Shown: piece by piece, positions 1 to 64,000 of the stretch
How the letters are laid out: every line of letters starts with the position of its first letter
How positions within the stretch are numbered: position 1 is the stretch's first letter
Source of the DNA: Coleophoma eucalyptorum
Taxonomy: Eukaryota; Ascomycota; Leotiomycetes; Helotiales; Dermateaceae
Assembly: GCA_026120035.1 (NCBI GenBank)
Contig: JALRME010000056.1
Coordinates: 1 to 64,000, forward strand
Direction: 5' to 3'
DNA length: 64,000 nucleotides
Translations under genes and position numbers: made by a program
The notes under the pieces: model-generated
Told to the model about the DNA's origin: nothing
Seen by the model: the letters and a program-made list of their open reading frames with translations, nothing else
Databases searched by the model: none

Positions 1-3000
1 TAATAATAAGCCGAATAGGTAGTCCCTTTGAAGCCATCCTCTATAGCATTCTACTATAGACTCTATAATTTAGTGCTTCCTTCTTGAATTTTCGAAATTT
101 AGATATTCCTAGGTCCTTTGGCTTCTTTAGAGTTATTAGGTAGGTAGCTACTCTAATCGAGTCTTCTGAATAATAGTTGCTAGAGATAGGTATACTATAT
201 CTAGAATCAAAGATACTAGAGCTATTACTTATTTCTTCTTGCTCTCGTAGCCTAGTAATACGATCTTTTATATCCTATAGAATACTATTTCGTATACGTA
301 GTTCTAGGTTACTATTTTCTACCTTTGATTCTACTTCTATAGGGCAAATTTCGTATGCTCCTAATTCTAATAGAATCCAGTCGTCAATATCTTTATCATC
401 CGAGGGTTCGTCTTCTGGATGAAGAGGCCTTCTAGATAAAGCATTTGTAGCTATATGTTTCTTTCTAGGTATATAATATACTTCGAAGTCAAATAGTCTT
501 ATCCAAGCAAGCTATCGAGTAACTAAGGCTCCTAGAACATCCGTAGCTACTCTATTTAACTAGGCCACTAGAACATTGGTATTAGTTTCTAGTATAAAGT
601 ATACTTCGGTTATCTAGACTTTAAGCTTCTTAAAGATCTTAAGTACTTCTCGACATTCTCTTTTGGTAGTATTATAATTACGCTCTATATAGTTCTACCG
701 TCCGCTCTTATACCTAGTAGGTCGTACTAGTCCGGTTTTAAGGTCTCTTTGGCCTAAGTAACTACCGTAACCTTCTAGACTAGTATCTATACTTATAATA
801 ATCTCTCCTACGTTAGGTTTGTAATCGATCCTTATAAGCATCGGAGTAGTAATTAAGGCATTCTATAGTATTGATATTATTACTCCTTGAATAGTAGGCT
901 CCTAGTTCTAAACTACTCCTTTCTTGAAGAGATTATATATTAGTCTAGCTATTACTCTAAAGTCCTTAATCCAAATTCGGAAATATATATATAAGCCAAT
1001 AAAGCTCTTGGCCTTCGTAACGTTGTTAGGTGTTTTCTAGTTAACAATTTTAATCACCTTATTAGCTAAAGGCTCTCTACCCTTAGAATTATATATATAG
1101 CTAACTACGTTTACTCCATTCTTATAGAATTAAGATTTGACGCCTATCGATCCACTAGCTCTCTTTATTCGTTCTAAAGTCTTATCTAGATTCTAGATAT
1201 ACTCTAAGACGAATCTTCTTATTCTAGGTAATACTTCCTCTCTATCGTAGTCGGTATATAGACCTTTTACTCCTATATCGTCTATGAAAGGCCGTGCTAT
1301 ATCTAGACAGATGTCTTCTAGTACTATATTCATAATTCGTACAAACTGAGCTACCGAATTCGTTACTCCTTAAGGTAATGTTATATTTCTTAATAGTCCT
1401 AGTGGTATAAAGAACGTAATTAAATCCCTACTTTTCTTGTTAAGTATCATTTGGTCGTATCTAGAGTATAAATCCATCAGACTTATAAGCTAGCATCCTA
1501 TAAAATCCTCTACAAATTCATCTACCGAAGGAGGTAAATTCGTATCTCTTCTAGTTACTTTATTGAGTAGCGTAGTAGAGTTAATTAGTCGATATTCGCC
1601 TGGTTTCTTCTTCTTAACTAGGAACTAGGGGTTCCTATATAGCCCATCCGAGTATTCTAGTACTCCTCGCTCGATTCGTTCTTTTAATATCTTAATAATA
1701 ATAGGCTCTAGAGCTCTTGCCTAAGGGTAGTTCTTCGCTTGCTATACCTTATGCTCTATAGTATTGATAACTATAGGTAGTATTATATCCTTAGTAAACC
1801 GTCTATATTCCGGCCATTCAAAAGTAAAGACTTTCTCTCGATTAACAAGTATCTCTTCAAATAGCTTCCTTTCTATAGGTTATAGATCTCTAATATCTAA
1901 AGCTTATATTCGTTCTAGCGTAAGTCTAGATTATCTTAGAATATCCGAAAACCTAGGTATTAAGTACTTTTGATAGTTTCCGAATTATTCTTGTATAATA
2001 TCCTTTGCCTTAGATCTTTTAAACTAATCTCTATAGCCGCTAGGCGTATTTCCTATACCGTCTGCTTTATCTACTAGTCTGATTTTCTTATCCTTCGTTT
2101 TGTATAGAGTGTTTATTTGGGCATATTGAGTCTTTGTTCTATACGGATTTGGTAGATGTCCTACTTCTTTTGAAAGATCCAAGTATTCTATTTTGGAAAT
2201 TTGATTCAATAGTAGTGCTTGTACTAGTATCTCTTCCCTCTCTCCTTTGGAACTAAACTTGTCCTTAAGTTCTAATATAGGTAGTATTCTACCCTCTGTA
2301 TGATAAGAATATTCGGTAGTAGTATCGTAGGTTACTACTTCGAATCCTAGTTTTCCGAATCTATATAGAATTCATCACTAGAGTCAGAGATCGATAAAAT
2401 GATCCCTACCGTATTCTAAGAATGAATCTAGTTATTCGTTCGAGCTTATAGTGTCTCTATATTGGTCTTTACACTCGTAACTATACTAGTTACTAGATCC
2501 TTAAGTAACGCGTATATTGCTCCGTCTTGCTTAATACTAGGGTATTGGAACGTAATCCTAGCTTTTCGTATAAATAGAAACCTAAGAATAACCTTAATAC
2601 CTAGGCAGTCTATAATATAGAACCGAGTCCGTATTATAGTGTTTCCAATAGTAACAAGTACGTTATCAATAAATCCTATAAACCTAGACTTACTCCCTAC
2701 GATCGTTCGTAATACCATTCTAGTGTTATACGTAATAGGTATATCAAACCTAGTAGCTATAGCTAGCGTAATAATACTAACTTTAGCTCTCGTATCTAAT
2801 GTAGCTCTTACATCTACTAATTTCGTACGTCCCGAAAGTATAATAATGACTTTTGGAGTTAGTGAATGATAATCCGAATAGCTAGAAAAGTTCTCTATAA
2901 AAAGAGGATTTACTTTAGCCACTTCGTTCTCCATCTTAATAGCTAACATTCTAGTACTAGCTTCTTTTGGAACTACCTTATGTCGTTTCCTAAAAGCTGG

Positions 3001-4920
3001 ATCTACTAGAGAAAGTACCTCTCTAAGTGTAAATCCAAGTAGTACTATCGACTGTTCCAAAAGCTTATTTAGCGAGCTCTTATAGGTATATCCTATTTTT
3101 GATAAAGTCTCTATAACACCATTTTGTTATAAAGGGTTCCTCAAAATCTTAGTAACCTTAATAGGTTCCTTATTCCTTGAGCTAGTAGGTACACTAGTTA
3201 TTTCCTTAGCATTCTCGCTATCAATAATGTTTTGTTGAAATTGAATAGTTCGCCTCTATATAGCTTTCGCTTGTCTATATAATACTTACTCTCTTAGTCT
3301 ATCCTAAAGAGTCTTTTCTCCTGATTTCGAATACGGCTCTCCGATTTCCCTACTATTTAGCCTCTTATTTCTTGTAGCTATAGCTTCTATAGTAGTATCT
3401 CTTGCTACTATCCCTTGGACTATAACGTAGCGTTCAGTATTAAGGTCTTGTTCGTAAAGTAAGTTATCTAGTCTATACTCGCTTTCTTCAAAGGTCTTAA
3501 TATTATCCACCTTACTCTTATTGGTACTTCCTACCAGTTGAGCCTTTATTGCTTCCTACTTATCTCTTACCTCCTGTTTTAATACTTCCTCTCGTTGCTT
3601 AAGGATATAACTATACTTAGTGTTAGTAGTCCGTACTATAATTTGGTTCCTTCGAGGTATATCATTATTAAACTAAACTAGTAATTCTAGCTTGTTTGGA
3701 TCCTAGGGTCTAATATAGATATAGTTGTTATCGTCCGATTCGTAGATAACTCCTTTACTAATGAACATCTTATAGTCGTAATATTGGTTTATATACTTAT
3801 GAGGTCCTTAAGGTCTCATTCCTAGAACTATAATGTTCCTATACTATTTATAAGTCTTATCGTCTCGAAACCTTTTTCTACTAGTAAAGCTACTATAATT
3901 TATATCGTAAATATCTCCTTTACTATTATCATCCTCTATAGTATTCACATAAGCTTTGTTTCTTCTTAGATTAGGCTTAGCTCGTTCCACTATAGCCTAT
4001 AGAATATATAATTTATTAAGTCCTTCTACGATTTCGTCGATTTCTTGGTCCGTTATTGTTTTGGACGATATAGCTACGGTATATATATAAGGAATAATAG
4101 GTTGCTTTATACCTTTTTCTCGTAGCTTCCTTTGTTGAGTATATCCAGTAGTTTCTATATCTAGCTTATTAAACCCTATAGGCAGCTTGCCTATACCTTG
4201 TTCCTGAACTAAGTTATCTATATCCCTAAGGGCTGTACAACTATTCTCTACTTCCTCGTAAATCACTCTAAAGGGTTTTATATTATCCATATTAAATTGG
4301 ACTCCGTTAGAAGCGAACCGTATAGCTCTAATTTTTAGGTTGTTTGGTAAGGTATATAGAAACTTAAAGATTAATACTTTCTCCGTAATTGATCCATTCT
4401 CGAGGCACTTAGTTCCGATTTCGTAGAATCTTCGGTAATAGTCGTAGATTTGATTCTAAGAGTAATTCCTATAATCAACTATCGCTTTAAATTCTAGAAC
4501 ATATTTCTCTAAGTATCCTATCGTACGTAACAATTGCTCTAAATCCCTATAGCGATATTCCTTAAGTAAGACTTTCTAGAATTCCTCCTAAGTAGTATGA
4601 TTGACAAACCCTATTAGTCGTTCAATCTCTCTACGTTACTATGCCGTCGTATAATCGGCTGAACGTTCCTTCTTCTTAATATCTTTATCTATTCTATAGT
4701 CTCTATAGTACCTATTTAGGGTTTTAAGGTAACGAGTTACTTCTCTTCCATCAAAATAAGGACTCTCGTAACTATAGGGAATAGGTATTAGATGGTAATA
4801 CACTAGCCTCTTGCCTACACCAGTAGAAGCAGTCGTTCTAGCATTAGTACTTCCAGAAGAAATCGACCTTGAACGAGCTTTATCCTTTCCTCTAGATAAA
4901 CTACCTCTAGTATAACCCAA
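1..4920 (-). mobile_element. Ty3/gypsy-type LTR retrotransposon relic, RIP-degraded, truncated by the window edge
   Basis: Minus-strand translation gives retroelement blocks in gag-pol order from right to left. A gag-like piece (4639-4920) contains FDGREVTRYLKTLNRYYRDY. A second gag-region ORF lies at 3997-4290. The protease region (2446-3060) has an aspartic-protease-like stretch reading LDTRAKVSIITLAIA. Reverse transcriptase follows near 1440-1480 (SLMDLYSRYDQM) and 1265-1320 (ARPFIDDIGVKG, the variant of the YxDD box seen in fungal gypsy elements). RNase H follows near 400-620 (EVYFILETNTNVLVA, then a segment ending in KKHIATNALSRR). Integrase would lie left of base 1. The frames are broken by stops, mostly TAG/TAA where Trp or Gln is expected, as RIP produces. 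The protease motif reads D-T-R where D-T/S-G is expected, so this copy is probably inactive. Confidence 0.85.
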
Positions 4921-5740
4921 AGACTCTCCTCGAGGTACTTCTCTAGTTAGGCTTTAAGCTGGTTCCTTAGTCGATATATTTTCTGGATCCAATCGAAAGC
5001 AGATAATAATAAGGTAGTCGTTCTTAATTAAGTCAAGTAAGATTTTTGCGACTTATAACCAAACAGTAAGTAGGATTATAGTTATATACGTAACTATAAT
5101 AACCACTTATAATACTACTTAATATTATATTGCTTAACTCTAATTCTAATTCGTAAAATAACTTTAATAAACTTAATCCTATATCCTTAATTCTACCAAG
5201 TACCGCTTAGTACCTAGTATAATTAGCTTTTTCAAATACTCTCCTTTTAATTCCTCTCTGAACCAAGGAATCCTTCATAAAATAGCTTAGCACACTAATC
5301 CGGCTTCTACGGCAAACAAAAAAGTCAAAAGAGCGTACGTCATTAGTTCTCTCTTCTTTCTAATTTTCCGGTACTATAGGTATCCTACCTCTTGATTCTG
5401 CTATTCCTTTCCTCCTAGAGAGTTACACTCGATATCTAGTGTACTAGGTAGCAAATCCAAGACTAGTTATTATGACTATAGTAGTATCGTATGCTTCTTG
5501 TAGAGCAACTAAGTGAATAGTTCCCTAATAGCACATTATCGGATCCGTCGCGAATTCCTATCTTGGTACTAATCGTTCCGTTCGTACGTATAGTCTATAG
5601 TCTTCTGTTCGTACTATGATTTGACTTAGTCGATACAGTCGAATCGATCGAATATCCAATCTATAGTCTATTTATATAACGACTCCGTAGTAGCTCTTGT
5701 AGGTATTTATCGCGTCTCCTATCTCAGCTGTCCATCGTCT
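4921..5740 (-). other. Leader / possible 5' LTR of the gypsy relic
   Basis: This lies directly upstream of the gag end of the minus-strand retroelement, where an untranslated leader and LTR would be expected. It is somewhat less AT-rich and contains a TATATAA-like stretch near 5680. The partner LTR would be outside the window, so LTR ends and target duplication cannot be tested here. No gene seen. Confidence 0.3.
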
Positions 5741-8120
5741 TATTCGTATCGTGTAATATTTTCGGACGCACCGGAACCAGAGGACTTTCGTACTACTACT
5801 ACGAACCACATCATATTACAACTATTCCCTACGTAGGTCACTAATTTATGTGGTGGGGAAAGTCCCATTAGAGCACATAGAGTTGTAGGACGTGGAATAG
5901 AGGGTAGTTCAGTAGTAGCACTATATTTCGTAGTTATCGTCAAGTTTTGGATTGGTTAAAAAGGTTGTAAAATTGTTGTTTTCTCATAGTACAGCCCAGC
6001 TGCATTTATATATGCAAGATCCTCGCGACAGAATAGAGTTGAAATCAGGTGACAGCAAGTAACTCCATCACAATATAACTATTGTATTAGTACGAGATCC
6101 TTCTCGTTATAGGCTATAGTCATAAATTCTTAGACCAAACTATAGGTTAACCGATAATAACTCGTGACTATCCTCTTCGCATCCTTCGGGGGTAATCCAC
6201 ATATACTATATCTAATGATTTCGGCCTATCGTCTCTTATATACCTCTTATAATACTATCAATCGGGCCAACTTAATTACGACCGAATATTTTGGTATATA
6301 ATCCTTAGTATCTAACCACCCTTTATCCTCCTATATCCCTAAAACTACCAATCTACTAATAATAGCACTCTTATACTCGTAGTCTTATAATAGCTAATTC
6401 AATAAAGTGATATAAAACTATAAAACCTATCGTTAAATCTACTTTATCTACTTAATCTCCTTATCTAACTCTCTCTCGTCTTTAGGGTCTTCTCTTATAG
6501 GCTATTGCTCCTTCTACCTCTAAAACTCTAAAATCTTATCTTATAATACCTTTAGTTAGTCCTATTGATTCTCTATCAACCGATATAGTAGCCTTTTGTC
6601 CTTATCGTTATCCTCGGCTTAGAATATATAACATAATAATATCTTCTAAACCTCGATATATCTTTTTACTATAGTTATACTTATCTAACTATCAAATAGT
6701 ATATTCGGCTTTTAGTCTATCTCTTTCTTATTAGCCTTAAACAATATATAGATTCCGACTACCTCCTTAACTATATTAAATTATACGCCTTAAATCATCC
6801 AATCAAATACTTTATATAATATCTATAATTCTAGCCTATCCTCCTTAACTAGCTTAACTAACTCCCTTACCTTATCGCGATCTAACCCTATCAAGTAGGA
6901 TACCCACCCAATCCAACGTAACTATAGATTTGGCTTACGACTTTCGTTAGGTTCTAAGATCTACTTTCGCTCTTCGTCTTCGGCCTTCTTTAACGCTACT
7001 AATAATTCTTACTTTACTACTATAAATCTACTATCTCTAGATGATATAATTCTTACTCGGGGATTGGCTCGACTACTTACCTCAAAATACTATACTCTAG
7101 GCCTATAAACGAAAAAATACTAGTAGTAGACTCCGGTTCTCTATAGGACTACTAACTCTTTCCTTTTGATCTATCTATCCTTCTTTCGACTATTAACCTA
7201 TATATACTCTTCCCGATAATATTTCTAGATATTAGCTAATTAACATACGATATATTAATATAATAACCCTTAGCTATTATATTCTTAACATTTTATTCCA
7301 TCCGTTCTAGGCTCTTGTAATACTTAGATAGGTAGGTTAGATAGAGATAGGAAAACTAACCTATTTAACTATACTCTCTCTCTTTTTAATCTACGAATAT
7401 ACTATACTTCTTAATCAATCCGTTCTCGGACTTCCTTGGTAGCCTTATGTGTATTAATATCCTTTAAATAGGTATTAATATAACTAGGTAATATAGCGTA
7501 CTTATATTCTAAACAAACGATTAACCTATACTCGAGTAAATATACAAATAGATATATTTTGGATTTAAATAGGATTGCTTAATTGATTACCCTCTAACTA
7601 TTTACTCTTTACCTTATATATAAACCTCTTTACGCGTCTTTCTACGTAATACGTTCTAAATCCCGGTGCTTCCCTTACTTTTTCCTAGGTTTATAACCCA
7701 CTCGCCTTTATATATACCCTTATACTTTTATACTTACCTTATACTTCGACGTCGAATTTAGCTTACCTAGTCTATACACTCCTATTTACCCCATCAAAAC
7801 TTCGACGACGATACAAAAACCGAAATAACTAATGAATATTGGGTTTCTAGTCTTATAATTAGTTGGGGGTTTGTCGCTAAATACTTACTTATCTTGACGT
7901 CAAATTTGGGCTTCTCTCGGGCCTATTAAGCTATAACCTTAATAAATCAATTTGACTAAATCAATTTGACTATCTCGCCTATAAAGTAGGGCGAATTTTA
8001 TATAGTGGTTAAATCAATTTGACCCCATAATGGTTCAACAATAATGGATAGGTACTAGTCACCTAAACATATTAAGACTTAAAAATCCACATTTAAGTAG
8101 AGCAAATAACTCCAAACTTA
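5741..8120. other. AT-rich gene-free stretch, probably old repeat
   Basis: About 2.4 kb with no convincing open reading frame or recognisable protein block. TpA-rich words (cta, tag, ata, tat) dominate, as in the neighbouring RIP-damaged retroelement, so decayed repeat is the likeliest content. I could not assign a transposon family. Confidence 0.4.
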
Positions 8121-8466
8121 GGGAATTGGTTTAGCTTAATATTCCAATTGATTTGCTATCGTGGTTCGTACGAAATAAGATGAAATAAGAAGAATAAAGA
8201 TTAACCCTAGAATCCAATTACGGTATGATTGGGTTTTCTCGCTAAGATCGTGCACCGACATTTTTTGTATGGGACCTAACCCTAATTACGCCGTAATTGG
8301 GGGATTCTAACGTTAGGGGATTGGTTTAGCTTGATATCCTGATTGATTTGCCATCGTTGTTCGTACGAAATAGTATAGAATTAAAGAAATAAAAGTTAAC
8401 CCTAGAATCTATTTTTGCTCAACATAGGTTTTTCTGCCAAGACCGTGCACCGATATTTTTTGTAGG
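8121..8466. repeat. Diverged tandem repeat, period about 195 bases
   Basis: Two copies, about 8121-8270 and 8316-8466, share GGGAATTGGTTTAGCTT-like starts, a central TCGTACGAAATA, TTAACCCTAGAATC and the end block CGTGCACCGA followed by ATTTTTTGT. A third partial copy begins with TAACGTTAG at 8503, against 8308 in the second unit. Differences are mainly transitions. The block borders a RIP-like region and may be the end of a degraded element. Confidence 0.65.
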
Positions 8467-8510
8467 TGAGAAAACCCCATTTTGGGCCAAAATGGAGGAT
8501 ACTAACGTTA

Positions 8511-8587
8511 GAGGACTCCAAGCCCTTTTAGTAAAACTTGGAGTCCTCCTATACAAAAACACTTGGAGTTCTCTGAGGACTCCAAGT
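8511..8587. repeat. Clustered inverted repeat (GAGGACTCCAAG / CTTGGAGTCCTC)
   Basis: GAGGACTCCAAG at 8511-8522 is followed by its exact reverse complement CTTGGAGTCCTC at 8537-8548. A second imperfect pair follows: ACTTGGAGTTCTC at 8561-8573 and GAGGACTCCAAGT at 8575-8587. This can form nested hairpins. It lies 80 bases past the 3' end of the minus-strand transporter gene, so it could act as a terminator or mark the edge of the repeat. Confidence 0.6.
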
Positions 8588-8666
8588 TTTCTACATATAG
8601 GATTTTCTAATTCGTATCAATATCCGATAATTGCATATTCCGATAATAAAACAGCGTGTGAATCTT

Positions 8667-10467
8667 CTATAGGGCTTCTTTAACCTCAGAGACTACAGCT
8701 GCTGTATCCTCTTTGCCTTGCACAGCATCCAAGACAGCGCTAGAGCTGAGAACATCTGCATCTTCACCATCGAAAATAATAGCTACCTCCTCCAATGTTT
8801 TGCCTCTAGTCTCAGGGAAACAAGTCCAAGCAATAAAGCAAAGAACGATAAGCATTCCGACATATACGAAATAGTATTTCCACCCGATACTGTCAAGCGC
8901 AATAGGGTTGGCAAATAGGTTAAACAATAGAGCTAAGAAACTACTAGTAATACCGATTGCAATACCCTTAGAGCGGAGATAGTAAGGCCATATCTCATTA
9001 GGGTAGCAGTAGACTAGAGGTGTAAATGCGATATCGTAGAAACCGTTGTAGATGAATAGCATAGGAATTACAGCAGTACCAGTTGCCTTTGCCTGGGTTG
9101 ACGTATAAGAACCTGAAAGCCCGGTAATGATTATAAAGCTAACGAGCATACCTATAGCTGATATAATGATCAATAAACGTCGTCCTAGGCGGTCGATATA
9201 GATAGAGGCAATACTAGCGATAATAAGGTTCCAGACTTGGAGTAGGCCATTAATCAAAGTTTGCTCTGTAACAGAGGTAATGCCGACATGGGTTAAAATA
9301 GATGAAAGGTAGTATGAGACCTATAAAGAATTAGAACCTTGAACTTTTATATTAGAAATTTGTTTAAGTCACTTACTACTCCAGCTCCACTCCACTGAGC
9401 AAATACTCCCAAAGAGATACCAGCGACAAGTCGGCGTCTGTTTCCCTTTGTCTTAAGTATAGATAGATAGGTTCCAGCGGCGGCATTAGCCTTCTCTATT
9501 GCAAGAGCTTGTTCAATTTCAGCCATTTCAAACGCAACAAGTGGAGAGTCTAAATCCCCTCCAGCATGATGCTTTGTAAGTATGGCGCGAGCTTCCTTAT
9601 TACGACCCTGGAAGATCAACCAACGAGGAGACTCTGGACATAGAAGAAAACCAGGTATACAGATAACGGGGATAGAGAATTGGAGAACAGATGGAATACG
9701 CCAGGCCCAGCTAGTAGCATAGTTTCGAGTGCCGAAGGTCGCCCAGGCAGAGATAATAGCGCCCACGAAGTATAGAGTGCTATAAAGGTCTTAGTCCTCG
9801 AATCTTAAGTTTATAGAATATTGAGAAACCTACTTTACAAGGGCAGTCATCTTTCCGCGATGGGTTGGGAAGCAAGTCTCGGCAACGAGGATGGAGACTG
9901 CACCAAAAAATCCACCAGAAGCACCGACAGAGACTCTTGCAATAATAAACATAGCTTTATTAACAGCACCCTGGAAATGTAATTATTAGCAGGGAACTTG
10001 GTCCGGTTCTAATAATTAGGAATTTTAAAATCTTACAGTCTGCAATCCGGTTCCGAGAGCTAGGAAAAAGAATCCTAGGTAGACGGCAATTTTGCGGCCC
10101 CATCTGTCTGCAACGAACGACATAGACGGTAAGCCAATAATCATTCCAATTGCCTGAGCTGCATTGATAAGTCCCAGTTTCGCCCCTGCAGGGTTGTCCA
10201 TAAAATCAGCCCACTGTGTAAGTGATTGCAGGCCGTTCATCAAAGAGCCATCGTAACCGGTTGCACTGCATAGGAGCATAGAGCTGAAAAGCATAAAGTT
10301 GAGGTAGAGAAGATGGCTCTTTCTATACCAAGGCAAGCCATCTTGAGGAAGGGCCTACTCGTTTTGTTACTCGGATTGTCGCTATAGTCTCTGTGATCTT
10401 AAGGTTGGCCACTTACACTTGCAAGCTGTTCGCCAGCTGTGTGAGAGACAGCTGTCATAACAGGCAT
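8667..10467 (-). CDS. MFS sugar transporter (lactose permease / hexose transporter family)
   Basis: Sugar porter of the major facilitator superfamily, expected in the plasma membrane. Five exons fit GT-AG rules and keep frame: 10467-10417, 10354-10037, 9970-9834, 9779-9377 and 9320-8667, giving 520 residues, the usual length. Signature pieces are ALPQDGLPWYRKSHL near the N-terminus, FVADRWGRK (loop 2-3), ARVSVGASGGFFGA, CPESPRWLI after helix 6, and PETRGKTLEEV at the end of helix 12. The short first exon (MPVMTAVSHTAGEQLAS) is an inferred start. It is intact although RIP-like repeat begins about 80 bases beyond its stop. Family members carry lactose, cellobiose or hexoses, but the substrate cannot be told. 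It lies 3.6 kb from the catabolic cluster and shares none of its promoter motifs, so I do not count it as a member. Confidence 0.88.
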
Positions 10468-12759
10468 TTTCGCTTGCTTATTTTTTCCTACTTGTTGATA
10501 CTGCCTCCAGTTGATCTTTCCTTTACTTCTCTTTGATTCGAAGACTAGGAACATTGGAGGAGGAAGACTATATATATATGAATCTTATCTCCCGTCTTGG
10601 AAAGTCTGGAAGCAACTTCCTTTTTGCAGCTTTGTCTTAGTCACTCTCATCTTGTGTAGATAATAGGCGGAAGTGAATTTCCGCAAATGATAACTACCGT
10701 AGCGACAATTTCGCAACATAGATAATCAAGTCTGATAGGCTGTTAATCTAGCTCCTATTTGGCTTATCTAGATGAAGGCTCAATAGGCATAACGAGTAGC
10801 GTTTTAGGATTGGTGGAGATAGAGAGGCGGGAGGTGTAATCCCGCCGTGGATAACCGCTAATTCTCCCAGTATCATTATTACGATAGTACTATAGTAGCT
10901 GAAACCGTTATGTCATGTGACATTGATAAAAGGAACATGTAAATTGGCTTTCCTTGCAGTCCCGACCGATTACATGATATGAAGTTTATATTGCCATTTT
11001 AGTGATTGTAAGGGCATTGTGCAATAAGAGCGCAATAATGCAGTCTTTTGACTCGGTGGCGGACATGAAAGCTTACACTTAGATCGCGTCATTCTTAGTT
11101 AGTTCTAAACGCAATAGAAATGCTGAAAGACCAACTTACCTAATGTAACGGTTGTAGTGTGTATTATACAAGGGAATCTAGCTATTTAAATTGTAAGATA
11201 TCATGTTACTAACCACATGATCCCGTCGGAGAAATTATTTCCCGATTGTAAAGATATTGGCTTATTCCTAATATGACCTGTAATTACCTATCTATATCGG
11301 TGCATTGCATGTTTAGTTTTACTAAATCCGAGTTTCGTTACTAAGCCTATGTACAAACATTTCTTATATAGGAAAATAAAGCGCAGTTTTAGAAAGACAG
11401 AGCGATTCTAGCCTAGAAATCACATTCAGGACTGCCTAGAGGTAAGTAGTAGGTTAGGAATAGTTGCTCAAACCGAGGACACAAGCATCTTGTACTAGAT
11501 AATCTATATTATTTTTTGAAGTACAAAACCCTATTCGCTCCTATGTTCGGTTTTGACCCCTGCTGAACCACCAACCCGGTCTAAGCTTGTATGGCACCGC
11601 TTCCTGATTCCGATTGTATCTTTCCCAAAGTTAGTACCTTTATTTTACACTGTTAACGTTTAGTAAGATGCTAGATAGTGCGTAGCGGGCGGTCGAATTG
11701 ACTGAATTCAGTTGCCAAGAACGAATTACTGGCTTCAAAAATACATGGAGCAGCTGGATGAGTTCTTTATGGTTCTGGTGGCAGCTCGTCATCCGTCAGC
11801 TGGCAGGTGGCCTGACCATCTCGTCTTGCTCTCTAAGATTAATAAGGGGTGTGCGAGCTCTCTCATACGGTTGCTAGTAATTCCAAAGACTCTCGAGAGA
11901 GAAGCTATATCCTGCCCAGCGCAGGCCGCTAGTCGAATATTCGGATGTTTGAGCCCGTATCAAACATTGAATCTTTTGTGCGTCGAAACAGTCTGGAGGC
12001 ACGAACATACTGTCATCGACTAGTGCTGTGCTGCTGTTAATACCCCCATTACGAGTTGAACCGTATGGCATCGGGTGCGATCCTGCTAGAGCTGGGTTGG
12101 AAGAATACACTTTCGCTTTCATAAATGTACCGAGATAGACTTGCCACAATAGCCGCATCCTATGGGCTACAGGATAGCGATGAGTAAAGCCTGAGCGAGT
12201 GCTGGACATCGTGATTGATGATGACAGAAAGTGCTTTCTCAATCGCCATTTATGGTCTGTCCTCTGATTTCGAGACGTCTATGCCGAGAATCTGTTGGAT
12301 GCTAAGAATTTGATTATTTATTTTCATCGATGTTCGATGGCGTACTGCACGAAAAAGAACAAGCGGATTTTGAGCTATCATATAGAGCCGAGTCCTGCCT
12401 CCGTGATGGAAATTGCAATGTGTGTATATTTTTGATATCAATCTTCAGGTAACTTAAGCAATACCGATGTCTAGGAAAACTTTAAGTGTGAGTGTCCTAT
12501 AATACTGGCGTTCTGTCACCTATCCTTGAGATAATCATTGTGTCTTGTTGAAGAAAAATTCTTGCAGCATCAACAGTGAAGAGAACCATGGATTATAAAG
12601 CAGTTCGCAGACAAGAATTTTGGCTTGTTGCCAGGGAACCATGGTGGCTTGTTTGTCGGCAGATATCCACTGCGTGTGACCCACATTATCTCTTTTAACA
12701 AAGTTAATAAGTTCTTTGATACTTTCTGGAAACCGAGCCTTATTCTTTAATCTTTGCTT
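10468..12759. other. Long intergenic region without a supported gene
   Basis: This holds the upstream region of the sugar transporter and about 2 kb with no convincing gene. A 122-residue minus-strand open frame at 11874-12242 contains LLWQVYLGTFMKAKVYSS, faintly like the LWQ-YL segment of fungal transcription factors. The match is too weak to call. Base composition is ordinary, not RIP-like. Confidence 0.35.
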
Positions 12760-13100
12760 ATGAAGCTAGGTGAATGACACAGAGTACCGGTTGAAGATTG
12801 ATTGTATAGGTCTGGAAATATGGTTTGATTTATACAGGCAAAATCAACCCATACGTAGTCGCACGTACCAGCTACTACTTTTTGAGTATGTTGGAGTTAA
12901 ATCCCTTAACAGGGTCCATCGTAGGGACATTCTAGTTGATCCCTTCATCACTAATAGCATCAGTCGTTGGGTATGGAAAGTGCCCCATTCCCCATTAGCT
13001 CGAAAGCGGCCCCAAGTATAGGAAATGATAGCGTATGACGGGGGTTTGTCCTTTTCCCTCGCGTTTGAATTCGTATAAGGCTTCCACAAGATCGGAGTTT
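12760..13100 (-). pseudogene. HET-domain (heterokaryon incompatibility) gene relic
   Basis: Minus-strand frames contain two hallmark blocks of the fungal HET domain: PPSYAIISYTWGRF (family pattern YAxLSYxWG) near 13040-13010 and YVWVDFACINQ (pattern WVDxxCIxQ) near 12860-12825. The two blocks are in different frames, so at least one frameshift separates them, and no start or remaining domain follows. HET proteins trigger cell death after fusion of incompatible hyphae. This copy is only a fragment. An intron instead of the frameshift is possible but would not restore a full protein. Confidence 0.6.
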
Positions 13101-14110
13101 GTAGTTGTTTAATCCCAAGGAAAGAAAGTTGAGTGAGACTGAGCCAGTTCTAAAATATATAGATGTGCTCATTCATCTAGGGTAGAATGGGTACGAGCTC
13201 ATGTCCTTACTATGGAGAAGCCTCTATGGCCACGCATTTTGTTCAACAGCTTCAAGGCCAAAGACTTTAGTTTCAGCCATACTCAAGTCGACTAGAATGC
13301 TAGTAACGTAGATACTAATTGGGCTAGATCATAGTAGATTGGAGCAGGATATTCTCCTGTATGTGCTTTACTACGACTGACATCACTGACGACACATCCC
13401 GTCTTGAAATTTGACTCCGTGGTCACCAGATTTTGCATTGGCTGATACAAATATACCTGCATTGCATGACATGACTAGAAATCTAGCCTTAGAACCTTCG
13501 ACGATAAGCTTTTTTCCCGGTGACTGTATGTTTAAGTCCCTTTCAATATGAATAAACTCATGTACGGAATAGTGAGAGTGTTAGATTCTAGTAATATATC
13601 GGGTTATCCGCTGGTTAAGGGTTAATATTTTGCTCAATCTGTCTGGCGGTTTGGTTAAGATATATGGATTTGCAGTTTGGGATTGGTATGGTATTGAAGG
13701 GAAGAGTTGTTTAAGAGCACGAGGAAGAGAGCAGGAAGAATTTGCATATAATATCTGCATATCAGCTTCATTTTGTAGCCAATATAACCACAGACAAGGC
13801 ATTAGCAGACGATCGCAGACGGTTATTATGCACGACAACTAAACAGCGCCTACTCGCCTCATTCAATCCTGTCGCTCATTCGCTCTAAAGGGCTCTATAG
13901 CCTATCTGAGTTTTCTCGATATGTATGTCAGTTAAATTCTTTTGTCTTACCTTGCACTAACCCAGAACTACAACCACCTCAGCGTACAAACTCACCTTAA
14001 ATTCCTATCCCCTTTAGCGCACAACCCTACCTTTTTTGAGTAGCCTAACTTATAAATCATGTTAAACTGACCAACTATTCTAACCATATTTAGTAATTGT
14101 ACGTTATATA
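13101..14110. other. Intergenic region, nothing recognised
   Basis: About 1 kb between the HET relic and the 3' end of the SDR gene. Short overlapping open frames on both strands (13581-13842) mirror each other and match nothing I recognise. Confidence 0.4.
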
Positions 14111-15262
14111 TTACTCTGGTTTACGTGTGGTTGTAGAATCATGCAGATTCTTGATACCAATACCAGTAGCAGCCGTTGTTCCAGCATCAATAGGTAGAAT
14201 GACACCCGTTACCCACCGAGCCAGGTCACTGGCTAAATATCTGACTGCACTGCCAACATCCCATCCATTTCCTTCAGTACCAAGCAGACTTCGTGCTCTT
14301 CGTGCTTCCCGTTCATTCTCACTCATACTGTTCTTCCCAGCATACATCATCGGCGTATAAACCATCCCTGTCCAGCGGATATCAGCATACTGCGCAAATA
14401 GTAAAATACATGAGAATAACTTACCAGGACAGACACAATTTACTCTAATTCGATCAAGCGCATGATTCGCAGCCATTGCACGTGTCATGTTGACAACTGC
14501 ACCTTTGCTGGTCGGGTAGAGAATGTTGGGAGTTCCTCCCCTTAAGCCAGCAACACTGCCCATGTTCACAATGCTGCCAGCGCACTGGCCCTCGTTTTTG
14601 ACCATCTCTGGAATACAATACTTGACCATTTGAACCATCGAGCCTACATTAATCTCCAAACCTTTCATAAACTCTGCCATATCAACCTCCAGAGATGAAC
14701 CTTGCGGCCCTGTGATGCCTACATTGTTCACCAGGATATCCAAGCGACCGTACTTTGAAATTGTTTTTTTCACTATCCGATTACAGTCTTCGGCCTTGGT
14801 AATATCTCCTGCAATGGCTATTGCAGTGCCGTTGCCAGCTTCCTCGATCATGTCGACTGTATGTTGTGCGAGGTCTCCCTTGAGGTCTACGCAGACAACA
14901 GAGCAGCTATCTTCTGCCAACAGAATTGCTGCAGCACGCCCATTTCCGATCCCCCCAGGCATAGCTCCAGCTCCTGTAATGATTGCCACCCGCCCTTTCA
15001 AAGAACGGGTTGGTCGACTAAGCTCTGGTGCCAGATTTGGTGACATTCTCATTCCTTTAAATCTCGCAAACAATATATTGTAAGGTGAGAAATTTCGTAG
15101 AGGATGTTTTTGATGCAACCTTTTTTTTGTGATATTGAGCAATCGACCGGTAGCTTCACTTGTTAGATATCTGCTTGTTTGAATAAATGTTCTCCGAGAG
15201 AACAGTGACAATTGAGTTTGTGTCGCCAGCCGAGATGGCCTATCTGTAAAAGATATCTTCAT
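14111..15262 (-). CDS. Short-chain dehydrogenase/reductase (SDR)
   Basis: NAD(P)-dependent alcohol/ketone oxidoreductase with a Rossmann fold. Seen: the cofactor motif TGAGAMPGGIGNGRA (from about residue 96), an NNVG block, a Ser block (GSVAGLRGG) and the catalytic YPTSK. One intron (14424-14368, 57 bases, GTAAGT...ACAG) restores the family pattern NCVCPGMVYTPMM. Because 57 is divisible by three it leaves the frame open. The spliced product is 364 residues. The first 70 residues are rich in Arg, Ser and Thr, without the domain, and could be a mitochondrial presequence. The conserved part would start at Met71 or Met73 (MSPNLAPEL), so the true start is uncertain. First gene of the putative catabolic cluster, where it could oxidise the alcohol freed by lactone opening or act on the starting alcohol. 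Confidence 0.88.
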   Translation of the reverse strand: MKISFTDRPSRLATQTQLSLFSRRTFIQTSRYLTSEATGRLLNITKKRLHQKHPLRNFSPYNILFARFKGMRMSPNLAPELSRPTRSLKGRVAIITGAGAMPGGIGNGRAAAILLAEDSCSVVCVDLKGDLAQHTVDMIEEAGNGTAIAIAGDITKAEDCNRIVKKTISKYGRLDILVNNVGITGPQGSSLEVDMAEFMKGLEINVGSMVQMVKYCIPEMVKNEGQCAGSIVNMGSVAGLRGGTPNILYPTSKGAVVNMTRAMAANHALDRIRVNCVCPGKLFSCILLFAQYADIRWTGMVYTPMMYAGKNSMSENEREARRARSLLGTEGNGWDVGSAVRYLASDLARWVTGVILPIDAGTTAATGIGIKNLHDSTTTRKPE

Positions 15263-15590
15263 GTCTCTCTGGGAGGCGGTACTTAAAGAATTAAGAAACG
15301 CTATGAAATTTTTTGGTTACTTGCCTTATTTAATCCCGCTATATATCATACATAAGATGCAGCTTCCATGTGTTAGGGAACTTATGCATGGCACATATTG
15401 CGGGGTTTCTAAACACGTGCGCTATGTTTAACCAAGGTTCAAGCTTCCCACAACAGGAATCGCCGAGCACCAACAGCCGCGGCCGAATCTAAAATTATGT
15501 CAATGCCGACACTAAACAGAGTTACTTTCTTTAGGCATAGATGCCATTAGTCATTGAAATAAGTTATTGTCTTTGAAATTTTTAATTTGG
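15263..15590. promoter_or_regulatory. SDR upstream region with a CreA/Mig1-like site
   Basis: Between the SDR start and the 3' end of the regulator gene. TTGCGGGGTT at 15398-15407 contains GCGGGG, which fits the CreA/Mig1 consensus SYGGRG, and has an AT-rich 5' flank as Mig1 sites do. Half-sites of the cluster palindrome (GCCGAG, GGCCGA) occur near 15462-15490, but no full copy. Confidence 0.45.
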
Positions 15591-18018
15591 CTAGGCACCA
15601 AAGTTGCTAAACAAGACATCATCAAAGCTTTCAAAAATGTTCTCATCAATTAACCCTTGCAAAAAGTTGTCTAGCACTCCCTCCAGCTGCCCGTACTGAT
15701 ACTTATTTCCCTCGGATTCATGAGACTGGCCCAAGGCAGCGATGTCTAATGGTTTTTGATTGCTTAATTGGTCCCTTGAAGGCAAAGATACCGCTGAAGC
15801 GTTATTAACAGCCCCATTCTCCATAGACAGGCTAGCACGGGTAACAGCCCATTCAAGTACACGCGAAGACCATTTTGCATTCTTCCATCTCTCGCCCATC
15901 TCCCGAAAATAGGACAGTCCGGTATGAATCTGGGTCTTTGTGGTTATCCTTTGTGCATGGCTGGATGCAGGATCCAGTGCAATCTCGATCTGGAAAGCTA
16001 GCAGATTCGTCGCACATATTATCCTAATCTCCGAGTTAGTCAAATTTCGTCTTAAAAAAGGGAGGTGCAGCATAAGAATATCAACCACGAACAATGAAGG
16101 AGGGCAATATTGAATCACATCATGAACCATCGCTCTTCTTATAAGCGTGTCCAATTCAAACATGGAGCCGAGCAGTCGCTGTTTTGCCCAGGCTACTACT
16201 TCATGGTCTGATGGCTGTATTCGTTGTCGAATTAGTCGATAGAGAACACACTCCAGCCTATAGCTCATAGCCAGCAAGAAAATCGCCCAAATATTTGCGC
16301 TAGACCAATGAGTGATTCTCTCGACTAGCAACTCTCGTGGCAGAGAGCTTCGCCAGACCAATATCGAATCTGCAAGCTCATATGCCATTGCCAGATGGAG
16401 GTTTTCTGATATGAACAGTCGAAGGAATCGTGCCCCTAACACGCCAAATTTTTATGAGAGTTGAAGATGGATTTTACTTCAGTGGACGACAAACCTAATT
16501 GTGCTAACTTGCAATTTTCCATAAAGAAATGTTTATGAGTTCCAGTTACTGGAGGCAAAACTTTCTTCGCCCGCTCTGTCAATAACTCATCTACCCAGTC
16601 ATCTTCGTTGAGTGGTGCAGTATCTGCGTCCTCGTCTCTTAGTCGCCGAACGTTTTCAAAGCCAGATAGTGAAAACAACACGTCTCGTTGCTGTCTTAGT
16701 CATCAATCTATGACGCTCAAACTAAGTTTCAGTGCAATATATTACTAACAAAAATAAGCCACCATATCCGTCGGCAAAGCTTGTGAGTTGCTGCATCGAG
16801 ATCTCTTCTCAAATTTCTGTAAGGAAGTCAATCTAAAATCAGCCTACGCTTCATTTCTTAAGCCAAGTATTTAGAAATAGATAGTCGGGTTCCTTACTCT
16901 CGGTGAAAGCCCATTTGTGTTGCTATCCGAACGGCGTTGTTAAACCAAAATCTAAAATCTTTATCTGGGCTAAAGGAATTCTGAAATGAGCTGAGCAAAA
17001 TTGAACCCTGTAGCAAGCTCAGCTGTGCCTTCTCGCATCCAAAATCAAAAAGTAGTCTCGCTCTGGAAAAGAATTCTTTTTGCGCAGTGGTAACGTCTTC
17101 GTAACCTGCCTTTAATAATAGGTCAAGAGGAGCATAAGGAACGACGTTGGCTAGTATGGCGTTGAGAAGAAAGGAAGAGCAATTCTTGCGGTCATACTCT
17201 TCAAAGAACCAAACACGATCCAGTATTGGGGTGTATGGGTGGACATAAGTAAAGAAGAGTTGAAGTAACGAATCACTAAGGGTGAATATGTTATCATCGT
17301 GTGATTTAAGGATATAAAGGCGCATGACTAAGATAAACATACCAAATTTCCTGGGGCGGAAAGTCATGGACATGCTTAGCTTTCAAATAAGTTATGTCAG
17401 CCAGATCGAGCATTGAAAACTCTCTCTCTTTAACTGAAAACGTAATAGGTCCGGGAAGAGCTAGATGAATGAGCCTTTTGCGTTGTTGCTGGCCCATTGC
17501 CTCGCCAAGGACGGTTAGCGCATTCAATTGACTGAAATATTCAATGATATGTTGCCCTTCAGTCGGGCCGCATAATGTTGTAGTTCCCGGTGATGTATTG
17601 TCTTGCTCAGACATATTGTACAAGGTATGCAGGTGAGCATCGTCTTCTGAGGCCATGCACTGAACTGCAGTTGAAGAAGGGATACTATTCTCCTCGGGAC
17701 TAGGAAGAGATGCATCGCAGCCTTCGCTTGGCTGCCTTGATGAAGACTGGTAATTTTCAGAAACTCTTTTACGCTTATTTGAACTAACAAGTGCGTATTA
17801 GTTAGCCTGTTCATAGCATTGCAGGATGGAAATTCGAAGTACCCTTTGTCTCCCCGAGTTAACAAAATGCAGGAATCCGATCGGTCTTTAGAGACACAGC
17901 GTGTGCAGGGAGTACCGACAGATGCTGAGTCGCACCGTACCTTTCGGTTATGACAGGGAGCACAGGCAAATGGCTTCTTGCCCGACCGCATATATGGCAT
18001 TACCGTTGCCATGGCCAT
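15591..18018 (-). CDS. Zn2Cys6 transcription factor with fungal_trans domain (probable cluster regulator)
   Basis: Nuclear DNA-binding regulator. Six inferred exons keep frame: 18018-17843, 17783-17343, 17275-16898, 16816-16750, 16690-16495 and 16435-15591, giving 700 residues. The zinc cluster CAPCHNRKVRC...PCTRCVSKDRSDSC starts near residue 19 and is followed by a basic KRKR patch after intron 1. The middle homology region shows FFTYVHPYTPILDR, FRFWFNNAVRIATQMGFHRE, RRIWW and RDEDADTAPLNEDDW, the usual order in the PF04082 family, similar to cutinase-factor-type regulators. It sits inside the enzyme group. Dimeric Zn2Cys6 proteins bind inverted CGG half-sites, which the repeated TCGGNNCCGA palindromes of this cluster provide. 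That pairing is inference. Splice sites are by eye, and the donor of intron 5 (GTTTGT) is the least certain. Confidence 0.86.
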
Positions 18019-18591
18019 AATGCTCGTTGAATCCTGAGGTGATAGTGGCGATTGGATGACCCTGATCTTCCTGATTTCCTAGTATTGCTTTCGTGTCGGC
18101 TTTTGGAGAACCTCGAAGTCAGGCCATTTTTGCTCGGCGATGATAGAAAGCAGAAACAGTCTGGAGATAATGTTGTGGAAATGCTCGGCTATGGTATGTT
18201 TGCGGGGTGCGAATATGCGGGGTTGACACGTGATGGGTTATATGCCGAATCCCATGCTCAAATTTCGGGTATGCTCGTTTTATCATTATGGGACAAGGTA
18301 GAATTCCGAAGCAAGATACATGCGGAATTCGGAGCATGATCAGGATCTGAAAAGACTCCAGGCGCGAGAACAAATCTCTTTTACTCGCTGGCTTAGAATC
18401 TATAGTAATGTGTGAACACGCTTGTGAAACACGTCAGTTCAAACTGCATCCCTACATGCAACAGCTAAAATATATTGCCAAAAATATAAGTTAATATTTC
18501 AGTTATTGAAGCTAACTAATCCGTTCATATAACAACTCAAAGATAGAAAGTGTGTTTTTGTACTTTCTAGATTGCCCTTGTTTCTCATGCT
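18019..18591. promoter_or_regulatory. Regulator promoter with CreA/Mig1-like sites
   Basis: Between the start of the Zn2Cys6 gene and the 3' end of the transporter. It contains TGCGGGGTGC at 18201-18210 and ATGCGGGGTT at 18215-18224, two adjacent GCGGGG cores in the same direction. An inverted GCGGAATTC/GAATTCCG-like stretch lies near 18301-18335. No gene is seen. Paired GCGGGG sites are typical where CreA represses. Confidence 0.45.
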
Positions 18592-20571
18592 TTAAACCAC
18601 CTCCTCATGATGTTCCGAAGATGGCCCTTCCTTGCGAATAATGTTGAGGTCTCGAAGGACTTGTCCATCAGTGTCATCACCAGATGCGATTTTATTATCC
18701 AGCTTAGCCCTTTCCTCGGGCGTCAAGTGCGACAAATCAAGGGCAACCTCATCGCCGAACACTGCAGCGATTTCCTCAAGACTAAGCCCCTTGGTTTCAG
18801 GAAGGCGCCAGATTACTGGCAGGCCGACAGCTGGGATGATAATAAAAAGTAGATAATACTTCCACCCAATGTTAGCGAAGGCGGTAGACGCTGGCTCAGT
18901 ATAGGCTTGATAAATCCATCAGTTGAAGAACTTCAGTGGGAGTGGTCAGATCAATTACTTAGGGTCATTGCAAAGAGTCCAAAAATAGAAGCCGCAACTC
19001 CTTGAGCTCTCATGTTGGTCGGGAAGATCTCTGAACAGTATACGTAGCTGACTGCGTCGACGCTGGATGCGTAAAATGTAACAAACAAAAACAAAAAGAG
19101 CACAGCGAAGCCATTTCCGACCTTGTTTGCTGTGCCGGCAAAGCTTGCGACACATGCAGTAAAGCAGATGAGCATACAAATACAGCCGATCTAGAGTCTG
19201 AGGTTAGTGATTACGTCTAAATGACCATTGATTGAGGAACCGCATACAAATCCCAATGTCATCATTCTTACTCGCCCAAAGCGGTCAACAACTAAACTAG
19301 ACATCAAATTCAGTGTTGCTGCCCATGAAGTGTACAGAGAATATAGTAGTAGAGGCACGGATCCATAGAGGTCAAGGTTATTCCACAAAAGAATCTAATG
19401 GGGTCTTTAGAAATTTGGAGGACTGCAGCTTGGAGATTATGTATACCTGATAATTACTAGTCACAAGGACTCCAGTGCTTTGGGTAAGACATCTGATAGT
19501 ATCATGTTAGTATAGTTCCAACTCATAGGACGAGGTTCATACTGAACAAATAATCCAGAAAAGAAGCGCTTCCGGTTATGTGGATGCATGAGCATTTGCC
19601 ACAAGTTTTGGTCGCAATTTGCTTCCAACTCTAGTTGACGACGGATCTGCAGATATTCTTCTCGAGCAAAAATGTCACTTGGATCTTCTGAGTTTTTGTG
19701 TAGCTTCGTAAGTGTTTCTAGAGCCGCATCACCTCGGTCATTGATTACTAGCCATCTAGGTGATTCCGGAATCCAGAAAGACGCAATAAAAAGAATAGCA
19801 GGAGCCGCAACTAAGATTTGGTGAGAAAACGATTTGTATTCGTAAGGTCCAAATATTTATACCTTGCAGTAATAAGCAGAGGCGCCACTGAATTTCAGGG
19901 TTCGTTTCGAAGTAACAGCCGTAGCCGGTCCATGCAGCGAATGCCTTAGGGTCAGGATTAGATTTAAACTTAACTCCATTGATGATTTGCAACTCACATA
20001 GCCACTAACAACCAGAAAACCATGTGATCCAACCATTCTGCCTCTTTGCGCGGCTGGAGAAACCTCCGATTGATATACAGGTACAATGCAGTTTGCCATA
20101 CCCGCCCTAATGATTTTGAATCTACTGAATAAGATTAATGTGGATTGGAGTTTACTTACGCTACGCCACCGAAAAATCGACCGACCAAAAACATTGCGAT
20201 GTGAACTGCGGCGCCTTGAATGATAGCAGCCACCACAGCAATAGAGCATAATGTTTGAATGGCCCGTACACGGCCTATTTTATCCGCTAGCCATGCAACA
20301 AGTACACAGCCTATCATACCTCCACCAGCGAATAAGCCATTGGCCGCTACACATACGTCAGCCGATAGCTAATACGGAGGGATTTCATGTGATTCATACC
20401 TCCAATAATGGAAGCCGAATCACTTCCAGCTAAAGTGAGGTGAAAATATTTGAAGAAGAAAGGAAGCCCAAAGACGGATCCAATGATGGATGAGCTATAG
20501 CCATAGGTAAAAGAACCCAAGGCCACAGTGAAAATGATGATAAAATTGTAACTATTGCCTCTGTGTGACAT
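18592..20571 (-). CDS. MFS sugar-porter-family transporter (cluster transporter)
   Basis: Plasma-membrane transporter of the sugar porter family. Nine inferred exons keep frame: 20571-20400, 20346-20160, 20106-19998, 19944-19863, 19810-19543, 19492-19447, 19394-19248, 19190-18959 and 18905-18592, giving 518 residues. Family blocks in order are GSFTYGYSSSIIG, ADKIGRVRAIQ, GRFFGGVAAGM, VYQSEVSPAAQRGR, WIPESPRWLV, VDRFGRVRMM, YCSEIFPTNMRAQG and LPETKGLSLEEI. Without removal of the inferred introns several stops interrupt the gene. With them the family pattern is complete, so I judge it intact. It lies between the regulator and the acyl-CoA ligase, and its promoter carries the palindrome and two GCGGGG sites. 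It probably imports the pathway's substrate. Members also carry quinate, myo-inositol and other polyols, so the cargo may not be a sugar. Confidence 0.85.
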
Positions 20572-20755
20572 GTCGGAAGTAGTTGAAAATAATAAAGGGG
20601 ATATTGAGATCTCAGAACGAGGAGTTTAACGGGGTGTTGCAACTACTTATGGATTCACTGAACTGAGCCCTGTTGCTTGAATTGCTGAAATCAGAGTGAT
20701 ACAGACATGCTCGTTATTGCAGAAATGTAATTTCTTCGAGAGGCAAAAGCCACAA

Positions 20756-20767
20756 CTCGGTACCGAG
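20756..20767. promoter_or_regulatory. Cluster palindrome CTCGGTACCGAG
   Basis: Perfect 12-base palindrome, 185 bases upstream of the transporter start. Its core TCGG-NN-CCGA recurs in four other intergenic regions of the cluster. Inverted CGG half-sites are typical of dimeric Zn2Cys6 regulators. Confidence 0.6.
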
Positions 20768-20814
20768 AAGATAAGTCAAGCAATTTAGTGCTCGGGATAT
20801 ATTTTACTGCGTGT

Positions 20815-20855
20815 ATGCGGGGTTATGGGGTATGTGGTTTCCAAATTGCGGGGTT
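20815..20855 (+). promoter_or_regulatory. Pair of CreA/Mig1-like sites
   Basis: ATGCGGGGTT at 20815-20824 and TTGCGGGGTT at 20846-20855, 31 bases apart and in the same direction, in the 670-base space upstream of the transporter and downstream of the acyl-CoA ligase. Each contains GCGGGG, which fits SYGGRG. The rest of 20572-21241 shows no gene. Confidence 0.45.
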
Positions 20856-21241
20856 TGTGTGGTATGGAAACCTTTTTCTGGCCGATTGGATTGTGTATCC
20901 AAGACATCTAGGGAGACGCATACACCCCTTCTTTCATATGCAGAAAAAGGAGGATGTGCGAGTCATTGCCGAAGACTAAATGCCTCCAAAGCAACTGTCC
21001 TTGTACCGACAGACATAGACCGTGCACTGTCAATACTGTTATACCTCAAATTAGAGTTTTGTTCATCAAGTCCGAACTGCCATGTTATAAAAATATCACG
21101 GTCAATAAACATCCAACTGACCTCTGGTCCTACGGCAAAGCACCTTTATCAGATTAAACCAGAATAAATTCTGCACGTATCAAATAATGAGTACATATAT
21201 TCATCGATCTATAGACAGCTATTTTTTTTTATTTTACCGTC

Positions 21242-23238
21242 TTATAATTTTCCACGAAGCTTCAACTCAGGAGATGGAAGAGCTCGCCTTATAACCTTCC
21301 CGCTGGGAGTTCGCGGCATAGAATCGATAAAGTATACTCCGCCGGTAAGCCATTTGTACGACGCAAATCTCTCCTTGATGAAGTCAAATACTTCTTCTGA
21401 GGTTACACTATTATTTTTCCGCACGACAAAAGCCCGTGGATACTCGTTCCCGTTCCTTCCATACCACTTAGTTAGCAAAAGGCGTTTCTAAATGGAAGCA
21501 TGTTAGGACTGGCTTATGCGTACACTTTTGCCCCTACAACTGCGACATCAATAATAGAGGGATGCGTCATAAGAGACGATTCCAGTTCAGCGGGTGCTAC
21601 CTGCAATCCTTTCACCTTAATCAATTCCTAGAATTATTTAGCCAAGATTGACTATAACATGAAATCAATAGGTAGCAAACCTTCAATCTGTCGATAATAT
21701 AGATGCAACCTCGTTTATCTATATATCCAATGTCGCCAGTGCGTAGCCAACGATAGCCGGATTCATGGACGATGGTATCTTTAGTCTCCTCGGGCTTTTT
21801 CCAGTACCCTTTCATGATATTAGGTCCAGCCACCCATATTTCCCCTACGGTTTCTTCCGTTGCAGAAGAGAAGTCTCGATCTGGGATGGGTACAATCCTT
21901 GCGGCACAGTTCGGGTGCAACCAACCGATGGATCTGCCATCATCCTCGTCATCTGGTGCAAAGCCCGTGACTGAACAAGTGGTCTCTGTCATACCCCATC
22001 CTTGTTTTACTTTGGTTTCAAGTCTGAGGTACTTTTTTGCCACTGCATTCCCAATCTGAGGATCTAAAGGAGCGGATCCGTTAGTGATATTTTCAACTGC
22101 TTTAAGATTGAATCGGGCCGGGTTTTTCTGTTTTGAGATCATGGAAAAAATTGTCGGAACTGCGTTCATGAAAGTAATTCGGTAGATGTCTAGATAAAGC
22201 AGGTATTTCTCAATGTTGAATTCAGGCACAATAAATACTTTAGCCCGGAGCCTTGGAGCGGTTAGAGCAAAATATGTTTGACCCTATGAAAGGCGTATTA
22301 GCAGGGTTAATAATTAATATATCTCAGTTGAAGCACATACAAAAGCATGATACATTGGTAGAACTGCCAACCATCTTTCACTTGAGGTATTAAGACGTTC
22401 TCTTCGCGCGTGACCAGCAGGTGTGTCTGCTGTTATGGCACGCTTGAATATAACTTGTTCAGTATTTGCAATCAGATTGTAGTGAGAGAGTTCAACCCCT
22501 TTAGGCAATCCAGTTGTTCTGCATCACCGTCAATAAAGTCCAACTAAAGATATTTTAATTGAACTGAGAACTGACCCGCTAGAATAATTAATCACGGCTG
22601 TCGTAGATTGTGCTTCCTCGATAGTGGTTATACGTCTCCATGACCAAGACACAACATCCTTGGGTTGACACATGAGGTCTGTCCATGATTTCAATTGGCT
22701 TGACACAATTCCAGTATGCTTTTCAGTGGGGTCATGGAGAAGATACACTTGTCTGCTTGCTAATCCTGCTTGAGCTGCCGCCTTGAATGCAGTATCCACT
22801 TTGTCGACGCCTGTGAAAATTATCTTTGCTCCAGAATCTCGCACTTGGTATTCCAATTCTAGGAGTTATAGCGGTTAGGAATTGTTCAAAAGAAATAGTA
22901 CAGAAAAATATACCAGAAACTGTGGCGGATGGTGACGCCGCTGTGAAAATACACCCAGCTGCATTTGCTGCCCAAATCAAGACAGGAAAGAAAAGCTGGT
23001 TCTTGGAGTACAAGAGAACTCTATCACCGTGCTCAAGACCGTGCATCTGCAAACCTCGAGCGAGCCGTTTGACTATAAGTTCAGCATCGGTAAGGCTGAA
23101 ATATCTTGAAGGATTGTTGGCATCAAAGTATTGAGGAGTTTCTCGAGAAGAGACCGTTCCAGAGGAGAAAACATAGGATGGTACATCTATGGCTGGTATG
23201 TCAACCGAGTATTGAGATTGGGCGATAGTTCGGGCCAT
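21242..23238 (-). CDS. AMP-dependent acyl-CoA ligase (4-coumarate:CoA ligase-like)
   Basis: Activates a carboxylic acid through an acyl-adenylate to its CoA ester. Six inferred exons keep frame: 23238-22914, 22858-22576, 22518-22341, 22283-21681, 21627-21526 and 21487-21242, giving 578 residues, a normal length. Motifs are [13 protein letters not shown] (phosphate-binding loop, rebuilt across intron 2), [21 protein letters not shown] and [20 protein letters not shown], plus the catalytic lysine region [10 protein letters not shown]. The protein ends GKL, close to a PTS1 peroxisome signal (SKL type), although Gly at the first position is not standard. Fungal relatives act on coumarate-like, medium-chain or hydroxylated acids. 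In this cluster it would activate the ring-opened acid for beta-oxidation. The exact acid is unknown. Confidence 0.88.
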
Positions 23239-23539
23239 TTTCAGGCTTAATGTTATTCAAATTTTGGAGCTTAATATGGTTTCCCTATACTGACAAGAGA
23301 ATTTCCGAGGACATGTGAAAAGGTATTCAATATTTCGATGGCAGTAAAAGCGTCGAAGTAAAGCCAAACTGAACCAATGCCCATATATTAAAAGCCGAGT
23401 AAACGGAATCACGTTTGAGAGATCTTCTACCGTACCAACATCTATTCTTACGATTGGCTGGGCCACTCCTATGTGGTGGGTTGGTGCCGGCCTATGGTAC
23501 AGCATGTCGGCATTTCCTGTGAGGGGTTCTTAAGTCTGG

Positions 23540-23549
23540 TCGGTGCCGA
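23540..23549. promoter_or_regulatory. Cluster palindrome core TCGGTGCCGA
   Basis: Exact TCGG-NN-CCGA core about 300 bases upstream of the acyl-CoA ligase start. The outer C...G pair present in the other four copies is missing (flanks GG and AG). The surrounding 23239-23860 has no supported gene. Confidence 0.5.
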
Positions 23550-23860
23550 AGTCCAAGCAGGGATTAATTTAATTCCCGACGTCAATCTTAGTAACCGTCG
23601 GTGTTTCGCTTGCTCAATAAACCCTCCCGTAGGCGGTCGGTGGAAGCGGATGCACCTTTGGAAGCGGGTGCACCCTGAAAATTTTGGTGGATTTATAATC
23701 GAAGATACTTAAACTATTGCGAGCAACGATGCAAGGTCAATAGAGAGGGTGGATTGAAGGTATCATTGACATTATAGAAAGAAGGTGAAGGTCTGCCTGG
23801 AGGTCTATTTACATGTAGGTGCCTGTCGCGTGATCACATGACCCCTTTCTTCTAACATAA

Positions 23861-24824
23861 ACTATATATATTATTATTAATTCTACTTAGAAGTTAAACT
23901 AGAAGATTATAGTAGATAAGTAGGAGTAAGTAACTATACTTAAGTATATAAATATAATCAAAGGGACTCTTTCGTCCCTATTTTTTTTAAGGCTTAGAAT
24001 ACTAACTATTGGTTTACGTGAAGTAACGTAATAGGTGACTCTCAAGTCAAATAATCAGGTTCAGAATAGGTTCATAAGTAGTTGGTTCATAGATGTTGAC
24101 TAAAGAGAGTGTGAGGCAGGGAGGTATAAGTACCTTCCTCGCTAATGATACTGTATACATGTGACTAGGTCTCGTGATTGACTTGTAATAACCTTCCGAT
24201 ACTAACTTAGTATAGATTCAAAAGGATATACCTCTTAACTGGTATTTCTTAGCTAGGATAAGTAGATAGACCTTAAATAGCTATAGTTATAAGTAGTTAT
24301 ATAAGGCTTTTAGGCTAGAATTTAAAAAGAGATTAGATAACTAGCCTTAACTTTTGATTATAGATAATTATATAAACTATATTATAGATAATTGTTGGTT
24401 GATCTATATACCTCTTATTTCAACTGTAGCTATAATAGACAGGTAAAAATGGTGGGGTAAAAACATAGATGTTCCTTATAAGTGAGCGTTATGGAGGTCG
24501 TATAAGTACCTTCATAGGGTATTGATCCAACCTCCCTGCGATATGTAGTATTGTACATGTGATTGCCTCCTTGCACGTACATGTACATACGTATGGTACG
24601 TCGATATTACAAATATATGTCTATGTAGGGGTATTGTGATATACCCTTACATATCTACCGTATGACAATGTTGTGATCACGTGTAGGTGATATAACGATA
24701 TTCCAACAATTATCTTCTTATTCTTTATATAAAGAGATTAAGTTACTTATTCTATCTTCCTATTACTCCTATTTACTTTAGCTACTCGATATAGGAGTAT
24801 ATAAGCTAATAAAGTAATATTATA
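23861..24824. other. AT-rich, RIP-like flank left of the mariner relic
   Basis: The composition turns abruptly TpA-rich after about 23860. No gene or conserved protein block was found. It is probably repeat sequence into which, or next to which, the Tc1/mariner element inserted. Confidence 0.4.
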
Positions 24825-26335
24825 CGGAGGTCACGGCAAAAAGTTATCAGACTGGCAGGGGTAGGCGAGCCCGTACGATAGGGGTGTTCTAGGTAATTAT
24901 TCCCAAGCTCGCTGCCTCTTTTCTTAACCCTTTATACCAAACTAAGGCTTTTCTTATAGCACAGTCAACCCGATAGAGTCGGCATAATCTTGGACTTCGG
25001 GTCTAGGTACTTACCTGGCTTAAAGATGGACTACCTATTCACAAAATTATCGAGCTTATAGGTATTTTAAATCCTATGATTTATCAACTACGAAAAAAGG
25101 CTATTAACCGTGGCTATAATCCTGATAATAGTCCTCGAATACTAATAGAATACGTCGAAGATGGAGCTCGCTCTAGAAGGCCTATTAAAGCAATAGAGCC
25201 TATAAAACAAGAGGTAATAAAGGTTGTATCAAAAAATTCAATAACTCGACAACGATATAAGCTATTACTAATATCCTTATAATTACAATAGGAGTATTCC
25301 TCTCTACTCGTACGATTTAGAATATCCTTACCTCCCTAGGTTATTCTTCTTCTAAGCCTATAATGAAGCCTAGACTTACAAACGAGGTAAAAGCTGTTCA
25401 GTTAAAGTGGTGCTTAGAACACGTAGATTGGACTCTCGAGGACTAGAAAATATTATTTGGTCGGATAAGACTTCTATAACAATAGGAGGCCAACGAGGTC
25501 GAATTCGAGTCTAGATAAAGGCTATAGAGGCTTATGAAAAACATTATATACGACGTCGATAGAAAAGGCTATAAAGAGTTTATGTTTTGGGCTTGTTTTA
25601 CTTATGATAATAAGGGTCCTTATTATATTTATGAGGATAAGACTCCTAAGGAAATAAAAGAGGCCGAGTAATAGCTTTTACAAGAGAACCGGAGGCTAGA
25701 GCCTCTTTGTAAGGCAGACTGGTAGCTTACAACTAGTTTACGACGCCTGAAAACAACTAGGAATATAGTAGGAAAGAAGCCTACTTAGAAATAGAATTAG
25801 AAGAATGGAAAGCTACTTCATGACTCTAAAGGAGGAATTAGTTAGTATCGCTATTACAAGATTATTCTTAAAGGCAAGCTATCACATTTTGCAAAGGGAT
25901 TTCTGAAAACAAGGCCAAATACTACTGTTCAAGAGGACAATGCTACTCCGTATGCTTATTCCTTTCAATATAGGATATAATATATTTGGAATATTCAAAG
26001 GATGCTATAGCCTTCAAATTCTCCGGATTTGAATGCTATTAATCCTCCTTGGTTTTGGATGAAAGGAGAAACAACTAAACATAGAGCTACTACATCTAAG
26101 CAAATGAAGCTGATTAGGAGTATTGTTGGAATGAAACACTTACACAAGAACAAATCCAGGCTTAGATTAAAAGGATTCCTATTCATATTCAAGAGGTAAT
26201 TCGGCTTAATGGAGGTAACGAGTATCGGGAATCGATTCATAGGCGTAAGAAGAACAAGGACAGGGTTAGGTAGAAATTAAGTGGGTCTTTGTCTTGCACC
26301 CCTGCCAGTCTGATAACTTTTTGCCGTGACCTTCG
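24825..26335 (+). mobile_element. Tc1/mariner-family DNA transposon relic with 38-base terminal inverted repeats
   Basis: The left end 24825-24862 starts CGGAGGTCACGGCAAAAAGT. The right end 26298-26335 is its reverse complement with one mismatch. The element is flanked on both sides by TA, the family's target duplication, and is 1511 bases long. The plus-strand relic of a transposase starts near 25076 (MIYQLRKKAINRGYN) with a helix-turn-helix region. It continues through WSDKTSITIGGQRGR (first catalytic Asp, about 25455-25500), VQEDNATPYAYSFQYR (second Asp, about 25930) and SNSPDLNAINPPWFWMK (about 26015-26060), the usual Tc1 DDE/D order. Many stops occur, several TAG where TGG (Trp) is expected, so the copy is dead and RIP-damaged. 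Confidence 0.9.
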
Positions 26336-27123
26336 TACTTCTAAGGTTAATTGATATTCTCGAGCTGATATATAGCAAATCTAAGATATAGAATAGATAA
26401 GACTCTTCTAGAAAATTAGATAAAAAATACTTGCTTCTTCTAATATTAAGGCTAGCTAGAAAGGAGCTAGCTTAATACCTTTATATCTATAGAAAGTACT
26501 TAATATACCTCTACTTAGACTTCTTTAGTTATCTTTTACTTTATAAATAAGTAATACTTTATAAGATCTAGATCTTTTTATACTTAAGAGTTCTCCCCTA
26601 GATGGGACTAAATTAGGATAACTAAATATAGTTTTTAACTTAGCTCTAGTAAGTAATAATTTACTTATATTACTAACTCGACGTTATACCAAGAGAATAA
26701 CTAGGCTAATCAAATCTTAGAATATTAAGCTTACTCTACTTTAGAAAGAGCTAAAGGATTATAAGGAGCTACTTAAAACACGAAAGAAAAAGACTAAAGA
26801 CAAAAAAATCAAATCATAAGGCGAATTTGTATTTGGTATAGAGGAAGTACTAAAAATCGTTCGCGAGGTAGAAGAAAAGTCTAAGGGAAAAAAACCACGA
26901 GGGCGACCACGCAAGTATCTAATCGAAAAAGTAGAGTAGGAAATTAAAGAATAACTAGATAATAGTTTAAGTAATTTAGAATTAGAATTGGATAAGTATA
27001 TAGCTCGTAGTACAAGATCAACGTCAGAATGGTTGAAAAAGGGTCCGAGTTCCCCAGGAGTCGCTTTATATGAAATAAATATATATATTCTATAAAGGGT
27101 TCTGCTAGACAGATCTCTTAAGA
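26336..27123 (+). pseudogene. Pogo/Fot1-type transposase C-terminus relic in AT-rich sequence
   Basis: One plus-strand frame, about 26735-26990, broken by TAA/TAG, reads ELKDYKELLKTRKKKTKDKK, then EEVLKIVREVEEKSKG and KKPRGRPRKYLIEKVE. A Lys/Arg-rich tail with an AT-hook (RGRPRK) is typical of the C-terminus of fungal pogo/Fot1-like transposases. The catalytic part is not seen nearby, so the mariner may have inserted into this older element or lie beside it. AT-richness ends sharply near 27060, just before the OYE stop codon. Confidence 0.5.
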
Positions 27124-28603
27124 CTAATATGTGGCAAGTGGCCAGTCGTTATAATTTTCATCTGTTGTTCTATATGGACCATAGTTAACCATTCCACCTC
27201 TATCATTAGTAGCAAATGGAATGCCCTTTGCAACACGAGTGACTAAGTCCTATGCCCAGTTTTTGTGTGAATAATTAAAGAAGCCTTCTGGACACTAGGT
27301 AAAGTCTTACCGGATTATAGATAAACGGCCGACCGAAAGTAATAAGATCAATCTTATCATCCTTGATCAGCTCCTCAACTTCTTCTACAGTGTACTCGTG
27401 ATTGACCATAAGCAATGTCTTGCTACCAGGATGCTTGATCAAACCTCCGAACACGTCCAGCGGCTCATAATTTGGTGGCAATTCTAGCCCTGCTGCTCTG
27501 GGAATCGACTTGAAATATTCGTCTTGGGATCTTCCCACCTGGCAGCCTCGCCGGGATAGGTTAATATAGCCTAGTTTTCGAGCCATCAGCTCCTTGATGA
27601 GGTAATCATAAGTCTCGCTCAATTCTTCGTATGATACAACTGAATCGTTATAGTCATCAGAGGGACATATCTTGATGCCAATTCGACCAGGTCCCCAGAC
27701 CTGGATGATTGTATCTAATACTTCAAGTACGAATCGACATCGATTCTCAACAGATCCCCCATATAAATCGTTCCGCTTATTAGAGTGGCTATACAGATGT
27801 AAGGGTTTATAAACAGTAATGGAGGAGAAAAGAAGGTCGCTACTCACGAGCAAAGGAAGTTATGGAGAAGATAGCCACTTTAAATCACTCACTTTAACTC
27901 ATCTTCATCGATCAAGGTCAAAATTTTACAAGCTTACCCTTGAGATAACAATTCGATACCGTCAAATCCAGCCTCTTTTGCCAGCATAACAGAATTCCTA
28001 TACTGTTCGATAATTACTTTGGGGTCCTCGATGGCGGTGATGGTCGTGGTGTGACCCTATGGGGAAAGATTTTGATCAGAGCACGGCGTTTTAAATTTTC
28101 ATTGGGCTACTTACAGGAGTACCCTTTATAACTCTAAATTTGCCGCCAGCCGCTGGTATTTTAGAAGGTGCCAACACTGGGTAGCCACTCTCTTTTAATT
28201 GCGGCATGTTTTCGTTTTGAATGCGGCCTATTGTTCCGTAGAGATTAGTAAGAAACTCAGCCCCCATCACGGTCTCGAAGTACATACCAGGATGCCATGG
28301 CTGGAAGAAAATTTTCCCCCCTTCTTTGTGAACTGCACTGGTCACCTTTTCCCAGGCTCGTGCATGGTCCTGGTTATACATCACCGGCGCGAAGGGCCAC
28401 TCGGCCCCATGTAGCGAAACAAATGTTCCCTCTGCAATGATCAGGCCGACACCATCCCTGGCTCGTACAGCGTAATGTTGAGAACTTGACTCGGTAGGTT
28501 TTCCGTTATCAATGCAGCGATTGCGTGTCATTGAGCCCATACAAATGCGGTTACGCAAATGAAGAGAGCCACCAAGGGTGACCGGGCGCAGGAGATTTGA
28601 CAT
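27124..28603 (-). CDS. Old Yellow Enzyme family NADH:flavin oxidoreductase (ene-reductase)
   Basis: FMN-dependent reductase that typically saturates C=C bonds next to a carbonyl. Five inferred exons keep frame: 28603-28115, 28056-27938, 27877-27848 (30 bases), 27788-27311 and 27249-27124, giving 413 residues, close to other family members. Blocks seen are LRPVTLGGSLHLRNRI, MTRNRC, FFQPWHPGM, AKEAGFDGIELLSQGGYLLHNFL (joined over two introns), DLYGGSVENRCRFVLEV, DLITFGRPFIYNP and the C-terminal NYGPYRTTDENYNDWP. The start MSNLLRP is chosen because it begins the family alignment. The open frame continues upstream to 29059 without homology. It is intact although RIP-damaged transposon ends about 60 bases past the stop. 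It is divergent from the monooxygenase, with which it would form reduce-then-oxidise steps. Confidence 0.9.
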
Positions 28604-29481
28604 GGCAGTGCTGGTTGGCAATACAATGATGTGATTATGTGTCGATTGAACAAAATGCAATTGAAAGGGTTCAAATCTTCTCGCACAAACTAGGTTTCTT
28701 TGAGTGTTCTTTCCACGTATCCTAGATTTACGTTTGCGATGCAGCGTGACCAGGTCGACGACTAGGCGAGCCTGGTGCAGAAGCGTATGCTGTACTTTAA
28801 TTGAAAACTTGTAAATGAATGGAAGGTCGAAAAAGACGGCACTGGGATTTTTAAAGTGGAAGGCAAGGTTGGAATGGTGAATATCATATTTTACCCCGCC
28901 TACTCTAGTCAAGAGGGACCAGATCCCCACCATTGCGGGGTTGTTGGAACCAGAAGCCGACGAACTGCGTGGGGTTTTGTCTATGGATCTATCATCCATC
29001 CCGCCATGCCCGAGCCGAATTTGGCGATGGCTGAAGACGCTCTCGGCACCGAGCGGCATTCATGGATGGAATGGATACCGAGTGCAATCGGTCATGTTGT
29101 CGGCATATCGACTCACCACGCACTGTTTCTCCTCTTTACACTTGTTTCTGACTCCATTTGCACATGTGTAGCCCAAGAGCTCTGCTTGGGTGCATTAGCC
29201 AACCAGAAGGAGGCGGCTCTATACACCCTCGGTAGCTGATGAGTATTGTGTCTGGATCATGCAATCTTCACCCGCCGATGGAGTCTTCAACTTGCAACCC
29301 TCGGTGTTAGATTCGGTCAGAAACACGTACGATAATATGGAAGCTGGCTTTGTCGACAGAGACTCAGATCACATATTAAGAGATACCACCAGTCCGTCAA
29401 AACCATCATCAAAACTTGAAGGCTCCATTAGCCTTGTATCTTCTACCTATCGATATTTTAAACGCTTTGAATAAATCAGTC
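28604..29481. promoter_or_regulatory. Divergent OYE / monooxygenase promoter
   Basis: An 878-base region shared by two divergent cluster genes. It carries TTGCGGGGTT (CreA/Mig1-like) at 28933-28942 and the perfect palindrome CTCGGCACCGAG at 29042-29053, near the middle. Open frames here (28856-29239 plus; the 5' part of 28091-29059 minus) have no recognisable content and are taken as non-coding. Confidence 0.55.
29042..29053. promoter_or_regulatory. Cluster palindrome CTCGGCACCGAG
   Basis: Near-perfect inverted repeat (differs from full symmetry only at the two central bases), 429 bases before the monooxygenase start and 439 bases before the OYE start. This is a good position for a regulator controlling both. 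Confidence 0.65.
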
Positions 29482-31284
29482 ATGCCTACCCTAGTTTCCG
29501 AACCAGCCATCCACACGAGCGGAACGAATGCAGTGCACAAAGATGAGAGCATACATACAAACGGTGTGAATACTTCTGTCTTCGACCATTCTGGAAGTGA
29601 TGTGAATTACAAAATCAGAGAAACGCCTATGGGCACGAAAAGACCCGTTAAGGTGATTTTCATGGGTATGGGTGCTGCGGGCATCAACTTTTCTTACCAT
29701 CTCGCACAACAAGCAAAAGATGTGGAGCTCTCTATTTACGAGAAAAATGACGATATAGGAGGAACATGGCTGGAAAATAAATACCCAGGCTGCGCCTGCG
29801 ATATTCCCAGTGTCGCCTACCAATTTAGCTGGCAACGGAAGCCTGATTGGTCGCACTACTACTCCGACTCGAAAGAAATCTACCGTTACTTTAAGAATAT
29901 CAGTGTGGATAACAATTTGGAGCGCCATGTCAAGTTTAGCCATAAAATCATAAATGCAGAGTGGCTCGATGGTGAAGGCAAGTGGAAAGTGACAGTAATG
30001 CGGAACAACAATCCATCTGATGTTTTCGATGAATATGCCGACTTCTTCCTGAATGGCGGAGGCTTTTTGAATGCTTGGAAGTGGCCAGACGTTAAGGGTC
30101 TGATGAATTTCCAAGGACCAAAGCTGCATAGCGCCAACTGGGATGAGAGTGTTGATCTTCAAGAAAAGAAGGTGCTCGTTGTTGGTGCCGGCAGCTCCGG
30201 TGTCCAAATTGTACCCGCCATCATTGACAAAGTCACACAACTCCATGTGGTTGCTCGATCCCCTACATGGATCACTGCTGGTTTCGCCCCTGCATACGCC
30301 GGTCCAAATGGACAGAACTTTGCATATTCCGAGGAGACGAGGAAAAAGTTCCGGGAAGATCCACAATTATACCTGTCGTACTGCAAAGGCATTGAATCAG
30401 AACTCAATCTCAGATTCCGAATCGCACTTAATGGTACCCCTGAGGCGATTGAAGCAAGAAAGTTTTCAATAAAAGAGATGCAACGCAAGCTAGCAGGAAA
30501 ACCAGAATTGATAGATAAACTTATGCCGAAGGATTTTGGCATTGGTTGTAGACGCCCAACTCCCGGGAATGGCTTCCTTGAAGCTCTTACTCAAGAAAAG
30601 ACCGTGGTGTGGACAGAGAACATCAAAGAAATCACCCCTACCGGATTTGTATCTCCCGATGGCCAGCATCATGATGTCGACGTGGTAATATGTGCCACAG
30701 GCTTCGACACGTCATTCCGTCCACAGTTTCCTATCATTTGTAACGGGAGGAACCTCCAAGATGACTTCACAACCGGAGACACCCTAGGTTATCTGGGGCT
30801 CAACCAGCCAGAAGTCCCAAATTATTTCTCTTTCAGTGGGCCCTATGGCCCCCTCGGACATGGTTCTGCTCTCCCAATGATTGAGGCATATACCAATTAT
30901 ATTCTCCAAGTTATTGAAAAGGTCCAAGCTGAGGATATCAAGAAGATCCAAGTGAAGCGTTCAGTCGCAGAACAATTCACTAAGCATGCAGACTTATATC
31001 TACAACGTACCGCATGGTCAGGTCCATGCAGCTCGTGGTTCAAAGCTGGACAAAAAGGCCGCAAGCCGGTCCTCTGGCCCGGTTCCCGCATCCATTACCT
31101 TATGGTTCTCCAGAAGCCTCGATTCGAAGATTATGAAATTGAGTATCTTTCCGGAAATGTATTCAACTTCCTCGGAGACGGGTTTGACGCGCGTGAATAT
31201 GACGGACGTGACTTGACATGGTATTACGGCTTGCTCAATAGCACAGATAAGCAGCCTGGATATTTTCCACCGCCTATGTTCTAA
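29482..31284 (+). CDS. Baeyer-Villiger-type flavin monooxygenase (class B)
   Basis: FAD- and NADPH-dependent oxygenase that inserts oxygen next to a ketone, giving an ester or lactone. Single exon of 600 residues from MPTLVSEPAIH; a Met 22 codons upstream is also in frame. Seen are the first Rossmann motif GMGAAG (residues 62-67), DIGGTWLENKYPGCACDIPS, the Baeyer-Villiger fingerprint FQGPKLHSANW (210-220, pattern FxGxxxHxxxW) and the second Rossmann motif GAGSSG (235-240). The fingerprint residue after Trp is Asp, as in part of the family, rather than Pro. The length and the roughly 50-residue N-terminal extension resemble cyclododecanone/steroid-type and 4-hydroxyacetophenone-type enzymes more than the short cyclohexanone type. 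It is the key enzyme of the proposed pathway. The ketone substrate cannot be read from sequence. Confidence 0.92.
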   Translation: MPTLVSEPAIHTSGTNAVHKDESIHTNGVNTSVFDHSGSDVNYKIRETPMGTKRPVKVIFMGMGAAGINFSYHLAQQAKDVELSIYEKNDDIGGTWLENKYPGCACDIPSVAYQFSWQRKPDWSHYYSDSKEIYRYFKNISVDNNLERHVKFSHKIINAEWLDGEGKWKVTVMRNNNPSDVFDEYADFFLNGGGFLNAWKWPDVKGLMNFQGPKLHSANWDESVDLQEKKVLVVGAGSSGVQIVPAIIDKVTQLHVVARSPTWITAGFAPAYAGPNGQNFAYSEETRKKFREDPQLYLSYCKGIESELNLRFRIALNGTPEAIEARKFSIKEMQRKLAGKPELIDKLMPKDFGIGCRRPTPGNGFLEALTQEKTVVWTENIKEITPTGFVSPDGQHHDVDVVICATGFDTSFRPQFPIICNGRNLQDDFTTGDTLGYLGLNQPEVPNYFSFSGPYGPLGHGSALPMIEAYTNYILQVIEKVQAEDIKKIQVKRSVAEQFTKHADLYLQRTAWSGPCSSWFKAGQKGRKPVLWPGSRIHYLMVLQKPRFEDYEIEYLSGNVFNFLGDGFDAREYDGRDLTWYYGLLNSTDKQPGYFPPPMF

Positions 31285-32360
31285 TTGTTTATTCACAGCA
31301 GTATTTTTTCATGGGTGATTAGTGGGCGCAGTCTCCTTAAATATATGTTTTTAGTTCCATTCAAAATTGTAACTACAAGGCTTCAGGGTTAGACTTTGTC
31401 AAGTTCACTTACATTACGGTCGCTCTCGAGTATTGAAGAGAAATGAATCACCTTAACAGTAAATGTGCCACTACATACCTCTGAGACTGTTTAAACTTTC
31501 AAAAAAAACCCCTCCTCATAAATCTTGCAGTTTCGTAAATATGCTACTGTCCTATCATAAACCACCTCCATATTCATCTCTAACGTATTTTATTAAACTT
31601 ATTAACCTTTGAGCTACTCATTGGGGTCTCATAAGACAGTCTTTTGAAATACAACCAACTCTATAGGCCAAGCATGCAAATACATCACCCATAAAATCAC
31701 AGGATCTAGTTATAGATACCAATACTGCTTTCTTCATTTTGGGGTTTCTAATTGCTCATGTTTTAAAAATATCTGAATAATCTACTTTATTTTTAGGGCT
31801 CGTTCTAATAATTACCCGTGAATTTATGTCGATCTATTTTAAATATTTGACTTATGGTATTTGTAATTTCAACCTTGGAGTTCTAAATGATATCTAACTT
31901 CGCAGATCAGCCACTTACAGTGTAGTTTCATGGCTCAACAGTGCTGGAGAAGAAATTGTGAAATAGGTAGCCACGCCAAGTAGCTTTTGAAGCAAGTTCT
32001 ATTAATAAGACTATGTAGAGCCGAGTAGTGAGAGTGCTTATCCGTAGCCAGACGTTGCCGCAGCTCGGTGCCGAGACTTATCACCGCGTAAAAAAAAATG
32101 GCTGTCAAATATTAGGTAAGTTACCTTGTTTAGTCACCTAGAAATAAATGCTACACATATAACTATACATAGATCGTCGTTGGTTGCTGCTTCCTAAGAC
32201 GGCTCCGCCTCCCACCACCTCCCTTGTTGAAGACAGAGACACTCCAATCACTCCATATCCCGAAACCCTTCTTTAAAAGTACATTTGTGGTATGTTACAA
32301 ATATTAAAGATAATCTAGATCGAAGAAAAATACGACAATATCGTAAAACAGGACTCTTAG
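31285..32360. other. Intergenic region upstream of the thioesterase
   Basis: About 1.1 kb, AT-rich on the left and without a supported gene. The palindrome at 32064-32075 lies 286 bases before the thioesterase start. The two flanking genes point the same way. Confidence 0.4.
32064..32075. promoter_or_regulatory. Cluster palindrome CTCGGTGCCGAG
   Basis: Fourth copy of CTCGG-NN-CCGAG, upstream of the thioesterase-like gene at 32361. Confidence 0.6.
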
Positions 32361-33452
32361 ATGGCTGTCCCCGCCCATACACAAGAATTCGAAGATGCTA
32401 TCACTATCACGCCTCTGTCCTTCAATGAATACTCGGTTAATCTCAGTTCAGCATGGTCGATAGGAAGTGGTATGTACCTGAAAACAATATGACACTCACA
32501 GTAATAAGTTTCGAGAGGGCTTTGAGTAACAATTATGGCAGTTCCCAATGGTGGATACATAACCGCCGTCCTTCATCGCCTGGCAACGACTCATTTTAAG
32601 CATACTCACCTACATCGCTACAAGTCAGATCAGATACCAATCAGCATGCAATTAAATTTCCTTCGCCGATCGTATGCAGGACTGGCATTATTGACTGTGC
32701 AGGATACCAAGTTAGGACAGAGAACTTCAACAATACACGTGACACTATCGCAACAAGATACATCATTACAATCGTCTCCTTCATCTCCTTCACCAAGAAA
32801 AGTTAAAGCGACGGGATACATTACAGTCTCGAGTTTGATACATAATATCGGAATCTCAATGCCATCAAACTGGACTGTTCATCCTCCTCCACCAAGTTCA
32901 TACCCTCCACAATTCGATGGAGAAGGCAATGAACAGTTAGACTTATCAAGCCCTTGGAGGAGAATCGTCATTCAGCACCCTGAGTTTCGTCGTGCAACAT
33001 GTCACACCGAAGCGTATGGACCAGCAGTCGGTCAGAAAGAACAAAGATATGGAATTACTGACCAGTGGGCGCGACTACGGCCGATTGGGGAAAGAGGTGG
33101 GCAAGGGAAATGGACAAACGAGGCAGTTGCGTATTTAACAGACATATTTCCAGAGGCGCTTGGAAGCTTGGAGAAGGCCTGTAACGAAAATCTAACTGAC
33201 ACTGGGGACAATGGGAAGAGAGTGGCGGTTCCATTTTGGTTCCCCACTGTGACTCTTAATATCGATTTTAAAAAGCCATTACCTGCCTCTGGAATTGAGT
33301 GGGTCTATAGCCGAGTTGTCATGAAGGCTATTCGTGGCGGCAGGACAGATATTGAAGTTGTTTTATTAGATGAGCAAGGCGAGATTATTGCTTTAGCGAC
33401 ACAAGTAGGATTGGTGATGAGTACGCGTCGCAATAGAAGAACCAAGATTTAA
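32361..33452 (+). CDS. Acyl-CoA thioesterase-like protein (double hotdog, 4HBT_3/TesB type)
   Basis: Predicted to hydrolyse a CoA thioester. Two inferred exons, 32361-32469 and 32542-33452 (intron GTATGT...GCAG), give 339 residues in frame. The join rebuilds SIGSVPNGGYITAVLHRLA, the first hotdog helix of TesB-like proteins (pattern PxGGYxAAxxLRA). The second half ends WVYSRVVMKAIRGGRTDIEVVLLDEQGEIIALATQ, cut here as family context: a beta-strand-rich second hotdog with a DE-GE-IALA segment typical of PF13622. No targeting signal is obvious. Next to an acyl-CoA ligase it could release a product acid, trim CoA esters or prevent CoA trapping. It may instead be a non-thioester hydrolase. Family assignment is good, but its role in the pathway is open. 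Confidence 0.8.
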
Positions 33453-33724
33453 ATTACACCAGACCTTGAGTTTTCAATTACAAACTCACCTATATATTAT
33501 GATGGATCTTCAACTTCAAAAGAGACAAAAATAATGAGTTTGGGTTCTCGTTAGTAGATCCCCTCGTGCCAAAGGAGCATTTTTAATATGTGCAATAGCA
33601 TTCTGTATAAGAACAAACATATCTTCAATTCAAGGCCAAACATAGATATATGTGATAAGCGGAAATACTAATGATCATTGTTCTAAACTTAAAGAGGCGA
33701 CTAGAATACACTTTAATTGTCTAC

Positions 33725-34735
33725 TTATTCGAAAAAGGATTTTTGAGCTACGATCTTCTCGAAAACCTCCTTATCATGTCCAAAAATCAATTTGGCATTA
33801 AACAAACGTTGTAGCCTCTGAATCATTTGGAAACTTCTGAACCACGCAGTATGATCTCTTGCCAACCAGCCTTGTGGCTGTCCTAATTCGTAATTTTCGG
33901 TGACGTGGAACTGATCTGTCGTGAATATAAAAGTCCCATCCTTGTCAAGGTTGACTTGCATCGCACATAAGCCTGGGGTGTGACCTGGAGATAGATGCAG
34001 CGTGATACCTTGGAAGAGCTCGATATGCTCGTCTGAGAAGGTTTTCCACTTAAGTCTAGACAAATCCAAATAATCGGCCAAGTAGACGCCGAGATCCATT
34101 TCAGTCCCTACAGCCCAGCAGGCGTGCTTGAATTCTTCCTCGTGGACGTAAATTGGGACGTCGGTTCCAATAAAGTGCTCGAGGCCACCGGCATGATCAA
34201 GATGCAAGTGGCCACAGATGACGGCTTTGACATCCTTAATATCATTACCGGTAGCTTTGATTGCTGCTGGGAGTTTGTGGTGTTCTTCATATACTACCCG
34301 CGGAAATACATCGATCAAGGGCGGGCCCCATTTCTAGTTTTTAACGTTTAGCAACCCATCTCAATCATCAAGATAGTGACACGCTCAGGAACATACAACT
34401 TCAATATCTTCGGCACAGCCAGTCTCAAAAAGAATTAGCCCTTCTTGTGGATGTTCTATTAATGCAGCCATAGAGATAAGATTGCGACGTTTGCGCTCAG
34501 GGCTGCTGTCGCTTTGTGTGCTGGCGTTAGCACCTCTAAGGAGCCTGGCAGAGCAAAAGTTAGCCTAGTGGGGCATTTATTCTTCGGTATAATTTGGGGT
34601 ATTTTACCATCCTTCATCGCATTGCAATATTCCCAGGTTTAGCAAGTGCATCTTTGTGCCTGGTGGACATTTGAAGGCAGGGATATTGGCATTGACTAGC
34701 AACGAAGCCAAATCCGATGCTGGAATTGTAACCAT
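33725..34735 (-). CDS. Metallo-beta-lactamase-fold lactonase (AHL-lactonase-like)
   Basis: Zinc hydrolase of the family that includes quorum-sensing lactonases AiiA/AttM. Three inferred exons, 34735-34608, 34544-34397 and 34333-33725, keep frame and give 294 residues, slightly longer than the bacterial enzymes. Seen are the metal motif HLHLDH (residues 134-139) followed by AGG, a second His in SPGHTPG, an Asp in FTTDQFH (where family members have the bridging Asp) and a final His in FGHDKE. The N-terminal part, KMHLLNLGILQCDEGW and HPQEGLILFETGC, matches the family's first strands and is only seen after splicing. Most relatives open lactone rings. That fits the product of a Baeyer-Villiger enzyme acting on a cyclic ketone, which is the main reason to propose a lactone intermediate here. 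Confidence 0.88.
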
Positions 34736-35575
34736 AGTGCTTATGATGGGGTATTAAAGTTTGTCGGCGAAACTTGAATATTTTGCTCAGAGCAGAAAAT
34801 AATGGTCAGAGTCAAAAAGAAAAGGGCCCATAACGACTTCGATATATAAACGAACGTCCTTATTGCCCCGCGTCGAGCAGCTGGTGAGGGGTGCATATTT
34901 CCTTCATCACATAAAGTGCAGAGACCGAGACATTGTATACTATGCTAAGCGATCGGCTTTTGGACCTTCCCCAGCACCTGAACATTCGGCATTCAATCTC
35001 GACGTCCTCGGTCCCCAAAAGTGGCACAAAAGTACTGTAGTTTACCGATTGCGGAATCACCGCCACCACGCACGAAAACTAATTAATATGAAGGGAATAA
35101 TACCGCACCATAACTGGGACTCTTCGAAGCTAATGTACATATAAGGCTGTACAGCGGAAACTTGCCGTTCAAGCTTACACTATGTTATTATTCCCCCCCT
35201 ATAGCGGGGTAATCCTGCAACAACACCATTATTATTATTACTACTGTATGTAGTTACAAATTCTGTATTGTTGCATAATGACGCAAAACATGATCAAATT
35301 CTCAGGCTCCTACCAGTAATGGTTTGTACACAGACAAGGCAACAGAACACAGTTTAGATGTTTAAAATCAATATTGAATAAGTTCATTCAAAGAGCAGCT
35401 AGCTGTTTTCGTGTAATAATAGATCGCCAAAACCACAGTAAGTGAAGATAAAACAGCTTGCCTTATTTGACAAAATCTGAGTATATCTACATAGCGTTTA
35501 TTGATAAACGATTTGAAAATTCTCTTGGAATCAATAGATTGCTGCCACTCTAAATACCCCATTGATAGTTGAGGC
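34736..35575. promoter_or_regulatory. Lactonase upstream region with an imperfect palindrome
   Basis: 840 bases without a supported gene. TCGGTCCCCA at 35008-35017 matches the cluster core TCGGNNCCGA except for one base. ACCGAG half-sites occur near 34925. A GCGGGGTAA stretch is at 35204-35212. Confidence 0.3.
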
Positions 35576-36413
35576 TTAGACGGATTGGAATCCTGCTGAA
35601 TAGATCAAGTTCCAACCCCGAGCAACGAAGACTGAACTTGTTGTCAGAATCTTCTTCGTCCAGGGAGTCTCGCTAACCCCCCGACCGATATCAGTTGCAA
35701 ACCCATCTAGGCTTTCGAAGTCGTGAATTGCGATGAATTTTGGTGGCTCAGCACCTAATGTAAGCTCTGTGACAGGGCCGGTTTTATAACGAGTAGACCG
35801 CCGATAGCCTGGTATCTCGGCCAGCATATCGAGATGCTCTTCCTTATACCACCGTTGCAAATCATCGTCATCTGCGGGTTGCAATTCAACGGTGAGAATG
35901 GTAGGATTGCTAGCTGCTCATAGAGAATAATTAGCAAATCGGTACACGATGATAAATAGTTTTTAAATACTAACCATCACCCGAAGCCAAGGGATCGAAA
36001 CTTTGGATAAGGTTGTAGTTCCGCAAGTCGAAATTCTCCTTATCAACTTTTTTCTCGCCGGAAGTTTCATTCTTCTGGGAGAATGGTGAACGCAACTCGG
36101 GGATGCCAGTATATGCCTGAGATTTTAACAGTTCTGGGTGTTCGCTCTGGAATAACGCAAGATATTTCCGCGGAAACGGGTCTTTTGATGCAATGTCGAA
36201 GTCGTATGTTTCTCGGTAGAAAGCTATACGAGTCGCTGCCTTCGCTTCAATAAGTTTAGGAAACTGCTATCTGGTAAGCATTGGTTATCAACACTATATT
36301 CTAGTATGACGTTGACGGACATATTCGTTCACATGCCATTTTACCCAGGCATCTTCGCCGTTCGCTTCTCCTGTAGGCCGGAGGTTTGCATGAAGGAGAT
36401 ATTGTGAAGGCAT
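35576..36413 (-). CDS. EthD / dimeric alpha-beta barrel protein
   Basis: Small soluble protein, three inferred exons: 36413-36321, 36263-35975 and 35913-35576, 239 residues in frame. It has two similar halves: WHVNEYFPKLIEAKAATRIAFYRE (about 29-52, joined over intron 1) and WYKEEHLDMLAEIPGYRRSTRY in the second half. Both show the W-x(3)-EH-x(5)-PG/TR pattern of dimeric ferredoxin-like barrel proteins (EthD, DUF4286-like), so the protein is a tandem duplication of that fold. EthD is required for ethyl tert-butyl ether oxidation in bacteria. In fungi such proteins act as cyclases, dehydratases or helpers without a cofactor. It is divergent from the esterase, sharing a promoter with a perfect palindrome. 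The splice donor of intron 1 (GTCCGT) is unusual. The catalytic role is unknown. Confidence 0.75.
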
Positions 36414-36829
36414 TATGGATTATAGCCAGGGTCTGATTGATGTAAAATTCGAACAACAAATTGTCTTTGACCACTCATAAGACTGGTCCCCTCATGCTCT
36501 ATATTTATTTATTTTCAGACACCCGGCTAAAGATTGTGGGGTTTCCCCACAAAATCTGCTATGACTCGATTAGGTTTAGAGACCATACCCTCCACTTGTG
36601 TCTTCACCCGAGCCCTCGGCTAACTCATAAGTTACCAGTCTCGGCACCGAGAAATATATGAACCTTGATAATCATACCGAGACGTTGCTGCTACCTACTA
36701 TGTCCCTTCCGAATAGCGCCTCCCTTTTAAGCGGCTGTAGTAATAACTATTAAGCAGAGTGCCGTGACCTCTCCAGTTGTTTTTATGACATAGCTGGCCC
36801 ATATCTCTCAAGCTTCTCCACCAGTTAAG
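36414..36829. promoter_or_regulatory. Divergent EthD / esterase promoter with palindrome
   Basis: A 416-base shared promoter. It holds CTCGGCACCGAG at 36640-36651, a TTGTGGGGTT variant of the GCGGGG motif at 36534-36543 and the 15-base inverted repeat GTGGGGTTTCCCCAC at 36537-36551. Confidence 0.55.
36640..36651. promoter_or_regulatory. Cluster palindrome CTCGGCACCGAG
   Basis: Identical to the copy at 29042 and placed between two divergent cluster genes, 179 bases from the esterase start and 227 from the EthD start. Confidence 0.65.
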
Positions 36830-37943
36830 ATGGCCAACTTAATCTTGATGCTTTTGGCCTCCCCATTGCGTTCTCTTGGGGTCCTGTATTCATTCGTCGC
36901 CCTTTCTTCTCTGGCCATTGCAAAGCGGCTACTATTACCATATTTTCCCGTATATCAGTCCCTCCGCATCCAGCTCTTTCGCGCATACTTGATCGCCTCC
37001 AATGTACACTATCCACAGCTGATTCACCGTTTACCTGTTTCCGCAAATCCAACTCGAGCCAAACTCATTCAAACCCCAGACTTCAAAGGTTACATTATAC
37101 CAGGCACTGAGGATGTCTCCTCTGTGGTGACTGATAAGAGTCTCCGCAGTAGCTGTGTTATACTTTATGCACATGGCGGAGGGTACGCTCGTGGAGAGGC
37201 ACGCATGTACCTTCGATATATGGAGAGATGGGTAAAACTTGCCGATCGCCGTAGTCTTAATCTCGTCTTCCTGTCAGTTGAATACCGTAAGTATATGTTC
37301 TAGTTACATTTTAGTATTTTATTGACGCACCATTCTTGAAGCCTTGACAGATACCGCCGCTCACCCTGCACAACTTAACTGCTTCCTCTCTGCATATCGT
37401 TACTTGCTTGATATGCACGTTCCTCCCTCTCGCATCGTATTTATGGGAGATTCAGCAGGCGGAGGTCTCAGTATTCTGGCTGGTATAAATCTTCTGCAAT
37501 TTTCTATTCCCCAGCCTGCAGGGTATGTTCTAATTTCACCTTGGATTGATCATTCTGGCATATCATTCGAGGGTGGAAACGCTATGGTGGAGACAGACTA
37601 CCTGGTCAATGCCAATGCCATGGTCCCAATATTCAGCAAGTTATATATCAATGACATGCCTGCCACCTCACCAGAGGTAAATCCATTGTTTCACGAAGCA
37701 GATACCATAAAAGGACTGAGCAGACACCTAATATTAGTTGGTGCAGCAGAGTTTGCTTTGAACGATGCGTGTCGGTGGGCAGAGTTGTGTCAGAAGGCTT
37801 GTGTAGAATATAAGCTAGTCAAAGAATGGGCGCAGATGCATATCTATGCACTTGGCTCGAGTTGGCTGCCAACCTCCGTCCGAGACAAGACTGATAATAT
37901 CATCTTAGATTGGATAGAAGGCTGCTTAGACATCTCTCAGTAG
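36830..37943 (+). CDS. Alpha/beta hydrolase, hormone-sensitive-lipase family (esterase)
   Basis: Serine esterase. Two inferred exons, 36830-37286 and 37351-37943, give 349 residues. Seen are the oxyanion motif HGGG (residues 115-118), the nucleophile motif GDSAGG (185-190, Ser187), and a C-terminal Asp/His pair in EFALND and AQMHIYAL. Residues 1-40 include a hydrophobic segment (LILMLLASPLRSLGVLYSFVALSS in part), suggesting membrane anchoring, as in several fungal members. The family hydrolyses short esters and some lactones. In this cluster it could cleave an acyclic ester made by the monooxygenase or act with the lactonase. It is the last intact member on this side. Confidence 0.88.
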
Positions 37944-38097
37944 AGTGCCCGCATCTACTTATATCGAGGAGTTGTAATGGTAGCGATAAAAATAAGATAT
38001 TATGGCTCTGTCTTTTACTTTTATCTCTCATTTACATTCTAAACCACCTTCTGAAATTTAGAGAGTACAAACGATTATTAGAGAGCATGAAAACCTT

Positions 38098-38400
38098 CTA
38101 ATCACTTGTGGATGCGGAATAGTCATATCCCCCTTTAAGCTGCGCCCGCCATTTCTTTCCCCAGATGGCCAATGGCACGCATAAAAGCACAATAACAGTT
38201 AAAACTCCAGCAAGAACAAACATATTGTACAAGTGCATATTGGTAATCCATGGTGATGTCGCAAAGATAAGGATCATCGACACTATAATACGGATGAAGA
38301 CGACACTAGTTAGCGCATCACCAAGACTCAGTCCCCCTGTAAACACAATAGGTTCTAAATATAGTTGACTGTCACGTGATAAGTGGCAAACGTGACGCAA
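38098..38400 (-). pseudogene. MFS transporter C-terminal remnant
   Basis: Minus-strand frame reads GDALTSVVFIRIIVSMILIF, then SPWITNMHLYNMFVLAGVLT and ends WGKKWRAQLKGGYDYSAS. This is the last transmembrane pair and tail common to fungal drug:H+ MFS transporters (pattern SPWI-GMG-N-F...IW-GK-R). Nothing upstream continues it, and plus-strand gene 38504-39106 begins about 100 bases away. It is a truncated copy, possibly a lost exporter at the edge of the cluster. Confidence 0.65.
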
Positions 38401-38503
38401 ATGTCTTCGGAGCCTTCGAGTGTGATAATACTACCTTGTAATTTATACATGACCATCGTATCAACACGCGCAACAGGCCGGAAAATCTCAAAGAATCCAG
38501 ACT

Positions 38504-39106
38504 GTGTTCCTACTTCTTCCCCAGATCTTGTACAGGATGGCCCACGCTATTGAGCTTGCGTATAATGATCTGATTAGCCTTATTCCTCGCCTTAGCTATG
38601 AGGTTGCCACCATCCGCACTTCTCTTCATGAACATAACGACTGGCTAGCGCGCAATACAGACGCCAGTAATGCTACATCTACTACTCTTGATCCCTCGGG
38701 CTCCACTCCAACCATTGCTCAAATAGAGCGCCGTCGAGACCAAACTGCAGCGCAACTTCAAGAAGGCGAAGAGTTGTTGCGCGAGTATAGAGAGCGGCTA
38801 TCTGACCTTTCGAATCAAATGGGGATAGCCGGCTATGAGAATGAAGAACCTGACTCCCTGGAAAGAGATGTTGTTGGAGAGGAGGGTACCTGGCGTCGTG
38901 CTGGACCTGAGGATGGGTTGCCAGGGTACGAGAAGATTGAATACAGAGAAGAACTTATGGTCGGAGTTGGGGAACAAGCACCGCCCTATGCAGAGCGAAA
39001 CGGTGTACCAGCTAGGGATGAAGTCCCCCGACACTGGACGAGTGGAGATGTAGAAACTGGAGAAGATGCACCACCATACGATGAATCGACGGCCAACGCT
39101 CGGTAG
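38504..39106 (+). CDS. Hypothetical protein with coiled coil and acidic PPY-containing tail
   Basis: Not recognised. An open frame of 200 residues; the more likely start is the second Met (38537, MAHAIELAYNDL), because the first lies in a hydrophobic leader without conservation cues. Residues about 12-120 are rich in Glu, Arg and Leu with heptad-like spacing (IAQIERRRDQTAAQLQEGEE), suggesting a coiled coil. The C-terminal third is acidic and has two PPY motifs (QAPPYAERN and DAPPYDEST), which can bind WW domains such as those of Rsp5-type ubiquitin ligases. No signal peptide or transmembrane segment. Codon quality looks real and the frame is uninterrupted. Function unknown. Confidence 0.65.
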   Translation: MFLLLPQILYRMAHAIELAYNDLISLIPRLSYEVATIRTSLHEHNDWLARNTDASNATSTTLDPSGSTPTIAQIERRRDQTAAQLQEGEELLREYRERLSDLSNQMGIAGYENEEPDSLERDVVGEEGTWRRAGPEDGLPGYEKIEYREELMVGVGEQAPPYAERNGVPARDEVPRHWTSGDVETGEDAPPYDESTANAR

Positions 39107-40619
39107 ATGAGTGCCCTTTCCAAAGGGGTAATCGTGCGGTAGAAGTAGGTTTCTTGTACTTTCGTTTAGCTCAGCATTTTCAGCTGGAACACATAGACTA
39201 TTATAAACAGCGTAGAAGTATGTAGAGACCTTTGAAAGGGTTAAGGAAATATTAGTAAAGCTGACTTCAGCTGCCATCACTAATTATCGTATCATCTATT
39301 CGTCACTATATTGAGGTTAAGAGTTGTTGTTAAGTGGTCCACTTCAAGATAAAGTATAAAGTATTAGACTTTATATTCCTTTACCTTTCTACAGCAATGG
39401 TGGCAGAGTCCGAGATCATGCTATACAGATTTAATAGAACTTACGTGATGGTTTGGTCCAGGGTAGTGTGAGTTACCTGTGATAACTGGTGCACAGCTTG
39501 AGCCAACTTCTCAGCTTTGCAACATTGGGCTGTCAGGCCATCCCCCTGAGGTCCTTTGCCACTAGGATCCTGGTATGTACAATTCTGGTCGGCGATGACA
39601 CTAGGCGATATAAGTTCAGGGCACTAATAGTCTCGTGGGCTTGAAGCTTACCCACTAATAGCAGCCAGTGCTATAGTGTTAATAATCGAAAAATGCATGA
39701 CAAGCTGTATAACAATCTATGGAGGTTTTAACAAAGCCTTCTAATAATAAGTATAAAACTCCTAATCCTAGTGTGTAGTGAACTATGCTCCTGGAGCAGC
39801 TAATCGGCGGAAGTTCGCCCTTTTATACTTGATCATTTCTAATTTTTACGTTTTGTAGCACTACTACAAAGGCTCACATAATCCTACTAGAAGAATGATC
39901 TACAATATGAAGTTAAGTTTAGTTTGTGCTTATAGTCTGGAACCATTCCAAAGGCTTCTCGACTCCCACTAGAAGAGAGGGATCGACAAGACGAATACAA
40001 GTTCAATTTGTGCTTACGTTGCTAGGTAACAAACTTTCCGTGTATTTTTATTCGAGGCATCCACGATTATGTCGATTTGGAGAAGAACCACAGGTGGCAA
40101 GAACATATAGCAGCAGTGACCACGGCTTATGCGACAGGGTTCGGCTCAACTATGCCGAAACATACTGTCGAATAATTTCCTACAATAACAAGTAATTCCA
40201 CAATTTGGTTCTCTTATATAGTCATTATTCTTGCCTCGTCAATCAGCCTGGGAGTTGAGCACAACGTCACGACTGTTTGGCAGTTAAATTGATAAATTAC
40301 CTTGTTTTTCTAACAGGGACGTCTCTTGTAATCATAGAGCACCTTCTTCTTCATCAGCCATTCAACCGTACTTTAAGCTAGTGCTATTTATACGCACAAC
40401 CACTTTTTATAAGTATTAAAAAAAGTGAAAGTGAATAAATGCTAACTAAAGATTTACAATTCCTGCTCTCATCGAGAAGTTAGGGAAGAATACCTTCTCA
40501 GATTAATTTAATCATTAGCAAGCAAGAACTTTGATACGTCAATGACCAAAAGGGTGTATACCATAAGTTTTCAAAGCATCTACGAGGGAGCCAACTTTAG
40601 GGTATTTTCCTTCTCTCGA
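39107..40619. other. Intergenic region, nothing recognised
   Basis: About 1.5 kb with scattered short open frames on both strands. None has a recognisable domain or a sensible start context. Confidence 0.4.
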
Positions 40620-40963
40620 CAATGCTACCGCCTTTCCCTAAATCTCAGACTCCTTAAGCCAATGCGGACACGTGTAGTGATTAGCTCGGGGATGGTAGAA
40701 CCCAGAGCATATATATCGTTCAATGTAGCGTCTGTATCTTTATTGGGGTGCCAAAAGTCGTTTTAAGAATATACAGTAGAAGAGGCGCTATCAATAGCCG
40801 AGCCGGCGAAATCAGATAATCGGCTGTTCCAGTTTGCATCTAAGAGGGCGTTCTTACCGCTTCGATCAGCATGTCTGACACCTTTGTAGTATACGTGCTG
40901 CACCGTAAGTACTAAGTCTAACGACCACTGGATATATTCTTCGCGGCTTGCAGTACTGCCCAC
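40620..40963 (-). pseudogene. Protein kinase domain relic
   Basis: Minus-strand frame contains YIQWSLDLVLTVQHVYYKGV, then RHADRSGKNALLDANWNSRL and LSDFAGSAID. These correspond to the kinase catalytic loop (HRDLxxxN) and the DFG region, here DFAG. After an in-frame TAA near 40766 the same frame continues TLNDIYALGSTIPELIT, the APE-following helix F (DIxALGxxxxE). The N-lobe is missing, the catalytic HRD reads HAD-R, and a stop separates the halves, so it is a dead fragment of a fungal Ser/Thr kinase. Confidence 0.65.
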
Positions 40964-41331
40964 TCTATAGAACTGTCAGATGCAGTATTCGGCTAGTTGC
41001 CAGAGAGCGTTAGTAATTGAGCAAAACAGAGTCTTGAGCGCCTCTTAATACATTTCTTGATTTGTTATGTGTTCCTACTATTGCTAAGTAATGATTGTAA
41101 AGAAAAAAACTGAGAACCTCAATTATCGTAGCCATTAGTAAATACTAGTTAGAAATATGGTACTTTCAATACTCTTATAACTGTTTACCACAACGTCTGT
41201 AATATGTATTATATTATTCTGTATATATTTGCTCTCGCAACTCTATGTAACATATTAAAATCTTTAAGAAATAAATTTTGTAACCCTCTTCACCTGAAAA
41301 CCTCTAAGTGTTGGTCTCATGCTATGTATGT
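40964..41331. other. AT-rich intergenic region
   Basis: 368 bases between the kinase relic and the 3' end of the secreted protein gene. No gene or repeat recognised. Confidence 0.4.
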
Positions 41332-43601
41332 TTAGATAGACCCTGTCGTGAAAGACCCCGTGGTTGAGTCGATCCTCAAAGTGAGCCCGGGATAGATCGT
41401 CCCGTTTGTGTTATATTCATACTGCATATGCTGATTCGTATCCAACCTCTGTGCGCCGACTGTGGCACTACCTCCGAAATCACTAACACTATAATAAGTG
41501 ACGTCGGTAACACCTGGATTTGCCTCGTAAAAGGCCATAGTGAAGTGGTAGTACTGGTTGGGCTGCACAAAGTGCGAGACATAATACTCGAAAATCAATT
41601 GGCGGGAGCCGATAGCGCCTTTTACCTCATAGTATATGCCCTGCTGCGTACCTTGGTAGATATACAGGTCGTCGAAATAACCGAGAACGCAGACGTTAGG
41701 GAGACCATAATCAGGAAGCGGTGCATTGGTATATTCCCAGGAATCTTGCCCAATACAGAGGCGACCATTGACGCTAAGGGATACCGAAGTACTGTAAGAA
41801 CCGTATGCGCCAATGGCGAAGGGGATGTCGAGATTGAACCAAGGGTCATCGAAATTATAAGGGGATCCTTGAAGGGAACCAGCAATCGCTGTAGGAGAGG
41901 CGAGCATGACCCCTGGAACTGTGAACGTGGAGGTCACTGTAGAGGTCATGGTGCTAGAGACGGTGATGGTAGAGGTAAGGGAACTTGTGGTAGAGACAGT
42001 TGTAAAAGTAGTAGTACTAACGGTCACCGTACCCGTTGCGACTTGTGAGCAGGCTGCACTGATTGAGGCTGCGGGCCAGTTGGTGATTGAGGCGGGTGTA
42101 GCAATAGCCCGCTTAACTAGAGCAGAAGCAGACGTGGCTACACTAGGTTTGCTTGGGTTAGAGGCAAAGATAGTCTCCACGGCGATACTGTAGTCGCTTG
42201 GGGCACCACTCGTAGCGTCGCGCTTCACTGCAACGTTAGCTGAACCGGTGATGGTCGTCCTACTTTGATCAGCTTGTGGCAAATTATTATTAGGGATGAC
42301 CTACGTCATTACGGTAGTGACAGTGGAGATCTCCGTTGTGGAAGCGGTTGCGGAAGCAGTAATAGTTGCGACAGATGTTGACGTAGGTCCTACTGTAGTG
42401 GTTGGTGCAACGTAGTTGATGTAGGATGTGCAGAATTCAGATCCAACACTCTGCAAATAAGCAATATCATTAGGGCAAACAGGAGTTCCTGGTAAGGAAG
42501 TGTTGGTGTATGAGAAGCTATATGATACAGTGTAATTGTCACTTCCACGATATTGGCCCTATCAAAAGTTAGCCAAGATATAAATGGGATTGGGGGAGAG
42601 AGAAGTACAGAGTTAACAGCATAAGTGCTGCTCCATGGTTCGGTATACATAGCACAGTATTGACCCTGAGGAACACCATTCTTTGATAATAAATAAGTGT
42701 TGAAAAAGCTACAGATATCAGGACTTCCAGTGGAGGGCGGATGAGCAACATCGTAAGCACTTGTCGCTGCACATGCTGAAGCGCAGAGCCCAACATCAAA
42801 GATGCTAGTCGTGAATAACTTTACGCCCATATATGTATCCTTACCATTGCAATCGAGAGGTGCGTTAATGGCTTCGTTTCCAAGGAACTGAGCAGTATAG
42901 CCAGGCAAATTAGGGACTTTGGTGCTCATATAGCCATTGGATCCCGTAATAACGACTTGGAATTGGCTCCGATACTGGCCGAGGTTTTTTGCATTCTCAG
43001 CCGCAACATAACCGCCCCAAAAGGTACACTTGATAACAGTTGTGGACGGTGGGTCTGTACAACCAGTCCCCGGTGCAACTGACGGATCTCGCTCGAAGAA
43101 AATGTTGATGCCAACACATCCAGTGATTGCATTACACTTGGTGGCGCACTTAGCAGTATCGTAGGAAGTCAGCGTCGTATAGCCCAGGTATCCGTAGGCA
43201 TTAACGCTGCCTTGCAAGTTTGTGAAAGTATTGGTATACCCAGATGGTGTCGGTGCTGCGGATGCGATTGAGGCAAAGGTTGGAGCAGCGAGAAAGGCAC
43301 TTGGCGAATCAGGAGAGGGGATAAATCCTGACCCTGTAGGCTGAGGAACACATGTAGCTCTTGCCACAAGGTCTCTTTTCTGGGCAGCACTATCCACCGC
43401 GGCTAGGGGATCGGCCGTTGCTAATGCTGAAGCTGCAGCAAGGTTATAGGACACGATTTCGGCGGTAGGTCCTATAGCAACAGAAGCCGAAGATGGGTCG
43501 GGAGTGTCGTCAACGAGATCGAAGTTAATATCCTGGCGAGGAAGTAATGCAGAGGCTGTAGCAAAGGCTACTAGGGCCTGAAGTACAAGAGCCTTCTTCA
43601 T
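41332..43601 (-). CDS. Large secreted Ser/Thr-rich protein with Kex2-type sites; in-frame stop at 42301
   Basis: Secreted or wall-associated protein of unknown function. It starts MKKALVLQALVAFATASAL, a clear signal peptide. Exon 1 is 43601-42609. An intron (42608-42559, GTACTT...ATAG) joins NS to GQYRGSDNYTVSYSF. Exon 2 runs from 42558. The Cys-rich N-terminal half (KCATKCNAITGCVGINIFFE; CASACAATSAYD; CSFFNTYLL) resembles the family of fungal apple/PAN-like secreted proteins. Then come a Ser/Thr-rich linker with dibasic KR sites (QKRD, VKRDA, VKRAI) and a C-terminal globular half (PWFNLDIPFAIGAYG onward). A TAG at 42303-42301 interrupts the linker in frame. Either it is a nonsense mutation (CAG to TAG, a RIP-type change) or a 90-base intron (42312-42223) removes it. 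If real, only 416 residues are made. Confidence 0.7.
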
Positions 43602-45620
43602 TCTTGAATGATTTTTTTTTGCGCAACAGAAAAGACTGAGACAATAAGAGTAATGACAGGTTGGTCTATGATACGATAAAACGAGAGTGGATTCTTTGGA
43701 ACCTAGACTTTAGAAAAGAGAGACAATGGTTGAGGTAGCACACTGAGACATGTGGAATGTGGAATCCTTTTGTACTTAATTCTGTGTGACCTAGCAATCG
43801 TAAGTTCCCTTGATTCAGTTAGCCAGATGGAACTTTCTTTTCCTCTCCTTCTCATCCTAGAGCGAGCTAGAATTGGCAAACAAAAACCTAAGTTAAGATC
43901 TTTGAATGCCAAGAAGCCCTATTGCTTTTTGGCGGTAGGTAACTATTGATATTCCTATATCTTTCACTATTAGCAAAATCCGATAACGGCCTTTTAATGC
44001 TTTGTCCTCTGAATTAGTTTCCTTTATGGCTCTAGTACCCAATGGAAACAGAGATACTAACCCCAGAAACTATTGGTTTAACCTTCCCGATCCGTAGAAC
44101 TAGCAGCTTAACTAACTTATACCAAGCTATTTAACTGTATTAGCTCGAGCCACCAAATTTAAAAAAAATATACGCTAACTAATCGCATAAATTAGAATCC
44201 GGAGCGAGCCCTAGCAAGGACATAGATACTGCTATTGAATTAATTTTGACATCCTAAGCGTTTGGATAGTGATTTTAGCTTGTAACGCTAATACTTAGGC
44301 TACCTTGGGGCTAATCCAATTATGGTACTAGCCGAAAAGTCACTGCTTACCACCTCTTTTTCTACTATCGCCTATTCAATACAATGGCTATAGGTAGCAT
44401 AAGAGCAAAGGTCATTGCTATAACTCTCTTTCACGTAGTATCAAGGACCTTTCTAACGGAGTGTACCTGTTGGAAGACATTTCCGCAAGGCCACGACTAG
44501 GAACCATCATAGTCAGTCATCGATCTGTTTCTATATCATTAGATCCAGCTTCTATAATTACGCATCCTTAGTCAGTACCTCTCTCTGATATTGCTTACGT
44601 AGTTAAATATGGAACAACAATATCTATTCCGTACTTGATTAATCGATCTTGCAATGGTTCTTGCAATGGTTCCTATGTGGCGATTATTCTAAGCAGCTTC
44701 ATTGTAAGTAGACGGATTCTTAGTGTTCGTGGGAAACGGTTGGACTTCAGCAGCCATTGTCAATAGTTGAAGTTCATACACTATGTGGTAGGTTTAATAG
44801 ACAATTCAGAAATAAGCCTGTCACTCATTGGGGAGCAATACAAAAATTTGAGCGTACAAAGTTCATCCCTTGTCTGTGAGGATTATTTAACGATTGTTAT
44901 ATTGGTCGCAAATCTTCGTGACTAATGATTTAGCCTGCATCAGCTCAGTTTAGGGTTTAAATCACGATATTTGGCCTTGTAGGTTGCCTTACTTCAGTGT
45001 GAAAATGCAATCGCCACCCTTGTGCCGCACACCTTAAAAAAGATCAATTCTACTCAAAAATCCAAGAGATAGTCATTATGGTGCCAAAAGCTATGAACTC
45101 TGAGCCAAAAATATCCAAGCAAGATTAGTTATACTTGCGTTTAATATAAGTCCGTTAGCCACTACACTTAGGTTGACTCCTGTGTGTAATACTAGATTAT
45201 GTCCATACATCTATCAATCTGATGATAAGGCACTTCTCGCACACTAGCATTTAAAGTTACCCTAAAACATACTAGATGACGTCTTAGGCTAGATAGTCGT
45301 ATAAGTCTAAATAAAGTTGATTAATATTGAGTATAGGTGTCTAGAGTCAAATTCTTCAAGGCTCAGGTAGAAGTTTAATGTAGTACATTTTACGTGGATG
45401 ACATCATAGCAGGAAAGATCTGTGTCAGCCTTAAATCATGGCTGGCGTGGTTTGAACGGCTTCTAAGGCCTTGCAAAAGTAGCAGCCAAAACTATACTAG
45501 AAGAATCTGACTATACGTTGCCTCCCTTACATTTTAACGAAGGAAAATGGACATACTGACGTCGGACCTAAACACTACTATTTCAAACAATACTTTCCCT
45601 TGGGATATTAGAGACCAAGA
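43602..45620. other. Intergenic region, nothing recognised
   Basis: About 2 kb of AT-leaning sequence. A mirrored pair of short open frames (43703-43949) directly upstream of the secreted protein gene has no recognisable content. No repeat or RNA gene found. Confidence 0.4.
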
Positions 45621-46126
45621 TTATATCGAGAAATGCTTTCTGATTCCGGTGATGTCTTTTTCTCGCTTGCATCTGCCTGCACACTCCCCCAATGATTCTC
45701 TATCACAATATATCTCCCCTTTCTCTAGAGATCTAACATTATTTGCAGTAGTAAACACACAAAGTACACTGCCCTTTTCGCAACACCCAACTACTCCCCA
45801 TTGGATAGTAAATGGGTGCGGCTCAGTATTAACTTTAGGCGGATGATATACAGCTGAAATCACACTGCATGTTGCTACAAGTGGCATCCCGTCTAGAAGC
45901 TTTTGCCCTCCCAATGCAATGACTACAATCAAGAGAAGTATTACGGGGGCAATGGCCATTGGTAAGAGCCAGTAACTTGTATAAATTCGTTAAGGATGAA
46001 CTTGTAGACTATAATAGCAAAGGAGCCGAATCCACAAGATATTACGCTCCCACTACTAGCTCCATGCGGGTAGAATGACTCGATATGAAGAACGAAAACA
46101 CTTTGCGCGGTAGACCAATGTAACAT
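45621..46126 (-). pseudogene. Fragment of a DUF6536-type membrane protein
   Basis: Two overlapping minus-strand frames read LHWSTAQSVFVLHIESFYPH, SVISCGFGSFAIIV and then GMPLVATCSVISAVYHPP with IQWGVV. This order (HW-SQS-F, CGYSP-AI, GMPLASSCS, SAACHPP, WG) is the C-terminal pattern of a common fungal multi-pass membrane family known as DUF6536. The frame changes near 45945 and nothing upstream continues it. It looks like a truncated, frameshifted remnant. Confidence 0.5.
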
Positions 46127-47354
46127 ACTTATCCTTTATGAAAAAACGAATTAATGTATATATAATACAGAATATCTTTATAAAGTTGAAAACATAGATT
46201 ACTAGTCACAATTAGCCAGCTGACCCTGCTTTTGCACCGCTTTAAGGGGGGGGGGGTAGGATCGCACTAGTAAGAACGGCAAGCGAATATTCTACATTAG
46301 AAAGTTTCTGTAATGAGTTTTGACGTGGAAGAGAGTTCTCAATTAGAAACCCTCCCTGTAAATCTTTTAATACCATATCATAGTATCCAAAATTTCCTGT
46401 AACCCCATGATCTATCAAAATGGGATCGCATGGGATGCCTAGCTAGTGGTTGCAATATGATGCTAGTTCTAAAAGGATCCAACCAGTTCCCGAAAGACGG
46501 TGTCAGCATCGCATAGGTAAACGCATTCACGAGCAGGAAAAGGGGTTTACCACCTTCTCACTTCGCCTTAGCAGCCCTTCAATTTGAGCTTGAGAGGAAT
46601 TCTTAGAAGCTGGGTTTTGAGAAGTGCTACATGGTCTCGGAGGCTGTTAGGACATTGTATAGTAAGCACAAATATAGCACTAAGCCAAGCGAGCTGCTTA
46701 CTCCGTAGCCTGTTCGCCATCAAAGTTTGGAATCATTGATAGGCGGTGAACGGTGACGACGATAGCTCGTCGCACAAAACCTGATTCAGCCTCCAATGTA
46801 TACCCAGCTCGTAGTATCAATAGGTTCACGAAGAATAGACTCTTAAGCCTACACGCCTTCAAGTGTCCCAAGCCCGCTGTTGGGCTCGTGGTTTAGCCGA
46901 ATGTACGAGACACACAGTGTCTCCAAATCTCGCTTCTTCCCACATTTGGAGCTGACGGCTAAACGCTCGTCCCATCTTCTACTAGCGTTGTTATTGAGCG
47001 GAGCCCAATTCCTCTTTACGTCAAATATGATTCCAAATCAATGTGCTCAAGATTCCTCAATGAGATCTCGTGTGTAGAATAATTCTCAAACAGTAGGCAA
47101 TGAGGAATAGTGGCCCTCTCTTTTTCTGTCCTGGTATCTCTGATAATCTCATTTGAATAATAATTAGTGCATAAGAAAAAGTAGGAATGCTCAATATAAG
47201 ATGAACTAGGTGTTCGTTCCAAAAATCGACTTTTCATCTGTTCAACCCAATCCTTCACTACACATATCAACACTATCTTCAATCTCTCCCCTCTTACCGC
47301 TCTCTTCGCATCTTTAATCGTTACCATATTCATCAAATATCCACTGCTATCAAA
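46127..47354. other. Intergenic region with an 11-base G run
   Basis: About 1.2 kb with no supported gene. It contains a homopolymer of 11 G at 46246-46256. The last 200 bases, CT-rich (ctttttctgtcc, ctctcccctcttaccgctct), form the likely promoter and leader of the gene starting at 47355. Confidence 0.4.
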
Positions 47355-48709
47355 ATGGTTCAGATATCAACACTCCTAGCAGGCGTTGCTCATTTTGCTC
47401 TGTCTGCAGCTCTCTCCAATCCAGACGTTGGTATGACTAAGACTGTCACCATCAACTCATGTGCAACTACCGTGCCAAGGACAAATGCAAAGGCGATCTA
47501 TTTCATCACTAATGGCGAAGCCAATTCTGTGGTAGCACTGAAGGTCTCCTCCAATGGTACACTCTCTGATGGATCCATTACACCTACTGGAGGTGCTGGC
47601 AAGAATGGCATATCCGCTAGCACTGGAAATAATGCAGGACCAGATGCACTCTTCAGTCAAGGAGCTGTTAAAGCTGGCAGAGACGTAAAATCCCATCTTC
47701 CACTCTCCCGCATACTCAATACTGACAGAACTTAGGTGCTTCTTGCAGTCAATCCAGGCTCGAATACGGTTTCCATGTTTAGGATTGATTTAGAGGACCC
47801 AACAAAGTTAACATTGATTGGCACACCTGCTAGTACACTAGGAGAATTCCCTGTATCTGTAGCGGTTTCGACGAAACACAAACTAGCATGCGTAGCAAAT
47901 ACCGGTGCCGTTGCTGGCATAGCATGTTTTAGCATGTCTAAATATGAAGGATTAACAGCAATGGACAATACGCTTCGACCATTCGCACTGAACCAGACTA
48001 CACCTCCTCAAGGCCCCCTCAACACTGTATCACACACATTCTTCTCTGCTGATGAACAAACTTTGATTACCACCGTCAAAGGTGACGGCACAAAGAACAA
48101 TACGGGTTTCCTATCCATCTTTCCTGTTAGAAACGGCAAAGTTTCCACAAATGAGACTCGTAGCTCACCCAATGACACCGCCGTGTTGTTTGGAAGCGCT
48201 ATCATCCCAGATTCAAGAGACATCTTCGTGACAGATGCATCATTTGGGAGTGCAACTCTCTCTATCAGTCTGGCCAACGCGGCTAGCGTTAAAGCAATCA
48301 CCAAGATTGCTGATCAAATGGCGACTTGCTGGGCTACTATTAGTAGCCTGACATATACGGCATTCATAACTGACGTAGGATTAAATCGCCTCGCGGAAGT
48401 CGATATCGCGACTGGAGAATTGATCTCGTTAACAGACTTCACCAACGACAATCCTGGTATGATTGACCTCGTCTCCAAAGGCAATTTTGTCTATGCACTC
48501 AGTCCAGGCAATGGAACTACCAAGCCTGCTATCACCGTGGTTGATATTAGTGGTGGTCGTGGCAGTGAGTATTTCTGTTGCTAACTTCGGCAATATTTCC
48601 TCCCGTTGGACGTCCTGCTAACTGTTTCCTTCAAGGCGCAAAGGAAATTGAGAACTTTATACCAGCTGGTGATATTACGAGCGCTGCTCAGGGTATAACG
48701 TTCATTTAA
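47355..48709 (+). CDS. Secreted lactonase-like seven-bladed propeller protein
   Basis: Three inferred exons, 47355-47684, 47736-48564 and 48636-48709, keep frame and give 410 residues. A signal peptide is seen at the start (MVQISTLLAGVAHFALSAAL). The rest is beta-rich with repeated blocks typical of the 6-phosphogluconolactonase/3-carboxymuconate cyclase-like propeller (PF10282): AIYFITNGEANSVVALKVS, LLAVNPGSNTVSMFRID, FPVSVAVSTKHKLACVANTG, VSHTFFSADEQTLITTVKGD and NRLAEVDIATGEL. N-glycosylation-type sequons are frequent. Fungal secreted members are common but few have proven activity. Exon 1 ends ...KAGRD and exon 2 opens VLLAVNPG, removing an in-frame TAG. Neighbours give no pathway context. 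Confidence 0.8.
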
Positions 48710-49620
48710 TATAGAAATTTGTTCTTTGAGAGTCACTGCTGTGCTGTCATAGAACGAGCGATATATTGGAGGTTCCAAATAATTTTCAATACGAGGATAC
48801 TTTACCAATAAGATATCTAAGAGTTAGAAGCTTCGGATAATATTAGGAGGTAGACACTTAAAGAAGAAAGCCAAGGTAGAGGGGGGAAAAGATAGTATAA
48901 ATTAAATGATCGATGCTATAAAGGCTATAGAGAGACTAGTCATAATATACGAACCTACTAGACTAGTAGAGCTACGTCGTACAATTCAGATAGTATATAC
49001 TAGTAGTTGTTTGGAGTTTTGGTCAATGTTTTATATCTAGTTTAGTACTAGTGCTTTGGGTAGGGTGTACCATTTCGCTTGTCCCGTACGTTATAGATGT
49101 ACATATTTAAATCTACCCTAGAAGAACACCAGAAAAGAGAGAATAGCAAATATGACGAAGATTACAAGGAACAAAGGATGAGAGCCTAGAATTAAAGCCT
49201 TTAGGTACGCCGATATTAACTAGTTACAGTGTAAAGGATTTTGCAGAGGAGGTGGACCGCTAGCAGTTGTGGTTATTGTCGTCGCGTACAGATCCTAGGT
49301 ACTGGAAGCCGTGGCAAGAGTTGTGTTACTGCTTATTACCGTGGCTGCCGTCGATTTCGAAGACAGAGGAAATGAAGTCGTAGTATAACCCGTTGTTATA
49401 CTATGGTATGTTAGTCCTGCTTCGTTCGCGTATATCCACGTCCACGAGGTGAATTTTACACGGCAGATGACGTACCATAGTATACAGGGAGCTGCTAGCA
49501 CCAGCCGATGCGGTTACTGATTAGGACACATGCCAGGCCCTTGTGGGTCCCAGTTATAGGGCGATTGCAGTTGTTTGTATTGCACGTTGCTTTTATGACG
49601 GGCGCGGCTGATATCAGCAG
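48710..49620. other. AT-rich intergenic region
   Basis: 48800-49000 is AT-rich with words like RIP-affected DNA. A minus-strand open frame at 49295-49501 is Thr/Ser-rich and unrecognised. No gene can be supported. Confidence 0.35.
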
Positions 49621-49867
49621 ACTGAGAAAGCCTGTCGGGTTCATCTTGTCTACTTGTGTTCTGGATCGGTAGTGTATGTAAGGTAGCTAAAAAGGGACCT
49701 AATCCCTGGGAGTTAGGTAATGAGCACGATCTCTCGAGGAGGCGATTGAGAAAGACTGTCAACTTCATCTTGTCTACTTGTGTTCCGGATCGGTAGTGTA
49801 TTTAAAGGTAGCTAAATAAGAACGGTCTGCTGAGGAGTTGAGTGATGAGGATGATATCCCGAGGAAC
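49621..49867. repeat. Direct tandem duplication, about 123 bases per copy
   Basis: Copy 1 is about 49621-49743 and copy 2 about 49745-49867. Both run ATTGAGAAAG-CTGTC, TTCATCTTGTCTACTTGTGT, GGATCGGTAGTGTAT and GGTAGCTAAA, and end near CGAGGA. They differ at scattered positions, so the duplication is not recent. Confidence 0.65.
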
Positions 49868-51139
49868 ACACAAAGCTGTAATGGATGAAGAGCCAGAGTT
49901 ATTGTAGCCCTTACGAAGGAGAACTCTCGCAAGAGAATAATCAATTTAAACATAATACAAGAATAGATCAGTGGCTGAAGCGATTTGAACTCTAATTCCT
50001 GAAATGCCAAGGAAATGAATGTATTAAATCAGTTGGACCTTATTTTAGGTTTGTCAGTCTACCTATGAATAGTCGCTGCTACTTGACAACTAGCTACAAT
50101 CGTACCAGGGCGTTCAGCTACTGTACTTTCGCCTCCGCAAGGTTGTAGTGCCACCCCGGCTGCCACAACTTCGGGCCTACGAACAATGATACTAGTCAGC
50201 GTATTAAGTTGTGTCTTCCCTAAAGCGACCCTCGTGGCTGTAGTTTGTTTTAGTCCCAATTGGAAGAATTCGGTTAGACTGTTGCCCTATATTATACTAG
50301 AGCTTATAAGTACAAAGCTAGGGAGGCACTATAGTTGATATTTCTAGCGCTGCCAGCCTAACTTACAGCTTGCCGAGAATCCTAACGCAATACCGAGACC
50401 CAGGGAGGCTGCAAGTCACATGAATTTACAGGGAGGGTGGTCAGAGATAGCAGTATTTGCAACCAATCTCACAGGCTCTCGATTACCCCCTTTTTGCCTT
50501 GTTTAGATTCTTACCAAGGCCAGCTCATGGTCCGATTATCGGTTTCTATGACATATTGCAACTTATGCGGCTACGCATCTGATAACATGGTAAATTCTGC
50601 GCCCACGGCAATGCGCCGAGGTCTCTTGAAAAGAAATCCATACATAACGACAGCAATCCTCCGATCACTAGTACACGAAATAGGCAGTATTTGTAGTACC
50701 CCTCTTCCTTGATTCTGGGGTGACTAACTACTCGTAAATATTCTACGTTGGGTATATTCTACCACCTGTATACTAATTGATCTAGCTTTATATTTTCTTG
50801 TAATCAAGTGAGAAGGGGGGAGGTTTATGATGAGAATATTGAGCGTTGGCTCGCAATTTTAGGTAATCAATAAACCAACTAGTCAGAAAGGGGTAGGCTG
50901 CTTCACTTCGCCTTACTAGCCCTCCACTTATACAGCCCTGCTACAAAACGAAAACCGTGTTGAACAAATGAATTAGATGGTAGCTTGGAAATTGATTATA
51001 TGTAATGAGAGCTCCTCACGTTCAATATTCTCTCGTCAGTCTATGGAAATCAAACCATTTAGCACTATGACTGATGCAAACTCTAACACCCAAACGTGAA
51101 TTGTCTTATAGTTCCTTCCCCTAGTTAACAATAAGAAAC
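49868..51139. other. Intergenic region, nothing recognised
   Basis: About 1.3 kb. A minus-strand frame 50059-50259 (VVAAGVALQPCGGESTVAE) and a plus-strand frame 50437-50712 have no recognisable domain. Confidence 0.35.
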
Positions 51140-52477
51140 TCACACATCGGCCCAGCTCTCATTGTATTTTCTATATTCCTCTCCCACAGGATATGGCTGG
51201 TCGAATCGCACGACAGTTTCTGTCACCTTGCGAATTTTTCCCAGCTCAAAAGCGTGGTCTGAGCTAGTGGACGAGACAATACCTTTCTGGCTATCGTTGT
51301 CTGTGTCTGCGGCATCCACGCCATTACTACTGCGCATGTATCCATGGTTAGATCGTGTGGCGATTCTGCTACCGGTCCCAGGCATGCCTTTGGTATTACT
51401 AGGCGTCGTATCACCGTAGCTGGTGAGCTTGCTACGGAAACCTAACTTGTAAGATACAATCTTAAGGATTGGCTGTAGTGCAGGAAAGCAAGCAACCCAA
51501 AAGCCGACATGGCTTTCAAGATCTGTCCACAGACCAATGGTAGACATCTTATAGGTGGAATCATCCGCGAAGTTGAGAGTCGAGATCAAATAGAGACGAA
51601 CAATCCCGGTTATCACAACAAAGATACCGACTGTAAAAACAAGAATTATCTGGATGACCTGTTTGCTTAAGATCATCTTCCTGTAGATGACCCCGATCGG
51701 AAGGATAATTAGCGTTAAGTCGATGATGATGCCCAACACGCTATGTCCAATCATCATGCCATTATTAGATGCGGTGGAAACGCAATTGAGGCCTTCCTGG
51801 AATGGTGGAGCCCATACATCCTTGATCGGTGTACACTCGGTCAGCTTATAGAAGAAACAGACGGCTGTTTGCACAATAATAACACCGCAAACTGTATAAA
51901 CAAGGTAAATATACCACTCTACATGTTGCGCTTGTGTCAGTCATGGAGTCTGCAGTTAGGAGGGTTTGCACTGACTGTCCTTATTAAGACGAGGAAGGAA
52001 CGCCGTGATGGAAAGACGAACTACAGCTACAACCCAGAAGTACAACAGATTTTGGGTAGCTAGGAACTATATTGGCTCATGTCAGTTTTGTCAAAATTGT
52101 GTCTTATGCGATTCTTAAGACGCACTGAAAAGAATTTGACGAGAGTGGGCAATGGAATAAGGTCAATATGGCCCCCTGACCCGTACTTTACACTTATGAA
52201 GTCAAATGCTGCTAGCGACACAACAAATGCCTACGAGTAGTCGGTCAGAACTAGGGGCACAATGATTGCGAAGGGAGAATACCCAAGCCGCGACCGACAT
52301 TATATCATCGAAGCCGCCAGTCTTTGTCATAACCAATCTCGTGTACAGACGTAAGCCGCAAATGATGCTAGAGATAACAACAAGACAAATGTTGAGGTTT
52401 CTCATCTCATTCCCTTTATAATCTGAAGTTTCCCAGAATTTCGTACCCGCCGGGTAGGTAGTGGTGGTTGAAGCCAT
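51140..52477 (-). CDS. Fungal rhodopsin-like (PTH11-related) seven-helix membrane protein
   Basis: Integral membrane protein of the fungal rhodopsin-like domain family (PF20684). Four inferred exons, 52477-52283, 52230-52126, 52066-51976 and 51918-51140, keep frame and give 389 residues. Family blocks rebuilt by splicing are GLRLYTRLVMTKTGGFDDIM, FDFISVKYGSGGHIDLIP, LLYFWVVAVVRLSITAFLPR, CTPIKDVWAPPFQEGLNC, DLTLIILPIGVIYRKMI, GIVRLYLISTLNFADDSTY and HVGFWVACFPALQPILK. The cytoplasmic tail is Ser/Thr-rich and polar. The unspliced sequence shows stops inside introns, which could be misread as a broken gene. These proteins are often near secondary-metabolite genes or act as PTH11-like receptors. 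No ligand is known. Confidence 0.82.
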
Positions 52478-54682
52478 CGCAAAGGAAAGAAGTGCACTCG
52501 TTCGGATTTCGAGTAGATGTAAGCCACGACGATAGAAATTTAGAGAATAAACACCTCACATATCCATCAACATAGGAGGCGCTCAAATTCCAAGGAGGAA
52601 CCCCATCTTAACATGAAATCGAATGCCGAGTGGCTTGTTCCAAGCATCTAGATTTGTACTGAAAGTTTCCTGCTTTCGCCTGCCAGGGGATACCAAAGAG
52701 TTTACGATTTTTCTCCTGATCCTCAGGCTTACGAATTCTGAGACAAGGTGCATAGCTAACTTAAGATGGCAGGTTACACCGAGTGGCCTATCCCGTGTAT
52801 CTGATTTTGGTATTGGAGGCTCTTGGTTCTGGTATTCATATGTCTTAAAATATCGAGCGTATGAAGTGTGAATATTGCGAGATAACTCAAGAGGCATCAT
52901 CATCAAATATCTAGATTAATTTGGGAGACTTGTGTTCAAGATTCAACAGAGAATGAAATATACAACATAACCATGCCAAATACGTGATATTCCGCACAGT
53001 GTCGTATCCAGACGTATTGAGGTCGTGTCGTGTGTTACACTTGGGAATGAGGTAAAAGAGAGTCTTTGGCCCATGTTCTCCCTGGGTCCCCTGTAATGAC
53101 GGCAACATAAAACCGTTAGGGATTCAAGTAGGGGACTGCCCGTTATCAGTAAAGAATCTTGGCTCGAGCATCCATGATCTATTTCAACTCCGACTTGTCA
53201 AATACAGATGGTAGTACTAGTCTAGCTGGTGTGGATTTCGATCTAGGCGGGCACAAAGAAATTCGCTAGTGAAAAAAGAGTCACTGAGGGAAGATGGAGA
53301 GTAAAGGATACCGCTGTATAATTAGTTGATTTTCAAATCTGAAAATTTGAAAGGTGGGAAGATTACAGAAAAGGAGAAAATGAAAAAATGAACAAAGTCA
53401 GACGATTAGTTGATATCCAAAGTAGTAAATGATAATAGTGCGGGGGAAGTTTGTCCCTGGTTGATTCAACCTGTCTGTTTGCCGGAGGACATCCTTTTAG
53501 GAAGGATGCTACGAGTATGGCATCTTATCCGGGTAATAAATCAGCTGGGATGCGAAATAACTCTTGGAACTTGACTGCAATACAATGCTTAGGAATATTG
53601 CCAAGTATTTTCTGTCAGATCAGCCACTTTTTTAATATGGTCAGGTAAACTCATGTTTTGTTCTGTTTGCCAACTTCAGACAGGAAACAGAGATGGTTCA
53701 TAACCAAATAAAGTTTAACGTTAAGTGGAACCACGTCGTAAAGTCAACCTTAAGTCAACGCTATCCCGCTGTCTAACAAGAGTTGCTATCCTGTAACGTC
53801 CCACTCCGTAATCTCAAACTGGGCAGCAGGGTTTCCGTGCACACAATTAGTAGCTCCGGGGAACAGCAGCCGAGCTCACCCCTTTGCTTACTCTCCACTA
53901 TTACTCACTCTCCGCTGTCGCTTACTCTCCACTATTGCTTTCTTATTAAGCTATTATTACTAGGATAATTAAGGGTTCAGATTACTGCATTCAGCATATC
54001 CCGATGTGCGTAGGGATCTAGCTCGGCCAGCTACATTTCGAGAACTTGGGAATGCCGCCGGTACTTAAATAATACTCGGGCTATTTCCATTTTCATTTCT
54101 CCAGGTTCTAGACGTTTAATCTATGCCGAATCTCTGCCGCCACAGCCACAGCCAAAAAAGAAATATTGGCGTTAACATGTGTTGCTTGCATCCTTGCATC
54201 CTTGACAGATTAGATTAGCTTCGAAATAGTCCTGGTAGGGGAGCGAAGCACCGTCCCATGCAGAGGCAACATTTCCCCACCCGCAGCTCAGGAACAGGAA
54301 CTGTTCCCCTCAGGCTTAGCACAATCGTAAGTAATTGGCCACAGGCAGTCGAGTTGTGTTGCATGCTGACTCTGCCGATATAGTTTGCTTTACCTTAACC
54401 TTCTTGTATTTATTGATACTTCCAAAGAAGATAAGACGGAGTGGGGTCCAACAAAGCATTTTATTGGATTTAGTTATATTGCTGAAGCTTAGGTCCAAGG
54501 ATAATGGCCTGTTGGAATATGTGGGTTTATGTTTGCAAGTCGACTATGTGTCACTACCCAGTGTTTAGTATATGAAGACCGCTACTGCACCTCACTACTT
54601 ACCTTGGTAGCCGCATTTCTGACAAGTATTGCACAAATACGCCAAAATTAACAACGATAACAGAAAGAGGGTTAGATTCATC
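52478..54682. other. Long intergenic region with a short direct repeat
   Basis: About 2.2 kb without a supported gene. CTTACTCTCCACTATT occurs twice, 53887-53902 and 53921-53936, in a CT-rich stretch. The last few hundred bases are the tyrosinase promoter. Confidence 0.4.
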
Positions 54683-56134
54683 ATGCATCTCTTTCTAGCT
54701 CTGTCGGTGACTGTGGCGTTGGCCCAATTCACTTCTGCCGCTCCTACTACAAACGTCGAATCCCGATCCTCTGTTCTTGTTAGACAAGAATGGTAAGTAG
54801 TGCCCGTTCACACAAGCTCGTATGTGCTATCTTCAAAACTGATTTGCTCCTATAGGAGAGCTCTCACGAAGGCACAACAGATTGAATACCTAAGCGCCAT
54901 AAAATGCATGCAAACAAGTACCCCCAGGACCAAAGCTTTGTACTCAGGTGTGCAAAACCGCTATGATGACTTTGTAGCGTTGCACATCAACATGACTGAG
55001 CAGATTCACTTCGTTGTGAGTGTATCTACATATCCAGGCCAACCATCTTCTAAACGATTAGGGACAATTCCTACCATACCATAGAGGCTTGCTATCTCTC
55101 TTCGAGGAAGACCTGAGAAGCACATGTTACTATGAGGGTGCCATACCGTAAGTTAATCTCTTCCTCTAAGTAGAAGTTAACAGCAAAACTAATTCTGTTA
55201 GATACTGGGGTTTGTTCCTCTGACACTCATTGCGACAATGCTGACGTATTTCACAGACTGGAGATTAGATAGCACAAGTGTGGAAGCATTTGCTCAATCC
55301 CCTGTCTTTGACGCCACTTACGGCTTCGGAGGTAATGGGCAGGCCCTAACAGACGCTGAAAAGGCCGTACTGCCAACAACTGCCGATTTAACTATTCCTG
55401 ATACTACTGGTGGAGGTTAGAACATCCATGATATCATCTTGGTATAAAGTATCGAAGCTAATCGTTGAATAGGATGTGTCATAACCGGTCCCTTCGCTAG
55501 CTTGAATGCCTCAATGGGACCCGGTAGCAGCACCGATTATGCTCCCCACTGCCTGCGCCGTGACTTCTCTGGGGCTTTTGCCACACAGTCTCTCAATGCC
55601 ACTGTTGTAAATATAATTTTGTCCACACCCGACTTTCTCCTTTTGGACCGCCGCTTCCAGTCTCTCGAACTCGACTTGGCCGGTGTCTGGATACATGGTG
55701 GTGGCCACTTCAGTGTTGGTGGCCAAACTGGCGATGTGAGACTCCTCCTTTATATCAACGACGACAATGTATACTGACCATTACCTAGATGTCTGATATG
55801 TGGTCTTCTCCCAGTGACCCTCTATTTTGGTTGCACCATGCTATGCTTGACAATGTTTGGGACCAATGGCAACGACTAGGTAAGTTCCGATTGTCCTATA
55901 ATTTTTAAATACAATACTGACAGCATTCCAGACTGGGAGGCTCGCAAGGCTGAGATTACTGGCCCTGATACAATGTGGGCATATCCCTATAACTACTTCG
56001 GAGATATCCCCTACAAGAACATCACTTTAGCCTTTGATCTTGCCTATGGTCAGCTTGGCCAAACTATTAACATCAGCCAGGTCATGGATACGACTAACAT
56101 GCCAAATGACCAGCCCGGATATACCTACGCGTAG
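54683..56134 (+). CDS. Tyrosinase (copper monooxygenase), secreted
   Basis: Type-3 copper oxidase that oxidises phenols to quinones, as in melanin or meroterpenoid chemistry. Eight inferred exons: 54683-54792, 54856-55015, 55062-55147, 55202-55209, 55257-55415, 55473-55735, 55789-55879 and 55932-56134, giving 359 residues. Exon 4 has only 8 bases and restores the invariant PYWDW. The copper-A site shows His80, His88 and His97 (ALHINMTEQIHFVGQFLPYH). The copper-B site shows His249 and His253 (IHGGGHFSVGG) and His278 (DPLFWLHH). The signal peptide MHLFLALSVTVALAQFTSAA is clear. The length fits secreted fungal tyrosinases lacking the long C-terminal lid domain of PPO2-type enzymes. All six copper ligands are present and the gene appears intact. 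No partner gene nearby indicates the substrate. Confidence 0.9.
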
Positions 56135-56650
56135 GTTACTAACCACAAACATATGGCACATGATGAGGACAGAAGCGAACGAAGGGTCGTTGTTGAGATC
56201 GACAATTCTATAGATAAACTCTTATATATTGTATATATGGAACAGTTTTAATTCCGACGACGTTAGAATAGCTAACACTTTAGGTTCTACTATCTAACCT
56301 ACCGTAAATGCTCTGAATCTACATAATAATACGTCACGATGACCAAAGCTAGAAATTCTCGCCCTTTGAGTAGATGCACAAATTTCTCAAGCAGTGTTCT
56401 TTTCCCAATCTTTATAGCTGTACTTGAGGTTCCAAATTTATCGAAGAACATATAGAATATGATTGAATTGTCAGCTGCGGCGCTAGTGTTCGTTGTTCAG
56501 ATATCGGCCTTTATCGAGTACGTCTGGGCGGAAAGGCGTATAGTTTATAAACCCCTACCTTACCTCAGACTAGAGAATGTACCGAAATTTTTTGCATGTA
56601 AAGATATTTCAGTAGCCTAGTTACCAAGTGCTACTATGGTTGGTTTAGGG
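56135..56650. other. Intergenic region, nothing recognised
   Basis: About 500 bases between the tyrosinase stop and the stop of a minus-strand regulator fragment. No gene seen. Confidence 0.4.
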
Positions 56651-57370
56651 CTACATGATGTAGACTTGCTCTTGACCCCCTAAGAGGCTTGTCCACCTAA
56701 GGGTAGACTGACGTTTCCACAACTTGTTAAGTTGGACGATAGCTTTCACCGTATTTTCACAACCTGTTTTTATGTGCATAAGCTTGAGCTTCTTTTCAAA
56801 GAAACCTCTGTGCTTTAGTGTAGAACTTTCAGCAGCTGCAATAAAGTAAGGCCAAAGTAAAAGCTGCCAGCCTATCAAATGGTCATAATTGCTCACTGAT
56901 TCGGTGACTTTCTTAAAATCCTCCACCAAATATTCGGTTGTGTCAAGTGGAGGGTCAAACGTAGCCCTTTGGACATATATATAGGATGCTTTCGTGACCA
57001 AATCAAAAAGAAGAGACATCAGGGTATTGTGTTCAGGATGACAAGATTGGCAAAACCGAAGGAATTCCAGACATTTCTCGAGTTGGATTTGGATGAAGCT
57101 CGGGCCTTCTGTTTCACTGAAAACACTTTCAGCGCATAGTTTTACCCTGAACCAAGACGTTAGTAGATCCAGAGAAGTCAAATAAGTCTCTGAGAGTTTG
57201 ACGTTAGAACACACCTCAGGATTTGTATTGCGACAAATTCACCTAGTTGTGACCGACGCGAGCTGAGATCAGTTCCGCCAAAACTGATCAATCGTCTAAG
57301 AATAGCATATGTTTGGGTGAACCAGTTCCCTCCACTAATCATCTCTCGGACCAGTAAGGCGGGAGGAGCA
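56651..57370 (-). pseudogene. C-terminal fragment of a fungal transcription factor (Fungal_trans_2 type)
   Basis: The minus strand reads VREMISGGNWFTQTYAILRR and GGTDLSSRRSQLGEFVAIQI. An intron (about 57211-57145, GTGTGT...TTCAG, with CTACTAACG as branch site) then joins to VKLCAESVFSETEGPSFIQ. It ends with YDHLIGWQLLLWPYFIAAAE, HRGFFEKKL, TGCENTVKAI and WTSLLGG, the C-terminal half of the PF11951 regulator family. No start codon or zinc cluster is found upstream; the frame runs into stops near 57400. The DNA-binding part is missing, so this is probably a truncated pseudogene of the neighbouring decayed group. Confidence 0.65.
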
Positions 57371-57794
57371 CGACTTCGGCGGTATCAAGTTGTTGACATT
57401 TAGGGAATCACGAGCTTCATAAATCCTGTGATCCTTACTTCAATACTATCTCTATTGAATTCTTGATATTATTGAAATCATTCTTTTATTATCTATAAAA
57501 ATATCCCATGAATAGCGTCAGAATACGCTCTTCAGTTCAACTCTATTCACTTATTTTCTATTAAATTGTACTTACCGAATCATCACGTGTCAATTCTCAG
57601 ATCCTCCGATATAAGTACATCCTCAGTTTCTATGATAGACTAATCTCTGCCCTTCCAATTTCAACATCTCCTAGGTTCGTGAACTGCCGAGAGGGAATAA
57701 TTATAGCAACAGCACCCAATTTATAAACCTAAATTTTACAATTGATAGCTTTAGGGATATCCCTCAATATCTTTCCACAACACTATATAAGGCC
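57371..57794. other. Intergenic region, nothing recognised
   Basis: About 420 bases, AT-leaning, with no gene found. A TATATAAGG promoter-like stretch near 57784-57792 directly precedes the small ORF that follows. Confidence 0.35.
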
Positions 57795-57974
57795 ATGTGT
57801 ATATATACCCTTTTTTCGCTAGCTGCTACAGTTCGCGTAGCTTTGGCAATTCCCCAAAGTGTCTTGGCAAGTTCAACTAAGGAACAAGAAGCTTAACTTG
57901 GTTTGATTGATCTTATAGCCGAACTCAATGCAGCATTAATTGGGAATATAGAATGTCGTTATGAACTAGCATGA
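57795..57974 (+). pseudogene. Small secreted-protein-like ORF with an in-frame stop
   Basis: MCIYTLFSLAATVRVALAIP looks like a signal peptide. The frame then meets TAA at 57894-57896 and continues in the same frame as LGLIDLIAELNAALIGNIEC, ending with RYELA and TGA at 57972. TAA for CAA (Gln) is a RIP-type change. Restored length would be only 59 residues. This could be an inactivated small secreted protein or chance. No family recognised. Confidence 0.35.
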
Positions 57975-58061
57975 CCGGTAGGGTTAAACTGGGGTAATAC
58001 GGCTTCGGCCGGTGTACTATCGTCTACTTAACAGACTGCGTTGAAGATTAACCCTTAGAAC

Positions 58062-59071
58062 CTATTTCGAGAACACTAATACAGCTTTCTTACTAAACCC
58101 CTCATAACTCGTCGCCGCCTCGATCTCCTCGAGCTCGAAGTCATCGCCTAGAGACGTTCTAAACAGCGGATCATCAATATAGCCCTCCAAGTCGTTTAAC
58201 ATAGCTTCTAACCTTTCCTCTACAGTCATAGTTCTAAAGTTGCTAAACCTCCTCATTGTGAATTCTTTCATCATAAATATAACTGAGTGAAATTCCACCT
58301 TCTCTGCACCCGACAGAAATCCGTAAAAGAAGATGCTTGATTGAGGCGGCAAGGCTTCGAGAATGTTGCTGATAAGAGCACCGCCGATACCATCAAAAAC
58401 GGCAGTTGTACCAAGCCCTTGTGCCGTTTGCTCGAGATCACTTAAGAAGTCCGGGTCGCTGCAGCTTAGAACATGCCCTACTTCCACTCCACTCTTCAGT
58501 ATCTCCTCTTTTGCCTTCTCGCTCCGAACGATAACTAGAATAGGAATTTGCGTCGTCGAGTAAGAACCACTAGTGCTCGTCCAGTGGCTGAATTGCCTGC
58601 TGTCGCTATAATACCGTGATGGCCCTCTGCTGCAGCTTGTCCAAGAAAAGCATACGCAGTCACGACATTAACCAGTGATCCACAGTAATCTTTTGCGTCA
58701 ACATGATCTGGGAGCAGAAGACATGCGTTGTATGGTATTTGAGCGGTCTCACACCAGAGGCCGATGCCAGGTTCATGTGATTTTAGGCCACGATAGATAG
58801 CGACTTTGCGGCCTAGATAAGATGATGGTACATTGGCTCCGACTTGGGTTACAGTGCCTGCCGCTGAGGCTCCCCAGACATTTTCTAAGCGTTCGCCGGA
58901 AGTGAAGTTTGCGCGAATTCTTAAGAAGGCTTTGTCGCCATGGTTGATTGAGGCTGCGGCGATACTGACGTTTATGTACCCAGAAGGAGGGGCAGACGGT
59001 GAGGGAACATTGCGCAGCTCAAGACTGCGGCTCTCAGTAACACAGATAGCTTTCATTTTGAATTTTTTCAT
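58062..59071 (-). pseudogene. Zinc-type alcohol dehydrogenase / quinone oxidoreductase-like, frameshifted
   Basis: MDR-family oxidoreductase. The N-terminal frame (from 59071, MKKFKMKAICVTESRSLELR; Met at 59056 is an alternative start) covers the GroES-like domain and the Rossmann start, HHGIIATAGNSATGRALVVL. The C-terminal frame resumes as QIPILVIVRSEKAKEEILKS and runs through TTAVFDGIGGALISNILEAL to KKAVLVFSK. Between about 58575 and 58550 the frame changes by one base. No GT-AG intron of reasonable length repairs it, so the gene is frameshifted or there is a sequencing error. Without the shift the protein would be about 335 residues, normal for the family. No structural zinc Cys cluster is seen, which fits the zinc-less enoyl/quinone reductase branch. 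Confidence 0.7.
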
Positions 59072-59149
59072 GTAATTTGAGGAATAATTGTTTTGAAGTC
59101 CAGGTTATGAATCTAAATATTTATACCAGCGGATCGGGGATTTGAGCTT

Positions 59150-59394
59150 GCTTCCGAGGATGACTTACGTTGTAGAGGCCCTAAGGAATCAACCCCCCCC
59201 CCCCCATACCTATCTATGGTTGTCTTGGAACTTTACCCATAAAAACTGCAGTTCAAACATTCTCCAAAACAAATGGAGTGAGGTTCAACGGTACACACCC
59301 TCCAACGTTGTTCCCACTTTTATTGGGGAGATAAGCTGGCTTCCGAGGATGACATAAGCACCACCAACGTTCTTCTCACTTTGTCGGGGAGATA
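59150..59394. repeat. Promoter-located direct repeats
   Basis: GCTTCCGAGGATGAC is present exactly at 59150-59164 and 59339-59353. CCAACGTTNTTCNCACTTT followed by GGGGAGATA is present at 59302-59333 and 59364-59394 with few differences. They lie in the space between two divergent genes (oxidoreductase start 59071, regulator start 59500). A run of 13 C is at 59193-59205. They could be regulatory sites or a small local duplication. Confidence 0.55.
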
Positions 59395-59499
59395 GGAAAC
59401 GCTAAGGATGCCTTTCTAATTTGTTGACAACCTCAATTGCCAAACCTTTCTGTAGACTGCCCATTTCTTAAAATCATCCAGCAAATCCAGAAGCGGTCA

Positions 59500-61838
59500 A
59501 TGGAGCCGCAACAAGATCCGAAAGCCTCGTCGCGAAAGCGGCGGCGGATGTTGGTGGCTTGCAATCCATGCCGAGCACGCAAGAGAGGTTGTGATGGTGG
59601 TCGGCCGTGTATGCCTTGTAGCTCGAGAGGATGTGAAAACCGGTGCAGCTACCAGGAAAAGAACCTGTCGTCGCAAGCATAGTGAGACTTAATTATTCTC
59701 CCTGTGATGACGAGGGTTGAAGTGTTAATCTAAACAGGACACTTGCAAATCTCAGCCAACGGGTTCAGCAGCTGGAAAGATGCACTAATTCAGCCTCCGA
59801 AGAGCACAACAGCAACCTTGAAATGAACACTTTGAATTTGAACAAAGTGAATATTCGACAGGATGGGAGATCTCTCTCTCGTATGAATGATCCAGCTTAT
59901 GACTACGCTATAAATGCATTGTCGGAGCGAAACACCAGTCAAATATCCATTTCTAGCCAATCAGCAGTTGTGTGTGCTGATGCAGAAACTGCAGAACTCA
60001 GCCCTTCCCCTCTTGCCTTTCTAGCTCCAGGAATTGCCATTCATCCTGTTGATTTAACGACTATTGTTCTCCCTCCACGAAGCCTTGGCGACAGCCTCCT
60101 CCAATGCTATTGGGATTTTTTTCTACCAATCTTCCCCATCCTCCATAGGCCTACCTTTGAAGCTGCATACTCTCGGATATGGTCGACTGGGAATGTCACT
60201 TCCACGCCTCAGATCACGGGGTGCACCGAGGACGTCTTGTTCTATTCAACACTTAACATGGTCCTTGGTCTTGGAGCTCAAAAGAACGAGTCTCTCACAC
60301 TGGTGCAGAGAGAGAGACTTGCTGATGAGTTTTATAGACGATCGCAGGCGCTTATTTCGATCGAAACTTTAGATATCTCGTCATTTCAAGTGGCCCAACT
60401 CCTGCTACTTCGGGGGCTCTATCTTCTCTAAACGCCTTACACTGATCGATGCTGGAACGTGATCGGTGTTGCAATCAGGGTAGCTCAGGGGCTGGACTTA
60501 CCCAATGTGAGCCTGGACGAGACCGGTAAAGGCCATCTTACACGGGAGATGCACCGTAGGGTGGGGTGTAACTGCGTGTTGTTGGACAGGTTGTCTTCGC
60601 CAAGCCCCAATGAACCTGCAGCCACTAACTAGCACTACAGAATCGTGTCCCACGCATTTGGGCACTACACCTTGATCCCTCAGCAGGATCTTCCAATTCC
60701 AGCTGAAATTGACGACGAGTATTTATCCGATGCTCAAGACAGTCATCAACCTAATGGTGTTCCTTCTCGTCTGTCTTTCTTCGTATACAACTTACGGTTA
60801 AACAGTTTTCTCGCGAAAGTAGACTTTTTAGAAACAGGTACCGCCGCATCTTCTACGAGACTAGGCAGTCTAAGTGATTTGGGAGTAGTCCTTGACACTA
60901 ACTCTAAACTTGATGAGTTCTTAAAAAGCTTGCCGAACCATCTTCGGACTGAGGACGACGTGATATTTTTATCGAATAACTCAAATAATTTTATTATACT
61001 CCAGGCACGGGTTTTGAAGTCAAGGTAGGGGGTGCTTGCTAGGAAAGCTCCAATTGTGCTGGCTAATCGTCTAATGCAGGGTCTTATATTTCCGGCTTGC
61101 CCCTCTTCGACGTGTACTCCTCACTCAGGCATCCCAAGAAGCTCATGCAGCTCGTAGTCCAGTTTCTATATCAACACTAGAGGCCAAACTACGGGATGAT
61201 ATCAGCACACTCTGTTTGTCCACGGCTCACACAGTTCTGAAGGGTTTGCACGAAACGCTACCAACGATTGACCGAACGACCGCATGGCATGCACTTTACT
61301 GTAAGATTTCTAGGATTCCCTTCTCAATTTTATTTTTCCTGTTTTTTATACAAGTTTCTCTAAAGTACTGATCTACCTGGTATAGTTACCTTCGCCGCTG
61401 CATCTGTTCTTGTTGCTGCCATGCTATGTCCTAACCTCGACGTCAACCTCGATGTAGATCCAGGGAAAGCATCACGGGATAAAGCTATCGAGATCTTCAA
61501 ATTCCACCAATCACATATTAAATCAGCGGAGAAAGGGATTAAAATCTTAGAAAACTTCAGGCACTATATTGAGAAACGTCTAGCCTTACGAAAATGTGAG
61601 TTGTCATTGGTTTTAAATTGATCTAAATGTTAAATATGCATCAAATATCGTTACTGATAAGACCTCGAGCTTAGGTGGTATCATGCCGGGAGAAATAATT
61701 TTTGTTGAGGTTGCTGGTGATCCTGTAGAAAATCCTTTAGCGGAAGTAGAAGACAGTTTGGAGACACTTCTAGCCACCGACTTACCGAGCGAAAATTGGT
61801 TCACGTTGCAGGATTTTCATCCTGATGATTGGGTTTAA
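59500..61838 (+). pseudogene. Zn2Cys6 transcription factor with two in-frame stops
   Basis: It starts MEPQQDPKASSRKRRR, with a basic patch followed by the zinc cluster CNPCRARKRGCDGGRPCMPC. After an intron ending ...CTAAACAG near 59737 comes a coiled coil (LANLSQRVQQLER). The middle homology domain then shows CYWDFFLPIFPILHRPTFEA, YSTLNMVLGLGAQ, DRCWNVIGVAIRVAQGLDLP, LTREMHRRVGCNCVLLDR and PIPAEIDDEYLSDAQ. The same frame is interrupted by TAA at 60429-60431, in the position before TPYTDRCW, and TAG at 60630-60632. Both are explained by C-to-T changes in CAA/CAG. Further introns near 61028-61080 and 61303-61385 are plausible, and the C-terminus ends near 61838 (FTLQDFHPDDWV). It probably makes no working regulator, unless unrecognised introns remove both stops. 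Confidence 0.75.
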
Positions 61839-62123
61839 TATTCCTAATACTAGTTGCAATGTCCTGGTGGTAAACAAAAGTTTAGTACCTAAGGCGACTG
61901 AAGTTTTCTTTGGTCGGAAGAGTGGAACATTAGTTGAATAAGGTTGTATCTACAAACGGTAGCATCCGTGGCTCCGTGCCTAGCAAGTAAAAATATCATT
62001 GAAGCTACGCTTAGACATCAGCCAAATCGTATTCAGAGACTATTATCACCTTCTTAGTTGCGAAATAACAATCTAGTTTTAAAATATTATATACAGGGTC
62101 GCCGTACTATCTATCTTATTAAA

Positions 62124-63710
62124 CTAACTATGCCTTTCCTGATGTCCTGTCCAAGAAACCGGATCCAAGCGTGCTCGCAGCCAGTACCCACCAAGCTGTG
62201 AGTCCTTTAATATAAAAGTAACAGGTCGAGTAGATATACCGAGGGGACCAAGTGTGTTGGGATGTGTAAAAATTACTCTGCCCAGTCTCCCGCTATCTAA
62301 ACTTTCGTTGTTGCCATTTGTTAGTAAAGCGCCTCTAAAATCCAAATCATCAAACTTTAAGTTGGACCACGAAGAAATCACTGCGACTTCACCGAGGCGA
62401 CTCCCTGGTGGCCCAAAGGCAATTGATTCTCCATGATGAGATTTCCAAAAAGAAGCATGTGCCTGGATAGTTTCCGGCTTTTTAGCCCGCAAAACACCCA
62501 GCCGAATCGAGCGTGCAATGTTACTCTGTGGTAGATTTTGGAGCTTGAATAGAGAAGGAAACTGAATCATCGAGTGGTATTGGGAATTCCCAAGTGTAGA
62601 ATCCGAAGTTGCTTCAGACTTTTGTGGTCTTGCACTTCGATTCGAAAAAGGGTATATAAGATTAATAGAGTGGGGAGATTGCTGAGCCGGAAAACCTACG
62701 AACATTCTCTGTGATAATTTCGATTAGTTTTCGCTACTTTATAAATAATAAAGCACAAAAGAGATAGATACGAACCTGGAGGTGCCAAGCTACAAGCGCG
62801 TCTTGTTTACTCAGTTTGACATTTGAATCGTCGCTTCCATCATCGCCCACAGCTGCCTTTGTCTTGTCAAGATCATGTTGAAATTGATCCTTCCAGCAAG
62901 TGACAAGCTTATCAGAGATATAAATATACTTGTCCTGGGGGCTATTCGGCAGATGTAATCTTTCCCATATTACTTGGAGGATGCATAGGAACACATATCG
63001 TATGAAGATCCAAGTACCAACATTGTGCATATCGTTTGGGCACATTAGTAGTGCACTGCCGGTAGAAATACTAGAGGACTTGGCTTTCATAGTAGCGGGT
63101 GGTAATACTGATGGGACCTCGCAGATAGTTGGAGGAACCAAATCCGAAATGGATCTTCCCGAGATGAGATTAGAATACGCTTCAGCAATAGTGAAAACAC
63201 TTTCCGCATCACACATGTAATGAGAAGCGCAGAGCCCTATTAACGTGGAGTCATTCAACACGGTGATACGAATTTGGAGCACATCTGGGGCCGGTAAAGA
63301 GCTCGTTGAGTCGAAATGAATAATGGCATCCGCGTCAGCACCACAATCATGATAAGAGGGGCTTTTATCGTTTTTCACGGCCTGGAAATTTACCGGGAAA
63401 TATTCTGCCAAGTTCGAGCAGAGAGTTCTGGCCTTAAAATTGAGATTTGATCCAGTCGTGATAGTATATGGGAATTTCTTGCCCGAAGTCAGTATTTGTA
63501 ATTTCTAAACGTGGTTAATGTCCTGAGTAGAAGATTCACCTTTCGGATTATAGTACCACCTAATATTGGCCATCTGAGTATGAGCTCTTCGGCCTTGCGC
63601 TTCAGAATGCTTGTATTTAATGACCCGTGGACAACAAGTCCGAGGAAGACAGTGCTGTCCCGACTGAAAGCTTCGCCAGTATGCGACCAGACATCTATAG
63701 CGCTGGCCAT
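62124..63710 (-). CDS. BAHD / trichothecene 3-O-acetyltransferase-like acyltransferase
   Basis: CoA-dependent acyltransferase of the PF02458 family. Three inferred exons, 63710-63540, 63504-62776 and 62708-62124, give 494 residues in frame. Seen are the early block ILRWPILGGTI, the catalytic HxxxD motif as HYMCD (His152, Asp156), DALVAWHLQ before intron 2, and a C-terminal ISSWSNLKFDDLDFRGALLT, where the family's DFGWG motif reads DFRG. That change from DFGW may weaken structure or activity. Intron 1 as drawn is only 35 bases, shorter than the usual fungal minimum, so the model may be wrong there or a deletion occurred. Fungal relatives acetylate mycotoxin or metabolite hydroxyls, but the substrate here is not deducible. 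It lies next to a broken regulator and may be silent. Confidence 0.75.
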
Positions 63711-64000
63711 GAAGGAAGTAGCGAGATTTCAAGTGGCAATGCTATACCGAAAATAGAATAGAGAATGAGTTGCGCGGGCCTATTTATCTACACAGATTCT
63801 CTTTTGCCCACAAATAAATTTGATGGAAAACGGGGAGAGAAGGATGGATATATTATATAGCAGCAGTAGAATTAATGTCACGTATCCTTCGTAAGCGCTA
63901 GTATCCCCTTATCCGCTACGCTAGTACAAGTAATCTAACCCGTATATAGTGCGTTAAACGATCGTTTGATCTATTTAATTGGTTAATGAGCTCGCTTAAG

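Follow-up and report, generated by a model that had tools for sequence, protein, structure and literature searches.

The question raised by this locus of Coleophoma eucalyptorum is whether ten adjacent genes form one pathway and, if so, what kind of compound that pathway acts on. The initial annotation had read them as a breakdown cluster for a cyclic, terpenoid-like ketone or enol. In the window (the whole stretch of DNA analysed, 64,000 nucleotides on the contig designated C53), all ten genes proved to be intact, as had been claimed, with complete spliced reading frames and GT-AG introns of 50-81 nt (Table 1).

Table 1. Genes and copies of the shared palindrome at the locus (positions are those of the window).
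Feature	Position	Strand	Details
SDR (adh_short_C2)	14111..15262	-	2 exons, 364 aa from outer ATG
Zn2Cys6 transcription factor (Zn_clus + Fungal_trans)	15591..18018	-	6 exons, 700 aa
MFS transporter, sugar-porter family (Sugar_tr)	18592..20571	-	9 exons, 518 aa
Palindrome CTCGGTACCGAG	20756..20767		185 bp upstream of MFS start
Acyl-CoA ligase (AMP-binding)	21242..23238	-	6 exons, 571 aa, C-terminal GKL
Weaker palindrome copy GTCGGTGCCGAA (10/12)	23539..23550		301 bp upstream of ligase start
Old Yellow Enzyme (OYE)-family flavoprotein (Oxidored_FMN)	27124..28603	-	6 exons, 393 aa
Palindrome CTCGGCACCGAG	29042..29053		Between divergent OYE and BVMO genes
Type I Baeyer-Villiger monooxygenase (BVMO; FMO-like)	29482..31284	+	Single exon, 600 aa
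Palindrome CTCGGTGCCGAG	32064..32075		297 bp upstream of thioesterase start
TesB-like acyl-CoA thioesterase (4HBT_3 + 4HBT_3C)	32361..33452	+	2 exons, 339 aa
Metallo-beta-lactamase-fold (MBL) lactonase, AHL-lactonase group (Lactamase_B)	33725..34735	-	3 exons, 294 aa
'EthD-like' protein	35576..36413	-	3 exons, 239 aa; no Pfam class
Palindrome CTCGGCACCGAG, second site	36640..36651		Between divergent 'EthD-like' and esterase genes
HSL/GDXG-type serine esterase (Abhydrolase_3)	36830..37943	+	2 exons, 352 aa

The class labels of the initial annotation were supported by Pfam for nine of the ten genes, the exception being the 'EthD-like' protein. This protein had no Pfam match at E<=0.001 and none to the EthD profile PF07110 up to E<=10, a search in which DUF4286 alone was returned (E 0.0059, below its cut-off). 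Across the genome 10 EthD matches were scored, none of them on C53, and a single-sequence structure model of the protein (111 residues) reached a pLDDT of 34. The SDR was found to possess an N-terminal basic extension together with the NNVG, S and YxxxK residues, while the nearest solved structures of the CoA ligase are 4-coumarate-CoA ligases. The Zn2Cys6 protein is likely to be the pathway regulator, and the reading of the locus as catabolism-like, with a regulator and a transporter of its own, is supported.

Inspection of the intergenic regions identified a shared promoter palindrome, strict copies of which precede six of the ten genes and a weaker copy a seventh, that of the ligase; the motif-bearing genes are those of the MFS transporter, CoA ligase, OYE, BVMO, thioesterase, 'EthD-like' protein and esterase. 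The motif was not found upstream of the SDR, Zn2Cys6 regulator or MBL genes. Its YR form, CTCGGYRCCGAG, occurs six times in the 45.26-Mb genome, four copies lying in cluster promoters and two inside ORFs elsewhere. The pattern CTCGGNNCCGAG has 29 copies in the same 45.26 Mb, four of them inside 15.9 kb of the cluster, against 46 genome copies of its reversed control pattern, and all five sites of TCGGYRCCGA in the window fall in cluster promoters (genome total 162). When the nine cluster intergenic stretches were compared for all 5-mer palindromes with spacers of 0-20, the shared motif alone was found four times, the runner-up being found twice, and after shuffling any palindrome was present in four stretches in 0 of 300 trials and in three stretches in 4 of 300. 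As the motif stands before seven of the ten genes, the cluster is probably one regulon, and the palindrome may serve to predict cluster membership of genes. Motif copies at C14:209203 (inside a DAO-family reading frame) and C68:670371 (inside a 766-codon ORF) were rejected as further members of the regulon.

Since no copy of the palindrome stands before the SDR, regulator or MBL gene, the outer limits of the cluster (14111-37943) are less secure than its core (18.6-37.9 kb). An MFS gene at about 8.67-10.47 kb was not accepted as a member, having 26-32% identity by stretch and no strict motif; a one-mismatch copy of the palindrome at 9878 lies inside its coding region. An AT-rich stretch at 24-27 kb divides the cluster.

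Type I BVMOs are recognised by the fingerprint FxGxxxHxxxW(P/D) and two Rossmann GxGxxG motifs. The cluster BVMO contains GMGAAG at residue 62, the fingerprint FQGPKLHSANWD at 210 and GAGSSG at 235, and is predicted to oxygenate a ketone. The strict fingerprint was found in 61 of the 111 homologues longer than 540 aa among the 120 listed, and is therefore not universal among its relatives. The MBL protein carries the metal ligands of the AHL-lactonase-like group (HLHLDH at 134, SPGHTPG at 207, FTTDQ at 229 and IFGHD at 275), with HxHxDH present in 85 of 86 MBL homologues longer than 270 aa. Its best solved match was 6cgy (named 'Beta-lactamase' by the depositor; E 5.6e-31), followed by N-acyl-homoserine lactonases including GcL (E 1.4e-27 to 1.9e-27); its match to NCBIfam AhlS had an E of 2.6e-35, yet lay below the cut-off. 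Owing to paralogues (68-69%) at two loci on another contig, C90, and to relatives in many fungi, the MBL gene may be a passenger in the cluster. The earlier suggestion that lactone opening is here performed by a different fold, the MBL, is not supported. The cluster also encodes a serine esterase, which has HGGG and GDSAGG motifs together with Abhydrolase_3 and stands under the shared motif, and the Rhodococcus epsilon-lactone hydrolase is of this GDXG family; the MBL gene is without the motif and has close paralogues elsewhere.

Three of the cluster genes (OYE, BVMO and MBL) were compared among species for the conserved co-localisation on which the initial annotation had staked its proposal, and some was found. 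In Exophiala xenobiotica, OYE LTR06_011229 and BVMO LTR06_011231 are in close linkage on a 52.6-kb contig, and in a Plectosphaerella gene model residues 1-80 resemble the thioesterase (44%, E 1.5e-23) and the remainder the OYE (60.6%). One contig carries OYE, BVMO and MBL in Dactylonectria estremocensis, OYE and BVMO in D. macrodidyma and BVMO and MBL in Ilyonectria, and OYE and MBL share 98 kb in Aspergillus keveii, although the contigs were matched by their length and a shared contig of 1.1-1.5 Mb is no proof of adjacency. A single 4.47-Mb contig of E. aquamarina holds both BVMO and OYE, but with some 300 locus tags between them. Separate contigs were found for BVMO and MBL in A. nanangensis, Thyridium curvatum, Cadophora DSE1049 and Fonsecaea monophora, and for BVMO and OYE in Fusarium beomiforme, Kalmusia, Lasiodiplodia hormozganensis and Thozetella. 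Some cluster members are thus, as judged from these assemblies, linked in other species. A BVMO adjoining MBL fragments on contig C56 was set aside as evidence, the base composition of that contig being different (GC about 0.40-0.58).

The 393-aa OYE model aligned without gaps over 392 aa to P0121 (73.5%). A 413-aa model retaining a 60-nt intron matched Oxidored_FMN at E 8.3e-60 (profile positions 2-340 of 342) and was used for the homologue, structure, NCBIfam and active-site comparisons, in which residue numbers are 20 higher and the active-site loop is the same. At the positions of His191 and Asn194 the enzyme has Leu and Gly (loop LLSQGGY), with Tyr196 and several FMN contacts kept. The His/Asn pair was kept in none of the 118 rows with a letter there (121 aligned, namely the query and 120 homologues), these relatives having Leu/Ile and Gly; by this alignment the cluster OYE belongs to a subfamily without the substrate-orienting pair. 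Its best solved matches are classical enzymes (NADPH2 dehydrogenase-like, GTN reductase and XenB), and its best NCBIfam match, N-ethylmaleimide reductase, was below cut-off. Six modelled Ascochyta OYEs of three fungal classes are described as keeping a His/His-or-Asn/Tyr core (available text of PMC4002455). The cluster enzyme shares with these class I-III enzymes (ArOYE1-6) the fold family, the Tyr and several FMN contacts, but has Leu/Ile and Gly in place of their His/His-or-Asn (PMC4002455). A fungal Class V has also been described (PMC12002099, PMC8954901); membership of it was rejected, as ArOYE6 has His196/His199/Tyr201 (PMC4002455).

Some resemblance was observed with the OYE-like part of the Escherichia coli 2,4-dienoyl-CoA reductase FadH, which likewise has an MGSM start motif and an active-site loop without the His/Asn pair, followed by a conserved GYL (MGSEGYL aligned with LSQGGYL). 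FadH differs in its length of 672 aa with an extra C-terminal part and in having Met/Glu for Leu/Gly, and it was absent among the best 60 solved OYE matches. It is conceivable, if doubtful, that the cluster OYE is the founder of a hitherto undescribed fungal OYE subclass in which a conserved L-L-x-Q-G-G-Y loop takes the place of the His/Asn pair. It would be a single-domain enzyme reducing alkenes that are activated by CoA or unusual in some other way, in a BVMO-lactonase-CoA ligase pathway whose genes are linked across several ascomycete orders. Were this so, it would provide the first natural catabolic pathway for a fungal OYE.

Other explanations of the locus were weighed against this evidence. 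Biosynthetic clusters, too, commonly contain an MFS transporter and a local Zn2Cys6 regulator, and the pairing found here would suit a cluster for the tailoring of, or self-protection from, a secondary metabolite whose synthase sits elsewhere in the genome. Part of the nearest BVMO relatives bear the name MoxY, the BVMO of the aflatoxin pathway (available text of PMC6315744). The absence of a backbone synthase noted previously was confirmed on C53 for the three families searched, with none of at least 65 genome matches to ketoacyl synthase, none of at least 3 to terpene synthase (family PF19086) and none of at least 49 to the condensation domain lying on this contig. Both YR-motif copies outside the cluster are in ORFs and neither is in a synthase promoter, and the set of CoA ligase, thioesterase and lactonase suits breakdown better, leaving a tailoring role rather unlikely. 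A chance neighbourhood of unrelated metabolic genes would accommodate the three genes of ten without the motif, the further copies of the MBL family and the abundance of OYE and BVMO genes in the host (35 and 90 exon-level matches, respectively). However, the shared promoter palindrome and the linked relatives of some members in other fungi indicate a grouping beyond chance; for the seven-gene core a chance origin is contradicted, and overall it is very improbable.

The remaining alternatives concern the substrate. Plant jasmonate chemistry employs an OYE and a 4-coumarate-CoA-ligase-like enzyme, and breakdown of a cyclopentenone or cyclopentanone fatty acid of the jasmonate/OPDA type, with ring opening by BVMO and lactonase, would agree with the ligase, the thioesterase and the presence of 12-oxophytodienoate reductases among the solved OYE relatives. 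These reductases nevertheless rank below bacterial OYEs, enzymes of their type use a His/Asn or His/His pair that is lacking here, and no such fungal pathway appeared in the titles and abstract beginnings of the literature found; this substrate is quite improbable. An aryl alkyl ketone or chalcone-like enone, converted to an aryl ester that the GDXG esterase would cut and the 4-coumarate-type ligase activate as the acid, fits both that ligase and the motif-bearing esterase, and an aromatic catabolic cluster of Aspergillus terreus has a BVMO, an aryl-CoA ligase and an SDR as neighbours (available text of PMC7842363). As no ring dioxygenase was identified among the ten genes with Pfam, and the BVMO is distant from all of its solved relatives, which are monooxygenases of cyclohexanone and of steroids, this too is unlikely, if the least so of the alternatives. 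The carveol/carvone-type order favoured by the initial annotation (the SDR forming the enone, the OYE the saturated ketone and the BVMO the lactone, followed by lactonase and CoA ligase) has all of its enzyme types encoded here, is documented in Rhodococcus (available text of PMC4097962), and agrees with the overall similarity of the OYE to classical enzymes and with the testing of R-carvone on fungal OYEs of three classes (available text of PMC12002099). It is not sustained by the OYE itself, which, unlike the modelled fungal classes (PMC4002455), is without the classical active-site pair. With no P450 among the ten genes (Pfam) and no sequence feature that selects a terpenoid, or points to a monoterpene, this route is improbable.

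The explanation we regard as probable is a fungal cluster under local regulation that serves catabolism or detoxification, is conserved in part among other fungi and has Baeyer-Villiger oxidation of a ketone as its central step. It is based on the observed gene models and their families, the distribution of the motif, the linkage of certain members in other fungi and the active-site residues; from these we infer the reaction order, substrate, regulator-motif pairing and location in the cell. The Zn2Cys6 protein, or a similar factor, would bind CTCGGYRCCGAG and induce the seven motif-bearing genes when substrate is present, and the MFS protein would transport the compound inward or outward. The SDR may oxidise an alcohol to the ketone, which the BVMO would convert to an ester or lactone for hydrolysis by the MBL lactonase, the GDXG esterase or both. 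The acid could then be made a CoA thioester by the ligase, feeding beta-oxidation (no gene of which is among the ten), with the thioesterase releasing CoA or an end acid. The OYE, being without the customary His/Asn pair, in our view more likely acts on an activated alkene of a non-classical kind (perhaps an enoyl- or dienoyl-CoA downstream of the ligase) than as a carvone-type ene-reductase ahead of the BVMO. If induced by a plant compound, the cluster would account for a carbon-use or detoxification trait, and it would also be a source of linked BVMO, lactonase and reductase enzymes.

In Grosmannia clavigera, Wang et al. in 2014 reportedly described a limonene route with an epoxide hydrolase, an enoyl-CoA hydratase and induced gene clusters. 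Two BVMOs of this fungus are implicated in limonene detoxification (available text of PMC8120277), so the kind of system is already known, and novelty of the kind is not supported. The two cases would share the degradation by a fungus of a compound of the defence type, with BVMO involvement (PMC8120277, PMC4097962), and differ in that C. eucalyptorum has an OYE, CoA ligase, thioesterase, lactonase and esterase in its cluster. The carveol route of R. erythropolis DCL14 is comparable in its SDR, OYE-type enzyme, BVMO, lactone hydrolase and CoA activation (PMC4097962), but is bacterial, and the cluster OYE is without the classical pair. The FDB1/FDB2 detoxification clusters of Fusarium verticillioides are also degradative and share a metallo-beta-lactamase, AMP-binding enzyme, carboxylesterase and fungal transcription factor, though their substrate is a lactam/lactone (benzoxazolinone) and the terms Baeyer-Villiger and Old Yellow are absent from the main text available (PMC10512309). 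The 3-hydroxyanthranilate/salicylate region of A. terreus has a BVMO, SDR and aryl-CoA ligase in synteny, but is an aromatic ring-cleavage cluster in which no OYE or lactonase was seen in the text available (PMC7842363). Among the listed titles and abstract beginnings of open-licence literature, no fungal cluster with the present gene set was found.

The physiological role of OYE1 has been termed a mystery (PMC4002455), and for two OYEs of Aspergillus niger the natural substrates are given as 'still unknown' (PMC8954901), each in the text available. A co-regulated, partly conserved cluster would supply pathway context and likely partners for one type of OYE, making substrate screening a small, directed experiment.

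Elsewhere in the host genome, an OYE and an FMO that are neighbours on C28 were weak matches (24-30% identity), and on C17 a BVMO lies 25 kb away from an OYE fragment. A second locus at C36:275.4-280.9 kb was found to hold an OYE, a BVMO (50%) and an esterase (28%) together.

The best-supported reading of the ten neighbouring genes is that of a regulated catabolic or detoxification cluster built around a Baeyer-Villiger step. Judging by the protein families, the encoded route would comprise uptake, supply of a ketone, oxygenation of that ketone, hydrolysis of the oxygenation product and CoA activation, with the place of the Old Yellow Enzyme (OYE) being the least certain step. Fungal clusters for detoxification or catabolism have been described before, as have Baeyer-Villiger monooxygenases (BVMOs) with an implied part in the detoxification of limonene (PMC8120277, PMC4097962, PMC10512309, PMC7842363); the cluster is therefore a variant on a known type rather than a new type, and its newest element is the unusual OYE.

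Complete spliced models with short GT-AG introns were obtained for all ten genes. Nine of the ten class labels of the initial annotation agreed with Pfam; the EthD label of the tenth protein was not confirmed by the Pfam scan. Ahead of its Rossmann fold, the SDR (14425-15262, minus strand) has a long basic, Ser-rich N-terminal stretch, which could direct the protein to an organelle; ATGs further in, near 15052 and 15046, are alternative starts.

Genes of the cluster, with their positions in the window
Gene	Position	Strand	Basis
SDR	14111-15262	-	spliced model, Pfam
Zn2Cys6 regulator	15591-18018	-	spliced model, Pfam
MFS	18592-20571	-	spliced model, Pfam
acyl-CoA ligase	21242-23238	-	spliced model, Pfam
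OYE	27124-28603	-	spliced model, Pfam
BVMO	29482-31284	+	spliced model, Pfam
TesB-like thioesterase	32361-33452	+	spliced model, Pfam
MBL lactonase	33725-34735	-	spliced model, Pfam
'EthD-like'	35576-36413	-	spliced model; EthD label unconfirmed
GDXG esterase	36830-37943	+	spliced model, Pfam

A palindrome, CTCGGYRCCGAG, with a CGG-N2-CCG core was found to recur in the cluster promoters, and may be bound by the cluster's own Zn2Cys6 regulator. Exact CTCGGNNCCGAG occurs in the window at 20756, 29042, 32064 and 36640 only; the assembly (45.26 Mb, 101 contigs) holds 29 copies, four of them in 15.9 kb of the cluster, compared to 46 of a reversed control pattern, indicating that the motif is not generally common. 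Its YR form was identified six times in the assembly, at the four cluster sites and within open reading frames at C14:209203 (with a DAO-family match) and C68:670371 (766 codons). All five TCGGYRCCGA sites of the window (162 in the assembly) lie in cluster promoters, the fifth being upstream of the ligase. Sites thus precede seven of the ten genes, namely MFS, ligase, the divergent OYE/BVMO pair, thioesterase and the divergent 'EthD-like'/esterase pair; none was found in the window promoters of the SDR, regulator or metallo-beta-lactamase-fold (MBL) lactonase. Since the motif was first picked by eye, every 5-mer inverted repeat with spacers of 0-20 was enumerated in nine intergenic stretches of the cluster, where this palindrome occurred four times and the runner-up twice. 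When these 8,938 bases were dinucleotide-shuffled 300 times, the widest-spread palindrome reached three stretches in four shuffles and four stretches in none.

The absence of a backbone synthase noted initially was borne out for the three domain families searched, as contig C53, whose first 64 kb form the window, held none of the at least 65 ketoacyl synthase, 3 terpene synthase (PF19086) and 49 condensation domain matches scored in the assembly. Pfam scans of 11 of the 16 long flanking ORFs gave no synthase match, and Rfam and tRNA scans of the 64-kb window were empty. AT-rich stretches (GC 0.33-0.37) resembling decayed repeats lie at 24000-27100, dividing the cluster between ligase and OYE, and at 1-8000, the contig end, where a weak aspartyl-protease match fell short of its cut-off. 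Left of the cluster (about 8667-10467, minus strand) lies another sugar-porter MFS gene, distantly related to the cluster MFS (26-32% by stretch).

The type I fingerprint and the two Rossmann motifs are present in the BVMO, whose relatives of solved structure, among them cyclohexanone and steroid monooxygenases, are distant. Some homologues (best 120 of 2505) are named 'MoxY' or 'steroid monooxygenase', names which do not fix the substrate. The MBL retains all metal ligands; among solved structures it matches 6cgy (named 'Beta-lactamase') best and N-acyl-homoserine lactonases, GcL among them, next, with NCBIfam matches below curated cut-offs; its named homologues are fungal (best 120 of 590), the top match being from Bisporella (80%). 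The esterase bears HGGG and GDSAGG motifs. The Rhodococcus monoterpene epsilon-lactone hydrolase is likewise of the GDXG family, so that by analogy either hydrolase, MBL or esterase, could open a lactone. The ligase is closest to 4-coumarate-CoA ligases.

The OYE alignment spans the whole Oxidored_FMN profile, and the corrected model aligns ungapped with a Dactylonectria estremocensis protein (73.5%). Leu and Gly take the place of His191 and Asn194 of OYE1, in contrast to the His/His-or-Asn/Tyr core retained by the six modelled Ascochyta OYEs, which cover the three fungal classes (PMC4002455); Class V is represented by ArOYE6 (PMC12002099, PMC8954901). Across 121 rows (query and best 120 of 5338 homologues), and leaving gaps aside, the first position is Leu in 93, Ile in 23 and Pro in 2, and the second is invariably Gly (118 of 118); the Gln between them occurs in 118 of 121, and the Tyr in 100 of the 108 rows that are ungapped there. 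Elsewhere in the genome no near relative was found (full-length best 34%, a short piece 47%). The carveol-style order proposed initially (SDR, OYE, BVMO, lactonase, CoA ligase) requires a classical ene-reductase and was not upheld, the OYE sequence lacking such an active site.

In E. coli FadH, used as a control, the corresponding loop reads MGSEGYL, and an early MGSM is common to FadH and the cluster OYE. The substrate of the flavoprotein may thus be an alkene activated by CoA, a lead rather than a test. Against this, the two loops are made up of different residues, and overall similarity is to classical OYEs: the closest solved relatives are NADPH2 dehydrogenase-like proteins, GTN reductase and XenB, and the top NCBIfam match, below cut-off, is N-ethylmaleimide reductase. 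That the protein defines a new fungal OYE subclass reducing CoA-activated or otherwise unusual alkenes within a BVMO-lactonase-CoA ligase pathway seems rather unlikely, and this similarity lowers the likelihood slightly further.

Linkage of BVMO, OYE and MBL alone was judged from contig sizes and locus tags in the best 120 of 2505, 5338 and 590 matches respectively; as rows are 90% clusters, absences carry little weight. One contig carries both BVMO and OYE in D. estremocensis, D. macrodidyma, Exophiala xenobiotica (tags 011231 and 011229, 52.6-kb contig) and E. aquamarina, where they lie about 300 tags apart on a 4.47-Mb contig and are therefore not adjacent. BVMO and MBL lie on one contig in D. 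estremocensis and Ilyonectria; OYE is on the same contig as MBL in D. estremocensis and, on 98 kb, in Aspergillus keveii. In Plectosphaerella, one gene model begins like the thioesterase (44% over 84 positions, E 1.5e-23) and continues as an OYE (60.6%), a fusion to be expected of neighbouring genes. Against linkage stand the separate contigs of BVMO and MBL in A. nanangensis, Thyridium curvatum, Cadophora DSE1049 and Fonsecaea monophora, and of BVMO and OYE in Fusarium beomiforme, Kalmusia, Lasiodiplodia hormozganensis and Thozetella.

Within the same genome, a diverged second OYE-BVMO-esterase grouping was identified at C36:275.4-280.9 kb (extract L015, 3362-8904), with a classical His/His loop in its OYE and its BVMO and esterase at about 50% and 28% to their counterparts. 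CGGN2CCG was absent from the 10-kb stretch around this trio, and an adjacent ORF gave a weak Fungal_trans match below cut-off. At C56:40.3-43.4 kb (extracts L023/L024) a BVMO relative adjoins two MBL N-terminal fragments; GC there is mostly about 0.5 compared to about 0.43 in the window, and the assembly may be mixed. Further MBL copies at two C90 loci (68-69%) and relatives in Coccidioides and Emmonsia (72-73%, best 120 of 590) suggest that this family probably has roles beyond the cluster.
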